Source: Sipunculus nudus
Lineage: Eukaryota; Annelida; Sipuncula; Golfingiida; Sipunculidae
Reading direction: 5' to 3'
DNA length: 64,000 nt
NCBI GenBank assembly: GCA_026874595.1
Contig: CM049317.1
Coordinates: forward strand, 47,454,401-47,518,400
Shown here: piece after piece, positions 1 to 64,000 of the stretch
Numbering within the stretch: position 1 is the first letter of the stretch
How the letters are laid out: each line of letters opens with the position of its first letter
Translations under genes and position numbers: made by a program
Notes under the pieces: model-generated
What the model was told of the DNA's origin: nothing
Seen by the model: the letters and a program-made list of their open reading frames with translations, nothing else
Databases searched by the model: none

Positions 1-1120
1 GACTAAAAACGTATCACTCAGGGGATGTGTTCCAGATTGTTGAGGCAGTCTGATATTTTTTGACAGGGCAGCTGATCTGCTCCAGACTTGTGGAACAGAG
101 AAAAGTTGCAATTGTGTCCATTAGATTAAATCATGAAGACCAATTTTGCTGCATTATAATAAGCCATGGCTTCTCTGATATTTCTATATTAATATATGAG
201 ATAACTGCCAGTACCCACAGTCAATGCAAAGCCATCTGACCATGGAGGCATGTTCTCAGAAAAAGCAACCCACCTTCAACCATCCACTCTTTCTGCCAAA
301 AAAAACTATTGGAGGCCTTGATTAAGCCAGTATACTTCAACACAGAATCAAGAAGTACAAGAGGGAGTAACTGTATGGGACATGCCTGTCAAACAGAAGA
401 AAGCCCAAACGGGGGTAGACAAGTCTTGTTACTAATGAACTCATGTTTTTCATATTCTTCATATATGTTACCAGCTGAAATATGTTTTGCTATTTCAATT
501 TGTTGTAGCCAGGATTGTCTTATTGTATACACTGTGCTGACACCAACAGTGCACACCTTATTATGGACACATGTCATACTTATTGTCTGGGCATGTATGC
601 TCATTAGCCCCTGGTCTGATGCACATGTAGTTACTGGAGTTGTATGAACTGAAGTGTGAACTTACAATATCATGAACTGATAATTAAAATATTAGCACAA
701 CATATATTGAGCACCTCATCCTTGTATATGTTCACTGCTAACAGGTGTACACATAAAAACAGGTAGGTATTGTAAACAGGTATATATTATATAGAATTCC
801 ATATTCTGATTGTTCTTCAGTGTATCTTAAATCCTTGTGGGAGAACTATGGAGAATGCGTTATTATTATTTATATCAGGGAGCATATGCTCTATATCATG
901 CAATAATATAATTGTTACACAGACATGTTGGGCTTGTATTTATATGCTTTTGTTAACTCTCTTGTAGATTTCAGAAACTACTGTTATACTTTTGAAAAAA
1001 AAAAACCCACACACTGGGTCATTACTTTAATTGAGAGAAAGAGATGGATATATATATATATATATATATTTAATACACATGTATGTGTAAATGTATATGA
1101 TGTTTAAATACCTCTGGTTT
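1..1120. other. AT-rich sequence, no gene seen
   Basis: I see no convincing exon here. The 112-codon plus-strand frame at 309-647 has no recognisable domain and is matched by an overlapping frame on the other strand. A short (TA)n tract lies near 1,048-1,070. This is flank beyond the FYCO1 3' end. Confidence 0.5.
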
Positions 1121-4100
1121 TTAGCTCAGCTGACTGAAAGTCATCTGAGCTATAGCGATCACTCTTTGTCCGTCGTCCGTCTGTCCGTCCGTTAACCAGG
1201 CACAAATCTTAACCGCTGGACCTAGAACCTTGTAACTTGGCATTCTGAGAGGTCCATGAAAAATCTCCTTGGAAACCAGAAAGTAGGTCTCTGTTACCCA
1301 TATCCTTCGAGCTATGGGGCCCCAAAGTACCCCCCAGAAAAGTAAAAAATTTCATACAAAAACATCAATATCTCATTAACTACATCACTGATGGTCATGA
1401 TTTTTTGCATACATATTGATCATGAGATGTTCCATCAGTTCCTGCAGACTGGTGGCGCTACCTGTATTTTTCGATTTTTTACGAATTTTTTTCTCTATTT
1501 TTGAGACCTTTAAAAATGTGAACATCTGTTAACAAGGCACAAATTGTAAAGACTGGACCTAGAATCTTCATTCTTGAGACATTGAGAGGTCAATGAAAAA
1601 ATGTCCATGGAAACCAGAAATTAGGTCTCTGTTACCCATATCCTTCGAGCTATGGGGCCCCGAAGTACCCCCCAGAATAGTCAAAAATTTCATACAAAAA
1701 CTTCAATATCTCATTAACTACATTACTGATGGTCATGATTTTTTGCATGGATATTGATCATGGAGTGTTTCATCAGTTCTGCAGACTGGTGGCGCCACCT
1801 GTATTTTTTCAATTTTTACGAATTTTTTTCTCTTTTTGAGACCTCTGAAGATGCAGTCATCTGTTAACAGGGCACAAATCATAACCGCTGGACCTAGAAC
1901 CTTGTAACTTGGCATTCTGAGAGGTCCATGAAAAATCTCCTTGGAAACCTGAAATTAGGTCTCTGTTACCCATAACCTCTGAGCTATGGGGCTCCGAAGT
2001 ACCTCCCAGAATAATGGAAAATTTGATACAAAAGTTCAAGTAACTGATCAACTATTGCATTGATCACCATGATTCTTTGCATTGATTTTGATCATGGGGT
2101 GTTTCATCAGTTTCTGCAGACTGGTGGTGCCACCTGTATTTTTTCGATTTTTACGTGTTTTTTTCTCTATTTTTGAGACCTTTAAAAATGTGAACATCTG
2201 TTAACAAGGCACAAATTGTAAAGACTGAACCTAGAATCTTCATTCTTGAGACATTGAGAGGTCAATGAAAAAATGTCCATGGAAACCAGAAATTAGGTCT
2301 CTGTTACCCATATCCTTCGAGCTATGGGGCCCCGAAGTACCCCCCAGAATAGTCAAAAATTTGATACAAAAACTTCAATATCTCATTAACTACATTACTG
2401 ATGGTCATGATTTTTTGCATGGATATTGATCATGGAGTGTTTCATCAGTTCTGCAGACTGGTGGCGCCACCTGTATTTTTTCAATTTTTACGAATTTTTT
2501 TCTCTATTTTTGAGACCTCTGAAGATGCAGTCATCTGTTAACAGGGCACAAATCGTAACCGCTGGACCTAGAACCTTGTAACTTGGCATTCTGAGAGGTC
2601 CATGAAAAATCTCCTTGGAAACCTGAAATTAGGTCTCTGTTACCCATAACCTCTGAGCTATGGGGCTCCGAAGTACCCCCCAGAATAATGGAAAATTTGA
2701 TACAAAAGTTCAAGTAACTGATCAACTATTGCATTGATCACCATGATTCTTTGCATTGATTTTGATCATGGGGTGTTTCATCAGTTTCTGCAGACTGGTG
2801 GTGCCACTTGTATTTTTTCAATTTTTACGTGTTTTTTTCTCTATTTTTGAGACCTTTAAAAATGTGAACATCTGTTAACAAGGCACAAATTGTAAAGACT
2901 GAACCTAGAATCTTCATTCTTGAGACATTGAGAGGTCAATGAAAAAATGTCCATGGAAACCAGAAATTAGGTCTCTGTTACCCATATCCTTCGAGCTATG
3001 GGGCCCCGAAGTACCCCCCAGAATAGTCAAAAATTTCATACAAAAACTTCAATATCTCATTAACTACATTACTGATGGTCATGATTTTTTGCATGGATAT
3101 TGATCATGGAGTGTTTCATCAGTTCTGCAGACTGGTGGCGCCACCTGTATTTTTTCAATTTTTACGAATTTTTTTCTCTATTTTTGAGACCTCTGAAGAT
3201 GCAGTCATCTGTTAACAGGGCACAAATCGTAACCGCTGGACCTAGAACCTTGTAACTTGGCATTCTGAGAGGTCCATAAAAATCTCCTTGGAAACCTGAA
3301 ATTAGGTCTCTGTTACCCATAACCTCTGAGCTATGGGGCTCCGAAGTACCCCCCAGAATAATGGAAAATTTGATACAAAAGTTCAAGTAACTGATCAACT
3401 ATTGCATTGATCACCATGATTCTTTGCATTGATTTTGATCATGGGGTGTTTCATCAGTTTCTGCAGACTGGTGGTGCCACCTGTATTTTTTCGATTTTTA
3501 CCTGTTTTTTTCTCTATTTTTGAGACCTTTAAAAATGTGAACATCTGTTAACAAGGCACAAATTGTAAAGACTGGACCTAGAATCGTCTCTCTTGACATG
3601 CAGGGAGGCCCATTAAAAATTTTCCTTGGAAACCTGAAACTAGGTCTCTGTTACCCATAACCTCTGAGCTATGGGGCTCAGAAGTACCCCCCAGAATAAT
3701 GGAAAATTTGATACAAAAGCTCAAATATCTGAACAACTATTGCATTGATCACCATGATTCTTTGTATGGATATTGATCATGGGATGTTTCATCAGTTTCT
3801 GCAGTCTGGTGGCGCCACCTGTATTTTTTTGATTTTTACGAATTATTTTCTCTATTTATGAGACCTTAAGATGGGGTCATCTGTTAACAGGGCACAAATC
3901 GTAACGCCTGGACCTAGAATCTTCTCTCTTGACATGCAGGGAGGCCCATTAAAAGTCTCCTTAGAAACTTAGAAAAAGGTCTCTGTTACCCATTTTCTTT
4001 GAGCTATGGGGCTCCAAAATACCCCCCAGAATGATGGAAAATAAAAGCTCAAGTATCTGAAAAACTATTGCAATGATCACCATAATTCTTTGCACGGATA

Positions 4101-4460
4101 TTGATCTTGGAATGTTTCATCAGTTTCTGCAGTCTGATGGCGCCACTTGTATTTTTTCGATTTTTACGAATTTTACAGGGCACAAATCGTAATGCCTAGA
4201 CCTAGAATCTTCTGTCTTGACATGCAGAGAAGCCGATAAAAAGTTTCCTTGGAAACCTCAAATTAGGTCTCTGATACCCATATTCTTCGAGCTATTGGGC
4301 TCAGAAGTACCCCCCAGAATAATGGAAAATTTGATACAAAAGCTCAAGTATCTGAACAACTAATGCATTGATCACCATGATTCTTAGCATTGATATTGAA
4401 CATGGGGTGTTTCATCAGTTTCTGCAGTCTGGTGGCGCCATCTGTATTTTTTTCAATTTT
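1121..4460 (+). repeat. Tandem array of about ten 336-bp units starting with a stem-loop
   Basis: The left edge is a stem-loop (AGCTCAG, 15-nt loop, CTGAGCT, at about 1,123-1,151) followed by a 'TCCGTCGTCCGTC' string. Units then recur with the word GGCACAAAT at about 1199, 1536, 1871, 2209, 2545, 2882, 3219, 3555, 3891 and 4179, a period of about 336 bp with a shorter last unit. Alternate units are more alike than neighbours: identical minus-strand frames sit at 1857-2051 and 2531-2725 with a third at 3162-3398, so there is a two-unit higher-order period of about 673 bp. The frames inside it are repeat by-products, not genes. The family resembles the stem-loop repeats common in bivalve genomes; that assignment is from memory of style. 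Confidence 0.85.
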
Positions 4461-4990
4461 TAGCTCAGCTGACTGAAAGTCATCTGAGCTATAGCGATCA
4501 CTCTTTGTCCGTCGTCCGTCCGTTAACCAGGCACAAATCGTAACCACTGGACTTAGAACCTTGGAACTTGGCATTCTGAGAGGTCCATGAAAAATCTCCT
4601 TGGAAACCAGAAATTAGGTTTCTGTTACCCATATCCTTTGAGCTATGGGGCCCCAAAGTACCCCCCAGAAAAGTAAAAAATTTCATACAAAAACTTCAAT
4701 ATCTCATTAACTACATCACTGATGGTCATGATTTTTTGCATACATATTGATCATGAGATGTTCTATCAGTTCCAGCAGACTGGTGGCACCACCTGTATTT
4801 TTTTATTTTTTACGAATTTTTTTCTCTATTTTTGAGACCTTTAAAAATACAGACACAATTTTGCCCTGTTGGTTAATCTGTTTGATGCTTCAGTTGAATA
4901 GGTATATACTACCATTCAGATCAAAAAATTTCCTTTTGCGAATCTCTTCCCAGTCAGCTGAGCGTCATGACCCATGGGTCACTTGTTGTT
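4461..4990 (+). repeat. Second, single-unit copy of the stem-loop repeat
   Basis: The stem-loop starting sequence recurs at 4,462-4,490, again followed by a TCCGTCGTCCGTCCG string and one 336-bp-type unit that decays after about 4,850. It abuts the array to its left in the same orientation, so the stem-loop marks the start of each element rather than of each internal unit. The word GACCCATGGGTCAC near 4,969 is shared with the repeat at 9.7 and 47.6 kb. Confidence 0.7.
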
Positions 4991-6786
4991 AGATATCATT
5001 AGTACTGGTATTTTCAATTACAGATTTTGTCACACACATTAGACTTGCACATACAGCATAACTTAGTTGCTGTATTAGTGAAAAAAACATGCCTTGTTTC
5101 TAATTTGCAGCTTGGTATGAATACTTGGTGAATATATTAAAGATAATGGCTGCAAAACATGCCTGTTAATTAACACACAGACAGAAATCGGAAAGAGGGG
5201 GGGGGGGGGGGATATTCAGTATCACATAGTTGACTTAAAGTTAGCTTGAAAAAATACAACAAAACATGCACATATAAATAATGTGTTTATTTTTTATTAC
5301 ACATCCTTGTATAAAAACCAACACCATAATATTACCTTTCATTGCTGAAGGTCTAAACATGCACACAGGTATACACAGAAATGATCAGTCTGCATATGTA
5401 CATAATATTTTGGGTTCTTTTTCAATTCTTCCCTTGACTGCTGCAACTGGTTACTGCTTGTGAATTTAGACTATTTAACAAGGAAACTTTTAATTAATGC
5501 AGATGACCAGTGAGCATTTTCATTTATATTTGTAAATAAGAAAATGCTATATTTGGTATCTGTCTCAAGGGTATCTTAAAAGATTTATGAATGATTACAT
5601 CAAGGTAGATCTATCTGAAATACAATGAATTGTGGCCTCCTTAAGGCTTCCTGTAACTATTGGGGATTTTCTGTTCCACTGGGCACCTGGCTTATGATAA
5701 AAAATACAGAATTTTATATACAAAACTTTTCTTATACAACACATTTAGTGAAAACATTTCAGCTGTAATATGTTTCATCCAAAATGTTCATTTTATTATC
5801 ATATATCAAGAATCTGCAACATATTTGATCTGTTACAAAAATGAAGGCTAAGAACAGTGCCTCGCTCTGTATATTATTAATAAAATTTCACAAGATTCAG
5901 AACAAGATTTTGTCATAATTTCAATTTAGCTCAATTACTGAATTGTAGGAAACCAGTAAAGTAATTCTTTATCATGAATGGTCCAAATCATGTAAAATCA
6001 ATGATGATAAAGACAAAATGAACTGTGTCTTGCTTCAATTTAAGTTATAAATAAGTGTAACAATACCAACTAAGTTGGGGAAAGTATTGATATGTAAATA
6101 ATAAAATCCAAAACCAATTCCAGGGACGGATTTAGGGGGCACAGAGGGTTTCTGCCCACCCTTTTTTACAAAACAAAATTTAGAAATAAAATAATACATG
6201 CTCAATACTGAAAAACAGCACTGAAAGTACCCCAGATTGTACCATAAGAACAATTTTTTAAAAAATTCTACACCAGGTGAAGGGGCTCCCCATGGGAGGG
6301 GCAGCCCGTTCCTTCACCACCCTTCTCTGCATCATGATATAAGCCCCCATATTGCGATATCCTCTATCGGCTCTTTATGATCTCATGTGTTACTTTGTAA
6401 CTACAGGACATTTCAGTGTATTGTTTGGTTAAACAGTAAAACACTTTAGCTGTCCATAAACTGACAGTATTATAAACCAGTGGCAGTGAACTGATGTTCC
6501 AATGACAACGGATTATTTGTCTCATCCAAATTCAGTGCAAGATAAAAGATGAAATTATTTTTGGTCGGCAGAATAGCTCCAGCAATCTTTGGGCCAAAAA
6601 GTTTTATATTGTCTCGTTTATATATCACAAAAAAAAACATGCTGACATGGGTACCGTAAGACTAATATAGTTACTGTATCACACCTACCACTGCAAGTTA
6701 ATCAGTCAGTTTGAAATATATTCCACTTAAATAAAAATTTACAAATAAAAAGAAAAAAAAGTTAACAAAGTACATTCTCCACAGAA

Positions 6787-6833
<47 letters not shown>

Positions 6834-8814
6834 GTGAAGGAGAGAAAGAGAGAGAGAATTTGTACATCAATGAGAAACGGCTACAATAATTTCATATGCA
6901 TGGACAACCAGGCCATTTTGCTATAAATCACAAAATGGTGAAGAATTCGCTAACAAGTGTAAACTTCAATAGATATATGATTAAACTGTTTAATGAATGA
7001 CACTGTCTTGACAAACATATCTATTTAAATGGGATAAACATATATGTTTAAAATACAGCCTCTTTGCAAAGCACATGAACCTGAAAGGGGCATTGCCACC
7101 GATGAGCCTACAAAGTCTACTGCTCCAAAGTTTGTGCAGCAATGATCAAAACGGCTTGATAGCACTGGTCATTATAAATCTAAGACCAAAAAAAAGGGTA
7201 TGGTTTTCAGGCACTTTTTTTAGAAATCAGTGTGGGCTGGCGATATTTTAATTTTTACCCTTTTTTTATGTTTCGATAAAAAAGTCATATGATCAGAGAA
7301 AAGCAGGACAATAATAATTTTTTTGCTAAACAGGTAAAAGCACTACATATAACAAAGGAAATCTTATCAACATTGTATTATATTATCTTTTTGAAAGTTG
7401 AAAATAAAAATATTTGATACGGGGATTAAAATTGACACATGCGGTGCCTGAGAACCATACCTTTTTTGCCTAACAGGTTAAACACTGATCATATAAGGGA
7501 ACATCACATTTACTCTCTAACATTCATCCTAAAGCATCTCGGGAATTCATCACAGTGACTTCACTTGTCCTAGAACAGACCTTAACCTACAGCAGCTGAC
7601 TAGGTTATAAACAGATGTAGCACCAACAGTGAAACAATACAATGTGCTTAGATTAAAACTGTGAGAAAACCAAGGTGATTCTTAGCTACAGGTTTTAGAG
7701 AGGTCTAGGGTGCCTTTCAATACATGCTGGATCTGTGCACGTTTTCCTCATGGGGAAAATCCAACTAGTGCATTATCATTATCCCTTTCCACATGTGTGG
7801 ATTATTTAAATACAAAACGGTTGAATTTTTTGGGGGGCCCTAATGCAGTATCCACATACAGTATATCAGTTGCCAGTATGTGCCATGTCTTTGGAAAAGA
7901 CCAAAGAGCTGACAGAACTTGTATTTAAAGGAATATAACCAGTCTTTGCTGGAATATGGGCTGGAGGTAATAACCATGGCAGAACCAGGCCACCATGCAT
8001 GTATCCCTGCCTTAAATGAGATGCAATATTAATCCACCTACAATCCCTCCAAAGTAAAAAGGTTTAAACTGAATATTGGAGTAAACATTACACTAAACAT
8101 TAAGAAATTGAATGATTATATGTGCATGTGTTTCCTGTATAAATTGGTTATCTGCACGCATGGGCCCACACATATGGAAAGGGGCTAACCACAAGCAGCA
8201 ACTGGGAGGTTTCCATTTGGATCCCACATGGACAAAAAAAAACCCACATGTACAAAAAGGCCCCCTGAGAGTGCCCCAAGCTTAACATTAGTATATCATT
8301 TATCTGTAAAAATGTGTTTGTTACTGGAATTGACAATGGCCTCAATTTCATTTTGAGCGATAAGGTGGTAGTCACAATTCCAAAGGATTTGATACTTCAG
8401 CCAATAAATAGAATATGCATGGCCTTAAACAACTTTGACATAAGAATGTTCATGCATGCCAGTCTGTCTTCTTTGCACCACTGATTACAACATGAATACT
8501 TTCTGTGGTTTTAGCAGGATTTTTTGTTGAGCTAAGTGACACCTTGAAAATTAAAACAAACATTAAATGCTGGGCAGAATCCCATAACACAACCGTGATG
8601 ATATGAAAACACTTCTGGGTGACTTCTGGCCAGCCGATAATTCTGCGAGGAAGCAGTGTAAAATTTAATACATTAATTTATTACTTAACATTACTTTTAA
8701 TCATTACATCAGACAAATATAATGTACTTTCATTATCCTGGCACTTGATGATATATTGCTAAGAAAAACCATGGTTATATGTTTCTCATCATGGAGAAGC
8801 TGAGTATTTTACAG
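4991..8814. other. AT-rich 3' flank with minor repeats
   Basis: No coding exon was recognised. Contents are a poly-G run near 5,198-5,210, a repeat fragment around 6,115-6,330 (starting 'GGACGGATTTAGGGGGC'), a (TA)n tract at 6,792-6,830, and scattered AT-rich sequence. Part of it could be 3' UTR of FYCO1 if the transcript runs past the poly(A)-signal cluster at 8.9-9.1 kb; nothing in the sequence decides this. Confidence 0.4.
6792..6830. repeat. (TA)n microsatellite
   Basis: Uninterrupted alternating TA for about 39 bp, followed by a GA-rich tract. Confidence 0.9.
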
Positions 8815-9165
8815 TAATACACTTAGTATTTATAATTACAGTAATTAACACATGTATTTATAATTACAGTAATAAATACATATTTGTATGATTACAATAA
8901 CCATTACATGTATTTTTTATTACAGTTATCATTTCATTTATTTATATTTACAGAAGTCATTACATGTATTTATGATAACTGTAATCAAAACATGTATTTA
9001 TTATTACAGTAATCATAACATGTTTATTATTAGAGTAATCCTCACATGTGTTTATAATTACATCAATCATTACTGTTTATTATTACAGTAATTATTACAT
9101 ATGTTTATTATCAGTTGTTATAACACATGTTTACCATTAGAGTAATCATTGCATGTATTTAATAT
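8815..9165 (-). repeat. Degenerate ~30-bp minisatellite directly after the FYCO1 stop, rich in AATAAA
   Basis: About eleven degenerate units built around plus-strand ACATGTATTTATAATTACAG lie immediately 3' of the FYCO1 stop codon at 9,172. Read on the transcribed minus strand, the array contains the poly(A) signal AATAAA six times (plus-strand TTTATT at about 8916, 8937, 8997, 9023, 9076 and 9104) and several ATTTA words. It is therefore probably in the 3' UTR and may supply the cleavage signals. The plus-strand frame across it is not a gene. Confidence 0.75.
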
Positions 9166-9171
9166 CTATCA

Positions 9172-9217
9172 TTATTGCAATATCTTCAGCTCATATGTCA
9201 GCTTCTTAGACATCATT
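9172..9217 (-). CDS. FYCO1: FYCO1 exon 22 (last coding exon, end of GOLD)
   Basis: After a T-rich acceptor ending TTTTCTAG, the exon completes a split Arg codon and encodes [15 protein letters not shown] then TAA. The SKK..Y.L pattern matches the last strand of the vertebrate FYCO1 GOLD domain (S-K-K-V-x-Y-H-L). Incoming phase 2 matches exon 21. The C-terminal tail is shorter than in vertebrates. Confidence 0.85.
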
Positions 9218-12200
9218 CTAGAAAAAAAATACATAGATTACATTACAAGATGGACACATCTTCAAAGAATAAATTTGTTGAGCTGAACATGATGGAATAA
9301 CAAATCAAAGTTGTTCCAGCAAGTCAGAACAGTAGCAATAAAATAAATAAAGTATCTGGGAATCTAATACTGGTAAATATATAGGGGAAACACACAGAAT
9401 TTTGAAGCATCGCAACACCCAAAAGTCATTTCATGGGTCCTTGAAACAGAAAATGAAACCAGTACTTATTAAATTAATTGATTGCTGTTACTTTAAACTT
9501 TATTTTTTATTAATACAATCCCTTCAGGATAATAGGATTACATATATGTTCATGCATCGGACTGCCACAGGTAAGGACAATCAGGCCAAATAAATCTAGG
9601 ATGCCAGCATGTCATGCCAATAATCTTTTAAAATTATTTTCTTGTAACATTTGTCTACAAACAATTTGTCCCAAATAACAAATAGCATTATATGAGAGCT
9701 TCTGTATGAGTTGAGAAATGAAGATCATGGACCCATGGGTCACTGTGCTCAGCTGAAGTTGACCTTGAAGGTAAAAATCTAAAATAATATCAAATGGAGA
9801 TAAAGTCTCAGAGTAAGAGGTATTATAGGCCATGGCTGGTTGATATGATTTGTTTGTATTGATGAGTAAGACATTTTTTTTTACCTGACCATGTGTTTCC
9901 TAATGTTGAACCTGAAGCTTGTGAGCAGTTTGTGAACATCAGATCTATATACTATTACCATGATCATTGTTGACAGTTCAGCAGTTTAAACATTTGTTCA
10001 ATAAGCTCTTTTTTTTATAATATATCATATATATATATTTTATTTTATAAAATGTATACAGTTGCAATATATCTATTAAAAGTTCATTCACAATTACTGA
10101 ATATTTAAAAATCGACAGGCAGACTGGTAGACAAACAAAGCTGATCACTTTATCTCCCATTCTGCTTAGGCAGGAAAATATTATGTGAAGTTTCAATTAT
10201 ATCTTTATTTTTTTTATTGTATCAATTTGTTTTAAAGTTTATAAATTGTATACATTTGCAATATTACACATATGAATATATAAGTTGCTTTCAAATTTCA
10301 GACCTTAATAGCTTAAATCCATATAAATACAGCATATGAAAGTTATTTCAACAGTGCATATAGGAAAAAAGTTCATTAATATATTTCTAATGATAATGGA
10401 GAGATGATAGAAGACAGAGCTAATCATGTTGTGTCCCATTCTCCTAAGACAAGAATATTTTTCAATTATATCTTAATATAAAATATTTCTTAAATATAAT
10501 TATATCTGAATATAAAAGTTAATTCATAATTCTAAATTGCATTATCATATATCTCAATCTTTTCAGATAACACCACATTATGCATACAAATGTATTTTTT
10601 TACCACAAAATATATCATTCAAATTTGCAAAACAATAAATATCTGGAAAAAAACTTGATTCAGAATTCACAATTTCAAAATCTGCTTTTATTTATCCATA
10701 ATTTGGCTCATATATTATCAATTTATGCATACTGATGGGTTTAATTATATTTTAGTTTGTTAAATTATTTAAAGAAAACTGATTTCCTTAAAAGTGCTAC
10801 ATAAGCTCAATGTGGCATGCATCTTCTGTATAATTCCTTGAATTACTATTTCAAGAAAAGTTTTGTATATTGGAGTGGAAACTGCATTACAATTAAGGAA
10901 ATACCAAAATCATTTAAGTAAACTTGAACAAAGGCCACCTATGAATAATTTCTATGCAATGTAACATAAGTTAAAACAACAGTTTTGCAGAAGAAGACTA
11001 TTGCAGCCCTAAGTTTGAAATAGGCTTACTCATGGCCACAAGAACAAATTCAGCTATCTCTGACTCTACCAAAAATCAATGAACCCAATTTATTCTTATA
11101 CAATTGAAAGAACCCTATCCTAGGATAATTCTTGTGAAAAATTAAACCATTGGACTTGACAGTTTCACCATAAAACATTTTTAAGCTGAAAGAAGCTAAA
11201 AGTACAAGGTTTTTGCCCGCAAAAAAATGGTTGAAATAGGTGGCACCACAAAAACCTCAATTTCAAAGATGAGTCATGTGACCAACATTAACACAAAAAT
11301 GTTTCTGAGATTGTTATGTTAGTATATATGCTTACTTGGCAAAATGACTAAGTCCTAATTCCTGTAACTCGACCAAATGCCATGAAATCAAAACCATTTA
11401 AAAAACTAAAGCTTTGTGATACATTAGAAGTTATGCAGTTCACAAAAAATTTATATTTTGACCTATTTGACCTTGATGCTGAAGGTCAAGGTCACCCATT
11501 TTTTCAATTAATCCAAAGATATTTGTTGAAACAATTTAAATTTCAAATTTCATTAAAAAATGTTGAGTTGTTAAAAAGTTATTGCATTCATAAGAAATAA
11601 CACAGACACCACCAACGATGACTATGACAACAGACAAATCATTATATATCTCCCCCATTTGAGAGGAGACATAATCAGAGAGCAAGCAAAGGAAAGACCC
11701 CTGCTGGCAAACAGATGGTGAAGTACAGACAGACACTGATAGTTTATAAAAATGATCAAACAAAGTAACTGAACACTGACCTCGACACTGTGTTATCAAA
11801 CAACAGTGTATAAAGACCAGGTTTCCTTGCTTGAAATTGACCTCTGACCTTTTCTTTGTGGGAACTACATTTGCATAGTGGGATAAGCTGCTCTGACTCT
11901 GAAGTGTCTGCATTCAGACCTCGATACAAGGCACAAAATGATATACCCTGTCAAAATGTAACAACAACAGTTAATGAAATATCTGTAAACAATTATTTTA
12001 GACATTAAAAAATGGCAAAATCACTAGTGGTGTGCCAATTAATTACTTATATTGACAATTGGTTGTTTTCTTTCATAATCAATTAAATTGGTTTCCTTTT
12101 TGTATAATCAATCACAAACGATTTTGTATATTATATATATGTGACATGCAATTAATTTATATTAACCAGAAAAAAATCTAATCCAGTGTAAAAAAATAAG

Positions 12201-15200
12201 AAAATCGGACATGAATTAACCAGCAGCATTAAGACTGGAACCTGTGCAGTGAATACGGGTCAACAACTTGGCCATTACCCTGGCCATTACAATGATGTTA
12301 GACAGAATTCACTTGTTCAATATTTTAGATATGATTCCAAAAAGCAAATTTCAGGGTGCAATAGAAGGAACAAAAATTAATTGATTAAATTCTTATCATA
12401 CCTTGGATTCTGTGGCAAAGGCCCAGTCAAGAGTGAGTCCCTGCTGGCTGATCTGTACGACCACAGCATACGACTTCCCTGCTCTGATCCACAACTCTCC
12501 CTCAGGCTCCGCAACTCCCAGCTGTGTGATCTGATCCACTGTGTACGTTATGGAACCCTGAAGACTGTAAAACATAGAGAATGTAACTGAAGACTGACTG
12601 TAAAACATAGTGTATGTAACTGAACTCTGAATATATGATATAGCTTATGTCAAACTACCGTAAAATCTCCACTTAAAACCGCACTTCCGATTAAAACCGC
12701 ACCCAGACTTCGCCGAAATTCCAGGCGAGACACCGCGAGGGGCTCAAATACTAAGAACCCCCCTTTAAAACCGCACCAACTTTCGCTACGGAATGATTTG
12801 ACAAAAGACGCAATCATCTAGAAATGAACACGCGTAGGTTGCGACTCGGCCATTCCTGTCCACTTTAAAAATTCCTTGGGCATTTTATTTAAACACATCA
12901 TAACACTTTTTTGCAGGGTCACTCAAGCATGAAGTTTGGGAAGACGTAAGGGCCGGTGAACCTCTGCCTGTTTATACAGATTTTATATTCCGTGCCGTAT
13001 TCTTGTTTGCTACTGATTTGTCATTATATTTTGGAAAAAATATTCTGCTGATCCATTTCAAGTCACTGTATATTTTAATTCTAAAAGTAATATTTTGAAA
13101 TCTTAATTTTTGATGAAAATTCCATTTTCTGGAATTACTCGGAAGATTCAAATCATTTTCATACCGGTTACTTCGGTATTATCTTCGTCACATCGTACGT
13201 TGACATCGCTCCATGTCACAATTTGCTGGTGCGTTTGAAAACATCGCTGGTCAACTTAACTAAATATCGAAGTACTGAAGTTACCTTTTAGAGATACGCA
13301 CGTATAGGAAACATGACGCTTGAAAACGAGTGATTTTAAGGTAAAATTAAAGTGGCCAGTCCGGGTTAGCAAGTTTTTTTCCTGAATAAAGTTTCCGTGT
13401 GGAGAGCCATTTTGTCAAGGCAGTGTTCGCGCAAGGCACGCTGGGACGAAATAGGTGGCTGTTCTATTTACCACCCACCGCTTACAGCCGTTCAAAATAT
13501 TCTTAGCAGAATACCGGGGTGTTTCAGCACATGGCGGCACTCAAACTTGATTTTAAAACGATCGTCTGCCATTGTGTGACTCTTTACGATGTCAGCTTTT
13601 TATTCATTTTACGTTTTAAACAAATAATCATTGCTAAATAATGCCGCAAATGGGTTTAAAGTAGGCTTTTATTTCAATTTTGCTTGACCATGCCCAACGA
13701 AGTGGACCGCTGTGTGTAACAGCAGGGTTGTTGTAAACGTATTATTTGGTGACAATTACCAAGATTTTATAACAAGTTATATATCACACGAAAACTTATC
13801 AGCAATATTTAATTTATAAATAACAAATAATCGTAAATAATACATTTACACACGGCTCCCATGCATGCTAAGAACAGCCTTCGAAAGTTGCAATATTATC
13901 GCCCACGCGCCGGCGCAAAAACGATGTCTGTCAGGAAGATATTCAGGAAACCCTTCTAGTATAAACCGCACAGTGCTTTCAGGAAATCAACCTGATTTCA
14001 AGATTTTGAATTTCTTGATTAAATCGCGGTTTTAAGTGGAGATTTTACGGTATGAAGGCTGTGTAACATGGTGTATGTCACTGAACTCTGAATGTATAAC
14101 ATAGAGTATGTCACTGAACTCTGAATGTATAACACAGTGTATGTCACTGAACTCGGAATGTATAACACAGTGTATGTCACTGAACTCGGAATGTTTAACA
14201 CAGTGTATGTCACTGAAATCTGAATGTATAACACAGTGTATGTCACTGAACTCTAAATTTATGACATAGCTTATGTCAAACTATGAAAGCTGTGTAACAT
14301 GGTGTATGTCACTGAACTCTGTATAACAAAATGTATGTCACTGAACTCTGACTGTATAACATAGTCACTGTCACAGAACTCTGACTGTATAACATAGTCA
14401 TTGTCCCTGAACTCTGACTGTATAACAGGGTGTATGTCACTGAACTCTGAATGTATTACATAGTGTAAGTCACTGAACTCTGACTGTATAACATGTCCAC
14501 TGTCACTGAACTCTGACTGTATAACAGTCTTTGTCCCTGAACTCTGACTGTATAACTTTGTATGTCACTGAACTCTGAATGTATTACATAGTGTATGTCA
14601 CTGAACTCTGACTGTATAACATAGTAATTGTCCCTGAACTCTGACTGTATAACATGGTCACTGTTACTGAACTCTGACTGTATAACATAGTATATGTCAC
14701 TGAACTCTTGAGTGTATAACATAGAGTATGTCACTGAACTCTGACTGTATAACATAGTAATTGTCCCTGAACTCTGACTGTATAACATGGAGTATGTCAC
14801 TGAACTTTGACTGTATAACAGAGTGGATGTCACTGAACTCTGAATGTATTACATAGTGTATGTCACTGAACTCTTGAGTGTATAATATAGTGTAAGTCAC
14901 TGAACTCTGACTGTATGATATAGTGTATGTCACTGAACTCTGGACTGTATAACATGGTCACTGTCACTGAACTCTGACTGTATAACAGTGTGTATGTCAC
15001 TGAACTCTGAATAATTACACAGTGTATGTCACTGAACTCTTGAGTGTATAATATAGTTTAAGTCACTGAACTCTGACTGCATGATATGGTGTATGTCACT
15101 GAACTCTGGACTGTATAACATGGTCACTGTCACTGGACTCTGACTGTATAACAGTGTGTATGTCACTGAACTCTGAATAATTACACAGTGTATGTCACTG

Positions 15201-18200
15201 AACTCTTGAGTGTATAATATAGTTTAAGTCACTGAACTCTGACTGCATGATATGGTGTATGTCACTGAACTCTGGACTGTATAACATGGTCACTGTCACT
15301 GGACTCTGACTGTATAACAGAGTGTATGCCACTGAACTCTGATTGTATAACATAGTGTATGTCACTGAACTCTGATTGTATAACATAGTGTATAGCACTG
15401 AATTTTAAATTCTATAAGAATTAAGCATTTTTATATATAAATACAGCTAAAAATACTTTTGAAATCATAACCATTCTTTGGCAAATATGTGCAAGAATCT
15501 CACCATTTTGCCCAAACAAGGTAAAACCAGGTATATTACAATACTAACCACCAGGCTACATCCTACCTTACTATTGCATAGCTGTATTGTCAAGGCTTGT
15601 AAGTGGATATCTCACTATTGTGTTGCTGTAATGCAAAGGCTATACAAGTAGGATAACTGATGGTAACACACACACAAGTAGTGTATTGTATGATCCTAAT
15701 TCCTGAAGATTGTATTAAACTTAAAACTTGTGTCTTTCACTTAACTCATTTGAATATATTTTGATATATAATTTGAAAGGAGGATGTTAAAACTAGTAGT
15801 GCTTCAACTGATATTAAATGAGTGAATCAATTTGCTGGGTTCTAATTTGTTTCTGTAATCTACTACTTACTTAGGATCATTCACAACAGAACATTCATGG
15901 ACTGATCTTGACACTTCATCTGGTGTGATCACATCAAACGTCTCATCTCCCCGGACTAGATCACTCCCTCTAAAACAATCAAATAACAGAACATTCATGG
16001 ACTGATCTTGACAATTCATCTGGTGCAATCACGTCAAACATCTCGTCTCCTCTGACTACATCAATCCCTCTAAAACAATCAAATAACAGAGCATTCATGG
16101 ACTGATCTTGATTAAGTTACTTTGTCTGGTATATTTACATCAGGTATTTTTGTTGGCATGTCACACCTAGGGTCGAAATGTTGCTTTCCCACTTTCCTGT
16201 GGGAAAGTTATTATTAGCACGAGAAAGCTATGTCAAATCTTACTTTCCCAGCAGGAAAAGCTCTGAAAACATGCAGAAAATTAAAAAAAAAAACTGTTTG
16301 GGAAATCTTTACAAAAGGTTACTTTCCTGCAGAACTGCATGACACAACATGGACAAGCCCAAACTTGAAATCATATCTATACAAATTTTTTCCAAAGTTC
16401 TCCCTCCCTTTTTTTTGCTAATATTACAGAAAGAAACAGCTATATTTGTCTTTTCAATGGCAACCATGTTTGTTTTTTTTTTTTAATCCTCAGCCCTGAT
16501 GAGGCAAGTTTCCCACTGTACACAAATTTCCCAAGATCCTGTACTTCAACTATCCATGATGATTTACCATCTATTTATGAGTATAATCTATTTTTAAAAT
16601 AAGGGAAATCAATTGTTACCATTGCTTTACCAGGGAAAGCTATAATTTTCAGGGAAAGTAATACAACAAATCACTTTCCTGGCAAGGAAAATAAGATTTT
16701 CTTAACATTTTGACCTCCAATGACTTATACATGTATCATGTACTGCTGATACAGATTCTAATTTCAGTGATATGCCACACCTACAAGGACACTTGACTGA
16801 TGCACTAGCTGTATACTTCTGATGCTTCCAATGGTGGATATATAGAGTGGATAGATCATACCTACTGGGACACATGATCTACCAGTATGTATACCATGTA
16901 AATCTGATACTTCCCATTGCAGTGGGCATAGGACACCTGCAAGGATTCATGACATAGGTTCCATGTTCTACTGATACTTCTAATTACTGTGGATATATCA
17001 CACCTGCAAACATTCATTACCTGCAGTGAAACCTGTCTGAAAGACCATCTGTCTTATTAGACCACCTGTCTATTAAGACCACCCTTGGGTGAACCAAAAG
17101 CATTCACACTGGTCATAACTGACCTTTCTCATAAGACCATCTGTGATGTAAGACTATTTTGGCCAGTCCCATACCCGTCACATAACACAGGTTACACTAT
17201 AAGTCCCATGTACTTCTAGATCTGATTCTTCCCATTACAATTGACATTACTTTGCACACATTTAATGTAACGTTCTCAGATAGACAATGACCGCGTACCT
17301 GTCTGTCACAGCCTGGGCTCCCCGCAGTAGTTCAGCTTTGTACTCATCTGTTTCGTTGATGAAATTGGCTGCACCACCAGCATGGTGACTTGTGCTGCCC
17401 CCTGGTGGCTGACCTGGTGCTACATCAGTCTCAGCTGGATTGGGAAGCAAACTAATTATAATATCAAGTCATATCTGAATTGATTCTGCTTATATATACT
17501 TCAGATTTGAACTGCTATGAAACTGTACATTGCACTGGTGTATGGGTTACAGATGGAGCTAGCAAGGTTAAAAAAATAAATAAATGTTTAATATACATAT
17601 TAATCCTGTTAGTATAACAAGACTGGTCAAAATAAAAAATAAATACAGTTACTGATCAGCCAGATGACATATTCATATATAATATCTTCGGATAGAATAT
17701 CTGCCATGACAACATTATTAAGAATATAGGCTGAGGATACTTAATCTGACTGCATAATGAGTAGATCAGCTGTGTCAATACCAGCCAGGACCACACCTAT
17801 GCCCAAGCACATTAGGTGAACACTGACACCTCTATACGTATCTTAAATGTAAGTACCAGTTTAATTTAGATTACTGAAATTTCATTTTGAAGAGTCCTGA
17901 ACAGTTGCTACCTTGTCTTTACTTAATCTGTTTACTATTTGAAACTGAACTTTAATGTATATCTGAGTCCAGTTTCACTTATCCAAAATAGATCCTCAAG
18001 ATATCTTAAAACTGAATACAGTATATACAGAAACAGGAACTCTGGGCTCTGCCAAGACGGCCTGTCAATTGCCAGCTGGTATATGGACTGCTTAGGCAAT
18101 GATCATGAAACATTGACTCATATTCATTCCACTTGTCAATTGCTTGCAAAGGCCATCTTTGTAATATACAGGTAATAGTGCCCTGGCCTAGGATGTTGTG

Positions 18201-21200
18201 GCCAATATGAGCAAGAAATGTTTATTTCTGCTTCATTCAGGTTTGCTAATTTCATACTGGTAACCTGTTTATGTAATTTGGTGGTGGCCAAGTGGTGGCA
18301 TCATTCTTCTCCTCTGACATATGAGAGTCCATCAAGAGATTAAAGGGACATAATCAGGAGCAATATTATGCTTATCACACAGTCTCAGTATCTCGTATAT
18401 GGCTGTTTAACATCTTAAGCTTGTTATGGGTCTGTGTGTTGGTAAACACGATCCACATGTGTCTGTCTACTATGACAAGGCCGCGTGACCAGAGGTCCGA
18501 ATGTAAGCCTTAACAGGCGGTGTTTCAGCCAACAGGAACATGTATTACGTTTTGTTTTGGCTAAAACAGTCAGGATATCTCCTGATTGACGTGTTGCGGC
18601 AGGGCTATCCCTGCGCTGTGTTTATGTTGACTCCTTTCAGGGGCGGATCCAGGATTTAGGAAAAGGGGGGGTCCAACCCAGAGGACTAATGAAAATCCTA
18701 AAAAAAAGGTCATCACGTCTGGAAATGGGGGGATCTAGGCCGCAAAATTACGTCTAAAGCCCCTTGAAAAAGGTTGCTTCGGGTGAAAAAGGGGGGGTCC
18801 GGACCCCCTGGACCCCCCCTGGATCTGCTTCTGCCTTTGATTGCGCCCGGTCCACTGTTTTAACACTCATGTACAGGAGGAAGCAAACGGTTTCAAGGCA
18901 ATATTTTGGCAGGTACAAATTTATTTTAAAGGGAAGAATCTATTTTTCATGTTAATTCAACATGCTTTGTAGATGATTGGGCCCCTTTAAAAGTAATGAA
19001 GCATTTTACTAGTGGTTAAAAAGCATGAATGTTAAAGCCAAGCTTTCTTCCACACATTCACTTTGACAAAAGCAGTCACTACTACATCACCACTACACCT
19101 AGTTGTTAATTATTTTTATTTACAGGGAAACCTCCATATATGGGCATGATGTGGTAATGTGATAAACAGATTCAGTTCTCTGTAACACTTCTCTAATACA
19201 GGTTCTAATATATGTATAGTAGAACTCTTGTTTTTCCTAAGGCCATTTTAACAAAAAATTGTTTTTCCTAAATTTTCAATTGAGAACTGGAAATTTATTT
19301 CTTTTTTTTTTAAATAATTTAGGAATATAAATACTTCACATGATCATTTGTAATTATAAGTCACCATGGTCTGTAGTCTAGACATCTGCATATCTGAAGC
19401 TTTTGTACTTTAAGCATAAGAGGTTCTTGTGATTAAAGCTCCTAGAAACATTGGCAAAAAACATTAATGCTAAAATCCCTCATCTACAGCGGGTTCATTT
19501 GCTGTGCTTATTTGCAGCATATCTTAAGAGAAAAGAAAAATCAGGACAGAAAAATGAAATTATAATGACTAAAATTCTGAAACTGTGTCATACAAAGAAA
19601 ATAATGACAATAAATTAAAGATGATGTTCTTTGTCCCCCTCCCCCCCCCCCCAAAAAAAAGGTCCTTAACAGAGGTGAGTTATATTACTGTTAGTCAGGC
19701 ATTGATAGGGTTTCACTACAAATAAAATAAAAATTACCTTCACTATCTGTAATTGTGGCAAAACATGAATTATTTCAGATATAAGTAAAGTGCAAAAACA
19801 TTATGCAGAATCAGAATTTACACACTCGTAATTGTGTACAAAATCCATTCGATAATTATTTTTATTCTTAACATATTGTTATCCAATATATAATATTTGC
19901 TGAGCAAAATTATTCAATAACAGGATCAATCCTGGCCTTCAAGGTCCTAAATTTTAAATTTATGTTTTGACTCTTGGAAAAAAAAAATAAACACCGTAAA
20001 CATTGAAACTGAACTTCCAACGATAGATAAGTGTCAACAATCCTGCTGTTACCTTGACCTTTTAGCGCGTTCATAAAATGAGCTCTGTTATTAGTCCATC
20101 CTTTTAAATTTGACTGCCCGTCTGCTTGTGTTACCATACAATCCAGAAGACACCTCAAGACAGGTATGATTACTATGATAACATGATTTATCATGTTTTT
20201 ATGTGACTGAATGTACTGACTTAAATTAACATATTTACAGAAATACCGATGGTGCATCAAATACTGTGGTTGGCTTCATATTCGCAAGGTTAAAATTTCA
20301 CAATTTCCAATTTTTCAATGTTACATGAGGCTTTCATTTGTTTGCTATCTCACAATACAAAAATACTTTACTCCATTATATAACCATTATTAGCTGAATT
20401 AATTATATAAGATATAATGTGCACAAAATCCTCTGAACAAAAAATTTTGTTCATTAATGGCAGATAAATTTCTAAAGATCCTATATAACATTCGAAATAT
20501 CAATCTTTGAACATACATGATATATTTTTCACATAATGTCAAACTTTACTTTTCTTTATTTTATTTTCATGATGATTAAAATCTTGCGAATATCGTGAAT
20601 TTTAAACCCTCCCCAAACAAAACCACAGTAACTGATTAATAATTGATCATTATTTCCTCTCAATTACCCATGTTGTATGTGTTGGTTTGTATGTGTTGGT
20701 TTACCTGTGTTGTATGTGTTGGTTTACCAGTATTGTATGTGTTGGTTTACCTGTGTTGTATGTGTTTGTTTGTATGTGTTGGTTTACCTGTGTTGGTTTG
20801 TATGTATTTGTTTACCTGTGTTGGTTTACCTGTGTTGTATGTGTTCGTTTACCAGTGTTGTATGTGTTGGTTTACCTGTGTTGTATGTGTTGGTTTGTAT
20901 GTGTTGGTTTACCTGTGTTGTATGTGATGGTTTACCCATGTTGTATGTGTTGGTTTGTATGTGTTGGTTTACCTGTGTCGTATGTGTTGGTTTACCAGTG
21001 TTGTATGTGATGGTTTACCTGTGTTGTATGTGTTTGTTTTTATGTGTTGGTTTACCTGTGTTGGTTTGTATGTATTTGTTTACCTGTGTTGTATGTGTTG
21101 GTTTACCAGTGTTGTATGTGTTGGTTTACCTGTGTTGTATGCGTTTGTTTGTATGTGTTGGTTTACCTGTGTTGGTTTGTATGTATTTGTCTACCTGTGT

Positions 21201-24200
21201 TGTATGTGCTGGTTTAGCTGTGTTGGTTTACCTGTGTTGTATGTGTTGGTTTGTATGTATTTGTTTACCTGTGTTGTATGTGTTGGTTTACCTGTGTCGT
21301 ATGTGTTGGTTTACCAGTGTTGTATGTGTTGGTTTACCTGTGTTGTGTGTGTTCGTTTTCCTGTGTTCTGTGTGTTGGTTTACCTGTGTTGTGTGTGTTT
21401 GTTTACCTGTGTTCTGTGTGTTGGTTTACCTGTGTTGTATGTGTTGGTTTACCTGTGTTGTGTGTGTTTGTTTACCTGTGTTCTGTGTGTTCATTTACCT
21501 TCATTGTATGTGTTAGTTTACCTGTGTTCTGTATGTTGGTTTGTATGTATTTGTTTACCTGTGTTGTATGTGTTGGCTTACCTGTGTCGTATGTGTTGGT
21601 TTACCTGTGTTGTATGTGTTGGTTTTTGTGTGTTCTGTGTGTTGGTTTACCTGCGTTGTATGTGTTGTTTTACCTGTGCTTGCCGTGCTGAGCAGACCGT
21701 CTCTGTGGTTATTCCTCGTCTGTCGCTGAGGTAGTGAGTCGTCGTCTGTGTCATCGCTCTGACTCTCTGACACCTGGCCTGTGCTCTTTCTTCCTGCACA
21801 CTCGTTACATGCCCTCTCCTTTTTACTGTTGACAAGAAAAAATATAATCAATTAATGCTATTCAAACTTTATCTACAATACATAATGTTATCTATATAAG
21901 GTCAGGACGGGTGCAACAAAAGGTTCATAGCCTTCCATATGGGCTGAGTGATGCTTGAAAAACTAAAATAAATTAAGGACCTGGTTACATGTAGAGACAC
22001 AAAAAACTGACTCTTAATAGTATATAAGTAATAGATTTTTTAACCTTTACATCAGATGAAAAGTTTGGCTTAAACTGCATCTACAATATTTTTAAAGAAC
22101 TTGCTTCTGTGACCTTGACCTTAGACCTTGTGACCTAACAGTCTACAGAGTTCCTACTCAGTAGTGAACAATATAGAAGTGAGGTCTGAAACCAACCAGT
22201 CAAACTTGAGCTATTTGTGGTCAATGTGTTCATAATTTATAACATACTGATCACTACTACCACCACCTATCAGTAGCTTCTGAAATGATTGCTCATTCTT
22301 AGCTGGAAAGCATTCATAACCATATGGTTTCAAGTTTGCTCCAATTTTCACCAACTGCTATTATGCAAATTTGTAGCCATTGCAAATAAGCAGACAACCA
22401 CAGAAATCAAGAATTCAGAGCAAATCTCTGAGGCTCTACTGGGATTTCATCATTTTGCCTTTGAGGCTCTCATGGGGCTAAGACTGGTCTCATTCTGCTC
22501 TAAAGCCCAGTGCCTGAACTGCTCAGCTATGTCCTACACAGAGTTAGAAAAGTTCACAATTTTTTTTAAAGATTTTTTTTTTACTGGAGGTAACTATTTT
22601 TCAAGGTGTTCCCTGAGCTGCTGTCTAGATATGCCAGTTCACCTTTAAATTTTGCTCTTCTAGGAGATTTCAATTTCCACTTCGACGTTTGTTCTGATCA
22701 GCAGGTAAATCGTCTGAAAACCATGCTGAGCGATCACAGCCTCACTCAGTTGGTCGATTTGTCGACACATAAACACAGACATATCCTCGACTGGGTGGTT
22801 GTACCCAGTGGCTCAAGCATGTTGTCCCTGGAGGGAGTCTATGACTGCGCCGACTTGTCTGATCACAAAGTCATTATCTGCATGTTATCCTTCGCGAAAC
22901 CACGTCCAAGGAAAAGACCCTTGACTTCGAGGAATATCCGCGCGATTTCACTACCTGATTTCCGGTCTGATATACAGATGATGACTAGATCTGCCGGAAC
23001 GGACAGGGTGTATGTTGCCGACCTGGACATGTTTGTCGACAAGTTTAATGTCGGCCTGAAGGATATCCTGGACCGGCACGCACCGGCTGTGACCAGACTG
23101 GTCAGAGACTGACCTTTGGCCCCCTGGTTGCCTGACGACGTCAGAATGGCCCGTCGTAAAAGAAGGAGAGCTGAAAGATGATGGAGAAGGACCGGTCTGT
23201 CTGTCCATAGAGAAATTTTCGTCAGTGAAAGGGCTGCGGTGAAAGCTGTAATTCATTGTACGAAGAGCAAGTTCTACATGGACATGATTTCCACAAGTTC
23301 TTCATCCAGGAAGCTGTTCTCTGTTACCAGTGAACTTTTGGGGAAGTCTCGAACAACACGTCTTCCAACTCATCTGCCTCGCTGTGACCTCCCAAATAGC
23401 TTTTGTTATTATTTCTCGGCGAAGATTGAACGCATTCGTCTTGAACTTGACTCTGTTGCATGTTCGCCCCCTAAATTTAATGTTTAGGATGGCCCCTCAT
23501 TGTCCTGTTTTGCCCCAGTAACTGATCAGGATATCATTAGCATCATAATGGCGTCGCCAACCAAAAGCTCTACACTCGACCCAATGCCCACGGCTCTTTT
23601 GAAGCAGTGCATTAATGATATTGTTCCACTGATTACTTCAATTGTTAACATGTCTCTCTCTACAGGTTCAGTTCCGTCTCAATTTAAACACGCTGTAGTG
23701 ACTCCACTGTTGAAAAAGCAAGGGTTAGATCCGAATGATTTAAAAAATTATAGGCCAGTCTCTAACCTTCCATTTGTTTCAAAAATCCTTGAAAAGATTG
23801 TTCTAAAGCAGTTACAATGTCATCTTCATAACAATAATTTAATTGAAATCCATCAATCGGCTTACAGAAGGCATCACAGCACAGAGACCGCTGTGTTAAG
23901 TGTTTTGGATGGTCTTCTTACGGCGACAGACAAGAAACACGTTTCTTTGATAGCTTTGTTAGACCTAAGCGCGGTGTTTGACACGCTAGATCATTCAATA
24001 TTGCTTAAAAGACTTCAACTGACATTTGGTATACATGACACAGTACTTTCATGGTTTTCCTCATATCTGAGAAACCGCTCCCAAGCTGTTATTGTTGACG
24101 GTAGATTGTCTGACCCATGCTCTCTATTGTACGGTGTCCCCCAGGGTTCCGTGTTGGGGCCTGTACTTTTCACTTTATATTCACCACCTTTGTCTGATAT

Positions 24201-27200
24201 TATAACTGCTCATAATTGTGCTTTTCATAAGTATGCGGATGACACCGAGCTATCTAAAAGTAACGAACCGGACCAATTTAGTTCTGTACAGTTGAGTATA
24301 CAGAATTGTATTGAAGATGTCCTCTCTTGGATGACCAGCAACAAACTTAAACTGAATACTGATAAGACCGAAGTTATGCCAGTTGGCTCTCACTCCTGTC
24401 TTCAGATGATTAACAACGCCCCCCTTAGCGTTTGTGGTAGTAATGTCACTTTCCAGACTTCTGTTAAATACCTCGGTGTGAAAATTGATCGAACACCTTC
24501 CATGCATGATCATATTAATAACGTGTGTCGTGCAGTTTTTCTTGAACTCCGACGTATTGCTTCCATCCGGCGTTTCCTAACCTCCAGCGTTTGTGCTAGG
24601 CTAGTCTGTGCTACTATTACATCACGCCTTGATTATTGTAATTCAATTTTGGTAGGTTTACCGTTAGAACAAATCTCACGGTTGCAAATGCTTCAAAATA
24701 ATGCAGCCCGTGTTATTCTTAAAAAACAAAAAAGGGACCATGTTACGCCGTTACTTAAGGAACTCCACTGGCTGCCAGTTCAGCATCGGATACAATACAA
24801 ACTCGCAGTCCTTGTTTATAGATATTTTGATGGATCACTGCCACCATATCTTTCGTCAAAACTATGTATTTATCGGCCGGTGCGCACCCTACGCTCTTCT
24901 AACGAAAGTCTTCTAATATTGCCTAAGTGCCGTACGAAAGTCGGTGAACGTTCTTTCAGTTATATTGCCCCTAAGATCTGGAATTCCCTTCCAGCTGAAC
25001 TTAGAAAATCCCCTACTATTAATACTTTTAAGACAAATCTTAAAACATACCTATTTCTGCAGGCATTTTGTAATTAGCAACATTTACCATACATGTAATC
25101 TCGGGTGTGTGTGGGTGAGTAGGGGTGTGTGTGTGTGTGTGTGTGTGAGTGTGCTTATATATTTATATATTGTATAACTGATGTGTAAAAATGCAAGCGC
25201 TGTGAGTCTGATCTTGGAGTTCAGCGCTATATAAGTACTATTCATTATTATTATTATTATTTTTTAATGTTTGCTTAATTAAGTACTCTGTACACCTGCA
25301 GAGTTCCACTCCAGTTTCAGACTACGTGACAGCAGCTTATACTCAGCTATCCTGCTGTCAACAAGGCTCGGTGTACCACTCCTGTGGGTCCTGGGAGTGT
25401 GCCAGCCCCACTGCTGGGTCATAACACCTAGAAACCCCCAAAAGGAACACTCGTTTGTGAATGAAACCTGAATGTTGGGCACAGTCTTCAAATTAAGCAT
25501 GCAAAGTGCTGGGTGGGTGCAAACCCTGAAATATCTGACCGCCTCTGCTGAGGTTCTAACTCTGCTTTGAACCATGTGCCTTTGAACCATGGCTTTGAAC
25601 CATGTGCTCTACACCTAGACAAAGGAAGCTGGAAAAGTTCAGAATTACCTGCTGTGAGGTGTCTCTAACCAGTTGTTGCAACAGTTGTAGCAAAAGATAC
25701 GTCCACAGAGCCTGCAGTGGTGCTGGAAAAAAAGAAGTTTGTGGTTAGTGCAATGTAGTATTTGTAAGAGTATATGATAGTATGGTTGACCTTTCTTTCA
25801 TGAGTGTTTCAACTTCACAATATTCATGAGAAGTAAATTACTGCAAAAATAAAACCTTCCTGAATAAGAAGCCCCATCAGTAGAGGCAAGTCAAAAGGGA
25901 AAAGAATGATATTATAAATGATGTAAAATATTCAAAAATTATCTGCCAGTAAAAAAATGATTTTCTACTCATTCAATGTTCACTTGGATCCCAGTCTAAT
26001 CATTTTGATTATAAACATATATTATTTATGACCTCCCTGAGTCTGAATGAGAACTCAGCAGCACAGCCCAGACAGTAAGATACTGACCTTCCTGAGTCTG
26101 AATGAGAACTTAGCAGCACAGTACAGACAGTCAGATACTGACCTTCCTGAGTCTGAATGAGAACTCAGCAGCACAGGCAGTCAGATACTGACCTTCCTGA
26201 GTCTGAATGAGAACTCAGCAGCACAGCCCAGACAGTGCTGGACTTCCTTGTCCTCCATCCACTTTCCCTCCAGCTTCAGCCTCTGCCAGTACTCCAGCTG
26301 GTCTGTCTTCTGCCACAGCGAATCCTTCTCTCTGATATACAAGAAAACATTTGCTGTATGGTTCATCTATCAGGGTTAATCATTTACTGAATAATATAGG
26401 TGATATATCTTTAATATAGCTTTTAAGATAATCATACAAATCACATATATCTGCCTAATTTTAATTATCATTTTATTTTTAAAATTTTCCTTTTATAACA
26501 AAATGGGTATCAGACTTTTATGATCAGCAAATCAATTTCTTATTTTAGGTTCAGACAATATGTCTATAACCTTTATCAAGCATCCCTACACTGGCTTGGT
26601 GATCTGCACCTATGGGTTTCTGCACTGGCTATTTATGGAAAGAGTATATTGATGTCACCTTTCATCAATTTCAGGTGCTGCCTCTGAGGCATAGTCTGAA
26701 CTGGAAATGCAAGACTGCAAATGTCCAAAGTACTTTGTTAAGCCTGCACTTAATAAACAAGAGACTGGTACCTCCATCATAATGACCTGAGCACCAGCTA
26801 CTGATGCTAAGACTTACCTGAGGAGCTGAATGAGTTTCTTCTTCAAGTTAATGATGTCCTCCTTGTGTTCTGCCAGCTCCTTTTCCTTGACCTTCATTAT
26901 CTCTTGATGATCCGTTGCACTTTTCGTCAATTTGTTCTAAAAAACAACACCATTATGCAGTAAACTCTGTGCTTCAGCTAAGCTTACGGCCAGCCATATC
27001 TTTAACACCAGCCAGTGATTAAAAGATGTCCTAATGTCCAGCATGAACCCATTTCTTTTAGCTGTTGGGACATAATTATAAAATTATGGCTTCAACTGTT
27101 ATAATATTAGCTGAATGAAAAGGTTACACTGCTGGAAATTATTAAGAAGAGTTTTCTTGTGTGTTAAGAAAGACTTGTTTTTTTTGGATCTATGTATATA

Positions 27201-28436
27201 AGTATGCATTTGTCAATATTTGATTTATACTCCCTAAGGAATATAAGAATATAAGATAAAATTACCTGGTAAACAAAATATCATAGGCCTTAATCACTCT
27301 TCTACATAAGATTGTGTCTGAACTGTATAGGTATCGCCTTACTGGATTTGTTTCTGTTCATTGTCATTGGGTCTGTTTTTGTGCAGTGTGTTAGTATATG
27401 TGTATCGTTTCACATGTTCATTATTGGTACTGTCCATATGTTGTTTCATGTGATGTATTCAATAAATAAAAAAAGGGTATATGAACAAACTGTAGCTGGT
27501 TACAAAATTTTGAGTTTTTAGTTTTCAATGTTGCAAAGAGAAAAGGTGACAATTACCAGGTACTTAAGGACAGACAAACAATAAATCAGGAGCGTTTGTT
27601 TTAATTCATTTGGCTGACCCATTACCTGCCAGTCAACATACAGTAAATACCACATTCCTCAGACCTATATTTCACCTCACCTTATATTTAATGACCAAGT
27701 CTCTTTCTTCATGAAGCATTGATTTATTCTGCAATAATATAAATTTTTATGATAAAAATATGGTAAATGCATAACACACTGACATTCATTATATATAATT
27801 TGGTTGGAAGAAAATGTTTCCTTTAGAGAAAAGTATTAAAAGAAAGGGCCAAGTTTCCTTAATCACTTAGGCTAAACACAATCTTCAATATTCATCACAC
27901 AGTGTTATCACTTTAAAATGAGTACATTTATAATCAAAAAAATTATCAGTACAACATGACCTGCCTTCAGTGTCTTGATTTTAGCTTATGTGAAGCAAAC
28001 TGCAGTGCAGATGCAAAATATGCAATCACCAGCCTGAAGTAAAACTAGTTTAATATAATCAGGATTAGATGCAAACTATCGCTCCAGCTGCCTACCCTCT
28101 TCAGTTCATCATGTAATAGTGTACACTCCTCTTCTCGCTGGCTCAGCGACTGGCGCAGCTCTTCAAGCTGAAACAGATGTCCTTCAGCTGAAATACTAGG
28201 ACATGGCTTCATACTAAAACAAGTCTCGATTTCTTGTTTTAGTGCCATAGATGAAATACAATACACAGCTTTTCATGTTACTCCCTTTCATACTTCTATG
28301 AGGAAATGATCATGAAATTACATCACAATAAATAATTTGCAGCCTTTACTTATTGAACAATTTGTATTTATTCTGAGACATCCTAAATGGTAGGTAGCTC
28401 TTTTAAAAATTATAAATAAAATAATTTATATTTAAT

Positions 28437-28495
<59 letters not shown>

Positions 28496-31400
28496 TATAT
28501 ATTTATTATTATTATTATTATTTTTATCATCATCAACCAAACATTTAAAGTATCTAACTCTAAACAAAAACACACCAATTTTACATTTGTCAAAACAAAA
28601 GATAAAATCTGAGCTATATATTAATGGTTAAGTCAACTGATTTGGGAAGATGTCACATGACCTCTTTTAAAACATGTCACTTGTTTCTACCTCTCGCCAG
28701 AGTTCCTGTTGTTCTTGTGCCCGCTGACCTCGTAGTTCATGCAGCTCTTCCTCCAGGCTCTCAATAAGGCCTTCCTGGTCATTCAGTTTCTGGGTGAGTG
28801 CATCTAGGTCAGTGCGCTGGTTACTGTAGGTCTAGGAAGGTCAGAGGTCAAGGCAGGTGAAGGTCAAGCAAGTAGAGATAAAGTTTGGGATATTATCCAG
28901 GACTTAAGCTGCATACCCTATACTATGAAAAACTTAGGAAGTAAACCTGTATTATTAATTTTTCTAAGGAACAAAATGTAAATGTTGCAATTTCAGCAAG
29001 AAGTTTTTATTATATCTGGTCTGATGTTATAAGATCTTGCACACTGTGCTGTTATTTTGTCATGACCACTGTATTTTTAAATGACTTTTTATACACTGGT
29101 TGGCTTGGAAAAATTTTTGTACAAAAAAAATGAAAATTAGTGCTGCTGAAGAGATAACTGTTCTTACATTACAACTGTTTTATTTGCTACATTCTATTTA
29201 TATAATTCAAAGGTATTTCAGATGTGCATAAACTCAGTTCTTCCAATGACTTAAGGAGTTGGTATGCAGGTGGTGAAAATACATGTTTAGAAGCACAATG
29301 TGTCATATAAGGTGGAGCATAGTCATCATAATTACAGGTAGGATACCAACGTAGATTTAATATCTTTTAAATCATTTATGGTATAATTTTATTATGCTTA
29401 TGTATTTTTATAAATACATGATGACATGTAACAACATCATGTAAGAATTTATGTTGATTTATTAATTATTTTTTTATGTAGGCATAATAGCATAAAAAAA
29501 CATAAATGTCTGGTGAAGAACTGAATTTCATTACCAATCAAATAAATAAAATTAATGTCCTGCATTTATAACATGATTTATGTCAGCCACACATACACTC
29601 TCAACCCCTTTTCCTAACTGCACATTAATTGTGTGGGTTCATTATCTAATTCATAACTAATTTCAGCAATCATGCTGTCCATTCACATCAGATTGTTTTG
29701 ATAATCTGGTAAAAAAAGACAGGAAACTGGCTAAATAAACTGGGCAGAGTTAGGGAAGCAAGTGCTTAGCACTAAAACCAGACTTACCTTGATGGCGGTC
29801 TTATGAGCCATCTGCTCAGAGCTGAGTTTAAACTTGAGAGCTGACACTTCAGTTTCGTAAGCGTCTTTACAGCTGTCAAGCTTCTGCGACAGCTCCATCA
29901 GCTTCTGTTCTACCAGCCGTTTCTCTTCCATTTCAGCCTCTTGTGCAGCTTTTAATTTCTGAAGATTAATCAAAAGGTCAGATTTTTCTTCAAGTTCAAG
30001 AGCCCTGAGTGATTTAACTTTCTCTAGTTCTTCCTGTAGAGACTTCACCTGGCCAGCCAGAGTGTCTCTGTCAGTCTCAACATCAGCAAGCTTGCTGCGG
30101 ACTTCATCACTTGACTGATGCAGAGTTGCTGTTGCTCTTTCACTCTCATGTTTCATTTTCTGTAGATCAACGTTAAGTTCGTTACATCTTGTCTGAAGCT
30201 CTAATAATTCTGCTTCAGATTTTACTTTTTCTTCTTTCGACGACTCTAAAGACATCGCAAGTTCTTTCACCTCTGCCTCTTTAATCACTACTTCATTTTT
30301 CACTAAAGCGAGGTCATTTTTTAAAGTACTTATCTGTTCACTACAAGTCTGATTTATCTCTTGTAAGTCTTCCTTATCTTTTCTCAAAGTAGAAATTTTA
30401 CTCTCTTGGTCTGCCATACAGGTTCTCAAAGTATCCCTTTCCTCAACTGTAGCGGTGACAGTTGTCATAAGTGCTTTCAGTTCATCTTGTATTTTATCCT
30501 TTTCCAAAGCTAGCTGTTTGTTTTCCATCTCTAAGTTTTTAATGTTTTCCTGGAACTTAACTTCTGTTTCCTTTAACGTATTATCACTTTCCACTTTCAG
30601 TTCATCTCTTCTGTTTAGTTCCTGCTCTAGCTCCCCAACCAGTGTCTTCTGAGACTCCAGTTCATTTGCCACAGCACTTTTGCTTTGTATTTCTTCCTGT
30701 AATTTCTCCTGAATGTCAGTGAGCTGGCTGAGGTGATCCTCCTGTAACCTTTGCTCCTTACTTTCAAACTTTTCTCTCAGATCATGCCCTTCTTTTATGG
30801 ACTTCTCTAATTTGTCAGACAAGGCTGACTTTTCCACCTTTACATTTAACACCTCCTCCTGAAGGGTGTGCACTAGGTTTTGTGCTTTTGACAGTGCAAC
30901 CTGGGATTGTTCAAGATTTTCCTTTATTATTCCTATTTCCATTTTTAATTTTGTATTTTCTGTAGAGAGCTCACCCTGTCTTTCTTTAACTTCCATCAGC
31001 TCCTCTATTAATCTTTCATTTGAGCCTGTTGTGCTTTCAATGGTATCGTCTCTTTCAGCTATGATCTGATGCAGCTGTTTCACTTCACCCATCAGGTTGC
31101 TGACAGTTTTCTGTAATGTTTCTTCCCCATGTTCCTTCTGTTCCAGTTCCTTGGTTTTGTTTTCTAAATCAATTTTCAGAACCTCAACCTTTGACCCAAG
31201 GTCAGCAGCCTCCATTTCATTTTGACTGATAAAAGTTTTAAGTTCTGCAGCCTCAAGATGACTGTGAGTTAATTCTGTGGTCATTTCTATAATCTTCTGC
31301 TCAGCTGCCTCCACCTGCAAAAAAAGCAAATATATTAAAATTCATACAAAATCATAGTTTAAGATGACTACAATCTGATCACAGCCATAAAGTGAGAATC

Positions 31401-34400
31401 CTATACTTATTCTAAACCTTATTTAATGCTAATGTGTTTGAACTATGGATAGTCACAAATCTAAGTCCAAGACTTGTTGGACAGATTGTATAGGTAATAT
31501 TATAAACATGGCCTACAGGCCTAATGCAAACCTGTGCAATGGGATATACATCAGGTATAATGCTTCCATGGTGGACAATTACTTTGCAGGTACAAGTTTG
31601 ACATGTATATGTACAATGCACATACTAAACATTTTGAACCGGAGTCCAAGCACCAATTACTAAAATGTCACTGCTGAAATACTGGCATGCATAATTTCAG
31701 GCAGATACTTCAAACCACTCTTGGACTATGTGCACAGAAGCCACAGATGCATGAAACAATTGTAGGTGGCACCACAAGTCTTGTATACAACAAAACTACC
31801 CGAGATGTATTGACATGCATAATTTCAGGCTGATATGTAAAATTACTCCTGAGAAATAAGCAGGGACATATACTGTGCAAAAATTATTGTAGGTAGTGCC
31901 ACCAGTCCTTGTACAGGTCAAAGCTATCCAAGATGTAAACATATGCCCAAATTCAGGCTGGTATATCAAATCCCTCGTGAGATATAAGAAGGCACATACA
32001 CTTTGCAAAAATCATTGTACATGGCGACACCAGTCTTGTGTACAAGAAAGCCATCAAAGATGCATGGACAAGTCAAAATATAAATAAAACAAACTTCTCT
32101 TGAGTCAAGTGCACTGGGCTGACCGAGCTCAAGTGAGGAAGGCAGTTGCCCTGAGTGAACCAGAACATAAAGCCAACTGCAGCTACTGCACTGAGTGAAC
32201 TCTTGACTTGTTGCCTAATCTGACACAGTTGGCAGTCTGCCAAAGCTATAAATAGATACTGACTGACCTTTGGCATTTTGCAAGACAGTTGGCAGTCTGA
32301 AATTATGGGTTAATGTAGTGATGACCGATGACCCCTGTACAAAAAAAGGTCAATGCAGGTTGTGCCACAAACCCCAATTTCAAATTTAACATATGTGACC
32401 AACATTTGCATAAAATTTGGTGATGAATGCTCCAGCCATTTTTGAAATTATAATTTCAGTATGCTTTTTTGAAGAAATGACTATGTTCAGCTTCCTGTAA
32501 CTCGGCCAAAAATCACTGAACTGGAACCATTCTAACAAACGTGAAAGAGATTGATTCTGGGATTATTGAACAATTTGGCTGGACAGTTTCATCAGAGATT
32601 TTAAAAGGCTTTTTAGCTTTTTTCCTATAAAATCTAGGCAAATGCAGATAGCATATAATAAGCAGAATCCGATGGAATTTTTAAGATGACTGATTTTTTG
32701 CATAAAACTTGGTGATGCTAGCACCTGCCATTTTTGAGATGCCATACCATTGCATTAGCTCAAAGGTTCACTTGAATGTACTCTTATTGTTCCTCTGAGT
32801 TCCGTATCTGTTTTCCTGAGTGCTCCACCCGTATCTGTAAGTGCTCCAACTGTTTCCTAAATGCTTCACCTGTTTCTATAAGTGCTCCAGCTGTTTCCTA
32901 AATGCTCCATCTGTTTCTCAAGTGCTTCACCTGTTTTTTAAGTGCTCTGCCCATTTTATAAGTGCTCCACCATTTTTATTAAGTGCTCCACCTGTTTTTT
33001 AATTGGCCCACCTGTTCTTTTATGGGTTCAACCTGTTTTTAAGTGCCCTACCTGTTTTCTGTGTTGGATGACCTGTGCTCTACCTGTTTTCTTGGTTGAA
33101 TGACCTGATCTCTACCTGTTCTCTGAGTTGGATAACCTGTATATTAACTGTTTTCTGGGTTGAATGACCTGATCTCTACCTGTTTTTTTTAGTTGAATGA
33201 CCTTTGCTTTACCTGTTTTCTGAGTTGCATGACCTGTGCTCCACCTGCTTTCTATGTTGGATGACCTGTGCTCTACCTGTTTTATGAGTTGGATGACCTG
33301 TGCTCCACCTGTTTTCTGAGTTGGATGACCTGTGTTCTACCTGTTTCTGAGTTGAATGCCCTGTGCTCTACCTGTTTTTTTAGTTGAATGACCTTTGCTC
33401 TACCTGTTTTCTGAGTTGCATGACCTATGCTCCACCTGTTTTCTGAGTTGGATGACCTGTGCTCCACCTGTTTTCTGTGTTGGTTGACCTTTGCTCTACC
33501 TGTTTTATGAGTTGCATGATCTGTGCCCCACCTGTTTTTTTGGGGTTGAATAACCTTTGCTCTACCTGTTTTCTGAGTTGCATGACCTGTGCTCTACCTG
33601 TTTTTCTGAGTTGCATGACCTTTGCTCTACCTGTTTTATGAGTTACATGACCTGTGCTCTACCTGTTTTCTGAGTTGCATGACCTGTGCTCTTCCTGTTT
33701 TCTGAGTTGCATGACCTTTGCTCTACCTGTTTCCTGAGTTGCATGACCTGTGCTCTACCTGTTTTTTAGTTGAATGACCTTTGCTCTACCTGTTTTCTGA
33801 GTTGCATGACCTGTTCTCTACCTGCTTTCTTAGTTGCAGACCTTTGCTCTACCTGTTTTCTGAGTTGCGTACCTTTGCTCCACCTGTTTTATAAATTGCA
33901 TGACCTGTGCTCTACATGTTTTCTGAGTTGAATGACCTGTGCTCCACCTGTTTTCTGAGTTGCATGATCTGTGTTCTACCTGTTTCCTGAGTTGATTGCC
34001 CTGTGCTCTGCCTGTTTTCTGTGTTGGTTGACCTTTGCTCTACCTGTTTTTTTAGTTGAATGTTATTTGCTCTACCTGTTTTCTGAGTTGCATGACCTGT
34101 GTTCCAACTGTTTTCTGAGTTGGATGACCTGTGCTTCACCTGTTTTCTGTGTTGGTTGACCTTTGCTCTACCTGTTTTCTGAGTTGCATGACCTGTGCCC
34201 CACCTGTTTTTTTTGGGGTTGAATAACTTTTGCTCTACCTGTTTTCTGTGTTGGTTGACCTTTGCTCTACCTGTTTTTTTAGTTGAATGTTATTTGCTCT
34301 ACCTGTTTTCTGAGTTGCATGACCTGTGTTCCAACTGTTTTCTGAGTTGGATGACCTGTGCTCCACCTGTTTTCTGTGTTGGTTGACCTTTGCTCTACCT

Positions 34401-37400
34401 GTTTTCTGAGTTGCATGAACTGTACTCTACCTGCTTTCTATGTTGGATGACCTGTGCTCTACATGTTATCTGAGTTGGATGACCTATGCTCCACCTGTTT
34501 TCTGAGTTGCATGACCTGTGTTCTACCTGTTTCCTGAGTTGAATGCCCTGTGCTCTACCTGTTTTTTTCAGTTGAATGACCTTTGCTCTACCTGTTTTCT
34601 GAGTTGCATGACCTGTTTTCCACCTGTTTTCTGAGTTGGATGACCTGTGCTCCACATGTTTTCTGTGTTGGTTGACCTTTGCTCTACCTGTTTTCTGAGT
34701 TGCATGACCTGTGCCCCACCTGTTTTTTGGGGTTGAATGACCTTTGCTCTACCTGTTTTCTGAGTTGCATGAACTGTGCTCTACCTGTTTTCTGAGTTGC
34801 AGGACCTGATTCTCTGCCTGTTTTCTGAGTAGCATGACCTGTGCTCTACCTGTTTTCTGAGTTGCACGACCTGTGCTCCACCTGTTTTCTGTGTTGGTTG
34901 ACCTTTGCTCTACCTGTTTTCTGAGTTGCATGACCTGTGCTCTATCTGTTTTCTGAGTTGAATGAACTTTGCTCTACCTGTTTTCTGAGTTGCATGACCT
35001 GATCTCTAACTGTTTTCTGAGTTGGATGACCTGTGCTCTTCCTGTTTTCTGAGTTGCATGACCTGTGCTCTACCTGTTTTCTGAATTGCACGACCTTTGC
35101 TCTACCTGTTGTCTGAGTTGCATGACCTGTGCTCTATCTGTTTTCTGAGTTGTATGACCTGTTCTCTACCTGTTTTCTGAGTTGCATGACCTGTGCTCTC
35201 CCTGTTTTCTGAGTTGCATGACCTGTGCTCTACCTGTTTTTTTAGTTGAATGACCTTTGTTCTACCTCTTTTCTGAGTTGAATGACCTGTGCTCTACCTG
35301 ATTTCTGAGTTGAATGACCTTTGTTCTACCTGTTTCCTGAGTTGCATGACCTGTGCTGTACCTGTTTTCTGAGTTTAATGACCTTTGTTCTACCTGTTTT
35401 CTGAGTTGCATGACCTGTGCTTCCTCCAGTCTCAGCTGGTTTTCCAGGAAGTTCTTCTCCTGCATCACGGCCTTGACCTTGCCCACAAGAGGATTGTCCT
35501 TTCCTTCCTGTCAATTATTAACATCAATCAGATACAAATAATTCAGATTATATAATAACAACTGCACTGGGAATGTATGAACCTCTATCTATTATAGAAT
35601 AAAGAAGAAATTAGAAATTAGCTGAAGTAAAATAATACACATTAAATTATTTATTGTTGTAAATAAAATGCTTTTAAATTTTAATATTTTCTATTTTCAA
35701 ATGAGCATTAACTGCTGATAAGTACATATTGCACCGTGTAATACATGAAAATTGTGACCTGAGACCAATTAATAATACAATAAGGAAAAACATTAAGGGG
35801 AGTTGTGGGGGACAAAAAGTAATAGCACATGTAGGTACATGAAATGATTAATAATCAATTTTTGATTGCTTTTTTTCTCAATCATCAAATAATTTTACAA
35901 ATGATGCCTTACACTAGTCCTGGTCAGTAATACCTTACCTCACTGTCCAGGGTAACACCATACCTCACTGTTCAGGGTAACACCATACCTCACTGTCCAG
36001 GGTAACACCATACCTCACTGTCCAGGGTAACACCATACCTCACTGTTCAGGGTAACACCATACCTCACTGTCCAGGGTAACACCATACCTCACTGTCCAG
36101 GGTAAAAACCATACCTCACTGTCCAGGGTAACACCATTCCTCACTGTCCAGGGTAACACCATACCTCACTGTTCAGGGTAACACCATACCTCACTGTTCA
36201 GGGTAACACCATACCTCACTGTTCAGGGTAACACCATACCTCAATGTTCAGGGTAACACCATACCTCACTGTTCAGGATTACACTATAGCTCACTGTCCA
36301 GGGTAACACCTTACCTCACTGTTCAGGGTAACACCTTACCTCACTGTTCAGGGTAACACCTTACCTCACTGTTCAGGGTAACACCATACCTCACTGTTCA
36401 GGGTAAAACCTTACCTCACTGTTCAGGGTAACACCTTACCTCAATGTTCAGGGTAACACCTTACCTCACTGTTCAGGGTAACACCTTATCTCACTGTTCA
36501 GGGTAACATCATACCTCACTGTTCAGGATTACACTATAGCTCACTGTCCAGGGTAACACCTTACCTTACTGTTCAGGGTAACACCATACCTCACTGTTCA
36601 GGGTAACACCTTACCTTACTGTTCAGGGTAACACCATACCTCACTGTTCAGGGTAACACCTTACCTCACTGTTCAGGGTAACACCTTACCTCACTGTTCA
36701 GGGTTACACCTTACCTCACTGTTCAGGGTAACACCTTACCTCACTGTTCAGGGTAACACCTTACCTCACTGTTCAGGGTAACACCATACCTTACTGTTCA
36801 GGGTAACACCATACCTCACTGTTCAGGGTAACATCTTACCTCACTGTTCAGGGTAACACCTTACCTCACTGTTCATGGTAACACCATACCTCATTATTCA
36901 GGGTAACACCTTACCTTACTGTTCAGGGTAACACCATACCTCACTGTTCAGGGTAACACCATACCTCACTGTTCAGGGTAACACCATACCTCACTGTTCA
37001 GGGTAACATCTTACCTTACTGTTCAGGGTAACACCATACCTCACTGTTCAGGGTAACATCTTACCTCACTGTTCAGGGTAACACCTTACCTCACTGTTCA
37101 GGGTAACATCTTACCTCACTGTTCAGGGTAACACCTTACCTCACTGTTCAGGGTAACACCTTACCTCACTGTTCAGAGTAACACCTTACCTTACTGTTCA
37201 GGGTAACACCATACCTCACTGTTCAGGGTAACATCTTACCTCACTGTTCAGGGTAACACCTTACCTCACTGTTCAGGGTAACATCTTACCTCACTGTTCA
37301 GGGTAACACCTTACCTCACTGTTCAGGGTAACACCTTACCTCACTGTTCAGGGTAACACCTTACCTTACTGTTCATGGTAACACCATACCTCACTGTTCA

Positions 37401-40400
37401 GGGTAACATCTTACCTCACTGTTCAGGGTAACACCTTACCTCACTGTTCAGGGTAACATCTTACCTCACTGTTCAGGGTAACACCTTACCTCACTGTTCA
37501 GGGTAACACCTTACCTCACTGTTCAGGGTAATACCTTACCTCACTGTTCAGGTTAACACCTTACCTCACTGTTCAGGGTAGCAGCATCCACTGTCTCAAG
37601 TTGACTGAGAACTTTCTTCAAACCCGTTATCTCAGTTTCTAGATGTGTGATTTCTTCTTCTCGTTTTCCCAGTTTTTCTTCCATCATACCATACAGTTTT
37701 TCACTTTCATTTAGCTGACTTTCAAGTAATGCTACCCGCCCTTCCACTTCAACTTTTGATTTCTTTTCTGCCACCAATTTATCTTCAGTATCCCTCTGTT
37801 TTGATGCAAAGATTTCATTTTCGTCCTCCATCATTTTTAGTTTCTTTTGTAGTTCTGATATGTATTCTTGCTTTTTTTTTAAAGCTGTTTCATGTTCTTC
37901 CTCTGCAGTGTCATGCTTGACCTTGAAATTATCATAAGCCTCCTGAAGAGTTCTTAATTCTTTCACTTTTTCGTGAACATTAATTAACAGAGATTCCTCA
38001 GATTTCTTCAAATTATCAAACTCTATTTCCTTTTGAGCAAGTACAGATTTAACATCTTGTAAGTTTTTCTCCACTTCAAAAAGTTTCTCTTCATGAACAG
38101 GTTTTTCAATATGAGTATCTTTAATTTGTGCCAACTGCTCATTAACTGCTGCCATATTTCTCACATGTTCCTCACATGTCTGTTCCAGATTTTCAATTTT
38201 CAACTGCAATTGTGTGTTCATCCCTTTGTATTGAATGACCTTCTCTTTTGCAGTTGTAGCAATCTGAGCACCTTTAATTTGAGCAAAATCAGACATTTCT
38301 TGGAGTTTTCCATTGGTTTCTTTGAGTTTTGCGATAACCGTGTCCTTTTTCTCCAGCTGGTTACATAACTCATTAATTTTGTTAGCATTCTCAATATGTT
38401 TCTTCAAACTGGACTCTTTATCTTGCTGCAAGTTTGTGTTTTTATCCGTCAGCACTTCAGTGTTTTGTTTTAGCTCAGCTATTGTCAGTCCAAGCATTTT
38501 GACGATTTCACATCTCTTGGTATCCACCTGCTTACCAAGTTCTATCTCCCTCAGTAACTGTTCCACCTGCTTTTTCTGGGCTATGCATAAATCCTCACTT
38601 ACTTGTAGTCTGACTTTAAGGCCCACTGATTCTGTCACATATCCCTCTAGCTGGTCCTTATTTCCGAGGCTCGCCTCATCCAGCCTTTTCTGCAGTTCAT
38701 CAATTTTGCCATCAGCTTCACTGAGTTTAGACTGGTACTCTCCCTCCTTTTCCTTCCATGATTCTTCTCTTATTGCTAGTTCCTTTTGTGCGGTATTGAT
38801 TCTGAAAGAAAACAGATACACAAAAACGTTAAAACACTGAGGGATGCTGTTCCCCAAGGCAGGAACGCATACAATGGCCTGCAGGTTATTAATACAACTA
38901 CATTTGAATTAAATACTTTGGGATTTAAAATTCAAATGGTGCTTCATGAATAATATACATCTTATTAGTTTCATTTATAATCTACAGTTTGTTTCTGTAT
39001 GGCGTCTGTAGACCTATCACTGCTGTACAAAGAGACAAAACCATGCATGTTGTTACTATGATACTGCAAGTATAACTTAATTGACATGAGAACTGAATAC
39101 TTCTTTTTACAAAAACATATGCTGAGACAAATGATTTAGACCACCCAAAAATAATTCTATCATGGAAATGCCTCTCATGTCTTCATTTATTTTAGTTTAT
39201 TATGAATGTCAGCTCAGTCCATTGAGTCCATTGAACAAGTTACATTAATGTGGTCTTAGCTTTAGAGCGTGTCCATTTTCTGTAATGATTCTGAGAGAAG
39301 TTAACACTCTTCCAACACTCAGTTCCACCTGTGAGTGCCTATTGAAATTAGGCAATTATTCCATTAGACTTAAATATTATCACATCCTTCAACACTTAAC
39401 TAGATGAGGGAAATATTATTATCACATACTTCAACACTTAACTAGATGAGGGACTAAAAGTGGAGATGAGAAATTTTGTGAAATGAACCAACATTTATAT
39501 TTTAACCAAGAGCACTGCAAACGTACATAATACACCCATCTTGTATATAGTGACCTCTGACCTCATAAAATATGCGTTAACTTTGATGAGAAGGTAATTT
39601 AGGTGAGAAACTCTATAGGTAAATATGTATAATGAGTTTAATGAAATCCATAGGATTTTGGGTAAGTCATCAAGGTGCCTCCAAAGTGCGGTGAAATCTG
39701 ACCTCATTCAATATGCATTGATTTTGCTTGAAATCAAACTTAGGTGAGATATTTTATTGATTAACATTTCTGATGAGTTTTATCAAAATCCTTCATATTC
39801 TTCATAAGTTATCACGGCGGCATGATAAAGTAGCTTAGTGACCTATGACCTTATTAAATATGGGTTGATGTTTCCCATAATTAAACCCTGGGAAGATTAT
39901 CTGTTGGTAAGTAGTTATGGTGAGTTTCATGAAAATCCATCAAAGCCCCGGTTTAAGTTATGGTGGTGACACTAAAAGTTAAAGACGGACGGACAGACGG
40001 ATGGTGGGAATTCCATAATTCTCCCATTAAATGACAGGTACATAAAAACCTTTCTAGCTTCCACTGGGCTTTAAAGTGGAGTGACATGGTGTCTCCCCTC
40101 AATGGCCATTCCCCTTTTAATAAATGTTTTTGTCTAGATTATTCATAACTTTATAAAACCAAGGATTTAAAATGAAAGCCCTGCCAGCTAGTCTTTGCTG
40201 CTCAGCTGAGTGCTAACTGCTATTAAGACATCTTAATGACGCAGTTCGCTGAAGTTTGTCTCAGAGTGACAAAACCAGAAGCTGAGCAGTAAACCACAGG
40301 AGTGACACTGACTAGATTTATTAATGCTCAGAATGTTTGGTTTGTCAGGAATTAAGGGCAACAGGTATATTTAGAGAGGTCTTATGTTGGGAATTCACTG

Positions 40401-43400
40401 GAGTAATTTTGGAACACATGCAGTCACTCTTTATCAATATTTGTAAAGATAAATGATGGACCACTGGTAAGTATAGACTGTATTTCCCTTGTATAAATAT
40501 CAGATTTCCGTAAGTTCACTTTAGACTACAGACTTCAAACATGTATTAATTATTAATTTTGTTTCATAATATCTCATTGATGCCAAAACATTATGTCACC
40601 CATGTAAAGATGTCCATTATTTAAAAAGAAAACTATCAACATTCAACTGATGTATCATTAATGTTGTTATTCTCAAAGTAACGCCAATGTTTACTGCTGC
40701 CCTGCAACGGCTCATTTTATTGCATCTCTAAAATATTTTGCAAGGTATGTTCTGGTTTGGTCCATGTTAATTAAGCCTATGCCTCTTTTCTATGTTGCAG
40801 CTTACTTTTTAAACTGTTCTACCAATTTATAAAATATTTTCCAACTTCAGTGGCCACACTCCTTGGTGTTAATAATGCAAGTGAAAGTTCAGGAATACAT
40901 AATATTATGTAACACCAGAAGTGTGAGTGGAACCCTAGGAGATGGCGCCATCTTGTGGGGAGGGCGAAGAAAGGAGTTTGAGAGTGGGAGAACTGTGAGC
41001 AGGTGGACTGGTGGAACGAGAGAGCAAGTGAGTGATATCTATGCCAATTAACCCTTGGCGGTACTACTCTAACTCATGGAGCTCTGGTACCTGACTTGGT
41101 ATTCATTCTCTCTTTGTTGCAGGTCTTGTATTTGTTCCTCCAGGTCCTTGTTTTTTGACATTATATCCTGTCGTTCTTGCTCCAGATAGTCCAGCTGCTG
41201 AGACAGGTCCATCTTCTCTGCCTCCACATCAGACAAATCTTTTCTCATTTGATCTACTTGTAGGTCTGGAATGGGTGATGATGCTATGCTGAGGGAAGCA
41301 TTCAGATCCTGTAAAAATAATAACAACCTGTAATCCTCTAAACATCAGATAAAACTAGAATGAGGTTGATTTTGCAATGCACAAATAGATATATATATCC
41401 CCTTGCTATGGAGCTATCCCCAAATTTGAGGGATACAAACCAACTTCACGGCATTAACAAATAATTTTTATTCCGGCTGATTTGACCTAGAAAATTCAGG
41501 TCAAGGTCACCAGTTTTATACGTCTTCAAAGAACATGTCTAAAACAATCAGTGTTTCAAATTAGAGGGAAACATATGGGAGGCTTCAAAAGTAATGGGGT
41601 ACACAATACATTTCAGCATTATCTGACACTGATGATGAAGGTAAAGGTCATCAGTTTTCAAACTAGTCTGAGATATTGATATGTATCAGATATTGATAAC
41701 AATTTAGATTTCAAATAACATGAAAAAAACTGAGTCACAGGAAATGATACAGACAACAGACCAAACACTATATCTTCCCCATGGCAGGGGAGACATAACA
41801 ACATTGAGGTTTTGCCTGTTGTCTAAACTCAAAACACTCCGTCTAAATTTTGTCTCTAAACTCAACACAATCAGCCTTAATTCTGTCTCTAAACTCATCA
41901 CAATAAGTCTTAATTCTGTCTCTGAACCAAACACAATCACCCTTAATTCTGTCTCTATACTCAACACAATCAGCCTTAATTCTGTCTCTAAACTCAACAC
42001 AATCAGCCTTAATTCTGTCTCTGAACCCAAAACAATCATCCTTAATTCTGTCTCGAAACTGTACAGAATCAGCCTTAATTCTGTCTCTGAACTCAACACA
42101 ATCAGCCTTAATTCTGTCTCCGAACCCAAAACAATCAGCCTTAATTCTGTCTCTAAACTTTACAGAATCAGCCTTAATTCTGTCTCTAAACTCAACACAA
42201 TCAGCCTTAATTCTGTCTCTGTACCCAACACAATTAGCCTTAATTCTGTCTCTAAACTCAAAACAATCAGCCTTAATTCTGTCTCTAAACTCAAAACACA
42301 CAGCCTTAATTCTGTCTCTAAACTCAACACAATCAGCATTAATTCTGTCTCTAAACTTAACACAATCAGCCTTAATTCTGTCTCTGAACCCAACACAATC
42401 AGCCTTAATTCTGTCTCTAAACTCAACACAATCAGCCTTAATTCTGTCTCTGAACCCAACACAATCAGCCTTAATTCTGTCTCTAAACTCATCACAATCA
42501 GCCTTAATTCTGTCTCTAAACTCAAAACACACAGCCTTAATTCTGTCTCTAAACTCAACACAATCAGCATTAATTCTGTCTCTAAACTCAACACAATCAG
42601 CCTTAATTCTGTCTCTAAACTCAACACAATTAGCCTTAATTCTGTTTCTGAACCCAAAACAATCAGCCTTAATTATGTCTCTAAACTCAACACAATCAGC
42701 CTTAATTCTGTCTCTAAACTCAAAACACACAGCCTTAATTCTGTCTCTAAACTCAACACAATCAGCATTAATTCTGTCTCTAAACTCAACACAATCAGCC
42801 TTAATTCTGTCTCTGAGCCCAAAACAATCAGCCTTAATTCTGTCCCTAAACTCAAAACACACAGCCTTAATTCTGTCTCTAAACTCAACACAATCAGCCT
42901 TAATTCTGTCTCTAAACTCAAAACAATCAGCATTAATTCTGTCTCTAAACTCAACACAATCAGCCTTAATTCTGTCTCTAAACTCAAAACAATCAGCCTT
43001 AATTCTGTCTCTAAACTCAAAACACACAGCCTTAATTCTGTCTCTAAACTTAACACAATCAGCCCCTAGGCTCTCAATTCATCATTTTTATAATAACAAT
43101 CATCAGCTTTAATCTTCACTTAAAATAGTGGGGAAACCATGATAGGTCTAAATCATCTCAACATTTTAGAAATGTAAAATATCATTCTACCTTAATTATA
43201 TCAACAAAAGAATCAGGCAAAATTAATGCTCCTTAATGTTATATTTAAGAGCACAGTCATTCTCCAATATGAATTAAGCCTCTCCTCTTAAGATTATAAG
43301 TAGTTTGTAGAACTAGATGTGGTAGGACAATGGTCCTCAGAGGGCCCCGTGTTTCTGCTAGTGCAAGACTAGTTTACATATGGGTGAAAAATTAAGTTAA

Positions 43401-46400
43401 ATTTGAAAAATATGACAAACAGAAACAGATTTTTATCCATATGCATGAGGGAAAAAATTCTACCAGATCAAATGATATTAAAGAAGATATGTCCTAAATG
43501 TGTGCAACAGAAAATCACCTAATGAAGTCTGTTAGCCATATTTGATTTTAGCAAGTCTGTAATTCAATAGGTCTGGAGCCTTCATAGGCACCAATGATCC
43601 CTGTGAAATTGGGAAAGCTGCAGTAGGTTGTTGTTGAGTTATTGCATGTGAAATAAAATCAGTGATTGGGCTGTGGCGGCCATATTAGAATTCTGACATT
43701 TCTGTAATTCGACAGGTCTGGAGCCCGCATAAGTACCAATCATCCCTGTGCATTTGGGAAAACTGCAGTATGTTGTTGTTGAGTTATCGTGCGCAAAAAA
43801 AAGTGTCACTGATGGAAGGATGGACGGACGAAAGGACGGACTGACACAGTGATCACTTTAGGGCACCACTTGTCAAGCATGGCCCCAATAATCACCACAT
43901 ACCTGTCCAATAACCACTCAATACACAATTACAACTAATACAAACTTTCAAGGTGTAAATGTATGTAATTTTGGCCTGGCTTACCTGGGTTGAGATGCTG
44001 GCCAGGCTGCTGATACTTGTGCTACGACTTGGAGGTCTCCAGCTGCCGAACTGCTTCCTAAACAAATACAATAATATAAAGGGGAGCATTATCGATGGAT
44101 CAATGATTCAACTTACTCGGCCTTCCATACCCAATGCTTGCTGAGGAAAGCAAGAAATTGGCTAGATATTATCTTCATTGCTGCATTCTTTAAAGGGACA
44201 TATGACTGAAATAGATTAAATAAAAGCAAAATTTAATAAACTGAAATTAACATACCTTTTTTTCACAGCATTAAAATTAACAACCTGACAGTAAGCAGTT
44301 TCTAGAGCATGAAGCAGATTATGTACATTGCCAACACAAAATTAATGGGAAAGATTCTATTTACATTTTCTAGTTTCAAGAAATTACTTAAAACCTATTT
44401 TTTAAGCTCCATTTTGAACCTGTACATTGGCTGCAATGATTCATAGTTGCACACAAGTGTGTGTGTGTGTGTGTGTAAATATAAATATATATATATATAT
44501 ATATATATTAATATTTTTAACTTTTTACTTCTATCAGTCTTCTTAATTCTCTCTTTTATTGTTATCTCGTGTCAAGTCAAAAGATCTCTCAGTATTTAAA
44601 TGTTTAATCAGTTTATACTGGATAAGATTTAGTCATTATGTAATTATGCATTTTGACAGTCACCTATATAGGGTTTATTTCATTATTATATAAGAAATGT
44701 ACATTGTAAAGCATTTTTGAACACTCATTGGGTGAAAAGAGTGATATGTGGCCTGTTCAAATGGTTGCCGGGGCGATGAGCTGTCACTCAAAATGAAATC
44801 AACAACATTAGCTCTGTGTATTCCTCGCTTGGCTGGTAAACTGTTTTGTCTTCCAGCACAGGGTCTCATCTGATTGGACCAAAATACAGTGCTCCCCTCT
44901 GGTGTAGAGATTCAGGGTACAATGTCATAACAAACAGTGCTTACAATATAGGTAGTAGGCCTATAGGTAAAACGCTGTGTAAAGAGCAAACTGGCTGGCT
45001 GGATTCAGTTCTGCAGACAACAGATACATGGCTACATGCACTAAGATAGTCGTAATATCATAATCGAATAGGTCCATGATGCTAGACTGCAGAGTGAGCA
45101 ATTAAAATTCGACCATAAACTGTCATCAAGCGGCGCCTTAAGTGCAGCTATGGGCAGAGCCAGGATGCCTGTTGAGTGTTTGTTAATGGCATCTGTTTAG
45201 CTGCTTGTCACATCATTTTTTCTCAGCAGACAACGAACCAGCACCTGGTGTCTAAATGTATCATAAACGGTCAAAACAGGCAGCAGGAAAATCAGTTGCT
45301 TCTTTCGAGGCACAAGATTTCCTCTGCATCGGGAGCATAAATGATGACCTACAGGTAGAGATTATGCAAATCTGACCCAATGAACATAATAGAAGCATGA
45401 GATCAGCCAATCCATCATGATATCATACATACTGACCTGGCAAAAGTAGGCCAAGAGCTGTCAAGGTCATAACCCCTTGCTGAAAGGTCAAACTGTATGT
45501 CGTTGAGGTCATACAGTGAGTTGATGAGTTTGCTTGAAAGGTCATGTTGCAGCCATACTGATCTGGGCATGTACCAGTCACTAAAACAGACGAGAAGAAT
45601 GTTGATATAACATTGATATGTTGACATATAGACATATATAATTATGAGGATGCAAATCCTGTGCAGAAGATAGTTTTGAACATCTATCATACAGTTCTTG
45701 AGATATCATGCAGACAAACACATACAAAATGGACTGAAGACAATATCCCTTGCTTCATGCAGGTTAAATATTCCTATTGTTGACCTGTGATTTTATTTCA
45801 TATTTTATAAAATAAGTCTTAAAAATGTATACATTTTCCTGATCACTTATTCATATTTCATCATTTCATGCTGTCTGCACATTTAGTTATTTGAAACCTA
45901 TTTTAAGGTTCAGTGTCCACTGATCGTCACATGCATGAAAGATTCAGACCTTTAGGGCCCTCTGTTCTTGAATCAGACATTATACCTTCATTAAAGTTGC
46001 TTCTGTAACTGTACCTGGTGACCTTGCCATCACACGCACACTGCTGGATGGTATCTGCCAGGCGCTGGTGAACAAGACAGAACCGCAGGAAGGCTCGACC
46101 CTTGCCTAGGGGCGTCCTCAGCTAAAAAACACATCAGTCTATGCACACACTTTATATTACACAGGGATTTATGTTCATGTGACTTTATTATGTCATTCTA
46201 GTTTAAGAGAAAAACCTTTAAATTTGGTCATCTATATTTTGACAGGTACCTCACTATAGAGAAGTTATTCTATAATAAATTCCAATAACCCATGACCTCT
46301 TTTTTCACTGGCAGACTTTTCCTTGGGTCAGTGTCTGCAAATTTAGAGGTCTAACTGTATTTTAAATTCTGATATAATAAGAAGGATTTGTCCATAGCTC

Positions 46401-49400
46401 TCTCAGGTGCCATTGTCATTTCAATGTTCTTCTGACTATGTGTTAATTCTTTGGCAATCAATGACTTCTTATGTAATTCTGTCCACTCATTCAGCACTTT
46501 AAGGTCAACCGAGAATACACATGCGCACTGGAAGTGACATTTTGTGTAGCCATCTTTGGAAGTGTTAGGAAGCAAATGAGTACTACTGTTTTTAATCAAG
46601 GGCCATCTGAAGTTATTTTTAACCTTTTCTATATTTAGTGATTGCATGTGTTGACTGACGCCCTGGATCACTTCATCAGTGACTTTTAAGAAGGAAGAAC
46701 GGCTCAAATCAAGTGAAAAGGCCAATCAAATTTGGTTTGTAATAGCTGACTCCGCCATGGACAGCTTCAGTACTAATAACCCCACCAGCTCATTTCCTAA
46801 TTGTGACCAGGTTTGGTGCATACTGCAAGTCAGTGCAGCCAGATGCTAGGAATAAAAGTTCCCTAGACACGTCTCAGGCATGTGAGAGAGTGACCCCTAC
46901 TGGAAAGAAATCACACCAAAAACAGCATAAATCAGGAGAGAAACCCAGGGAGAAAAGTAGGTCACACAGTATTTATTCACATCACAGCATGTCTGGGCAA
47001 CACAATATAACATTTATTTCTTGATTAAGTGGATCTATATACTGTGGTTGGCTTTATATCTAGAAGTTTAAAACTTCACTTTTTCTTTATTTTGCCAGAG
47101 TTCCTTTTTCACCAACTTACCATAACCAAAACAAGCAAATTTGTGGAATTTGTCTTCCGCTTCCGCCTCTTGTTGTCCCCTTTTTTCTTCTCAATATGTT
47201 TTAGTTTTATTTTCCCCTGAAGATGTTCTCCACATGTGTTCTCCACATGTCATAGTGGCGGTGTTTTAGTTTTTATTGTCCCTGAAGAAGTCTCCACAAG
47301 TCCTAATTTTTTGGGGTTTGGGGAACAGAAGGGAAATATTTTTGTTTGGAGCTGGTGATACCAATTTTTCAGACAGACACTGAAAAACCAATCCCAACCT
47401 AGTATGCATGAGAGCAATCACTTACCAAAATTTGAAAGAAATTGGATAATATTTAGGAAAGTTATCGCACGGAAACAAAAACCTGATGGACAGACAGACA
47501 GACCCAAATCAATGTGCCCCGTTCCACAGAAGCAGCAGACAATAACCTACACAGAGTATATCCAATATTTTTTAATATGAATTACATTAAATATTATATG
47601 CACAAAATGTATCAAAGTGACTGGGGCCCTAAACAAGGGACCCATGGGTCACTGTGCTCAGCTGAAGTTCAATTTGAAGGTAAAAATCTAAAATAATATC
47701 AAATGGAGATAAGGTCTGAGAGGAAGCAGTAATATAGGCCATGGTTTGTTGATATGAATGGTTTTTATTGATGAGTAAAAGATTGTTTCAAATAATATTT
47801 TGTGATCTGACCTTGTGTTTCCTAATGTTGAAACTGAAGCATGTGAGTAACTTGTGACCATAAGATCTGTACTATTACCATGATCACTGGTAGGCATTTA
47901 ATTAAGCTGTTGATGATGTAGCAGTTTACACATTTGTTCTAAAAGATCCTATTTTTTTTTTATTATATACCAATTTGGTTTTCTTCAATCTTTAATGTAT
48001 ACTGTTGTAATATAACTAACATCCCAAGTCAACAGGTGCAGGGAATTTAAAGGGGGGGGGGGGTGGGCGATGGGAGTTACTTGTGTAAGTTTTTCCTACC
48101 TCTGATAGTGATTTAACAAACTTGACAGCATCACCAAGTCCTTTGTTGGAAGACTGACAGTCCAGAAAATAATGCCAGTAGTCTTTTTTCCCTCCCAGTA
48201 ATCCTGTTTTCACTGTAACATAATAACAATTGTAATGATTTTAAAATAAAGAAGAAAAGTAATGTTGACAATCCTGGGTTCATTCACTGTATAAAGAATA
48301 AAATCATATAAATTTTTCTTTAAGATAATTCAACGCCCTTTCACAAAAGAAATTCTCTATATAATATATATCTACACCAACATCACTGTGTAATGATAAA
48401 GGCAGATCAATCTACACCAACATTACTTTGTTACGATGAAGTCTGATCATTTTAAACCAGTCCTATTTGTCATATACAGTAAAACCTCGTCTAAAGACCA
48501 CTTTGTTTAGCGACCACCTCCAAATAATGACCAGTTTTTCATGGTCCCAATTCTTTTTTGCTCTTTATATCAAACCTCCCTGAGACTAATAACCCCCTCC
48601 TTTACCTTTTTTTAACCCCTCCTGACTAACTGGGAAGAAACTAAGCTAGGGCCCACCTTTATAAAGCAGATAAACATGGGGGTAATAAACTGAGCAAAAC
48701 CCTGGGCAAACCTGAACCAGGATTTACCAACTGGTATGATTAAAATAGATTTTACCCGGGATTGCAAGCCCTGATACCATGTAAATCTTGTTTTCATTAC
48801 CTTTAAGCCCAGCTTGTAGAAGATGCTCAAACTTGACAAAAAACCTCTGTAAGTGTTTGCTGTCATCAGTGATGGGGATCTCAGCATCAAAGTACTCTCT
48901 CTTCAGCTCAATCACACACTCTGTAAGGATGAGAGAATCATGATGTCTTCAGAACACATGTCACTTCAGGGCTTGACATTAATGATTAACAGCTTGCCCA
49001 GGGCAAGTGTAAGTTCCAGAAAATAGTAGGAGAGCAACTGAAAGTCACTTTCATACTTGCCTGACTTGACAAGTGGGTCCAACATTAACCTTTACATAAA
49101 GGCCTGAAAAAGATGTTTGTGTTCTTAAATACAATCAGTGATTTTTTTAAGGCAAGTAGAAATTCATGTAGGGCAAGTAAAAGCTAGATGTTACTTGCTT
49201 GACTGGGCAAGTACTTTCAAAAGTTAATGTCAAGCAAAACACTCTAATAATAGCAGTTTGAACCAGTTGGCCAGAGTCTGGTCTTGTTTATCTTTTTTTT
49301 AATTTTTAGGTGGAGGTTATAGTCTCCATTTTATATGCTCTCTGATCTTCTTCTTAATCTAAGTCTGTACATCTGCAGGGTTCCATTTTGGTTTGGGACT

Positions 49401-50596
49401 ACGTGACAGGGCGATAGCACTTGCTTCCTATCAGATTATTTTTGTATCCCAGTTTCTACTGCACCTGCGGGTCCTGGGTGTGTAATCATCCCCAAGCTGG
49501 GTCATAACACCAAGGAACCCCCAAAAGATACACTCATTTGTGAGTGATACATGGCTGTGAGGCACAGCCTTCCCATTAAGCCTGCAGAGCAATTACCCCG
49601 GGTGGGAGCCCAACTTAAAAAAATCTCGATGCCTCGGCTGAGATTTAAACTCACAACCTCCTGGCTTTGAGTCCTGTGCTCTACCCCTGAGCCACAGAAG
49701 CTGGTGAGTCTGGCTGTGTTATGATTTTCTAAAATTTCTGTTAAGCAGTATAAAGTATAGGTAGTATGCAGTATTAAGTAGTATACAATATTAAGTAATA
49801 TAGAGTATAAAGTTGTATAGAGTATTCAGTAGTATTAAACGTATCAACCATTATACAGTACTAATAAGTATAGTATTAAGCAGTCAACATTTGAACATGT
49901 AACTATTCAGTACTGCATTTCTGAATATATACATGTAGGACTTGATGTGATCATACTTTATCTCAATACAGTTTATCAATTCCAGACCATGAATTTTGAT
50001 CAAACTTCACTTAAGGTAAAACTTTACATTCATGCAAACAAATTTTTAAAAAATTACAAAATTTTGACCCAATTTCTCATATACAATTAAATTTTAATAA
50101 AATGTAGTTATGTATGCTTTCTAAAATGCCTTCTTAAATTAAAAGGACTTAAAATTAATGGCAGTACCGTTTGTGGTATACTATGTTTCTGTTACTATTC
50201 CACTATACTGTGTCCATACTGACATTTCAAAACACTTACTTGACCTGTAAGACATTTCTTCATATGTGTAAGCTTAATTAAAGCTTAATGACTGTCATAA
50301 TAAGGAACATAAATCAGATGAAAAGACAATGCTGACATCCTACTAGCATCCTTTCTGGAGGATGCTAAGAAGATACAGTTTATTTTTTTTAAAAACATTT
50401 ACTGAATCTCTTACAAGGCATAGAAAGTTTCATCAATTGGACAACTCTTGAATACATGAAAATATCATTATTTTATTTTATCTTTAAAGCAGATGAATAG
50501 ATGTTAGGCATCCTCACCATGGACATCAGCGACTGTCTTGTGCATCTGAGCTCTCGGTGATGGGGCCAGCGGATTCTCCATGACTGGCTCTGCCAT
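9172..50596 (-). CDS. FYCO1: FYCO1: RUN, coiled-coil, FYVE, LIR and GOLD autophagy transport adaptor (22 coding exons)
   Basis: This is the span of the whole coding region; exons are listed separately. In vertebrates FYCO1 binds PI3P through FYVE, LC3/Atg8 through a LIR motif and Rab7 on autophagosomes and late endosomes, and couples them to plus-end kinesin transport. All these parts are visible: RUN about aa 25-185, Ser-rich linker 188-212, coiled coil about 213-1385, FYVE about 1388-1446 with eight zinc-binding Cys, LIR FDVI at 1542-1545, and GOLD about 1564-1685. The order and the GOLD domain separate it from the RUFY family, which ends after FYVE. Assembled length is about 1,688 aa, somewhat longer than the roughly 1,480 aa of the human protein, mostly in the coiled coil. 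All 21 introns are GT-AG, phases agree and no stop interrupts the frame. The start is the first ATG in exon 1 (AAGATGG context). The exon 9 donor is uncertain by 21 nt. Confidence 0.93.
9610..10010 (+). repeat. Dispersed repeat, copy 1 (direct copy at 47.64 kb)
   Basis: The stretch from GACCCATGGGTCACTGTG (about 9,728) through ATGGAGATAA, GGCCATGG, TGTGTTTCCTAATGTTGA and ATTACCATGATCA recurs in the same order at 47,640-47,945. It lies in FYCO1 intron 21. No coding capacity is evident. Confidence 0.7.
10011..11209. other. Intron 21, AT-rich, no feature seen
   Basis: Very AT-rich intron sequence between exons 22 and 21. I see no exon, clear TIR or tandem array in it. Confidence 0.5.
11210..11680 (+). 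repeat. Dispersed repeat (related copy near 32.33-32.56 kb)
   Basis: Blocks such as GGTGGCACCACAAA, ATGTGACCAACATT and TTCCTGTAACTCG..CAAA occur here and again, in order, at 32,340-32,530. A tail ending GAGGAGACATAA at about 11,665 also matches 41,780-41,800, beside the 33-bp array. No protein domain was recognised. Confidence 0.55.
11781..11947 (-). CDS. FYCO1: FYCO1 exon 21 (GOLD, second part)
   Basis: The acceptor is CATTTTGACAG and the donor is TCGAG|GTCAGT. It encodes 55 residues from [10 protein letters not shown] to [11 protein letters not shown] plus two bases of an Arg codon. The pattern P-L-x-(R/K)-C-x-S-H-K-E and the G-x-Y-x-L-x-F-D-N-T core are hallmarks of the GOLD domain of FYCO1 and SEC14L-type proteins. 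Confidence 0.92.
11948..12401. other. FYCO1 intron 20
   Basis: 454-bp intron, AT-rich. No repeat array or additional exon seen. Confidence 0.7.
12402..12564 (-). CDS. FYCO1: FYCO1 exon 20 (GOLD, first part)
   Basis: The acceptor is ATGTTTTACAG and the donor is CCAAG|GTATGA. It encodes 54 full codons ([16 protein letters not shown] ... [12 protein letters not shown]) after completing the codon split from exon 19. It aligns with the start of the vertebrate GOLD domain, including the G-L-T-(I/L)-x-W-x-F segment. The first roughly 20 exonic bases plus the acceptor are the apparent seed of the adjoining minisatellite. Confidence 0.92.
12545..12655 (-). repeat. Acceptor-derived minisatellite, exon-proximal part
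   Basis: Directly upstream of the exon 20 acceptor (on the minus strand), two or three units repeat the word ATGTTTTACAGTC, i.e. acceptor plus first exon bases. This is the near end of the array that resumes at 14,053 beyond the inserted TIR element. Confidence 0.8.
12658..14050. mobile_element. 1.39-kb TIR DNA transposon (TA target), non-autonomous or decayed
   Basis: The ends are perfect inverted repeats: CCGTAAAATCTCCACTTAAA at the left and its complement at the right (at least 25 bp including the following ACCGC). The element is flanked by TA on both sides. An uninterrupted paralogue of the target lies at about 14,245-14,310 within the same minisatellite and shows one TA, proving a clean TA-duplicating insertion. 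TA targeting fits the IS630/Tc1/mariner/pogo superfamily. The interior is more CpG-rich than the surroundings and has only a 60-codon frame (13,397-13,579) that I cannot assign, so no transposase is supported. Confidence 0.88.
14051..15410 (-). repeat. Acceptor-derived minisatellite, main array (about 33 bp x ~40)
   Basis: About forty units of 30-34 bp, each carrying on the minus strand ATGTTATACAGTCAGAG followed by TTCAGTGACATACAC. The ATGTTATACAG part copies the exon 20 acceptor (ATGTTTTACAG) and the rest resembles the first 20 bases of exon 20. Variants lack part of the unit. It fills most of FYCO1 intron 19. Minus-strand frames rich in 'SEFSDI' and 'QSSVTYT' are by-products. Confidence 0.9.
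15411..15870. other. Remainder of FYCO1 intron 19
   Basis: AT-rich intron sequence between the minisatellite and the exon 19 donor, with a short CA run near 15,668. No other feature seen. Confidence 0.6.
15871..15969 (-). CDS. FYCO1: FYCO1 exon 19 (LC3-interacting region)
   Basis: The acceptor is GATTGTTTTAG and the donor is CCTAA|GTAAGT, a strong site. It encodes [20 protein letters not shown].. and onward to NDP. FDVI preceded by D-E-T and followed by T-P-D-E fits the Atg8/LC3-binding LIR (vertebrate FYCO1 has F-D-I-I followed by T-D-E-E at this place). The exon binds autophagosomal LC3 if function is conserved. Part of a 100-bp tandem duplication that includes the exon and its acceptor. 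Confidence 0.9.
15979..16069 (-). CDS. Duplicate LIR exon (19b), in frame but ending in TGA
   Basis: Exactly 100 bp upstream of exon 19 (minus sense) lies a second copy with the same acceptor (GATTGTTTTAG) and a frame compatible with exon 18. It encodes [20 protein letters not shown].., keeps the LIR core FDVI, then stops at TGA (15,979-15,981). The donor seen in exon 19 is missing. Most substitutions relative to exon 19 keep the frame open. It could be a dead duplicate or an alternative last coding exon giving a GOLD-less protein with a LIR. Use in transcripts cannot be judged from sequence. Confidence 0.45.
16080..16115 (-). repeat. Third, truncated copy of the LIR-exon repeat
   Basis: GCATTCATGGACTGATCTTG occurs one further 100-bp step on (16,091-16,110), after which similarity to exon 19 ends. 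It is a partial unit with no acceptor. Confidence 0.8.
16171..16714. mobile_element. MITE-like element with 12-bp ends and internal GGGAAAG/CTTTCCC words
   Basis: The ends GGTCGAAATGTT and AACATTTTGACC are near-perfect inverted repeats. The inside repeats CTTTCC and GGAAAG words in both orientations, including a perfect 9-bp stem (CTTTCCCAC..GTGGGAAAG) at about 16,183-16,208. No coding capacity. It lies in FYCO1 intron 18. The layout is like that of the element at 48,971-49,235. Confidence 0.6.
17025..17170 (+). repeat. 'GTGAAACCTGTCT..AGACCACC' repeat fragment
   Basis: CAGTGAAACCTGTCTGAAAG is followed by four spaced AGACCA(C/T)C words. A related piece occurs at 48,478-48,560 (CAGTAAAACCTCGTCTAAAG). 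A short dispersed repeat in intron 18; family not identified. Confidence 0.5.
17299..17434 (-). CDS. FYCO1: FYCO1 exon 18 (linker between FYVE and LIR)
   Basis: The acceptor is CTTCCCAATCCAG and the donor is GACAG|GTACGC. It encodes a Gly/Ala/Pro-rich stretch ([18 protein letters not shown]..) then [18 protein letters not shown]. Phase in 1, out 2. It links FYVE to the LIR exon; it contains no F/W/Y-x-x-L/I/V core, so the LIR is assigned to exon 19. Confidence 0.85.
17435..20660. other. FYCO1 intron 17, left part
   Basis: Mostly AT-rich unique sequence. It includes the inverted-repeat element at 18,640-18,832 and a poly-C run near 19,637-19,651. The plus-strand frame at 17,939-18,175 has a Cys/His arrangement faintly like the end of some LINE reverse transcriptases but is too short to call. 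Confidence 0.5.
18638..18832. mobile_element. Short inverted-repeat element (GGGGCGGATCCAGG ends)
   Basis: It begins AGGGGCGGATCCAGG and ends CCTGGATCTGCTTC, an imperfect inverted repeat, with G-rich and C-rich runs inside (GGGGGGGTCC, GGACCCCC). About 195 bp, no coding capacity. Elements of this look are widespread in animal genomes as MITE-like repeats. Confidence 0.6.
20660..21695 (-). repeat. Donor-derived minisatellite (about 23 bp x ~40) next to exon 17
   Basis: On the minus strand the basic unit reads ACACAG|GTAAACCAACAC plus about five bases; shorter variants omit the CACAG part. The first unit overlaps the true exon 17 end (GCACAG|GTAAAAC), so each full unit repeats a usable-looking 5' splice site. 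The array covers about 1 kb of intron 17. Long plus-strand frames ([12 protein letters not shown] repeats, up to 279 codons) arise because the repeat has no stops and are not genes. Confidence 0.9.
21674..21825 (-). CDS. FYCO1: FYCO1 exon 17 (end of FYVE and acidic linker)
   Basis: The acceptor is TTCTTGTCAACAG and the donor is GCACAG|GTAAAA. It encodes [15 protein letters not shown].., the last CxxC pair of the FYVE finger (Cys1441, Cys1444), followed by an acidic/Ser stretch ([12 protein letters not shown]). The donor region is repeated in the adjoining minisatellite. Confidence 0.92.
21826..22599. other. FYCO1 intron 16, right of exon 17
   Basis: AT-rich intron with no recognised exon. 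The 119-codon plus-strand frame at 22,289-22,648 has no recognisable domain and runs into the retrotransposon. Confidence 0.5.
22606..23112 (+). pseudogene. Endonuclease C-terminal fragment of the non-LTR element
   Basis: GDFNFHFD and, downstream, ADLSDHKVI fit the GDFN and SDH motifs of LINE apurinic-type endonucleases that nick the target DNA. The N-terminal catalytic part is missing. The frame stops at TGA 23,110-23,112 and continues in the same frame into the linker ([15 protein letters not shown]..) before a second TGA where a Trp is expected. Confidence 0.85.
23500..25077 (+). pseudogene. Reverse transcriptase region of the non-LTR element
   Basis: The frame covers 525 codons after the TAG at 23,485. 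RT motifs are in order: [17 protein letters not shown] near residue 80, [12 protein letters not shown] (motif A, with Val where Ala is usual), [13 protein letters not shown] (motif B), [10 protein letters not shown] (catalytic YADD), and a thumb and C-terminal region with SRLDYCNS and LHWLPV. It would copy element RNA at the nick. Upstream stops and 5' truncation argue against present activity. Confidence 0.9.
25281..25634 (-). mobile_element. tRNA-derived SINE, copy 1
   Basis: Read on the minus strand, the head (from about 25,634) has TCTAGGTGTAGAGCAC, like an RNA polymerase III A box. A body shared with the copy at 49.36-49.70 kb follows: GGGTCATAACACC, AAACCCCCAAAAG and the tail CTGTAC. 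The B-box region is disrupted by three copies of ATGGTTCAAAG. It lies beside the tail of the non-LTR element, tail to tail. Confidence 0.75.
25649..25722 (-). CDS. FYCO1: FYCO1 exon 16 (FYVE core)
   Basis: The acceptor is TTTTTTTCCAG and the donor is AGCAG|GTAATT. It encodes [18 protein letters not shown].., which with the preceding RK gives the R-K-H-H-C-R PI3P-binding signature and four zinc ligands (Cys1413, 1416, 1421, 1424). Confidence 0.95.
25723..26029. other. FYCO1 intron 15, unique part
   Basis: AT-rich, no feature seen apart from the donor duplication that begins at about 26,030. Confidence 0.6.
26030..26240 (-). repeat. Exon 15 end plus donor repeated (3 extra copies, 50-55 bp)
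   Basis: The coding end of exon 15 with its donor (ACTCAGGAAG|GTCAGTATC) recurs at plus-strand steps 26,032, 26,086, 26,141 and 26,191 (the true site). Each extra unit carries CTGCTGAG..TTCTCATTCAGACT plus the 5' splice site. The copies are nearly identical, so the duplication is recent. Confidence 0.92.
26193..26331 (-). CDS. FYCO1: FYCO1 exon 15 (end of coiled coil, start of FYVE)
   Basis: The acceptor is TTGTATATCAG and the donor is AGGAAG|GTCAGT. It encodes [16 protein letters not shown].. then [15 protein letters not shown] and [12 protein letters not shown] is the WxxD signature of FYVE and Cys1397/Cys1400 are the first zinc ligands. The final 14 codons are those duplicated in the intron. 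Confidence 0.95.
26818..26936 (-). CDS. FYCO1: FYCO1 exon 14 (coiled coil)
   Basis: The acceptor is TGTTTTTTAG and the donor is CTCAG|GTAAGT. It encodes [20 protein letters not shown].. ending [10 protein letters not shown], charged heptad sequence. Phase in 0, out 2. Confidence 0.92.
26937..27680. other. FYCO1 intron 13
   Basis: AT-rich intron. The plus-strand frame at 27,312-27,521 shows no recognisable domain. Nothing else seen. Confidence 0.6.
27681..27728 (-). CDS. FYCO1: FYCO1 exon 13 (16-codon microexon, coiled coil)
   Basis: The acceptor is ATTATTGCAG and the donor is TATAAG|GTGAGG. It encodes [16 protein letters not shown], phase 0 at both ends. Found by splice signals and frame because it is too short to stand out. 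Confidence 0.88.
28096..28167 (-). CDS. FYCO1: FYCO1 exon 12 (coiled coil)
   Basis: The acceptor is CATCTGTTTCAG and the donor is AAGAGG|GTAGGC. 24 codons, [15 protein letters not shown].. to DELKR, phase 0 at both ends. Confidence 0.92.
28168..28690. other. FYCO1 intron 11 with (TA)n(TTA)n tract
   Basis: AT-rich intron. A (TA)n run at about 28,441-28,491 is followed by a (TTA)n run to about 28,521. No exon seen. Confidence 0.7.
28691..28831 (-). CDS. FYCO1: FYCO1 exon 11 (coiled coil)
   Basis: The acceptor is CCTTCCTAG, chosen over the CTACAG nine bases on because it keeps phase 0 without losing frame either way; the donor is GCGAGAG|GTAGAA. It encodes [18 protein letters not shown].. to QQELWRE, 47 codons. 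Either acceptor would keep the frame (they differ by nine bases). Confidence 0.88.
28832..29787. other. FYCO1 intron 10
   Basis: AT-rich intron of 956 bp. No repeat array, exon or element recognised. Confidence 0.65.
29788..31314 (-). CDS. FYCO1: FYCO1 exon 10 (long coiled-coil exon)
   Basis: The acceptor is CTTTTTTTGCAG and the donor is ATCAAG|GTAAGT. 509 codons, phase 0 at both ends, all Glu/Lys/Leu-rich heptads ([18 protein letters not shown].. to MAHKTAIK). The coiled coil is the expected dimerisation part, and in vertebrates the Rab7- and kinesin-binding parts lie in its C-terminal half. Confidence 0.95.
31640..32065 (+). repeat. Three tandem ~120-bp units in intron 9
   Basis: Blocks GCATAATTTCAGGC(A/T)GATA, CAAAAATTATTGTAGGT.G and CCACAAGTCTTGTA/CCAGTCCTTGTAC repeat three times with divergence. 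They share wording with other repeats that carry 'GGTGGCGCCACC' phrases. No coding capacity. Confidence 0.6.
32330..32560 (+). repeat. Dispersed repeat related to 11.21-11.60 kb
   Basis: GGTTGTGCCACAAA, ATGTGACCAACATTTGC and TTCCTGTAACTCGGCCAAA match, in order, the repeat at 11,210-11,420. It lies between the 120-bp units and the exon 9 minisatellite. Confidence 0.5.
32790..35430 (-). repeat. Donor-derived 32-bp minisatellite (~80 units) next to exon 9
   Basis: On the minus strand each unit holds two AG|GT sites: CACAG|GTCATGCAAC and AAACAG|GTAGAGCA. The array starts inside the last codons of exon 9 (GAAGCACAG|GTCATG). Units are very regular close to the exon and progressively shorter and more diverged toward 32,790-33,060, so it has a clear homogeneity gradient. 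Frames such as '[11 protein letters not shown]' on the minus strand and '[10 protein letters not shown]' on the plus are by-products. Confidence 0.93.
35415..35507 (-). CDS. FYCO1: FYCO1 exon 9 (coiled coil)
   Basis: The acceptor is ATAATTGACAG. It encodes [19 protein letters not shown].. to LRLEEAQ, 31 codons, phase 0. The end is uncertain: the donor at CACAG|GTCATG (used here) and the next at AACAG|GTAGAA (exon end 35,394, adding VMQLRKQ) both keep phase 0 and join exon 10 (VEAAEQ). The second is somewhat closer to a normal 5' splice site. Both lie inside the minisatellite unit. Confidence 0.8.
35925..37585 (-). repeat. Donor-derived 25-bp minisatellite (~65 units) next to exon 8
   Basis: The unit on the minus strand is CCCTGAACAGTGAG followed by GTAAGGTGTTA or GTATGGTGTTA. 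It copies the last 14 bases of exon 8 and the first 11 of its intron, so every unit repeats the strong-looking donor AGTGAG|GTAAGG or its GTATGG variant. The array runs to the true donor with no break and fills most of the 2.06-kb intron 8. Use of a more distal donor would soon hit a stop because the unit length is not a multiple of three. Confidence 0.95.
37565..38801 (-). CDS. FYCO1: FYCO1 exon 8 (long coiled-coil exon)
   Basis: The acceptor is TGTTTTCTTTCAG and the donor is AGTGAG|GTAAGG. 412 codons plus a split Arg, [18 protein letters not shown].. to DAATLNSE, Glu/Lys/Leu-rich heptads. The last five codons (TLNSE) are in the sequence repeated by the intron 8 minisatellite. Confidence 0.95.
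38802..41090. other. FYCO1 intron 7
   Basis: AT-rich intron with a repeat at 39,540-40,020 and otherwise unique sequence. A 62-codon plus-strand frame at 40,863-41,051 has no recognised domain. Confidence 0.6.
39540..40020 (+). repeat. Three ~150-bp degenerate tandem units ending in GGACGGACGGACAGACGG
   Basis: TGACCT(C/A)TGACCT..T(A/T)AAATATG, then GGTGAGA/GGTGAGTTT and ATCCATC-type words recur three times. The end string GACGGACGGACAGACGG is shared with other repeats at 43.82, 47.49, 60.74 and 61.39 kb. No coding capacity. Confidence 0.55.
41091..41308 (-). CDS. FYCO1: FYCO1 exon 7 (start of coiled coil)
   Basis: The acceptor is TATTTTTACAG and the donor is AGTCAG|GTACCA. It encodes [17 protein letters not shown].. 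then a coiled coil ([18 protein letters not shown]..) to NEYQV. Phase in 0, out 2; joined to exon 8 by a split Arg. Confidence 0.92.
41830..43070. repeat. 33-bp minisatellite (~37 units) in intron 6, open in several frames
   Basis: The unit is built on CTTAATTCTGTCTCTAAACT plus CAACACAATCAGC. Because 33 is a multiple of three and the unit lacks stops, frames stay open for over 1 kb on both strands (up to 449 codons plus, 394 codons minus, repeating [11 protein letters not shown] or [11 protein letters not shown]). Unlike the other FYCO1 arrays it does not touch an exon; its left edge adjoins a dispersed repeat tail (GGGGAGACATAAC). I regard it as non-coding. Confidence 0.9.
43540..43870 (+). 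repeat. Two-unit degenerate repeat with GGACGGACGAAAGGACGG end
   Basis: GTAATTC(A/G)A(T/C)AGGTCTGGAGCC and TGCAGTA(G/T)GTTGTTGTTGAG occur twice about 125 bp apart. The end has GGATGGACGGACG and then GTGATCACTTTAG, like the ends of the other 'GGACGG' repeats. Confidence 0.55.
43985..44057 (-). CDS. FYCO1: FYCO1 exon 6 (Ser-rich linker)
   Basis: The acceptor is TTGTTTAG and the donor is ACCCAG|GTAAGC. It encodes [18 protein letters not shown].. to ISTQ, a basic/Ser-rich linker between RUN and the coiled coil. Phase in 2, out 0. Confidence 0.9.
44058..45436. other. FYCO1 intron 5
   Basis: It contains a (GT)n(TA)n tract at about 44,456-44,508. The rest is unique-looking; no exon recognised. Confidence 0.6.
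45437..45580 (-). CDS. FYCO1: FYCO1 exon 5 (RUN, last part)
   Basis: The acceptor is CTGTTTTAG and the donor is TGCCAG|GTCAGT. It encodes [16 protein letters not shown].. to [20 protein letters not shown], very close to the vertebrate FYCO1 segment (Q-F-D-L-A-x-R-G-F-D-L-D). Phase 2 at both ends. Confidence 0.95.
46015..46121 (-). CDS. FYCO1: FYCO1 exon 4 (RUN)
   Basis: The acceptor is GTTTTTTAG and the donor is TCACCAG|GTACAG. It encodes [20 protein letters not shown].. and [10 protein letters not shown]. The L-G-K-G-R-A-F and V-H-Q-R-L-A-D blocks are the RUN signature of FYCO1. Confidence 0.95.
46351..46722 (-). other. Unidentified 124-codon open frame in intron 3
   Basis: An open frame with balanced composition (..[17 protein letters not shown].., ..[17 protein letters not shown]..) lies between FYCO1 exons 4 and 3. 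It has no good acceptor or ATG at its upstream end (an in-frame TGA precedes it) and I recognise no family. It may be a relic of a mobile element or chance. Confidence 0.2.
47290..47507 (+). repeat. Degenerate repeat ending in CAGACAGACAGACC
   Basis: AATTTGAAAGAAATTGGATA.. and GGACAGACAGACAGACC follow the layout of the other 'GGACGG'-ended repeats. Short and decayed. Confidence 0.4.
47640..47945 (+). repeat. Dispersed repeat, copy 2 (direct copy of 9.7-10.0 kb)
   Basis: GACCCATGGGTCACTGTGC.., AATATCAAATGGAGATAA, GGCCATGG, TGTGTTTCCTAATGTTGA and ATTACCATGATCA match 9,728-9,965 in order and spacing. Same orientation, about 38 kb apart. Confidence 0.75.
48100..48212 (-). CDS. FYCO1: FYCO1 exon 3 (RUN)
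   Basis: The acceptor is TGTTACAG and the donor is CAGAG|GTAGGA. It encodes [19 protein letters not shown].. to [10 protein letters not shown]-x-K-K-D-Y-W-x-Y-F and F-V-K-S-(L/I)-S-E match vertebrate FYCO1. Confidence 0.95.
48213..48800. other. FYCO1 intron 2
   Basis: Intron with a short repeat fragment CAGTAAAACCTCGTCTAAAG at 48,478-48,497 (cf. 17,025). Nothing else recognised. Confidence 0.6.
48801..48920 (-). CDS. FYCO1: FYCO1 exon 2 (RUN, first part)
   Basis: The acceptor is CATCCTTACAG and the donor is CTTAAAG|GTAATG. It encodes [20 protein letters not shown].. to [15 protein letters not shown]-x-x-L matches the start of the vertebrate RUN domain. Confidence 0.95.
48971..49235. mobile_element. 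MITE-like element with GCTTGACATTAA ends
   Basis: The ends GCTTGACATTAA and TTAATGTCAAGC form a perfect 12-bp inverted repeat. The 265-bp interior repeats GGGCAAGT and ACTTGCC words in both directions. No coding capacity. Same plan as 16,171-16,714. It lies in FYCO1 intron 1. Confidence 0.75.
49355..49706 (-). mobile_element. tRNA-derived SINE, copy 2
   Basis: Minus-strand head: GTGGCTCAGGGGTAGAGCAC (A box) and, about 35 bases on, GGTTGTGAGTTTAAATCTC (B-box-like), as in tRNA-type RNA polymerase III promoters. The body shares GGGTCATAACACC and the CCCCCAAAAG and CTGTAC words with the copy at 25.28 kb. Length is about 350 bp. Confidence 0.85.
50518..50596 (-). CDS. FYCO1: FYCO1 exon 1 (start codon)
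   Basis: ATG at 50,596 in AAGATGG context; encodes [20 protein letters not shown].. to VADVH and the first base of a Glu codon; donor CCATG|GTGAGG. The ATG lies five bases after a good acceptor (CATGTTTCAACAG, ending at 50,602), so at least one non-coding exon is probably upstream. Confidence 0.88.
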
Positions 50597-51409
50597 CTTG
50601 CCTGTTGAAACATGAACAGAACAAATGTGTACATACAACTAAAAATGTTATCTTACACACAGAAACATAAACATACAATTTTAATATACAGTTAAAAATC
50701 ACTGTCTAGTTTGTTTTGTATAATAGAAAATTGTTTACTGTTGTTTCTTTTGTTTCCAATCTGTAAGATCTCAAGCATGAAAGTTATTTATTATTGTTAA
50801 ATTCCCAATATAGAAAGAGGCCAAACCTGGAGTTCTTTACATGAGCACAGGAGGGGTCCATGGAACCGGGGTTCCTGCGACATCCCCCTCCCCACCAGTC
50901 ATGCTTCAACATACAAAAGCGACCAGGTACCAGCACCTGGTCAAAAGGGTCAGGGGATCATAGACAATTAACAGTTATTACTCTAATTGATCATAGGGAT
51001 TACATGATTACATGTGTAACACATTATATTTCTTGAATCACAAGAAATTCAATTGTCAGTGAATGTTGTGAGAATAAAGTTGCTACCTAATGGTCTTAAT
51101 TCTGTAAAACGTGCACTTGAAAGTACATTTGCAAAAACTGTCATGGTCATCTTTGAAATTCTCACGTGGTATGGGTTATTTTTAAGTAGCCGTCTGCATT
51201 TAATTAGCTTGGCCACTACGAATGCATCTCTGTTTGTGGTTGCGTTAAATCAAGCAGATTAAGAACACAGCCATGAAAGTCAGATCCAACACATGCAGCA
51301 GATTAAAAGTCAGACCCCAATCACACAAAGCCCTCTGTAATGTAAAATATCTGAAACAGTTTTTCTGTTTACTGGGTCAATAGCGCTTGGCAGCGAGACA
51401 TTAATAATC

Positions 51410-52757
51410 CAAAACCACCTCAGTTGGATTATTCACAGAAAACCACCAAAAACCACAGAAATCCACCAAAAATCGACCCTAAAACACTTAAAATCAACTA
51501 AGCTCTTTGGTATTACAGAATATTTTGTTTAAACCAATAACTAACATAAAATAACTAGAATTTCTTGGCACCACAGGTGCCGTAGTATCCCCAGACAATT
51601 ATTCCCCCCCCCCCCTAAGAATAGGCCCCCAATCTTCAGCAGCATATACTGACACTTAGTTTCCACCATGGTTTCTTCCATCTATCAACTTGAGAAACAA
51701 TATTTTCACCAAATATGGGAATACTCAAGATCAAGGCCACTCTCATAGGAAAGGTCATGATCCCAATTTAAATATACCTCATTCCATAACCTATATCTAT
51801 GTATATGCATAATGTGAAAGAAATCTGTCCATTAGTTTTTTTACTTATAATGCTCACAGTACTGTCATGTGGCAATGAAGGGGGTATTAAAAGGTGTGAA
51901 AACAAGTAAATATATGGGATGAGATATATATGAGATGAGGTATATAAATGGGATGAGGTATATAAGTATACCTCATCCCATAACCTATATCTATATATAC
52001 GCATAATGTGAAAGAAATCAGTCCATTAGATTTTTTACTTAAAAGGCTCACAAAATTGTCATGTGGCAATGATGGGGGTATTAAATAGAACAAAAACAAG
52101 AAAAGGATAATAAGTGGCGCCACCAGTTTCTGGTACATGACAACACTATCCAAGATCTTCGGTCAGGTTGATTTTTGGATCAATCCATGCTAGCTTTCTT
52201 GAGATATTTAAGAATTTGCATGATTTCCCCCCAAAATTGACCTATTCAAGGTTAAGGTCACTCTCCTAATAAAAGGTCATGACCTCATTTTTAATAGGCT
52301 TTGTATTCTCACCCATATCTATGCACATGTCAAGCTTGGTAAAGAACTGTGAAATATTTTTTTAGTTATCTTGCCTGAAAGAAATCTCTGCTTCAGCAGT
52401 GGCCGCGGAGATGGCGGAGCAACCGTGCCTATAAAACATGGTATCCCGACTTTGTCTGGGGATAAAATAAGATTAATATATGTAAATGAATACTACACTT
52501 ATTTCTTTCTTGATAATCTGCTGTTGGTAATGTAAGTAACTGATTTGGCAACAGGTGGCGATATCTTTCCCTCAGTCAAAGTATAAGTCACCAAGCAGGT
52601 ACAAGCAGAGTTGATTCTCCTGTCAGTATATAAATCATTCCACTGAATTATAATTTTTTATTTATATATTATTGCCTCAATTTATTCCTATGTTTTTGGA
52701 ATATTTTTTTTTCAAATTTGTCATAATTATGTTTATTACACCTTCAAATTGTGAATG

Positions 52758-52813
<56 letters not shown>

Positions 52814-53025
52814 TGTAAATTATTTAATCTATTATTTATTATTGTAAATCATACATTTTACCTATTAATCTTATTATATCATGCTTATTATCAGTTAAAC
52901 AACTAAAATATTCCAGAATGTCAAAAAACTTTGTTGATTTCAATTGGTTTTGGTTGATTTTCGGTAGTTATCTGTGTTTTCCGGTGATTTTCTGTGGGTT
53001 TTCTGTGAATAGCCTGATTTAAACA
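51410..53025. repeat. Pair of inverted ~90-bp arms 1.4 kb apart
   Basis: Plus-strand ATTCACAGAAAACCACC.. (about 51,430) followed by CACAGAAATCC, AAAATCGACC and AAAATCAAC matches the complement of 52,930-53,015 (TATTCACAGAAAACCCAC.., AAAATCACC, GAAATCAAC). These could be ends of a transposon about 1.6 kb long. Flanking duplications are not clear. Confidence 0.4.
51720..52110 (+). repeat. Two ~195-bp direct units
   Basis: ACCTCATTCCATAACCTATA..GCATAATGTGAAAGAAATC, TCCATTAG, AATG(A/G)GGGGTATTAAA occurs at 51,776-51,894 and again at 51,970-52,085. It is followed by repeat-like text with AGTGGCGCCACCAG. No coding capacity. Confidence 0.6.
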
Positions 53026-54346
53026 ACCCCCCTTCCGTATCACATCTTCCAAAGGCTCAGTTGAGGGAGTGTGGGACTCCTCATAATGTGACTGAGGGTT
53101 CAAATCCAGAGAGTTACAACTTCTGACATTCACTGACAAATCATTTTCAGAATGCAGAGACATCTGGTGGAATAAACATGAAATAAATTAGGAAAGAAAC
53201 AGAAAAAAATGTCTTTATTTTTCACGTCTCATCAGGAAGACCGGATTTTGAACTAACTCCAACATGACAAATTGGTCTACCTGTTACTAAAAAAATTACA
53301 AAATTAGAGTAAACTTGAGATCTGGCGAGATCTACAACAAAGATAGACTGATTAACAGATCATGTATAACATTAACAGTATATGCTGATTGCCAGATGTA
53401 TCTATCAGTAAGTATAACACATAAATTGACTGATATTTACTGATAACGAGTTTCAGGATATGTTTATGGCAAATATCTACATGGTGTATGATCCATGGAC
53501 AATGTTATGTCAATATACCTTATGTCAAGGAACTTTATATATGTCAACTTTTTAATTCCGTGTCACCCATGCTCACAGCTCCTGACATCTCGGTGGGCGC
53601 TTCCTATTTGTTGTGATCATGTGACCAGTGCTTTGTAGTACAAGTCAATTCGTCCAATGTAAAATACGGCCGTGTAAAACAAGGGGGGGGGGTTACCGTT
53701 AAAACGCGTGCACGCATGACGCTTACGTGCACGCAGATCTCTAGCTGAAAATGTGTGACCCTGGCACAATGGGATGGGGTGGGGGTTAACGGTCTACCTT
53801 AACACATGAATGACTCAGAATACCCCGAAATACCGCCTTGTTAACAGTAATAATGTTAAGATATACCCTTCTAAATTATAAAATATTTTTTTTTTATACA
53901 GTAGAGTGAAACGATATATTAATTGTCTATAGTTAAGGCAGGATGTTCAGAATGTATACCAACAAAAAATCGCACTAAGCGATTGAAGGCTAGTGTCAGT
54001 AAGACCTTTATAAGACTTATTTTCTTTAACAAATATATATTTTTTATATATCTCAATTTAATATACAGGAATAAAAGAGGATCATTCCTTACATACTACG
54101 TTTTACGTACGTTTGCTGATTACTCTAAATATTGATTCAAATAAACCAATAGGTCCTCATTAAGCTCATTTATATCTATTTTATGTACTCTTTTGCCGGC
54201 TATTGCTGTATTTGTATCTGTCATTGCGATCGGTGTTCATTTCCGTATATAATACGTGGCAAAGCATGCATCTTTTTATCATAAAAGTGTAAAATCATTT
54301 ATACAAAGCTTTTATTGGCAATAGGCCCACACCGGTAATCCCTTAC

Positions 54347-54430
54347 CTAACTGACAACTATTGCGATCTCCAGCTTAGGAACTCACTGAGCAACTTACAT
54401 TTCCCGCCAAAATCAAAGAACACGTGAATG
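54347..54430 (-). promoter_or_regulatory. Possible FYCO1 non-coding first exon and promoter
   Basis: On the minus strand, a strong donor TTAG|GTAAGG ends at 54,347. About 55-65 bases upstream is TTTGGCGGGAAA (an E2F-type site, 54,400-54,411), and CACGTG (E-box, 54,421-54,426) just beyond it, in a local stretch of higher CpG. Splicing from here to the acceptor at 50,602 would give a 5' UTR and a 3.7-kb first intron. No transcript evidence; other donors are possible. Confidence 0.3.
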
Positions 54431-55069
54431 TGTGCAAGCCATGCAGTCGGTGCGCGGGCACATACATTTTAATGGACACTAAATTTACATAGGTAAATTT
54501 CCTTTGCTCGAGTTCACAAAATGTCCGTGATAAAACAACAGCGGTGTTGATTAAATTTGATACGAGTTATATATTTGTTGACGTACGTATTTCCGCAAGT
54601 ATTCTGAGGTTGATAGCCGCGCGAGAGCCCCATTTCCACTTTGAAAACCTTAATTGCATATCTTGCTGTATTAGTGCAATCTATATAATATTCAAAGACC
54701 ACCAGTGCTCCCCCCCCCCCCCCATGATGTATAATATAATTCTGTGATTTGCTGGTAACATACAAGCTCTATCTCTATCCCTATCCTTATTCCCCTTTCC
54801 ACTGGTCCATCTCTGATGGCGCCTCTTATTTACGAACATCGCCAATTTAAAACCCTCGTGAACAAAAAGAAAACCACAGTATTTGAAAGACGGCGTTCGC
54901 CTTTAGTGCCCTAGCTAGTTCGTGTAACGAGGCTGGGATATTGGACTCGCGATATCCACTTAATGTCTTTAAAAAATTATAAAAATATCAATACACTTAA
55001 AACATAAGGGACCCGTGGGGTCATGGCGCTCAGACGAACTTTGTAAAATTTTGAAAAATGCAAAATCTA

Positions 55070-55136
<67 letters not shown>

Positions 55137-55984
55137 GTCATTCTACGAAAAACGACCTATTTAAGCAGGTACAACATCTGAAAAATAATTTATCCTAATA
55201 TTTATTTTATAGAGTCTCACATGGAAATAATGAAACAAGGCCTTTGAACTGCCTCCAAAAGTACATCAATTCATAAGCCGACACAAACCCGCACGGGTCA
55301 CTGCTTCACGGGTCGTGCTGTGGGCGAATTCATATAGATAACATGCAGTAATTAGCAGAAGCCACGAGCAAGGAACATGATCACTTATAATCCTGGCGAT
55401 GAAGACGCTCCGTTCCAAGAAGTACTGCTCACGGGTGTTTCCACGAGTACAATCAAACCCCCTGTACAAACTTGTGAGCACCACGGTGGTAAGTCCAATA
55501 TTTCTGTATACGAGATATGTACCTGTATGTGTTATACACTCTTTTTACGTTCTGTGAACCAGACACATGACATCCAGCAGGGATTATTTCCAGCGCGTAT
55601 CTTCGTTTGAAGAAATATTGCCGATGGTAATGAATCATCATTGTATAATCTAAATGTAAGGATGGGTGTAAGATTTTTTTCCCATTTCATTAAATAGTTT
55701 ATTTGTAATTTTTCACGTGCTATTGCCTTGATAAATAAATGTATACTGCTTGAAATTCATATGTATTTAATAACACTGTGATAAAATTTGCAATTTGACA
55801 GAAATCTGGACAGATCCAGTTAGATGCCAAAGGTAATACTGAATAACTTGTGCCGTTAATACCCATGTTCATCACTGATCTGTTATTCCAAAATATCGGT
55901 CTTTATATTCTGATTACAGGATCATTAAATAAAATGTAAATGTGATTAACGTATCTTCCACATTTCCCTGTGAATTCTCGTCGG

Positions 55985-56037
<53 letters not shown>

Positions 56038-56319
56038 AGACATAGATATAGATATATATATATGTCTATATATACACCAGTGAGTGTATGAAAATCAGTC
56101 AAATGCCTAATATTTTCAGTCAATTTACGAAGTGTCTGATTCACTCAGGCAGTTTATAAAATGAATGAAATTTTCAGGCATTTTACTAATTGACTGAAAT
56201 ATCAATAAGTTTATTTGACAGATTGAATCGATATGAAATATAATATTAAACTGACCGAAATTTTTAGGCATTTTAAAAATTGACTGATTTTACACATTGA
56301 CTGTAACAGACATACATAC

Positions 56320-56358
<39 letters not shown>

Positions 56359-56470
56359 TTTAGCAATGAATTATTGTCATTTTACTTATTCCTAATAACT
56401 CATACTTTTGAATAAATACAAAGACCGTTTTAAAAGTTCATTATATATTTATATATATATATATATATAT

Positions 56471-56526
<56 letters not shown>

Positions 56527-56600
56527 CATCGCGTTTACCTTTTTTTGTCTTATTACTTGAGGAATTGCGGACCCGACAAAAGGCGTTAAAAAAACCTATA
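54431..56600. other. Flank with long (TA)n tracts, no gene recognised
   Basis: A poly-C run at 54,709-54,723, (TA)n at about 55,072-55,134, and (TA)n/(GATA)n at 55,990-56,065, 56,325-56,355 and 56,448-56,520. The plus-strand frame at 55,377-55,610 has no recognised domain. Confidence 0.5.
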
Positions 56601-56699
56601 CGAGAGACCAGGGACGTCGTCCACTTCGACTAATGTGTCAGCACCCACGCTGACCAAGCCTCAGCCAATGCCAACTGGACCAGCAGCTTCTGTATGTGA

Positions 56700-57358
56700 T
56701 ACTGGCCCATTCACCACGGAGAGGCAAATATAAATCATACAGTGTTAAGGAGAAGCTGGTCGTGATACAGGAGCGAGGCAAAGCTTTAAACTTGGCATTA
56801 GGCCTAGTGTGATCACGCTTGCCACGTGGATGAAGGCTAATTATGACGATGTGACGTGACAAAGAAGAGTGGGCGGAAGACTTTCGGGTGCGGGCCGTAT
56901 AAGGAAATTGCGGCATGGATTTTAGTCCAGAGCGACTTCATTGCATCTGTCGGTCACACTTGAGATTCTGTGCAGTTATATGCGCGTAAGACCATTACAG
57001 AGAAATTACCGTGTTTAAATTCACGGCTTCCCGACGAAGGCTGCACTGCTTCCTAAAGCGTCACGGGATGAAACTGCTCGCCCGTAAAAGCATGGAGCAG
57101 AACCTTCCTATGCAGATAGAAAATAAATTGAACAGCTTCAGTGCCTTTGTCCATAAACTACGCGTTCAAGAAGAGATAGCGGAGGAAATGATACTTAATA
57201 TGGACGAGACGTCAGTCTACTTTGCCCTCGTGCCCGGTAAAGGTGTGGACCACGGGGGAGCGCGGGAAGTTCGAGTTCAAACAACGGGAGCAGACAAGCG
57301 ACACATCACATTCGTCCTAACATGCACAGCGTCGGGAAGAATGTTGCCAAACGATTGA
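56700..57358 (+). pseudogene. Decayed pogo/Tigger-like transposase fragment
   Basis: The frame at 57,011-57,358 contains ILNMDETSVYFALVPGKG.. and, further on, VRVQTTGADKRHITFVLTCTA.. ending SGRMLP. N-M-D-E-T-x-(V)-x-F followed by T-T-G-x-(D/E)-K-R is the first catalytic Asp block of pogo/Tigger DDE transposases. Upstream (56,730-56,800) an out-of-frame SVKEKLVVIQERG-like stretch fits the N-terminal DNA-binding part. The rest of the DDE domain is missing. Inactive. Confidence 0.75.
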
Positions 57359-57957
57359 AGCAAGAAGGACATAACTCGCATAACTCTGTTGGATAGAACT
57401 CCATACAACATAACATATTAGTCCATGGGCCAAAAAAGTGAATACTCCCCCCACCCCATAGGGAATTTTCGCGACCCCCCTAGTTTTCTTCCTTGCGGCG
57501 AACTTTACTCATTTCCAGGTTTTTCCAAACATATAAATACTGCAAACACCTGGAAATCAACTTTTTATAAACCGCGTCCTCAATTTGAAAACTTTTTTTC
57601 TGGTGCGACTTTCGATTGGTCCATAACTTTATTTATCTACATCATAAGTGCACAACTGTGACATCAATGAAATTGGAAGAACATATAAGCTTTATAATGG
57701 TATATAATTTGGCCTTGAAAATGTAACATGTGAAAATTCTTGGGCAACTTTTGTACCCCTAACCCTTATATTTTTCTTTTAAAATGACTTTTTTGTTAGA
57801 TATTATGGACACCAAAGGCATATTTTAAGATTTAGGCATATCCTAAGGTCTTAAAATGTTTAGAACATCTTGGGTAAAGGACACCTCAAAGAAAACAACT
57901 ATTCTGCTTATTTGACATCACATTATTTATACACATGTATTTATATATTTTTTTACA

Positions 57958-58010
<53 letters not shown>

Positions 58011-58839
58011 CTTAATAAATATAACTTCTAAATTCTAAATTGCTTCATTATTACTCCCTAATTCGGCTGATATGTTATCAAATTTTTCTTTCTGATGAAT
58101 TTAATTCATTTGAATAATTAACCTGTTTAATTTTTTTAAAAAGGAAATTATATATTTTAATCCTATATACAACAGCATAGCATCACCTGAATTTCTCCCT
58201 GCAATATTATTTAAGAATACCTTTTGTACATTTGAGTGTTAACATCTTTACATTTAATGAAATACAGTTCAAACAACAATTATTACATTACAACACATGT
58301 TGTATATTGCAGTTTCTGTGTGTTGGTGGGCGGGGGGGGGGGGGCGTATATGAGAATAATTTTACACCTGAAACACCAGGGGTGCTCCCCCAGTGAAGCA
58401 TTACTAATCAGGTATTACCAGGCAGAGCAGTGACCAGAAGCGGGCTGCCTGGCGCCTGACTGTGCAAAATACATTACAGCCCGAAATACGTCAACAACTA
58501 GCCCTAATTTTGAGCTATCATTTTCAGATTATAGAAATCAAAAGGTTTTGTGTGTATGCATAAAAATAAAGCAACAGTGCTTACAGGGAAAAAAGTGCAG
58601 GGGTCAAAGTAAGGCAAAATTTAGGGTACTGATTTTATATTTAAAATATTAAAAAAATTCGGATTTAATATCTGGTATACAATTGAATATTATAAAGTTA
58701 TATTCTTTAAAAAAGTCTGTAGCTTCAACAATTACCATGTTAAGTGTCAAAATATATTTCTCGTTTTGATACATTACCTAATGTTCCGGTACATAGCTTT
58801 AAAAATTTCATAATACTGACCTACTTTTTGATATGAAGA

Positions 58840-58937
<98 letters not shown>

Positions 58938-59229
58938 GAATATTTATGCTAAATATAAACAAGTTAGTGGTATTTTCTGTGACGTGCTTTCGCTTGGGAT
59001 TGGCTGAAAAAGGATAATTTAGGATCCAAAGGTGGCTTGTGTAATGGATGCAACTGAACAAGAAGAACAGGCACACAAAACGACCACTATACTGGTTGTA
59101 CAAGAGAAAAATAAGATCAATGTCAAGGTCAACAGTTTTTGAACTACACTGAGAACTTGATTGAAACACTTTGTCTGTCAGTTAAATAAAAGTTATCACT
59201 TTCACGGGAATTCTTAAATATGATGAACT
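57359..59229. other. AT-rich flank with (TA)n and GA tracts
   Basis: (TA)n at about 57,958-58,006 and 58,842-58,914, then (GA)n to 58,936; a poly-G run near 58,332-58,344. No coding exon recognised. Confidence 0.6.
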
Positions 59230-60375
59230 ATTATTTGGCTGATTTGGCCAAGGTAAAGGTCACCAGAACTCTTCTGAGTACAAGGCCAAAGCAACTGGTG
59301 TGTCAAATTTGAAGAAAACATATGCTGTGCTTGCAAAGTTCTAGAATTTTTAATAATCCTAAAATTCTACAGGTTTGTCGAAGACTTGCGACACCAAATA
59401 CGACAGATGATGGGACTGAAAATAATATGTCAAAAACAAAATAATAAACACACCAGGTTTTAGGAGACTAGATGAAACCAGAGAACTGACATCTTTGCTT
59501 AAGTGCTATCTGTATCAGGAACTAATAACACTAGTCATGGCCAATAAACATACGAGGTTTCAGGACGCTAGACGAAACCGCGGATGAGAAACTGACACCT
59601 TGCTGTAACCTGACAGTCTACATATAAAGAAAGGAGAAAATGAGTGTAAATAAAAAAATGCAGGTCGCGCGCGCCACCAGGGTCCAGGAAATGATAAAAC
59701 TAGTAATGATCAATAAGAGTATGAGATGTCGGGACACTAGATGAAACCACAAAGGGGAAACTGTAACCTTGCTGCAATTTGACAAGTCCAAAAATTAGAG
59801 AAGAAAATATAAAAAATATCAGTGGCGCCACCAGTCCTCAGAAACTGTTAAAACTAGTCATGATCAATATTCAAGACAAGGTTAAGTTAGAAGATGCCAG
59901 GTCCAGCGGTTACGTTTTTGCCCTGACGGCCAAAGAGTGATCACTTTAGCTCAGATGACTTTCAGTCAGCTGAGCTAAAATGCATAAAAATTAGAAAACC
60001 TCATAGGTGGCGCCATCATTCTTCAGGATATTATCTTACACTCCAAGATCAATATGCATGGAAAGAATCATGGCAATCAATGCATTAGTTATTTAGCTAC
60101 TGGAGCCTTTGTGTCATTTTTATTTATTATTCTGGGGGTGTACCTTCGAGCCCCAGAACTCCGAGGATATAGGTTAAAGTGATATAATTTCAGATTTCCA
60201 AATGGATTTTTTTATAAATCTCAATTCGAGTTCATTAAGAAATTTCTAGGTCAAGCGATAATGATTTGTGTCCTGTTTATGGACGGGACAGACAAAAAGA
60301 CGGACATACGAACGGTCGACGGATAAAGAGTGACCGCTATAGCTCAGATGACTTTCAGTGATCTGATCTAAAATT
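59230..60375 (-). repeat. Inverted copies of the left-end stem-loop repeat
   Basis: The stem-loop AGCTCAG..CTGAGCT appears in reverse orientation at about 59,948-59,976 and, less perfectly, 60,341-60,369. Upstream of each is the complement of the 336-bp unit: AGGTGGCGCCA, TATTCTGGGGGTGTACCT, CAGGTCCAGCGGTTACG. So at least two more elements of the family at 1.1-5 kb lie here, pointing the other way. Confidence 0.8.
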
Positions 60376-61545
60376 GGACCTATTCAAAGTCAAGGTCACT
60401 CTCACAGGAAAGATCGTGGCCCCATTTTAATTAGGCTTCGTCTTCTGGCCCATATCAATGCGCTTGAAAAATTAGAAAAGATCAGTTAAACCCTTCACGA
60501 GTTTTCTCGCTCACAAGATTTGTATGCGGCGACGTGACCGTATCAAAACCATAGTATCCTCGACTTCTAAGTCTGAGCATACAACAAACTTTGCATATGC
60601 ATTTTATTTCTGTTTAAACACATATTAAGGTCACGTGCATTTAATTTCTCTTGCTCCAGGACAGATGTGATCAATAGATATGAATTATATAGTTGGCATT
60701 TCAAGAAATCAGCATGGGTTAAAGAGTTATCAAGTAAAATGGGTGGGACAAACGGACGGTCGGACGAACAAGGACCATTTTAGTAGTTCTCCGACGGGGG
60801 ACTTATATTTCTATTCAACATAGTATTCATTGAATTCCCCTAGCTCCAAGAAATCCTTTGCATATGATTTGAAGGTTAAAGTGTTTTTATTTACTGACTT
60901 ATCTCAAAGATAGTGAAAAGGACAGTTTTGGAGTGGAGAAGGTCGTTAAACAGAGTTGGCGCAATCTGCAAGTAAAAATCACGTCATTCATGTGCTGAGT
61001 AGGTCTGTCAAATTAGTGAAGTAAGCAGCAAGGGTCTTAAAGAAAAGTGGTAAATGAAAGTTGCGGGACGGACGGAAGGGAAATCTGAAAGCATTGTGAT
61101 CAGCAAATGTTTTAACTCTGGTGGAAATATCATTCTGAAAATAATTCTATTCAATATAGTATTCACTGAATTCCCTTGGCTCCATGATTCTTTACCTGTG
61201 ATATGAAAGCTAATGTAATTTTATACGGACCTTTCTGAAGGAAAGTGTAAAAGACGATTTTGGAGTGCAGGAAGTCTTTTAACAATTGGCGCAATCTGTA
61301 GGTTATAATCACGTTGTCATGTGCTGAGTAAATCTGTAAAAATTGGTGAAGAAAGCAGCAAGGGTCTTAGCCATATATGGTAAAAGAACGAGACGTGACG
61401 GACGGACAGATGGGCGCGGACCATTTTAGTTGTCCTCCGTCCTACGGCGGCGGACTAAAAAGAAATGTGGTTTTGATATTATTTAGTCTTGAAGTGTAAC
61501 AAGTGTAACATTAAGGAAAAATAATGCTTTCCTTAATTTCTTGCA
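60376..61545 (+). repeat. Other GGACGG-ended repeats
   Basis: Two related ~350-bp segments (about 60,740-61,080 and 61,080-61,455) share ATAGTATTCA(T/C)TGAATTCCC, TGTGCTGAGTA, GCAGCAAGGGTCTTA and GACGGACGGAC, and the outer ones end GGACCATTTTAGT.GT(T/C)CTCCG. A decayed dispersed family; no coding capacity. Confidence 0.6.
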
Positions 61546-61677
61546 GGAACAACCATTGACCCGGCTTCTTTGAAGTTCAAAATACATAAGTGGAGGTCAG
61601 ACTCCCACCTGGTGTAAAGCAGACCGTTTCTTAATACAATCAATTCCACCGATCCCACCATATTTCAAAACAGAATT

Positions 61678-61937
61678 TTAACTCTTCCCATTAAAGGCGA
61701 ACACCTGCTTCCTGCTTTCTTTGGAACATGCTTCAATGTACTTTTCATCCTGTTCGATGTTTGCATCATAAAATGAACCCAGTAGGATGCCCAGGGCAAC
61801 ATCTTCCTTGCATCGCATCGGCCATGTGTAGGAGCGACACGTGTAACCGTGGTTCCTTCTTTGACCAGGTTGATCACCAACTAGAATAAACTCGACTTTT
61901 GAAACCATCTCGCTAGATGTCCTTGAGGTTTTTTGGT
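61678..61937 (-). CDS. Possible last coding exon of an unidentified gene
   Basis: A strong acceptor (TTTTTTTTCAG, exon from 61,937) leads into an open frame of 86 codons ending TAA at 61,678: QKTSRTSSEMVSKVEFILVG.., CRSYTWPMRCKEDVALGILL.. to FAFNGKS. Composition and codon use look coding. No family recognised. It may be a real terminal exon or part of the retroelement debris to its right. Confidence 0.35.
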
Positions 61938-62150
61938 CTGAAAAAAAACAAACACTTCAAGGTAGCATGGTTATAAGAAACTGTCTGTCAAAGAGAAAGT
62001 TTTTTAAATATCCCTCATGTACACAACTACAAGGAGCAGTTTTCGCTTCCTGCTTTAGATAGTTCCACTTCCATAAGCGATTGCCCCTTGAACTCCATCT
62101 TGGACTTATGATAAGACACTTCCAATGGCTACCCCTCTGCTGTCTGTGTC

Positions 62151-62470
62151 TTAAAAGAACCGGACATTTGCTGAATTATCTGGGAAGGCTAAAATTATAA
62201 CACTTGTAAGCTTGTATTTCAAGGTGGTCATTGCTTCTTCACACTTATCGGTCCATACATACGGAACTCTCTTCTCTGTTAACTGTTGAAGCGTTTCACT
62301 ATGCGAGCAGATAGAACCAGTCCAAAAACGGTGGTGACTTCTGCTTGATCCTTGGGTTGTGATTCGGATCTGTACATATCCAATATCTAGAAAAAAGTGT
62401 CCAAGAAAAATATCACCTCTTCCTGTAACAGTATGCAATTACGAGGTCTTAGTTTCAGCGAGGCAATCTT
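62151..62470 (-). pseudogene. Ty3/gypsy-like pol fragment (RT end to RNase H start)
   Basis: LTEKRVPYVWTDKCEEAMTT.. followed by LKYKLTSVIILAFPD matches the well-known block at the RT/RNase H border of Ty3/gypsy LTR retrotransposons (W-T-x-x-C-x-x-A-x-x-x-L-K-x-x-L-x-x-x-x-x-L-A-x-P-D). The preceding part corresponds, with shifts, to the RT thumb (a F-L-G-H-like block). Degraded. Confidence 0.8.
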
Positions 62471-64000
62471 AAATCAAAAGAAACCTTTTGAAGACGTTTA
62501 AGGTATGTTTTAATTGTTCTGGCAAACACATCTTGAAACACAACCACTGCTTGCAAGGATAACTATCCCAAAACTTATTAGTAAACGTTGAAAAGTCGAT
62601 TGCGCGTTGCACTGATTGAACGGCAATGTCACATTCTCAGGTAATGTCCGCGTACCGTGACAATTAGCACTGTCTCTCTTTTTGTTAATATCGCGATGTC
62701 ATGTCTAACGTTGAGAAATAGTTCGAACCTGCAAAAGCATCAAGATTGTCCTTCATCCATTAGAGTAGGTGTGGGTGCTTTAATTAAAAATTATTAAGTA
62801 CCCGATAGACTACACAAATTCTGTGGGCATTGTCTTTCCTCTACCACACGATTTCCAGCGATGTAGCCCATGGGCTTTCCCATTCTTCTATTGCTGACAA
62901 CGATCCTTTGATGAAGGGGGACTTTTTTTTAATCTCCACAGGAGATTTCAGAGTTCCACCTTTTCTTCCTCTCTCAAATTTTGGCAACTTCCTTCATACA
63001 ACTGCCAAAGATGATCTTGAACACTTTCTGATGAAGACTCGATCTTTCAGTTAAACGTTGAGCCCACACTAAGGTGGTTTACTTTGACCTCGGCAACAAG
63101 CTCTACAAAGCCAATATTGTTGTCCCTTTTTGTAGTGTTGTTGATTCGAGTAATACATTGCAAAGCCATACTGACACTTTCCTAAATTTAAGTTACCACT
63201 ACACAGTTCGCCATAGTAATGCCTTGTTGGCTGATGGCTTCATTGTCTCTTTGTCCTCAGGAATGGACAGTTAGCTACAAAGTGCTGGTCATAGTCATAT
63301 CCATTACATCTTCGTCGTTGTCTGTACACCTGGTTTGTTGTGAGGTATAAGGTCTCCTTATTCTCTTTCTCTCCTTTCATATCATTAACATTGAAGAGTG
63401 CGGCAAGAAAAATGTCGAACTACTTGCCATATCGCCCTTCAAAATCTCTCTAAGCTTCCTTCGCTAAGCTCAATTTCTGTGTTTCTTACCGGTCATTGTG
63501 TCTGTAACCAGGTATCGGTTTCTGTTACTAAAACAGCTTCCATGTCCGATGTTCTTGGTTTATTTTGCACAATGACTTTCTTAAGATCAACATTGTCAGG
63601 AGCATTCTTAGAGCATTATATTGCAAAGTCCTCCTGAAAGGAACTGCGTATCCACAGCAGCAGGCATAGACGAACATACAGTATTTACACTAGAAGTCCG
63701 AACATTACAACTGTTGTTGTGCTGAAACTGATTAACAGTTTGCTGTGGATTCAACAGATCACTACCTAGTTATGTACCTGCAGTGTCCTGAGTTTTACAT
63801 GACACAATTTTGCTCTAGAACACATATTTCTGTGTCTATATTCGTAATCTCCGGTTGCAGAGAACGACGAAAGTGCTTTAAGTAAGTCCAACGAGTTCCC
63901 GGTGTAACATCCTTGCTTGAATAACCCCAACTTGAATAAGTACCAAGTCAGCCATTTGATGGCAACACAGGTATGCATACAAAAAATAATCCCTGTACTC
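62471..64000 (-). pseudogene. Further Ty3/gypsy-like debris, heavily decayed
   Basis: On the minus strand around 62,860-63,050, a frame broken by stops includes NLREEEKVEL, a linker-like block found between protease and RT in this class, so the element runs right to left with RT mostly deleted (about 350 bp remain between the two blocks). The stretch 63,270-63,330 has a Cys/His arrangement that could be a worn zinc knuckle. No LTR was identified within the window. Confidence 0.4.

What the first reader, a model, noticed from the sequence alone, without database searches (positions are those of the whole stretch)
8815..37585. One gene, many minisatellites seeded on its exon-intron borders
Within FYCO1, tandem arrays adjoin the donors of exons 8, 9, 15 and 17 and the acceptor of exon 20. 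In each, the unit spans the border: some exonic bases plus the splice site plus some intronic bases. Exon 19 with its acceptor is itself duplicated, and an array of poly(A) signals follows the stop. Units differ in sequence and length (25, 32, 50-55, 23, about 33, 100, about 30 bp), so these are independent events at one locus, not one repeat family spreading. Inference: a local process repeatedly duplicates processing-signal DNA here, or selection tolerates or favours arrays of decoy splice sites. A link to the known idea that introns can arise by tandem duplication of AGGT-bearing segments is possible. I know of no described locus with this many.
Basis: partly seen in the sequence, partly recalled or inferred. 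Interest (0 to 1): 0.87.

Follow-up and report, generated by a model that had tools for sequence, protein, structure and literature searches.

The report
Minisatellites spanning FYCO1 splice junctions
Several FYCO1 exon edges in this animal genome are repeated in tandem, up to about 70 times, into the neighbouring introns; this is a little-known but already described kind of repeat ('mirage'), it also occurs in other genes of the same genome, and it raises the question of how splicing picks the one correct site among many look-alikes.

Summary
I rebuilt exons 2-22 of FYCO1 (minus strand, 1,682 codons, all introns GT-AG, phases fitting). Four arrays cross donors (exons 8, 9, 15, 17) and two cross acceptors (exons 19, 20); each unit holds exonic and intronic bases. 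The array after the stop spans no border. Six of 13 arrays in the gene cross a junction against 0.82 expected, but the locus was picked for this.

The scope is wrong. Six of 54 other host loci carry the same kind of array in myosin, dynein and CCT genes. Enrichment at junctions is mixed: 4 of 17 arrays against 1.79 expected (P 0.07), no excess by coverage (4 of 184 against 31 of 719 windows), and 19 donor-word arrays against 4 and 9 for two control words. Decoy splice dinucleotides are not specially conserved; 3 of 262 decoy donors would keep the frame.

Such arrays are known from amphioxus as 'mirages' (PMC3087553). Best reading: ordinary minisatellite growth over a junction, tolerated because the exon-flush site is used. 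New member of a known kind.

The parts
37565..38801 (-).
   Evidence: phase 2 in, phase 0 out, GT-AG
35927..37580 (-). 25-bp x66 array spanning the exon 8 donor; 16 exonic bases in the first unit
   Evidence: TRF, reading, single place in the genome
35394..35507 (-). FYCO1 exon 9, donor CAG|GTAGAA
   Evidence: phase 0 in and out
32812..35421 (-). 32-bp x74 array (distal part 20/41 bp) spanning the exon 9 donor; 28 exonic bases
   Evidence: TRF, reading
26193..26331 (-). FYCO1 exon 15, first half of the FYVE finger, donor AAG|GTCAGT
   Evidence: FYVE domain joined RK|HHC
26029..26236 (-). 55-bp x3.9 array spanning the exon 15 donor; 44 exonic bases
   Evidence: TRF, reading
21674..21825 (-). 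FYCO1 exon 17, donor CAG|GTAAAA
   Evidence: phase fit
20664..21682 (-). 23-bp array, about 45 copies, spanning the exon 17 donor; 9 exonic bases
   Evidence: TRF, reading, copy count
15871..15969 (-). FYCO1 exon 19, the copy that fits both phases
15885..16111 (-). 100-bp x2.3 duplication of acceptor plus body of exon 19
   Evidence: TRF, reading
12402..12564 (-). FYCO1 exon 20, acceptor TTTTACAG|TCTT
   Evidence: phase fit
12558..12650 (-). 33-bp x2.5, acceptor-spanning end of the exon 20 array; 7 exonic bases
   Evidence: TRF, reading
14059..15402 (-). main block of the exon 20 array, 33 bp x41, 82% identical to the block at the exon
   Evidence: blastn of the two blocks
12656..14052 (.). 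inserted element with inverted ends (TACCGTAAAATC...) that splits the exon 20 array; related copy in L032 (93% over 592 bp)
8826..9161 (-). 28-bp x12 array with 6 AATAAA just after the stop
9172..9217 (-). FYCO1 last exon with stop TAA
41822..43064 (-). 33-bp x38 mid-intron array, not at a junction (internal comparison)
28828..28872 (-). 17-bp x2.8 degenerate array abutting the exon 11 acceptor (not counted as spanning)

Best explanation
These are 'mirage'-type minisatellites: short tandem duplications that happened to straddle a splice junction and then grew into the intron by ordinary repeat expansion. Growth into the exon is removed by selection on the protein, so the copy flush with the exon stays intact and is the one used; the other copies are spare splice sites in the intron that drift neutrally. 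The genome makes many minisatellites, so the same happens in other genes; FYCO1 lies in the tail. Shown: unit composition, exon frame, occurrence in other genes, lack of special conservation of decoys. Inferred: the growth mechanism and the actual use of the exon-flush site.
For: Junction-spanning units with exon ends fixed by phase, and at the FYVE finger by the domain. Same kind of array in L012, L023, L028, L029, L050, L080, two of them with the exon join checked against solved myosins. Donors and acceptors are both hit. Interior arrays exist too (41822-43064; L028 493-1252; 31 of 719 interior windows lie in duplicated DNA). GT or AG columns in six long junction arrays rank among ordinary columns: fraction of column pairs kept at least as well 0.68, 0.50, 0.96, 0.88, 0.44, 0.29. 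Decoy donors can be as good as or better than the flush site (58 of 123 better at exon 9, 28 of 33 at exon 17, 24 of 24 equal in L029), while 3 of 262 would give an in-frame, stop-free exon. In amphioxus, Adh3 data and globin RT-PCR suggested that mirages do not disturb regular splicing (PMC3087553, passages).
Against: FYCO1 itself is richer than the sample rate predicts (0.91 expected; 5 by the same criterion, P 0.0025; 6 by the array criterion, P 4e-4, before allowing for the choice of locus), and the word test shows 2-5 times more donor-bearing arrays than controls, which plain random seeding does not explain. No RNA was seen.
Confidence: 0.72

Rival explanations
1. A mutational process is aimed at splice junctions (for example through AGGT microhomology, or transcription- and splicing-linked breaks), so duplications start there more often than elsewhere.
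For: 6 of 13 FYCO1 arrays against 0.82 expected; 19 donor-word arrays against 4 (reversed word) and 9 (dinucleotide shuffle) over the same listed stretch of the genome, binomial P 0.004 against the reversed word after weighting by single counts.
Against: Unbiased sample only 4 of 17 against 1.79, weaker still with another null; by coverage junction windows are not more duplicated than interior ones, in the sample (4 of 184 against 31 of 719; 6 against 49 with a looser threshold) or in FYCO1 (5 of 42 against 23 of 176). Donors and acceptors are both hit, so no donor-specific process.
Confidence: 0.18
2. Arrays of decoy splice sites are kept by selection, as regulators or as a buffer against loss of the site.
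For: Decoy donors are strong and numerous; human IFI6 uses two downstream repeat units as donors (PMC4526556, passage).
Against: Splice dinucleotides are not better kept than other columns; 3 of 262 decoy donors and 1 of 11 decoy acceptors would keep the frame.
Confidence: 0.05
3. The arrays are remains of intron creation by tandem duplication of AGGT-bearing exon segments.
For: Some units hold AGGT; amphioxus authors proposed such a route (PMC3087553). By eye the start of the exon 9 array (GTAGAACA) and the start of exon 10 (GTGGAGGCA) are weakly alike; not tested.
Against: At the exon 8/9 intron the two ends look unrelated by eye. Not formally tested: no related species could be compared.
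Confidence: 0.03
4. Assembly or annotation artefact.
For: No RNA or reads available here.
Against: Copies differ from one another (neighbour identity 0.77-0.96), one array is split by an unrelated inserted element, exon ends fit phase and domains.
Confidence: 0.02

Closest known systems
'Mirages' of amphioxus (Adh3; globin genes BflGb6, BflGb9)
   Same: minisatellite-like tandem repeats whose unit spans an exon-intron border, at either end of an exon, with unit lengths differing from array to array (10-72 bp in Adh3, 150-160 bp in globins; PMC3087553, passages read)
   Different: another animal; here up to 66-74 copies (6 and 3 in BflGb6), six junctions in one gene, and occurrence sampled across other genes; the number of arrays in Adh3 is not in the passages I read
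Human IFI6 (6-16) minisatellite
   Same: tandem units that serve as splice donors next to an exon
   Different: 12-bp unit (recalled); two downstream units are used as donors in IFI6 (PMC4526556 passage; Turri 1995 itself not held), whereas here use of inner copies would almost always break the frame
Human factor VII intron 7 37-bp repeat (recalled only; one search found no paper)
   Same: repeat said to start at the exon 7 donor
   Different: few copies; recalled only
Intron gain by tandem duplication (Rogers model; potato RdRp case PMC4974935, start of abstract seen in a listing)
   Same: duplication of segments bearing AG/GT
   Different: here existing introns gain copies at one end; no new intron is shown

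Membership tests
mirage (junction-spanning minisatellite) | tandem units that repeat an exon edge with its splice site | tested here: met
   six arrays in FYCO1, six in other loci
mirage (junction-spanning minisatellite) | donor and acceptor ends both affected | tested here: met
   4 donors and 2 acceptors in FYCO1; 3 and 3 in the sample
mirage (junction-spanning minisatellite) | units unrelated between arrays (local origin) | tested here: met
   units differ; 14 units compared pairwise on both strands: 9 of 182 comparisons at shuffle p 0.01 or less, best local score 23 (about a dozen bases), as shared splice words may give; the 25-bp array found at one place only, the other arrays not searched genome-wide
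mirage (junction-spanning minisatellite) | regular splicing at the exon-flush site | not testable with these tools
   no RNA; the frame demands it
mirage (junction-spanning minisatellite) | length instability between haplotypes | not testable with these tools
   one assembly
dispersed satellite or transposon family | the same unit at many places | tested here: not met
   for the exon 8 array only
IFI6-like donor array used in alternative splicing | inner copies used as donors giving productive mRNA | tested here: inconclusive
   3 of 262 decoys could be productive; use not observable

The most novel reading that the evidence does not exclude
In this lineage tandem duplication starts preferentially at splice junctions genome-wide, giving thousands of exon edges followed by arrays of comparable splice sites, and the spliceosome takes the exon-flush copy every time.
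Probability: 0.2. Interest if true: 0.75.

Novelty: new member of a known kind. Interest (0 to 1): 0.42.

Why it matters
Natural arrays with many equal or better donors, of which nearly only the exon-flush one gives a proper protein, are a ready experiment on how splice sites are chosen. If border-seeded arrays prove more frequent than chance in several phyla, they would also mark a mutational bias at exon edges that bears on splice-site turnover and intron evolution, and they are a trap for gene prediction.

Tried and rejected
Genome-wide enrichment was tried four ways. (1) TRF arrays against Pfam-anchored junctions with random placement: 4 of 19 strict arrays against 2.0 expected, P 0.12, and 4 of 36 against 3.01, P 0.35. 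(2) An edge-based null, leaving out L044 and L045 (single-exon copies): 4 of 17 against 1.79, P 0.07. L023 and L028 count as misses in both because their exons were recognised only after the arrays were seen. (3) Duplication of 30-bp windows: 4 of 184 junction windows against 31 of 719 interior ones (6 against 49 with a looser threshold); FYCO1 5 of 42 against 23 of 176: no excess. (4) Three copies of the donor word CAGGTAAGT with gaps of 8-38 bp: 265 matches in all; in the listed part (to C9:11.65 Mb; the list is cut at 100 rows) I counted 19 arrays by eye, against 4 for the reversed word (133 matches in all) and 9 for a dinucleotide-preserving shuffle (175 matches in all, counting C7:27.69-27.77 Mb as one). 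Singles 15,332 against 12,946 for the first two; no single count for the shuffle.

Polarity of growth: identity to consensus falls away from the exon in the 25-bp array (rho -0.39, P 0.001) but not significantly in the other four donor arrays, and it also falls in a mid-intron array (L028 493-1252, rho -0.63, P 0.004). A seed-at-the-exon growth model was dropped. Sense against antisense donor content of units: sense higher in 11 of 19 sample arrays and 5 of 6 FYCO1 units; inconclusive. A 29-residue peptide of the L028 exon alone found no solved relative; the longer join did. One search read L028, L029 and L050 in wrong frames or from intronic starts; one search repeats them; the donor total of 3 of 262 stands, acceptors become 1 of 11. 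One search translated a GroEL in the wrong frame and was replaced. Papers: ten searches; the original amphioxus, IFI6 and human tandem-array intron papers are not held. (0 papers) and the listing (11 papers, titles and starts of abstracts, one read in passages) named no such array in molluscs; this says little, given the library.
Full report
What was given.

The gene. The window lies in a 1.43-Gb assembly of 153 contigs. The ends carry RUN, FYVE and GOLD_2 domains, and the RUN part is closest among solved proteins to FYCO1 (7bqi). Exon 1 was not identified.

The arrays. TRF and direct reading confirm arrays across the donors of exons 8 (25 bp x66), 9 (32 bp x74 and a degenerate tail), 15 (55 bp x3.9, in the FYVE finger..FRLRK|HHC..) and 17 (23 bp, about 45 copies), and across the acceptors of exons 19 (100 bp x2.3) and 20 (33 bp). 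The exon 20 array is two blocks, 12558-12650 and 14059-15402, 82% alike, parted by an element of about 1.4 kb with inverted ends whose relative lies in L032; the array is thus probably older than the insertion. The 28-bp array after the stop is rich in AATAAA (6 against 1.85 in shuffles) but starts 5-10 bp past the stop. A 33-bp x38 array at 41822-43064 is mid-intron. The 25-bp array occurs at one place in the genome; a pairwise comparison of 14 units showed only short likenesses (9 of 182 at shuffle p 0.01 or less).

Chance within the gene. Of 13 arrays of period 15 or more, 6 cross one of 42 junctions; random placement with at most 60 bp of exon gives 0.82 (P 7e-5); with at least 2.5 copies and 60 bp, 5 of 7 against 0.50 (P 3e-5). 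The gene was brought to me because of this, so these are not genome-wide P values. By coverage there is no excess: 5 of 42 junction windows against 23 of 176 interior windows lie in duplicated DNA.

Other genes. Pfam searches of the same genome placed exons of myosin heads (75 matches), CCT chaperonins (63 matches, some on bacterial contigs) and dynein (84 matches; 5 of 18 wanted regions could be fetched). I hold 54 host loci, 183 kb, with 36 array clusters. Six show the same anatomy: donor arrays in L029 (myosin, 36 bp x28..NSILTG|), L028 (myosin, about 21 bp x53..GVKDYK|) and L080 (dynein, 92 bp x2.9..KDPH|); acceptor arrays in L012 (myosin, 82 bp x5.8, exon with ERNYHIFY), L023 (myosin I, 31 bp x9.4, |VDYFNNK) and L050 (CCT, about 57-60 bp x2.8). 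The exon joins of L023 and L028 align with solved myosins (in L028 the best alignment covers residues 6-102 of 112 and one other, 7kch, 9-111). An array in L079 abuts an acceptor without clearly spanning it; one of L081 and two others of L079 lie near (14-70 bp) but not on a border.

Is it more than chance genome-wide? Mixed. With Pfam-anchored junctions alone, 4 of 17 arrays span one against 1.79 (P 0.07); another null gives P 0.12 and 0.35. By coverage, 4 of 184 junction windows and 31 of 719 interior windows are duplicated nearby; arrays cannot extend far into exons, so this measure is biased against junctions, but it shows that interiors have plenty of arrays. Over the listed part of the genome, arrays holding three copies of the donor word CAGGTAAGT number 19, against 4 for the reversed word and 9 for a shuffle, with single counts of 15,332 and 12,946 for the first two. 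I conclude that the kind of array is widespread (about 2% of sampled junctions), that an excess at borders of two- to fivefold is possible but not proven, and that FYCO1 is a tail case.

How it probably works. The copy flush with the exon is the one that fits the phase of the neighbouring exon at the six FYCO1 junctions. By a weight matrix recalled from memory, many inner donors score as high as the flush one or higher (at exon 8, of 37 within 2 bits or better, 23 equal and 6 better), yet only 3 of 262 would give an in-frame exon without stop, and 1 of 11 inner acceptors; at exon 20 no inner acceptor comes within 2 bits. In six long junction arrays the GT or AG columns are kept no better than other columns; in the exon 17 and exon 20 arrays they are among the worst kept. 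So the inner copies look neutral, and the flush copy is presumably held by selection on the protein. Growth by slippage or unequal exchange is inferred. The unresolved point is how splicing takes the first of dozens of comparable donors.

Known kind. Tandem repeats spanning exon-intron borders were named 'mirages' in amphioxus Adh3 and found again in globin genes, where 6 and 3 units were seen in two haplotypes and RT-PCR suggested regular splicing (PMC3087553, passages; the reference to Canestro 2002 seen, paper not held). Human IFI6 uses two downstream repeat units as donors (PMC4526556, passage). The present case is the same kind in another animal, with more copies than the passages I read state. 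An earthworm paper with minisatellites in an intron (PMC12783039, passages) does not describe border-spanning units in what I read.

Verdict. Observation confirmed; scope and novelty claim corrected; selection on decoys not supported; aimed mutation possible.

Noticed in passing
G000 contigs C61, C62, C66, C72, C73, C74, C75, C89, C99 (loci L034-L043): The assembly holds apparently bacterial contigs with groEL regions 96.8-99.9% alike (GC 0.41); the protein is at most 69% identical to the 80 best hits kept from GTDB genomes (capped list), so perhaps a poorly represented bacterium in several strains or copies lives with, or contaminates, the animal.
   Followed up: partly
window 1191-4174: Satellite of 338-bp period; related sequence in L015 (166-bp period) and L062, so a dispersed family, unlike the exon 8 junction array.
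   Followed up: partly
window 23488-25074, plus strand: 529-codon open frame inside a FYCO1 intron that reads like a reverse transcriptase of a LINE (by eye; no search).
   Followed up: no
G000:C2:44849337-44854198: Several matches to the same stretch of the myosin head (about 90-153) in a row in one gene; possibly mutually exclusive exons.
   Followed up: no
L045 2395-2780: An apparently single-exon CCT-like copy has an 84-bp x4.7 repeat that overlaps its coding match.
   Followed up: no
window 14059-15402: In the exon 20 array the last base of the acceptor AG is G in only 56% of copies, the least conserved column of that unit.
   Followed up: no
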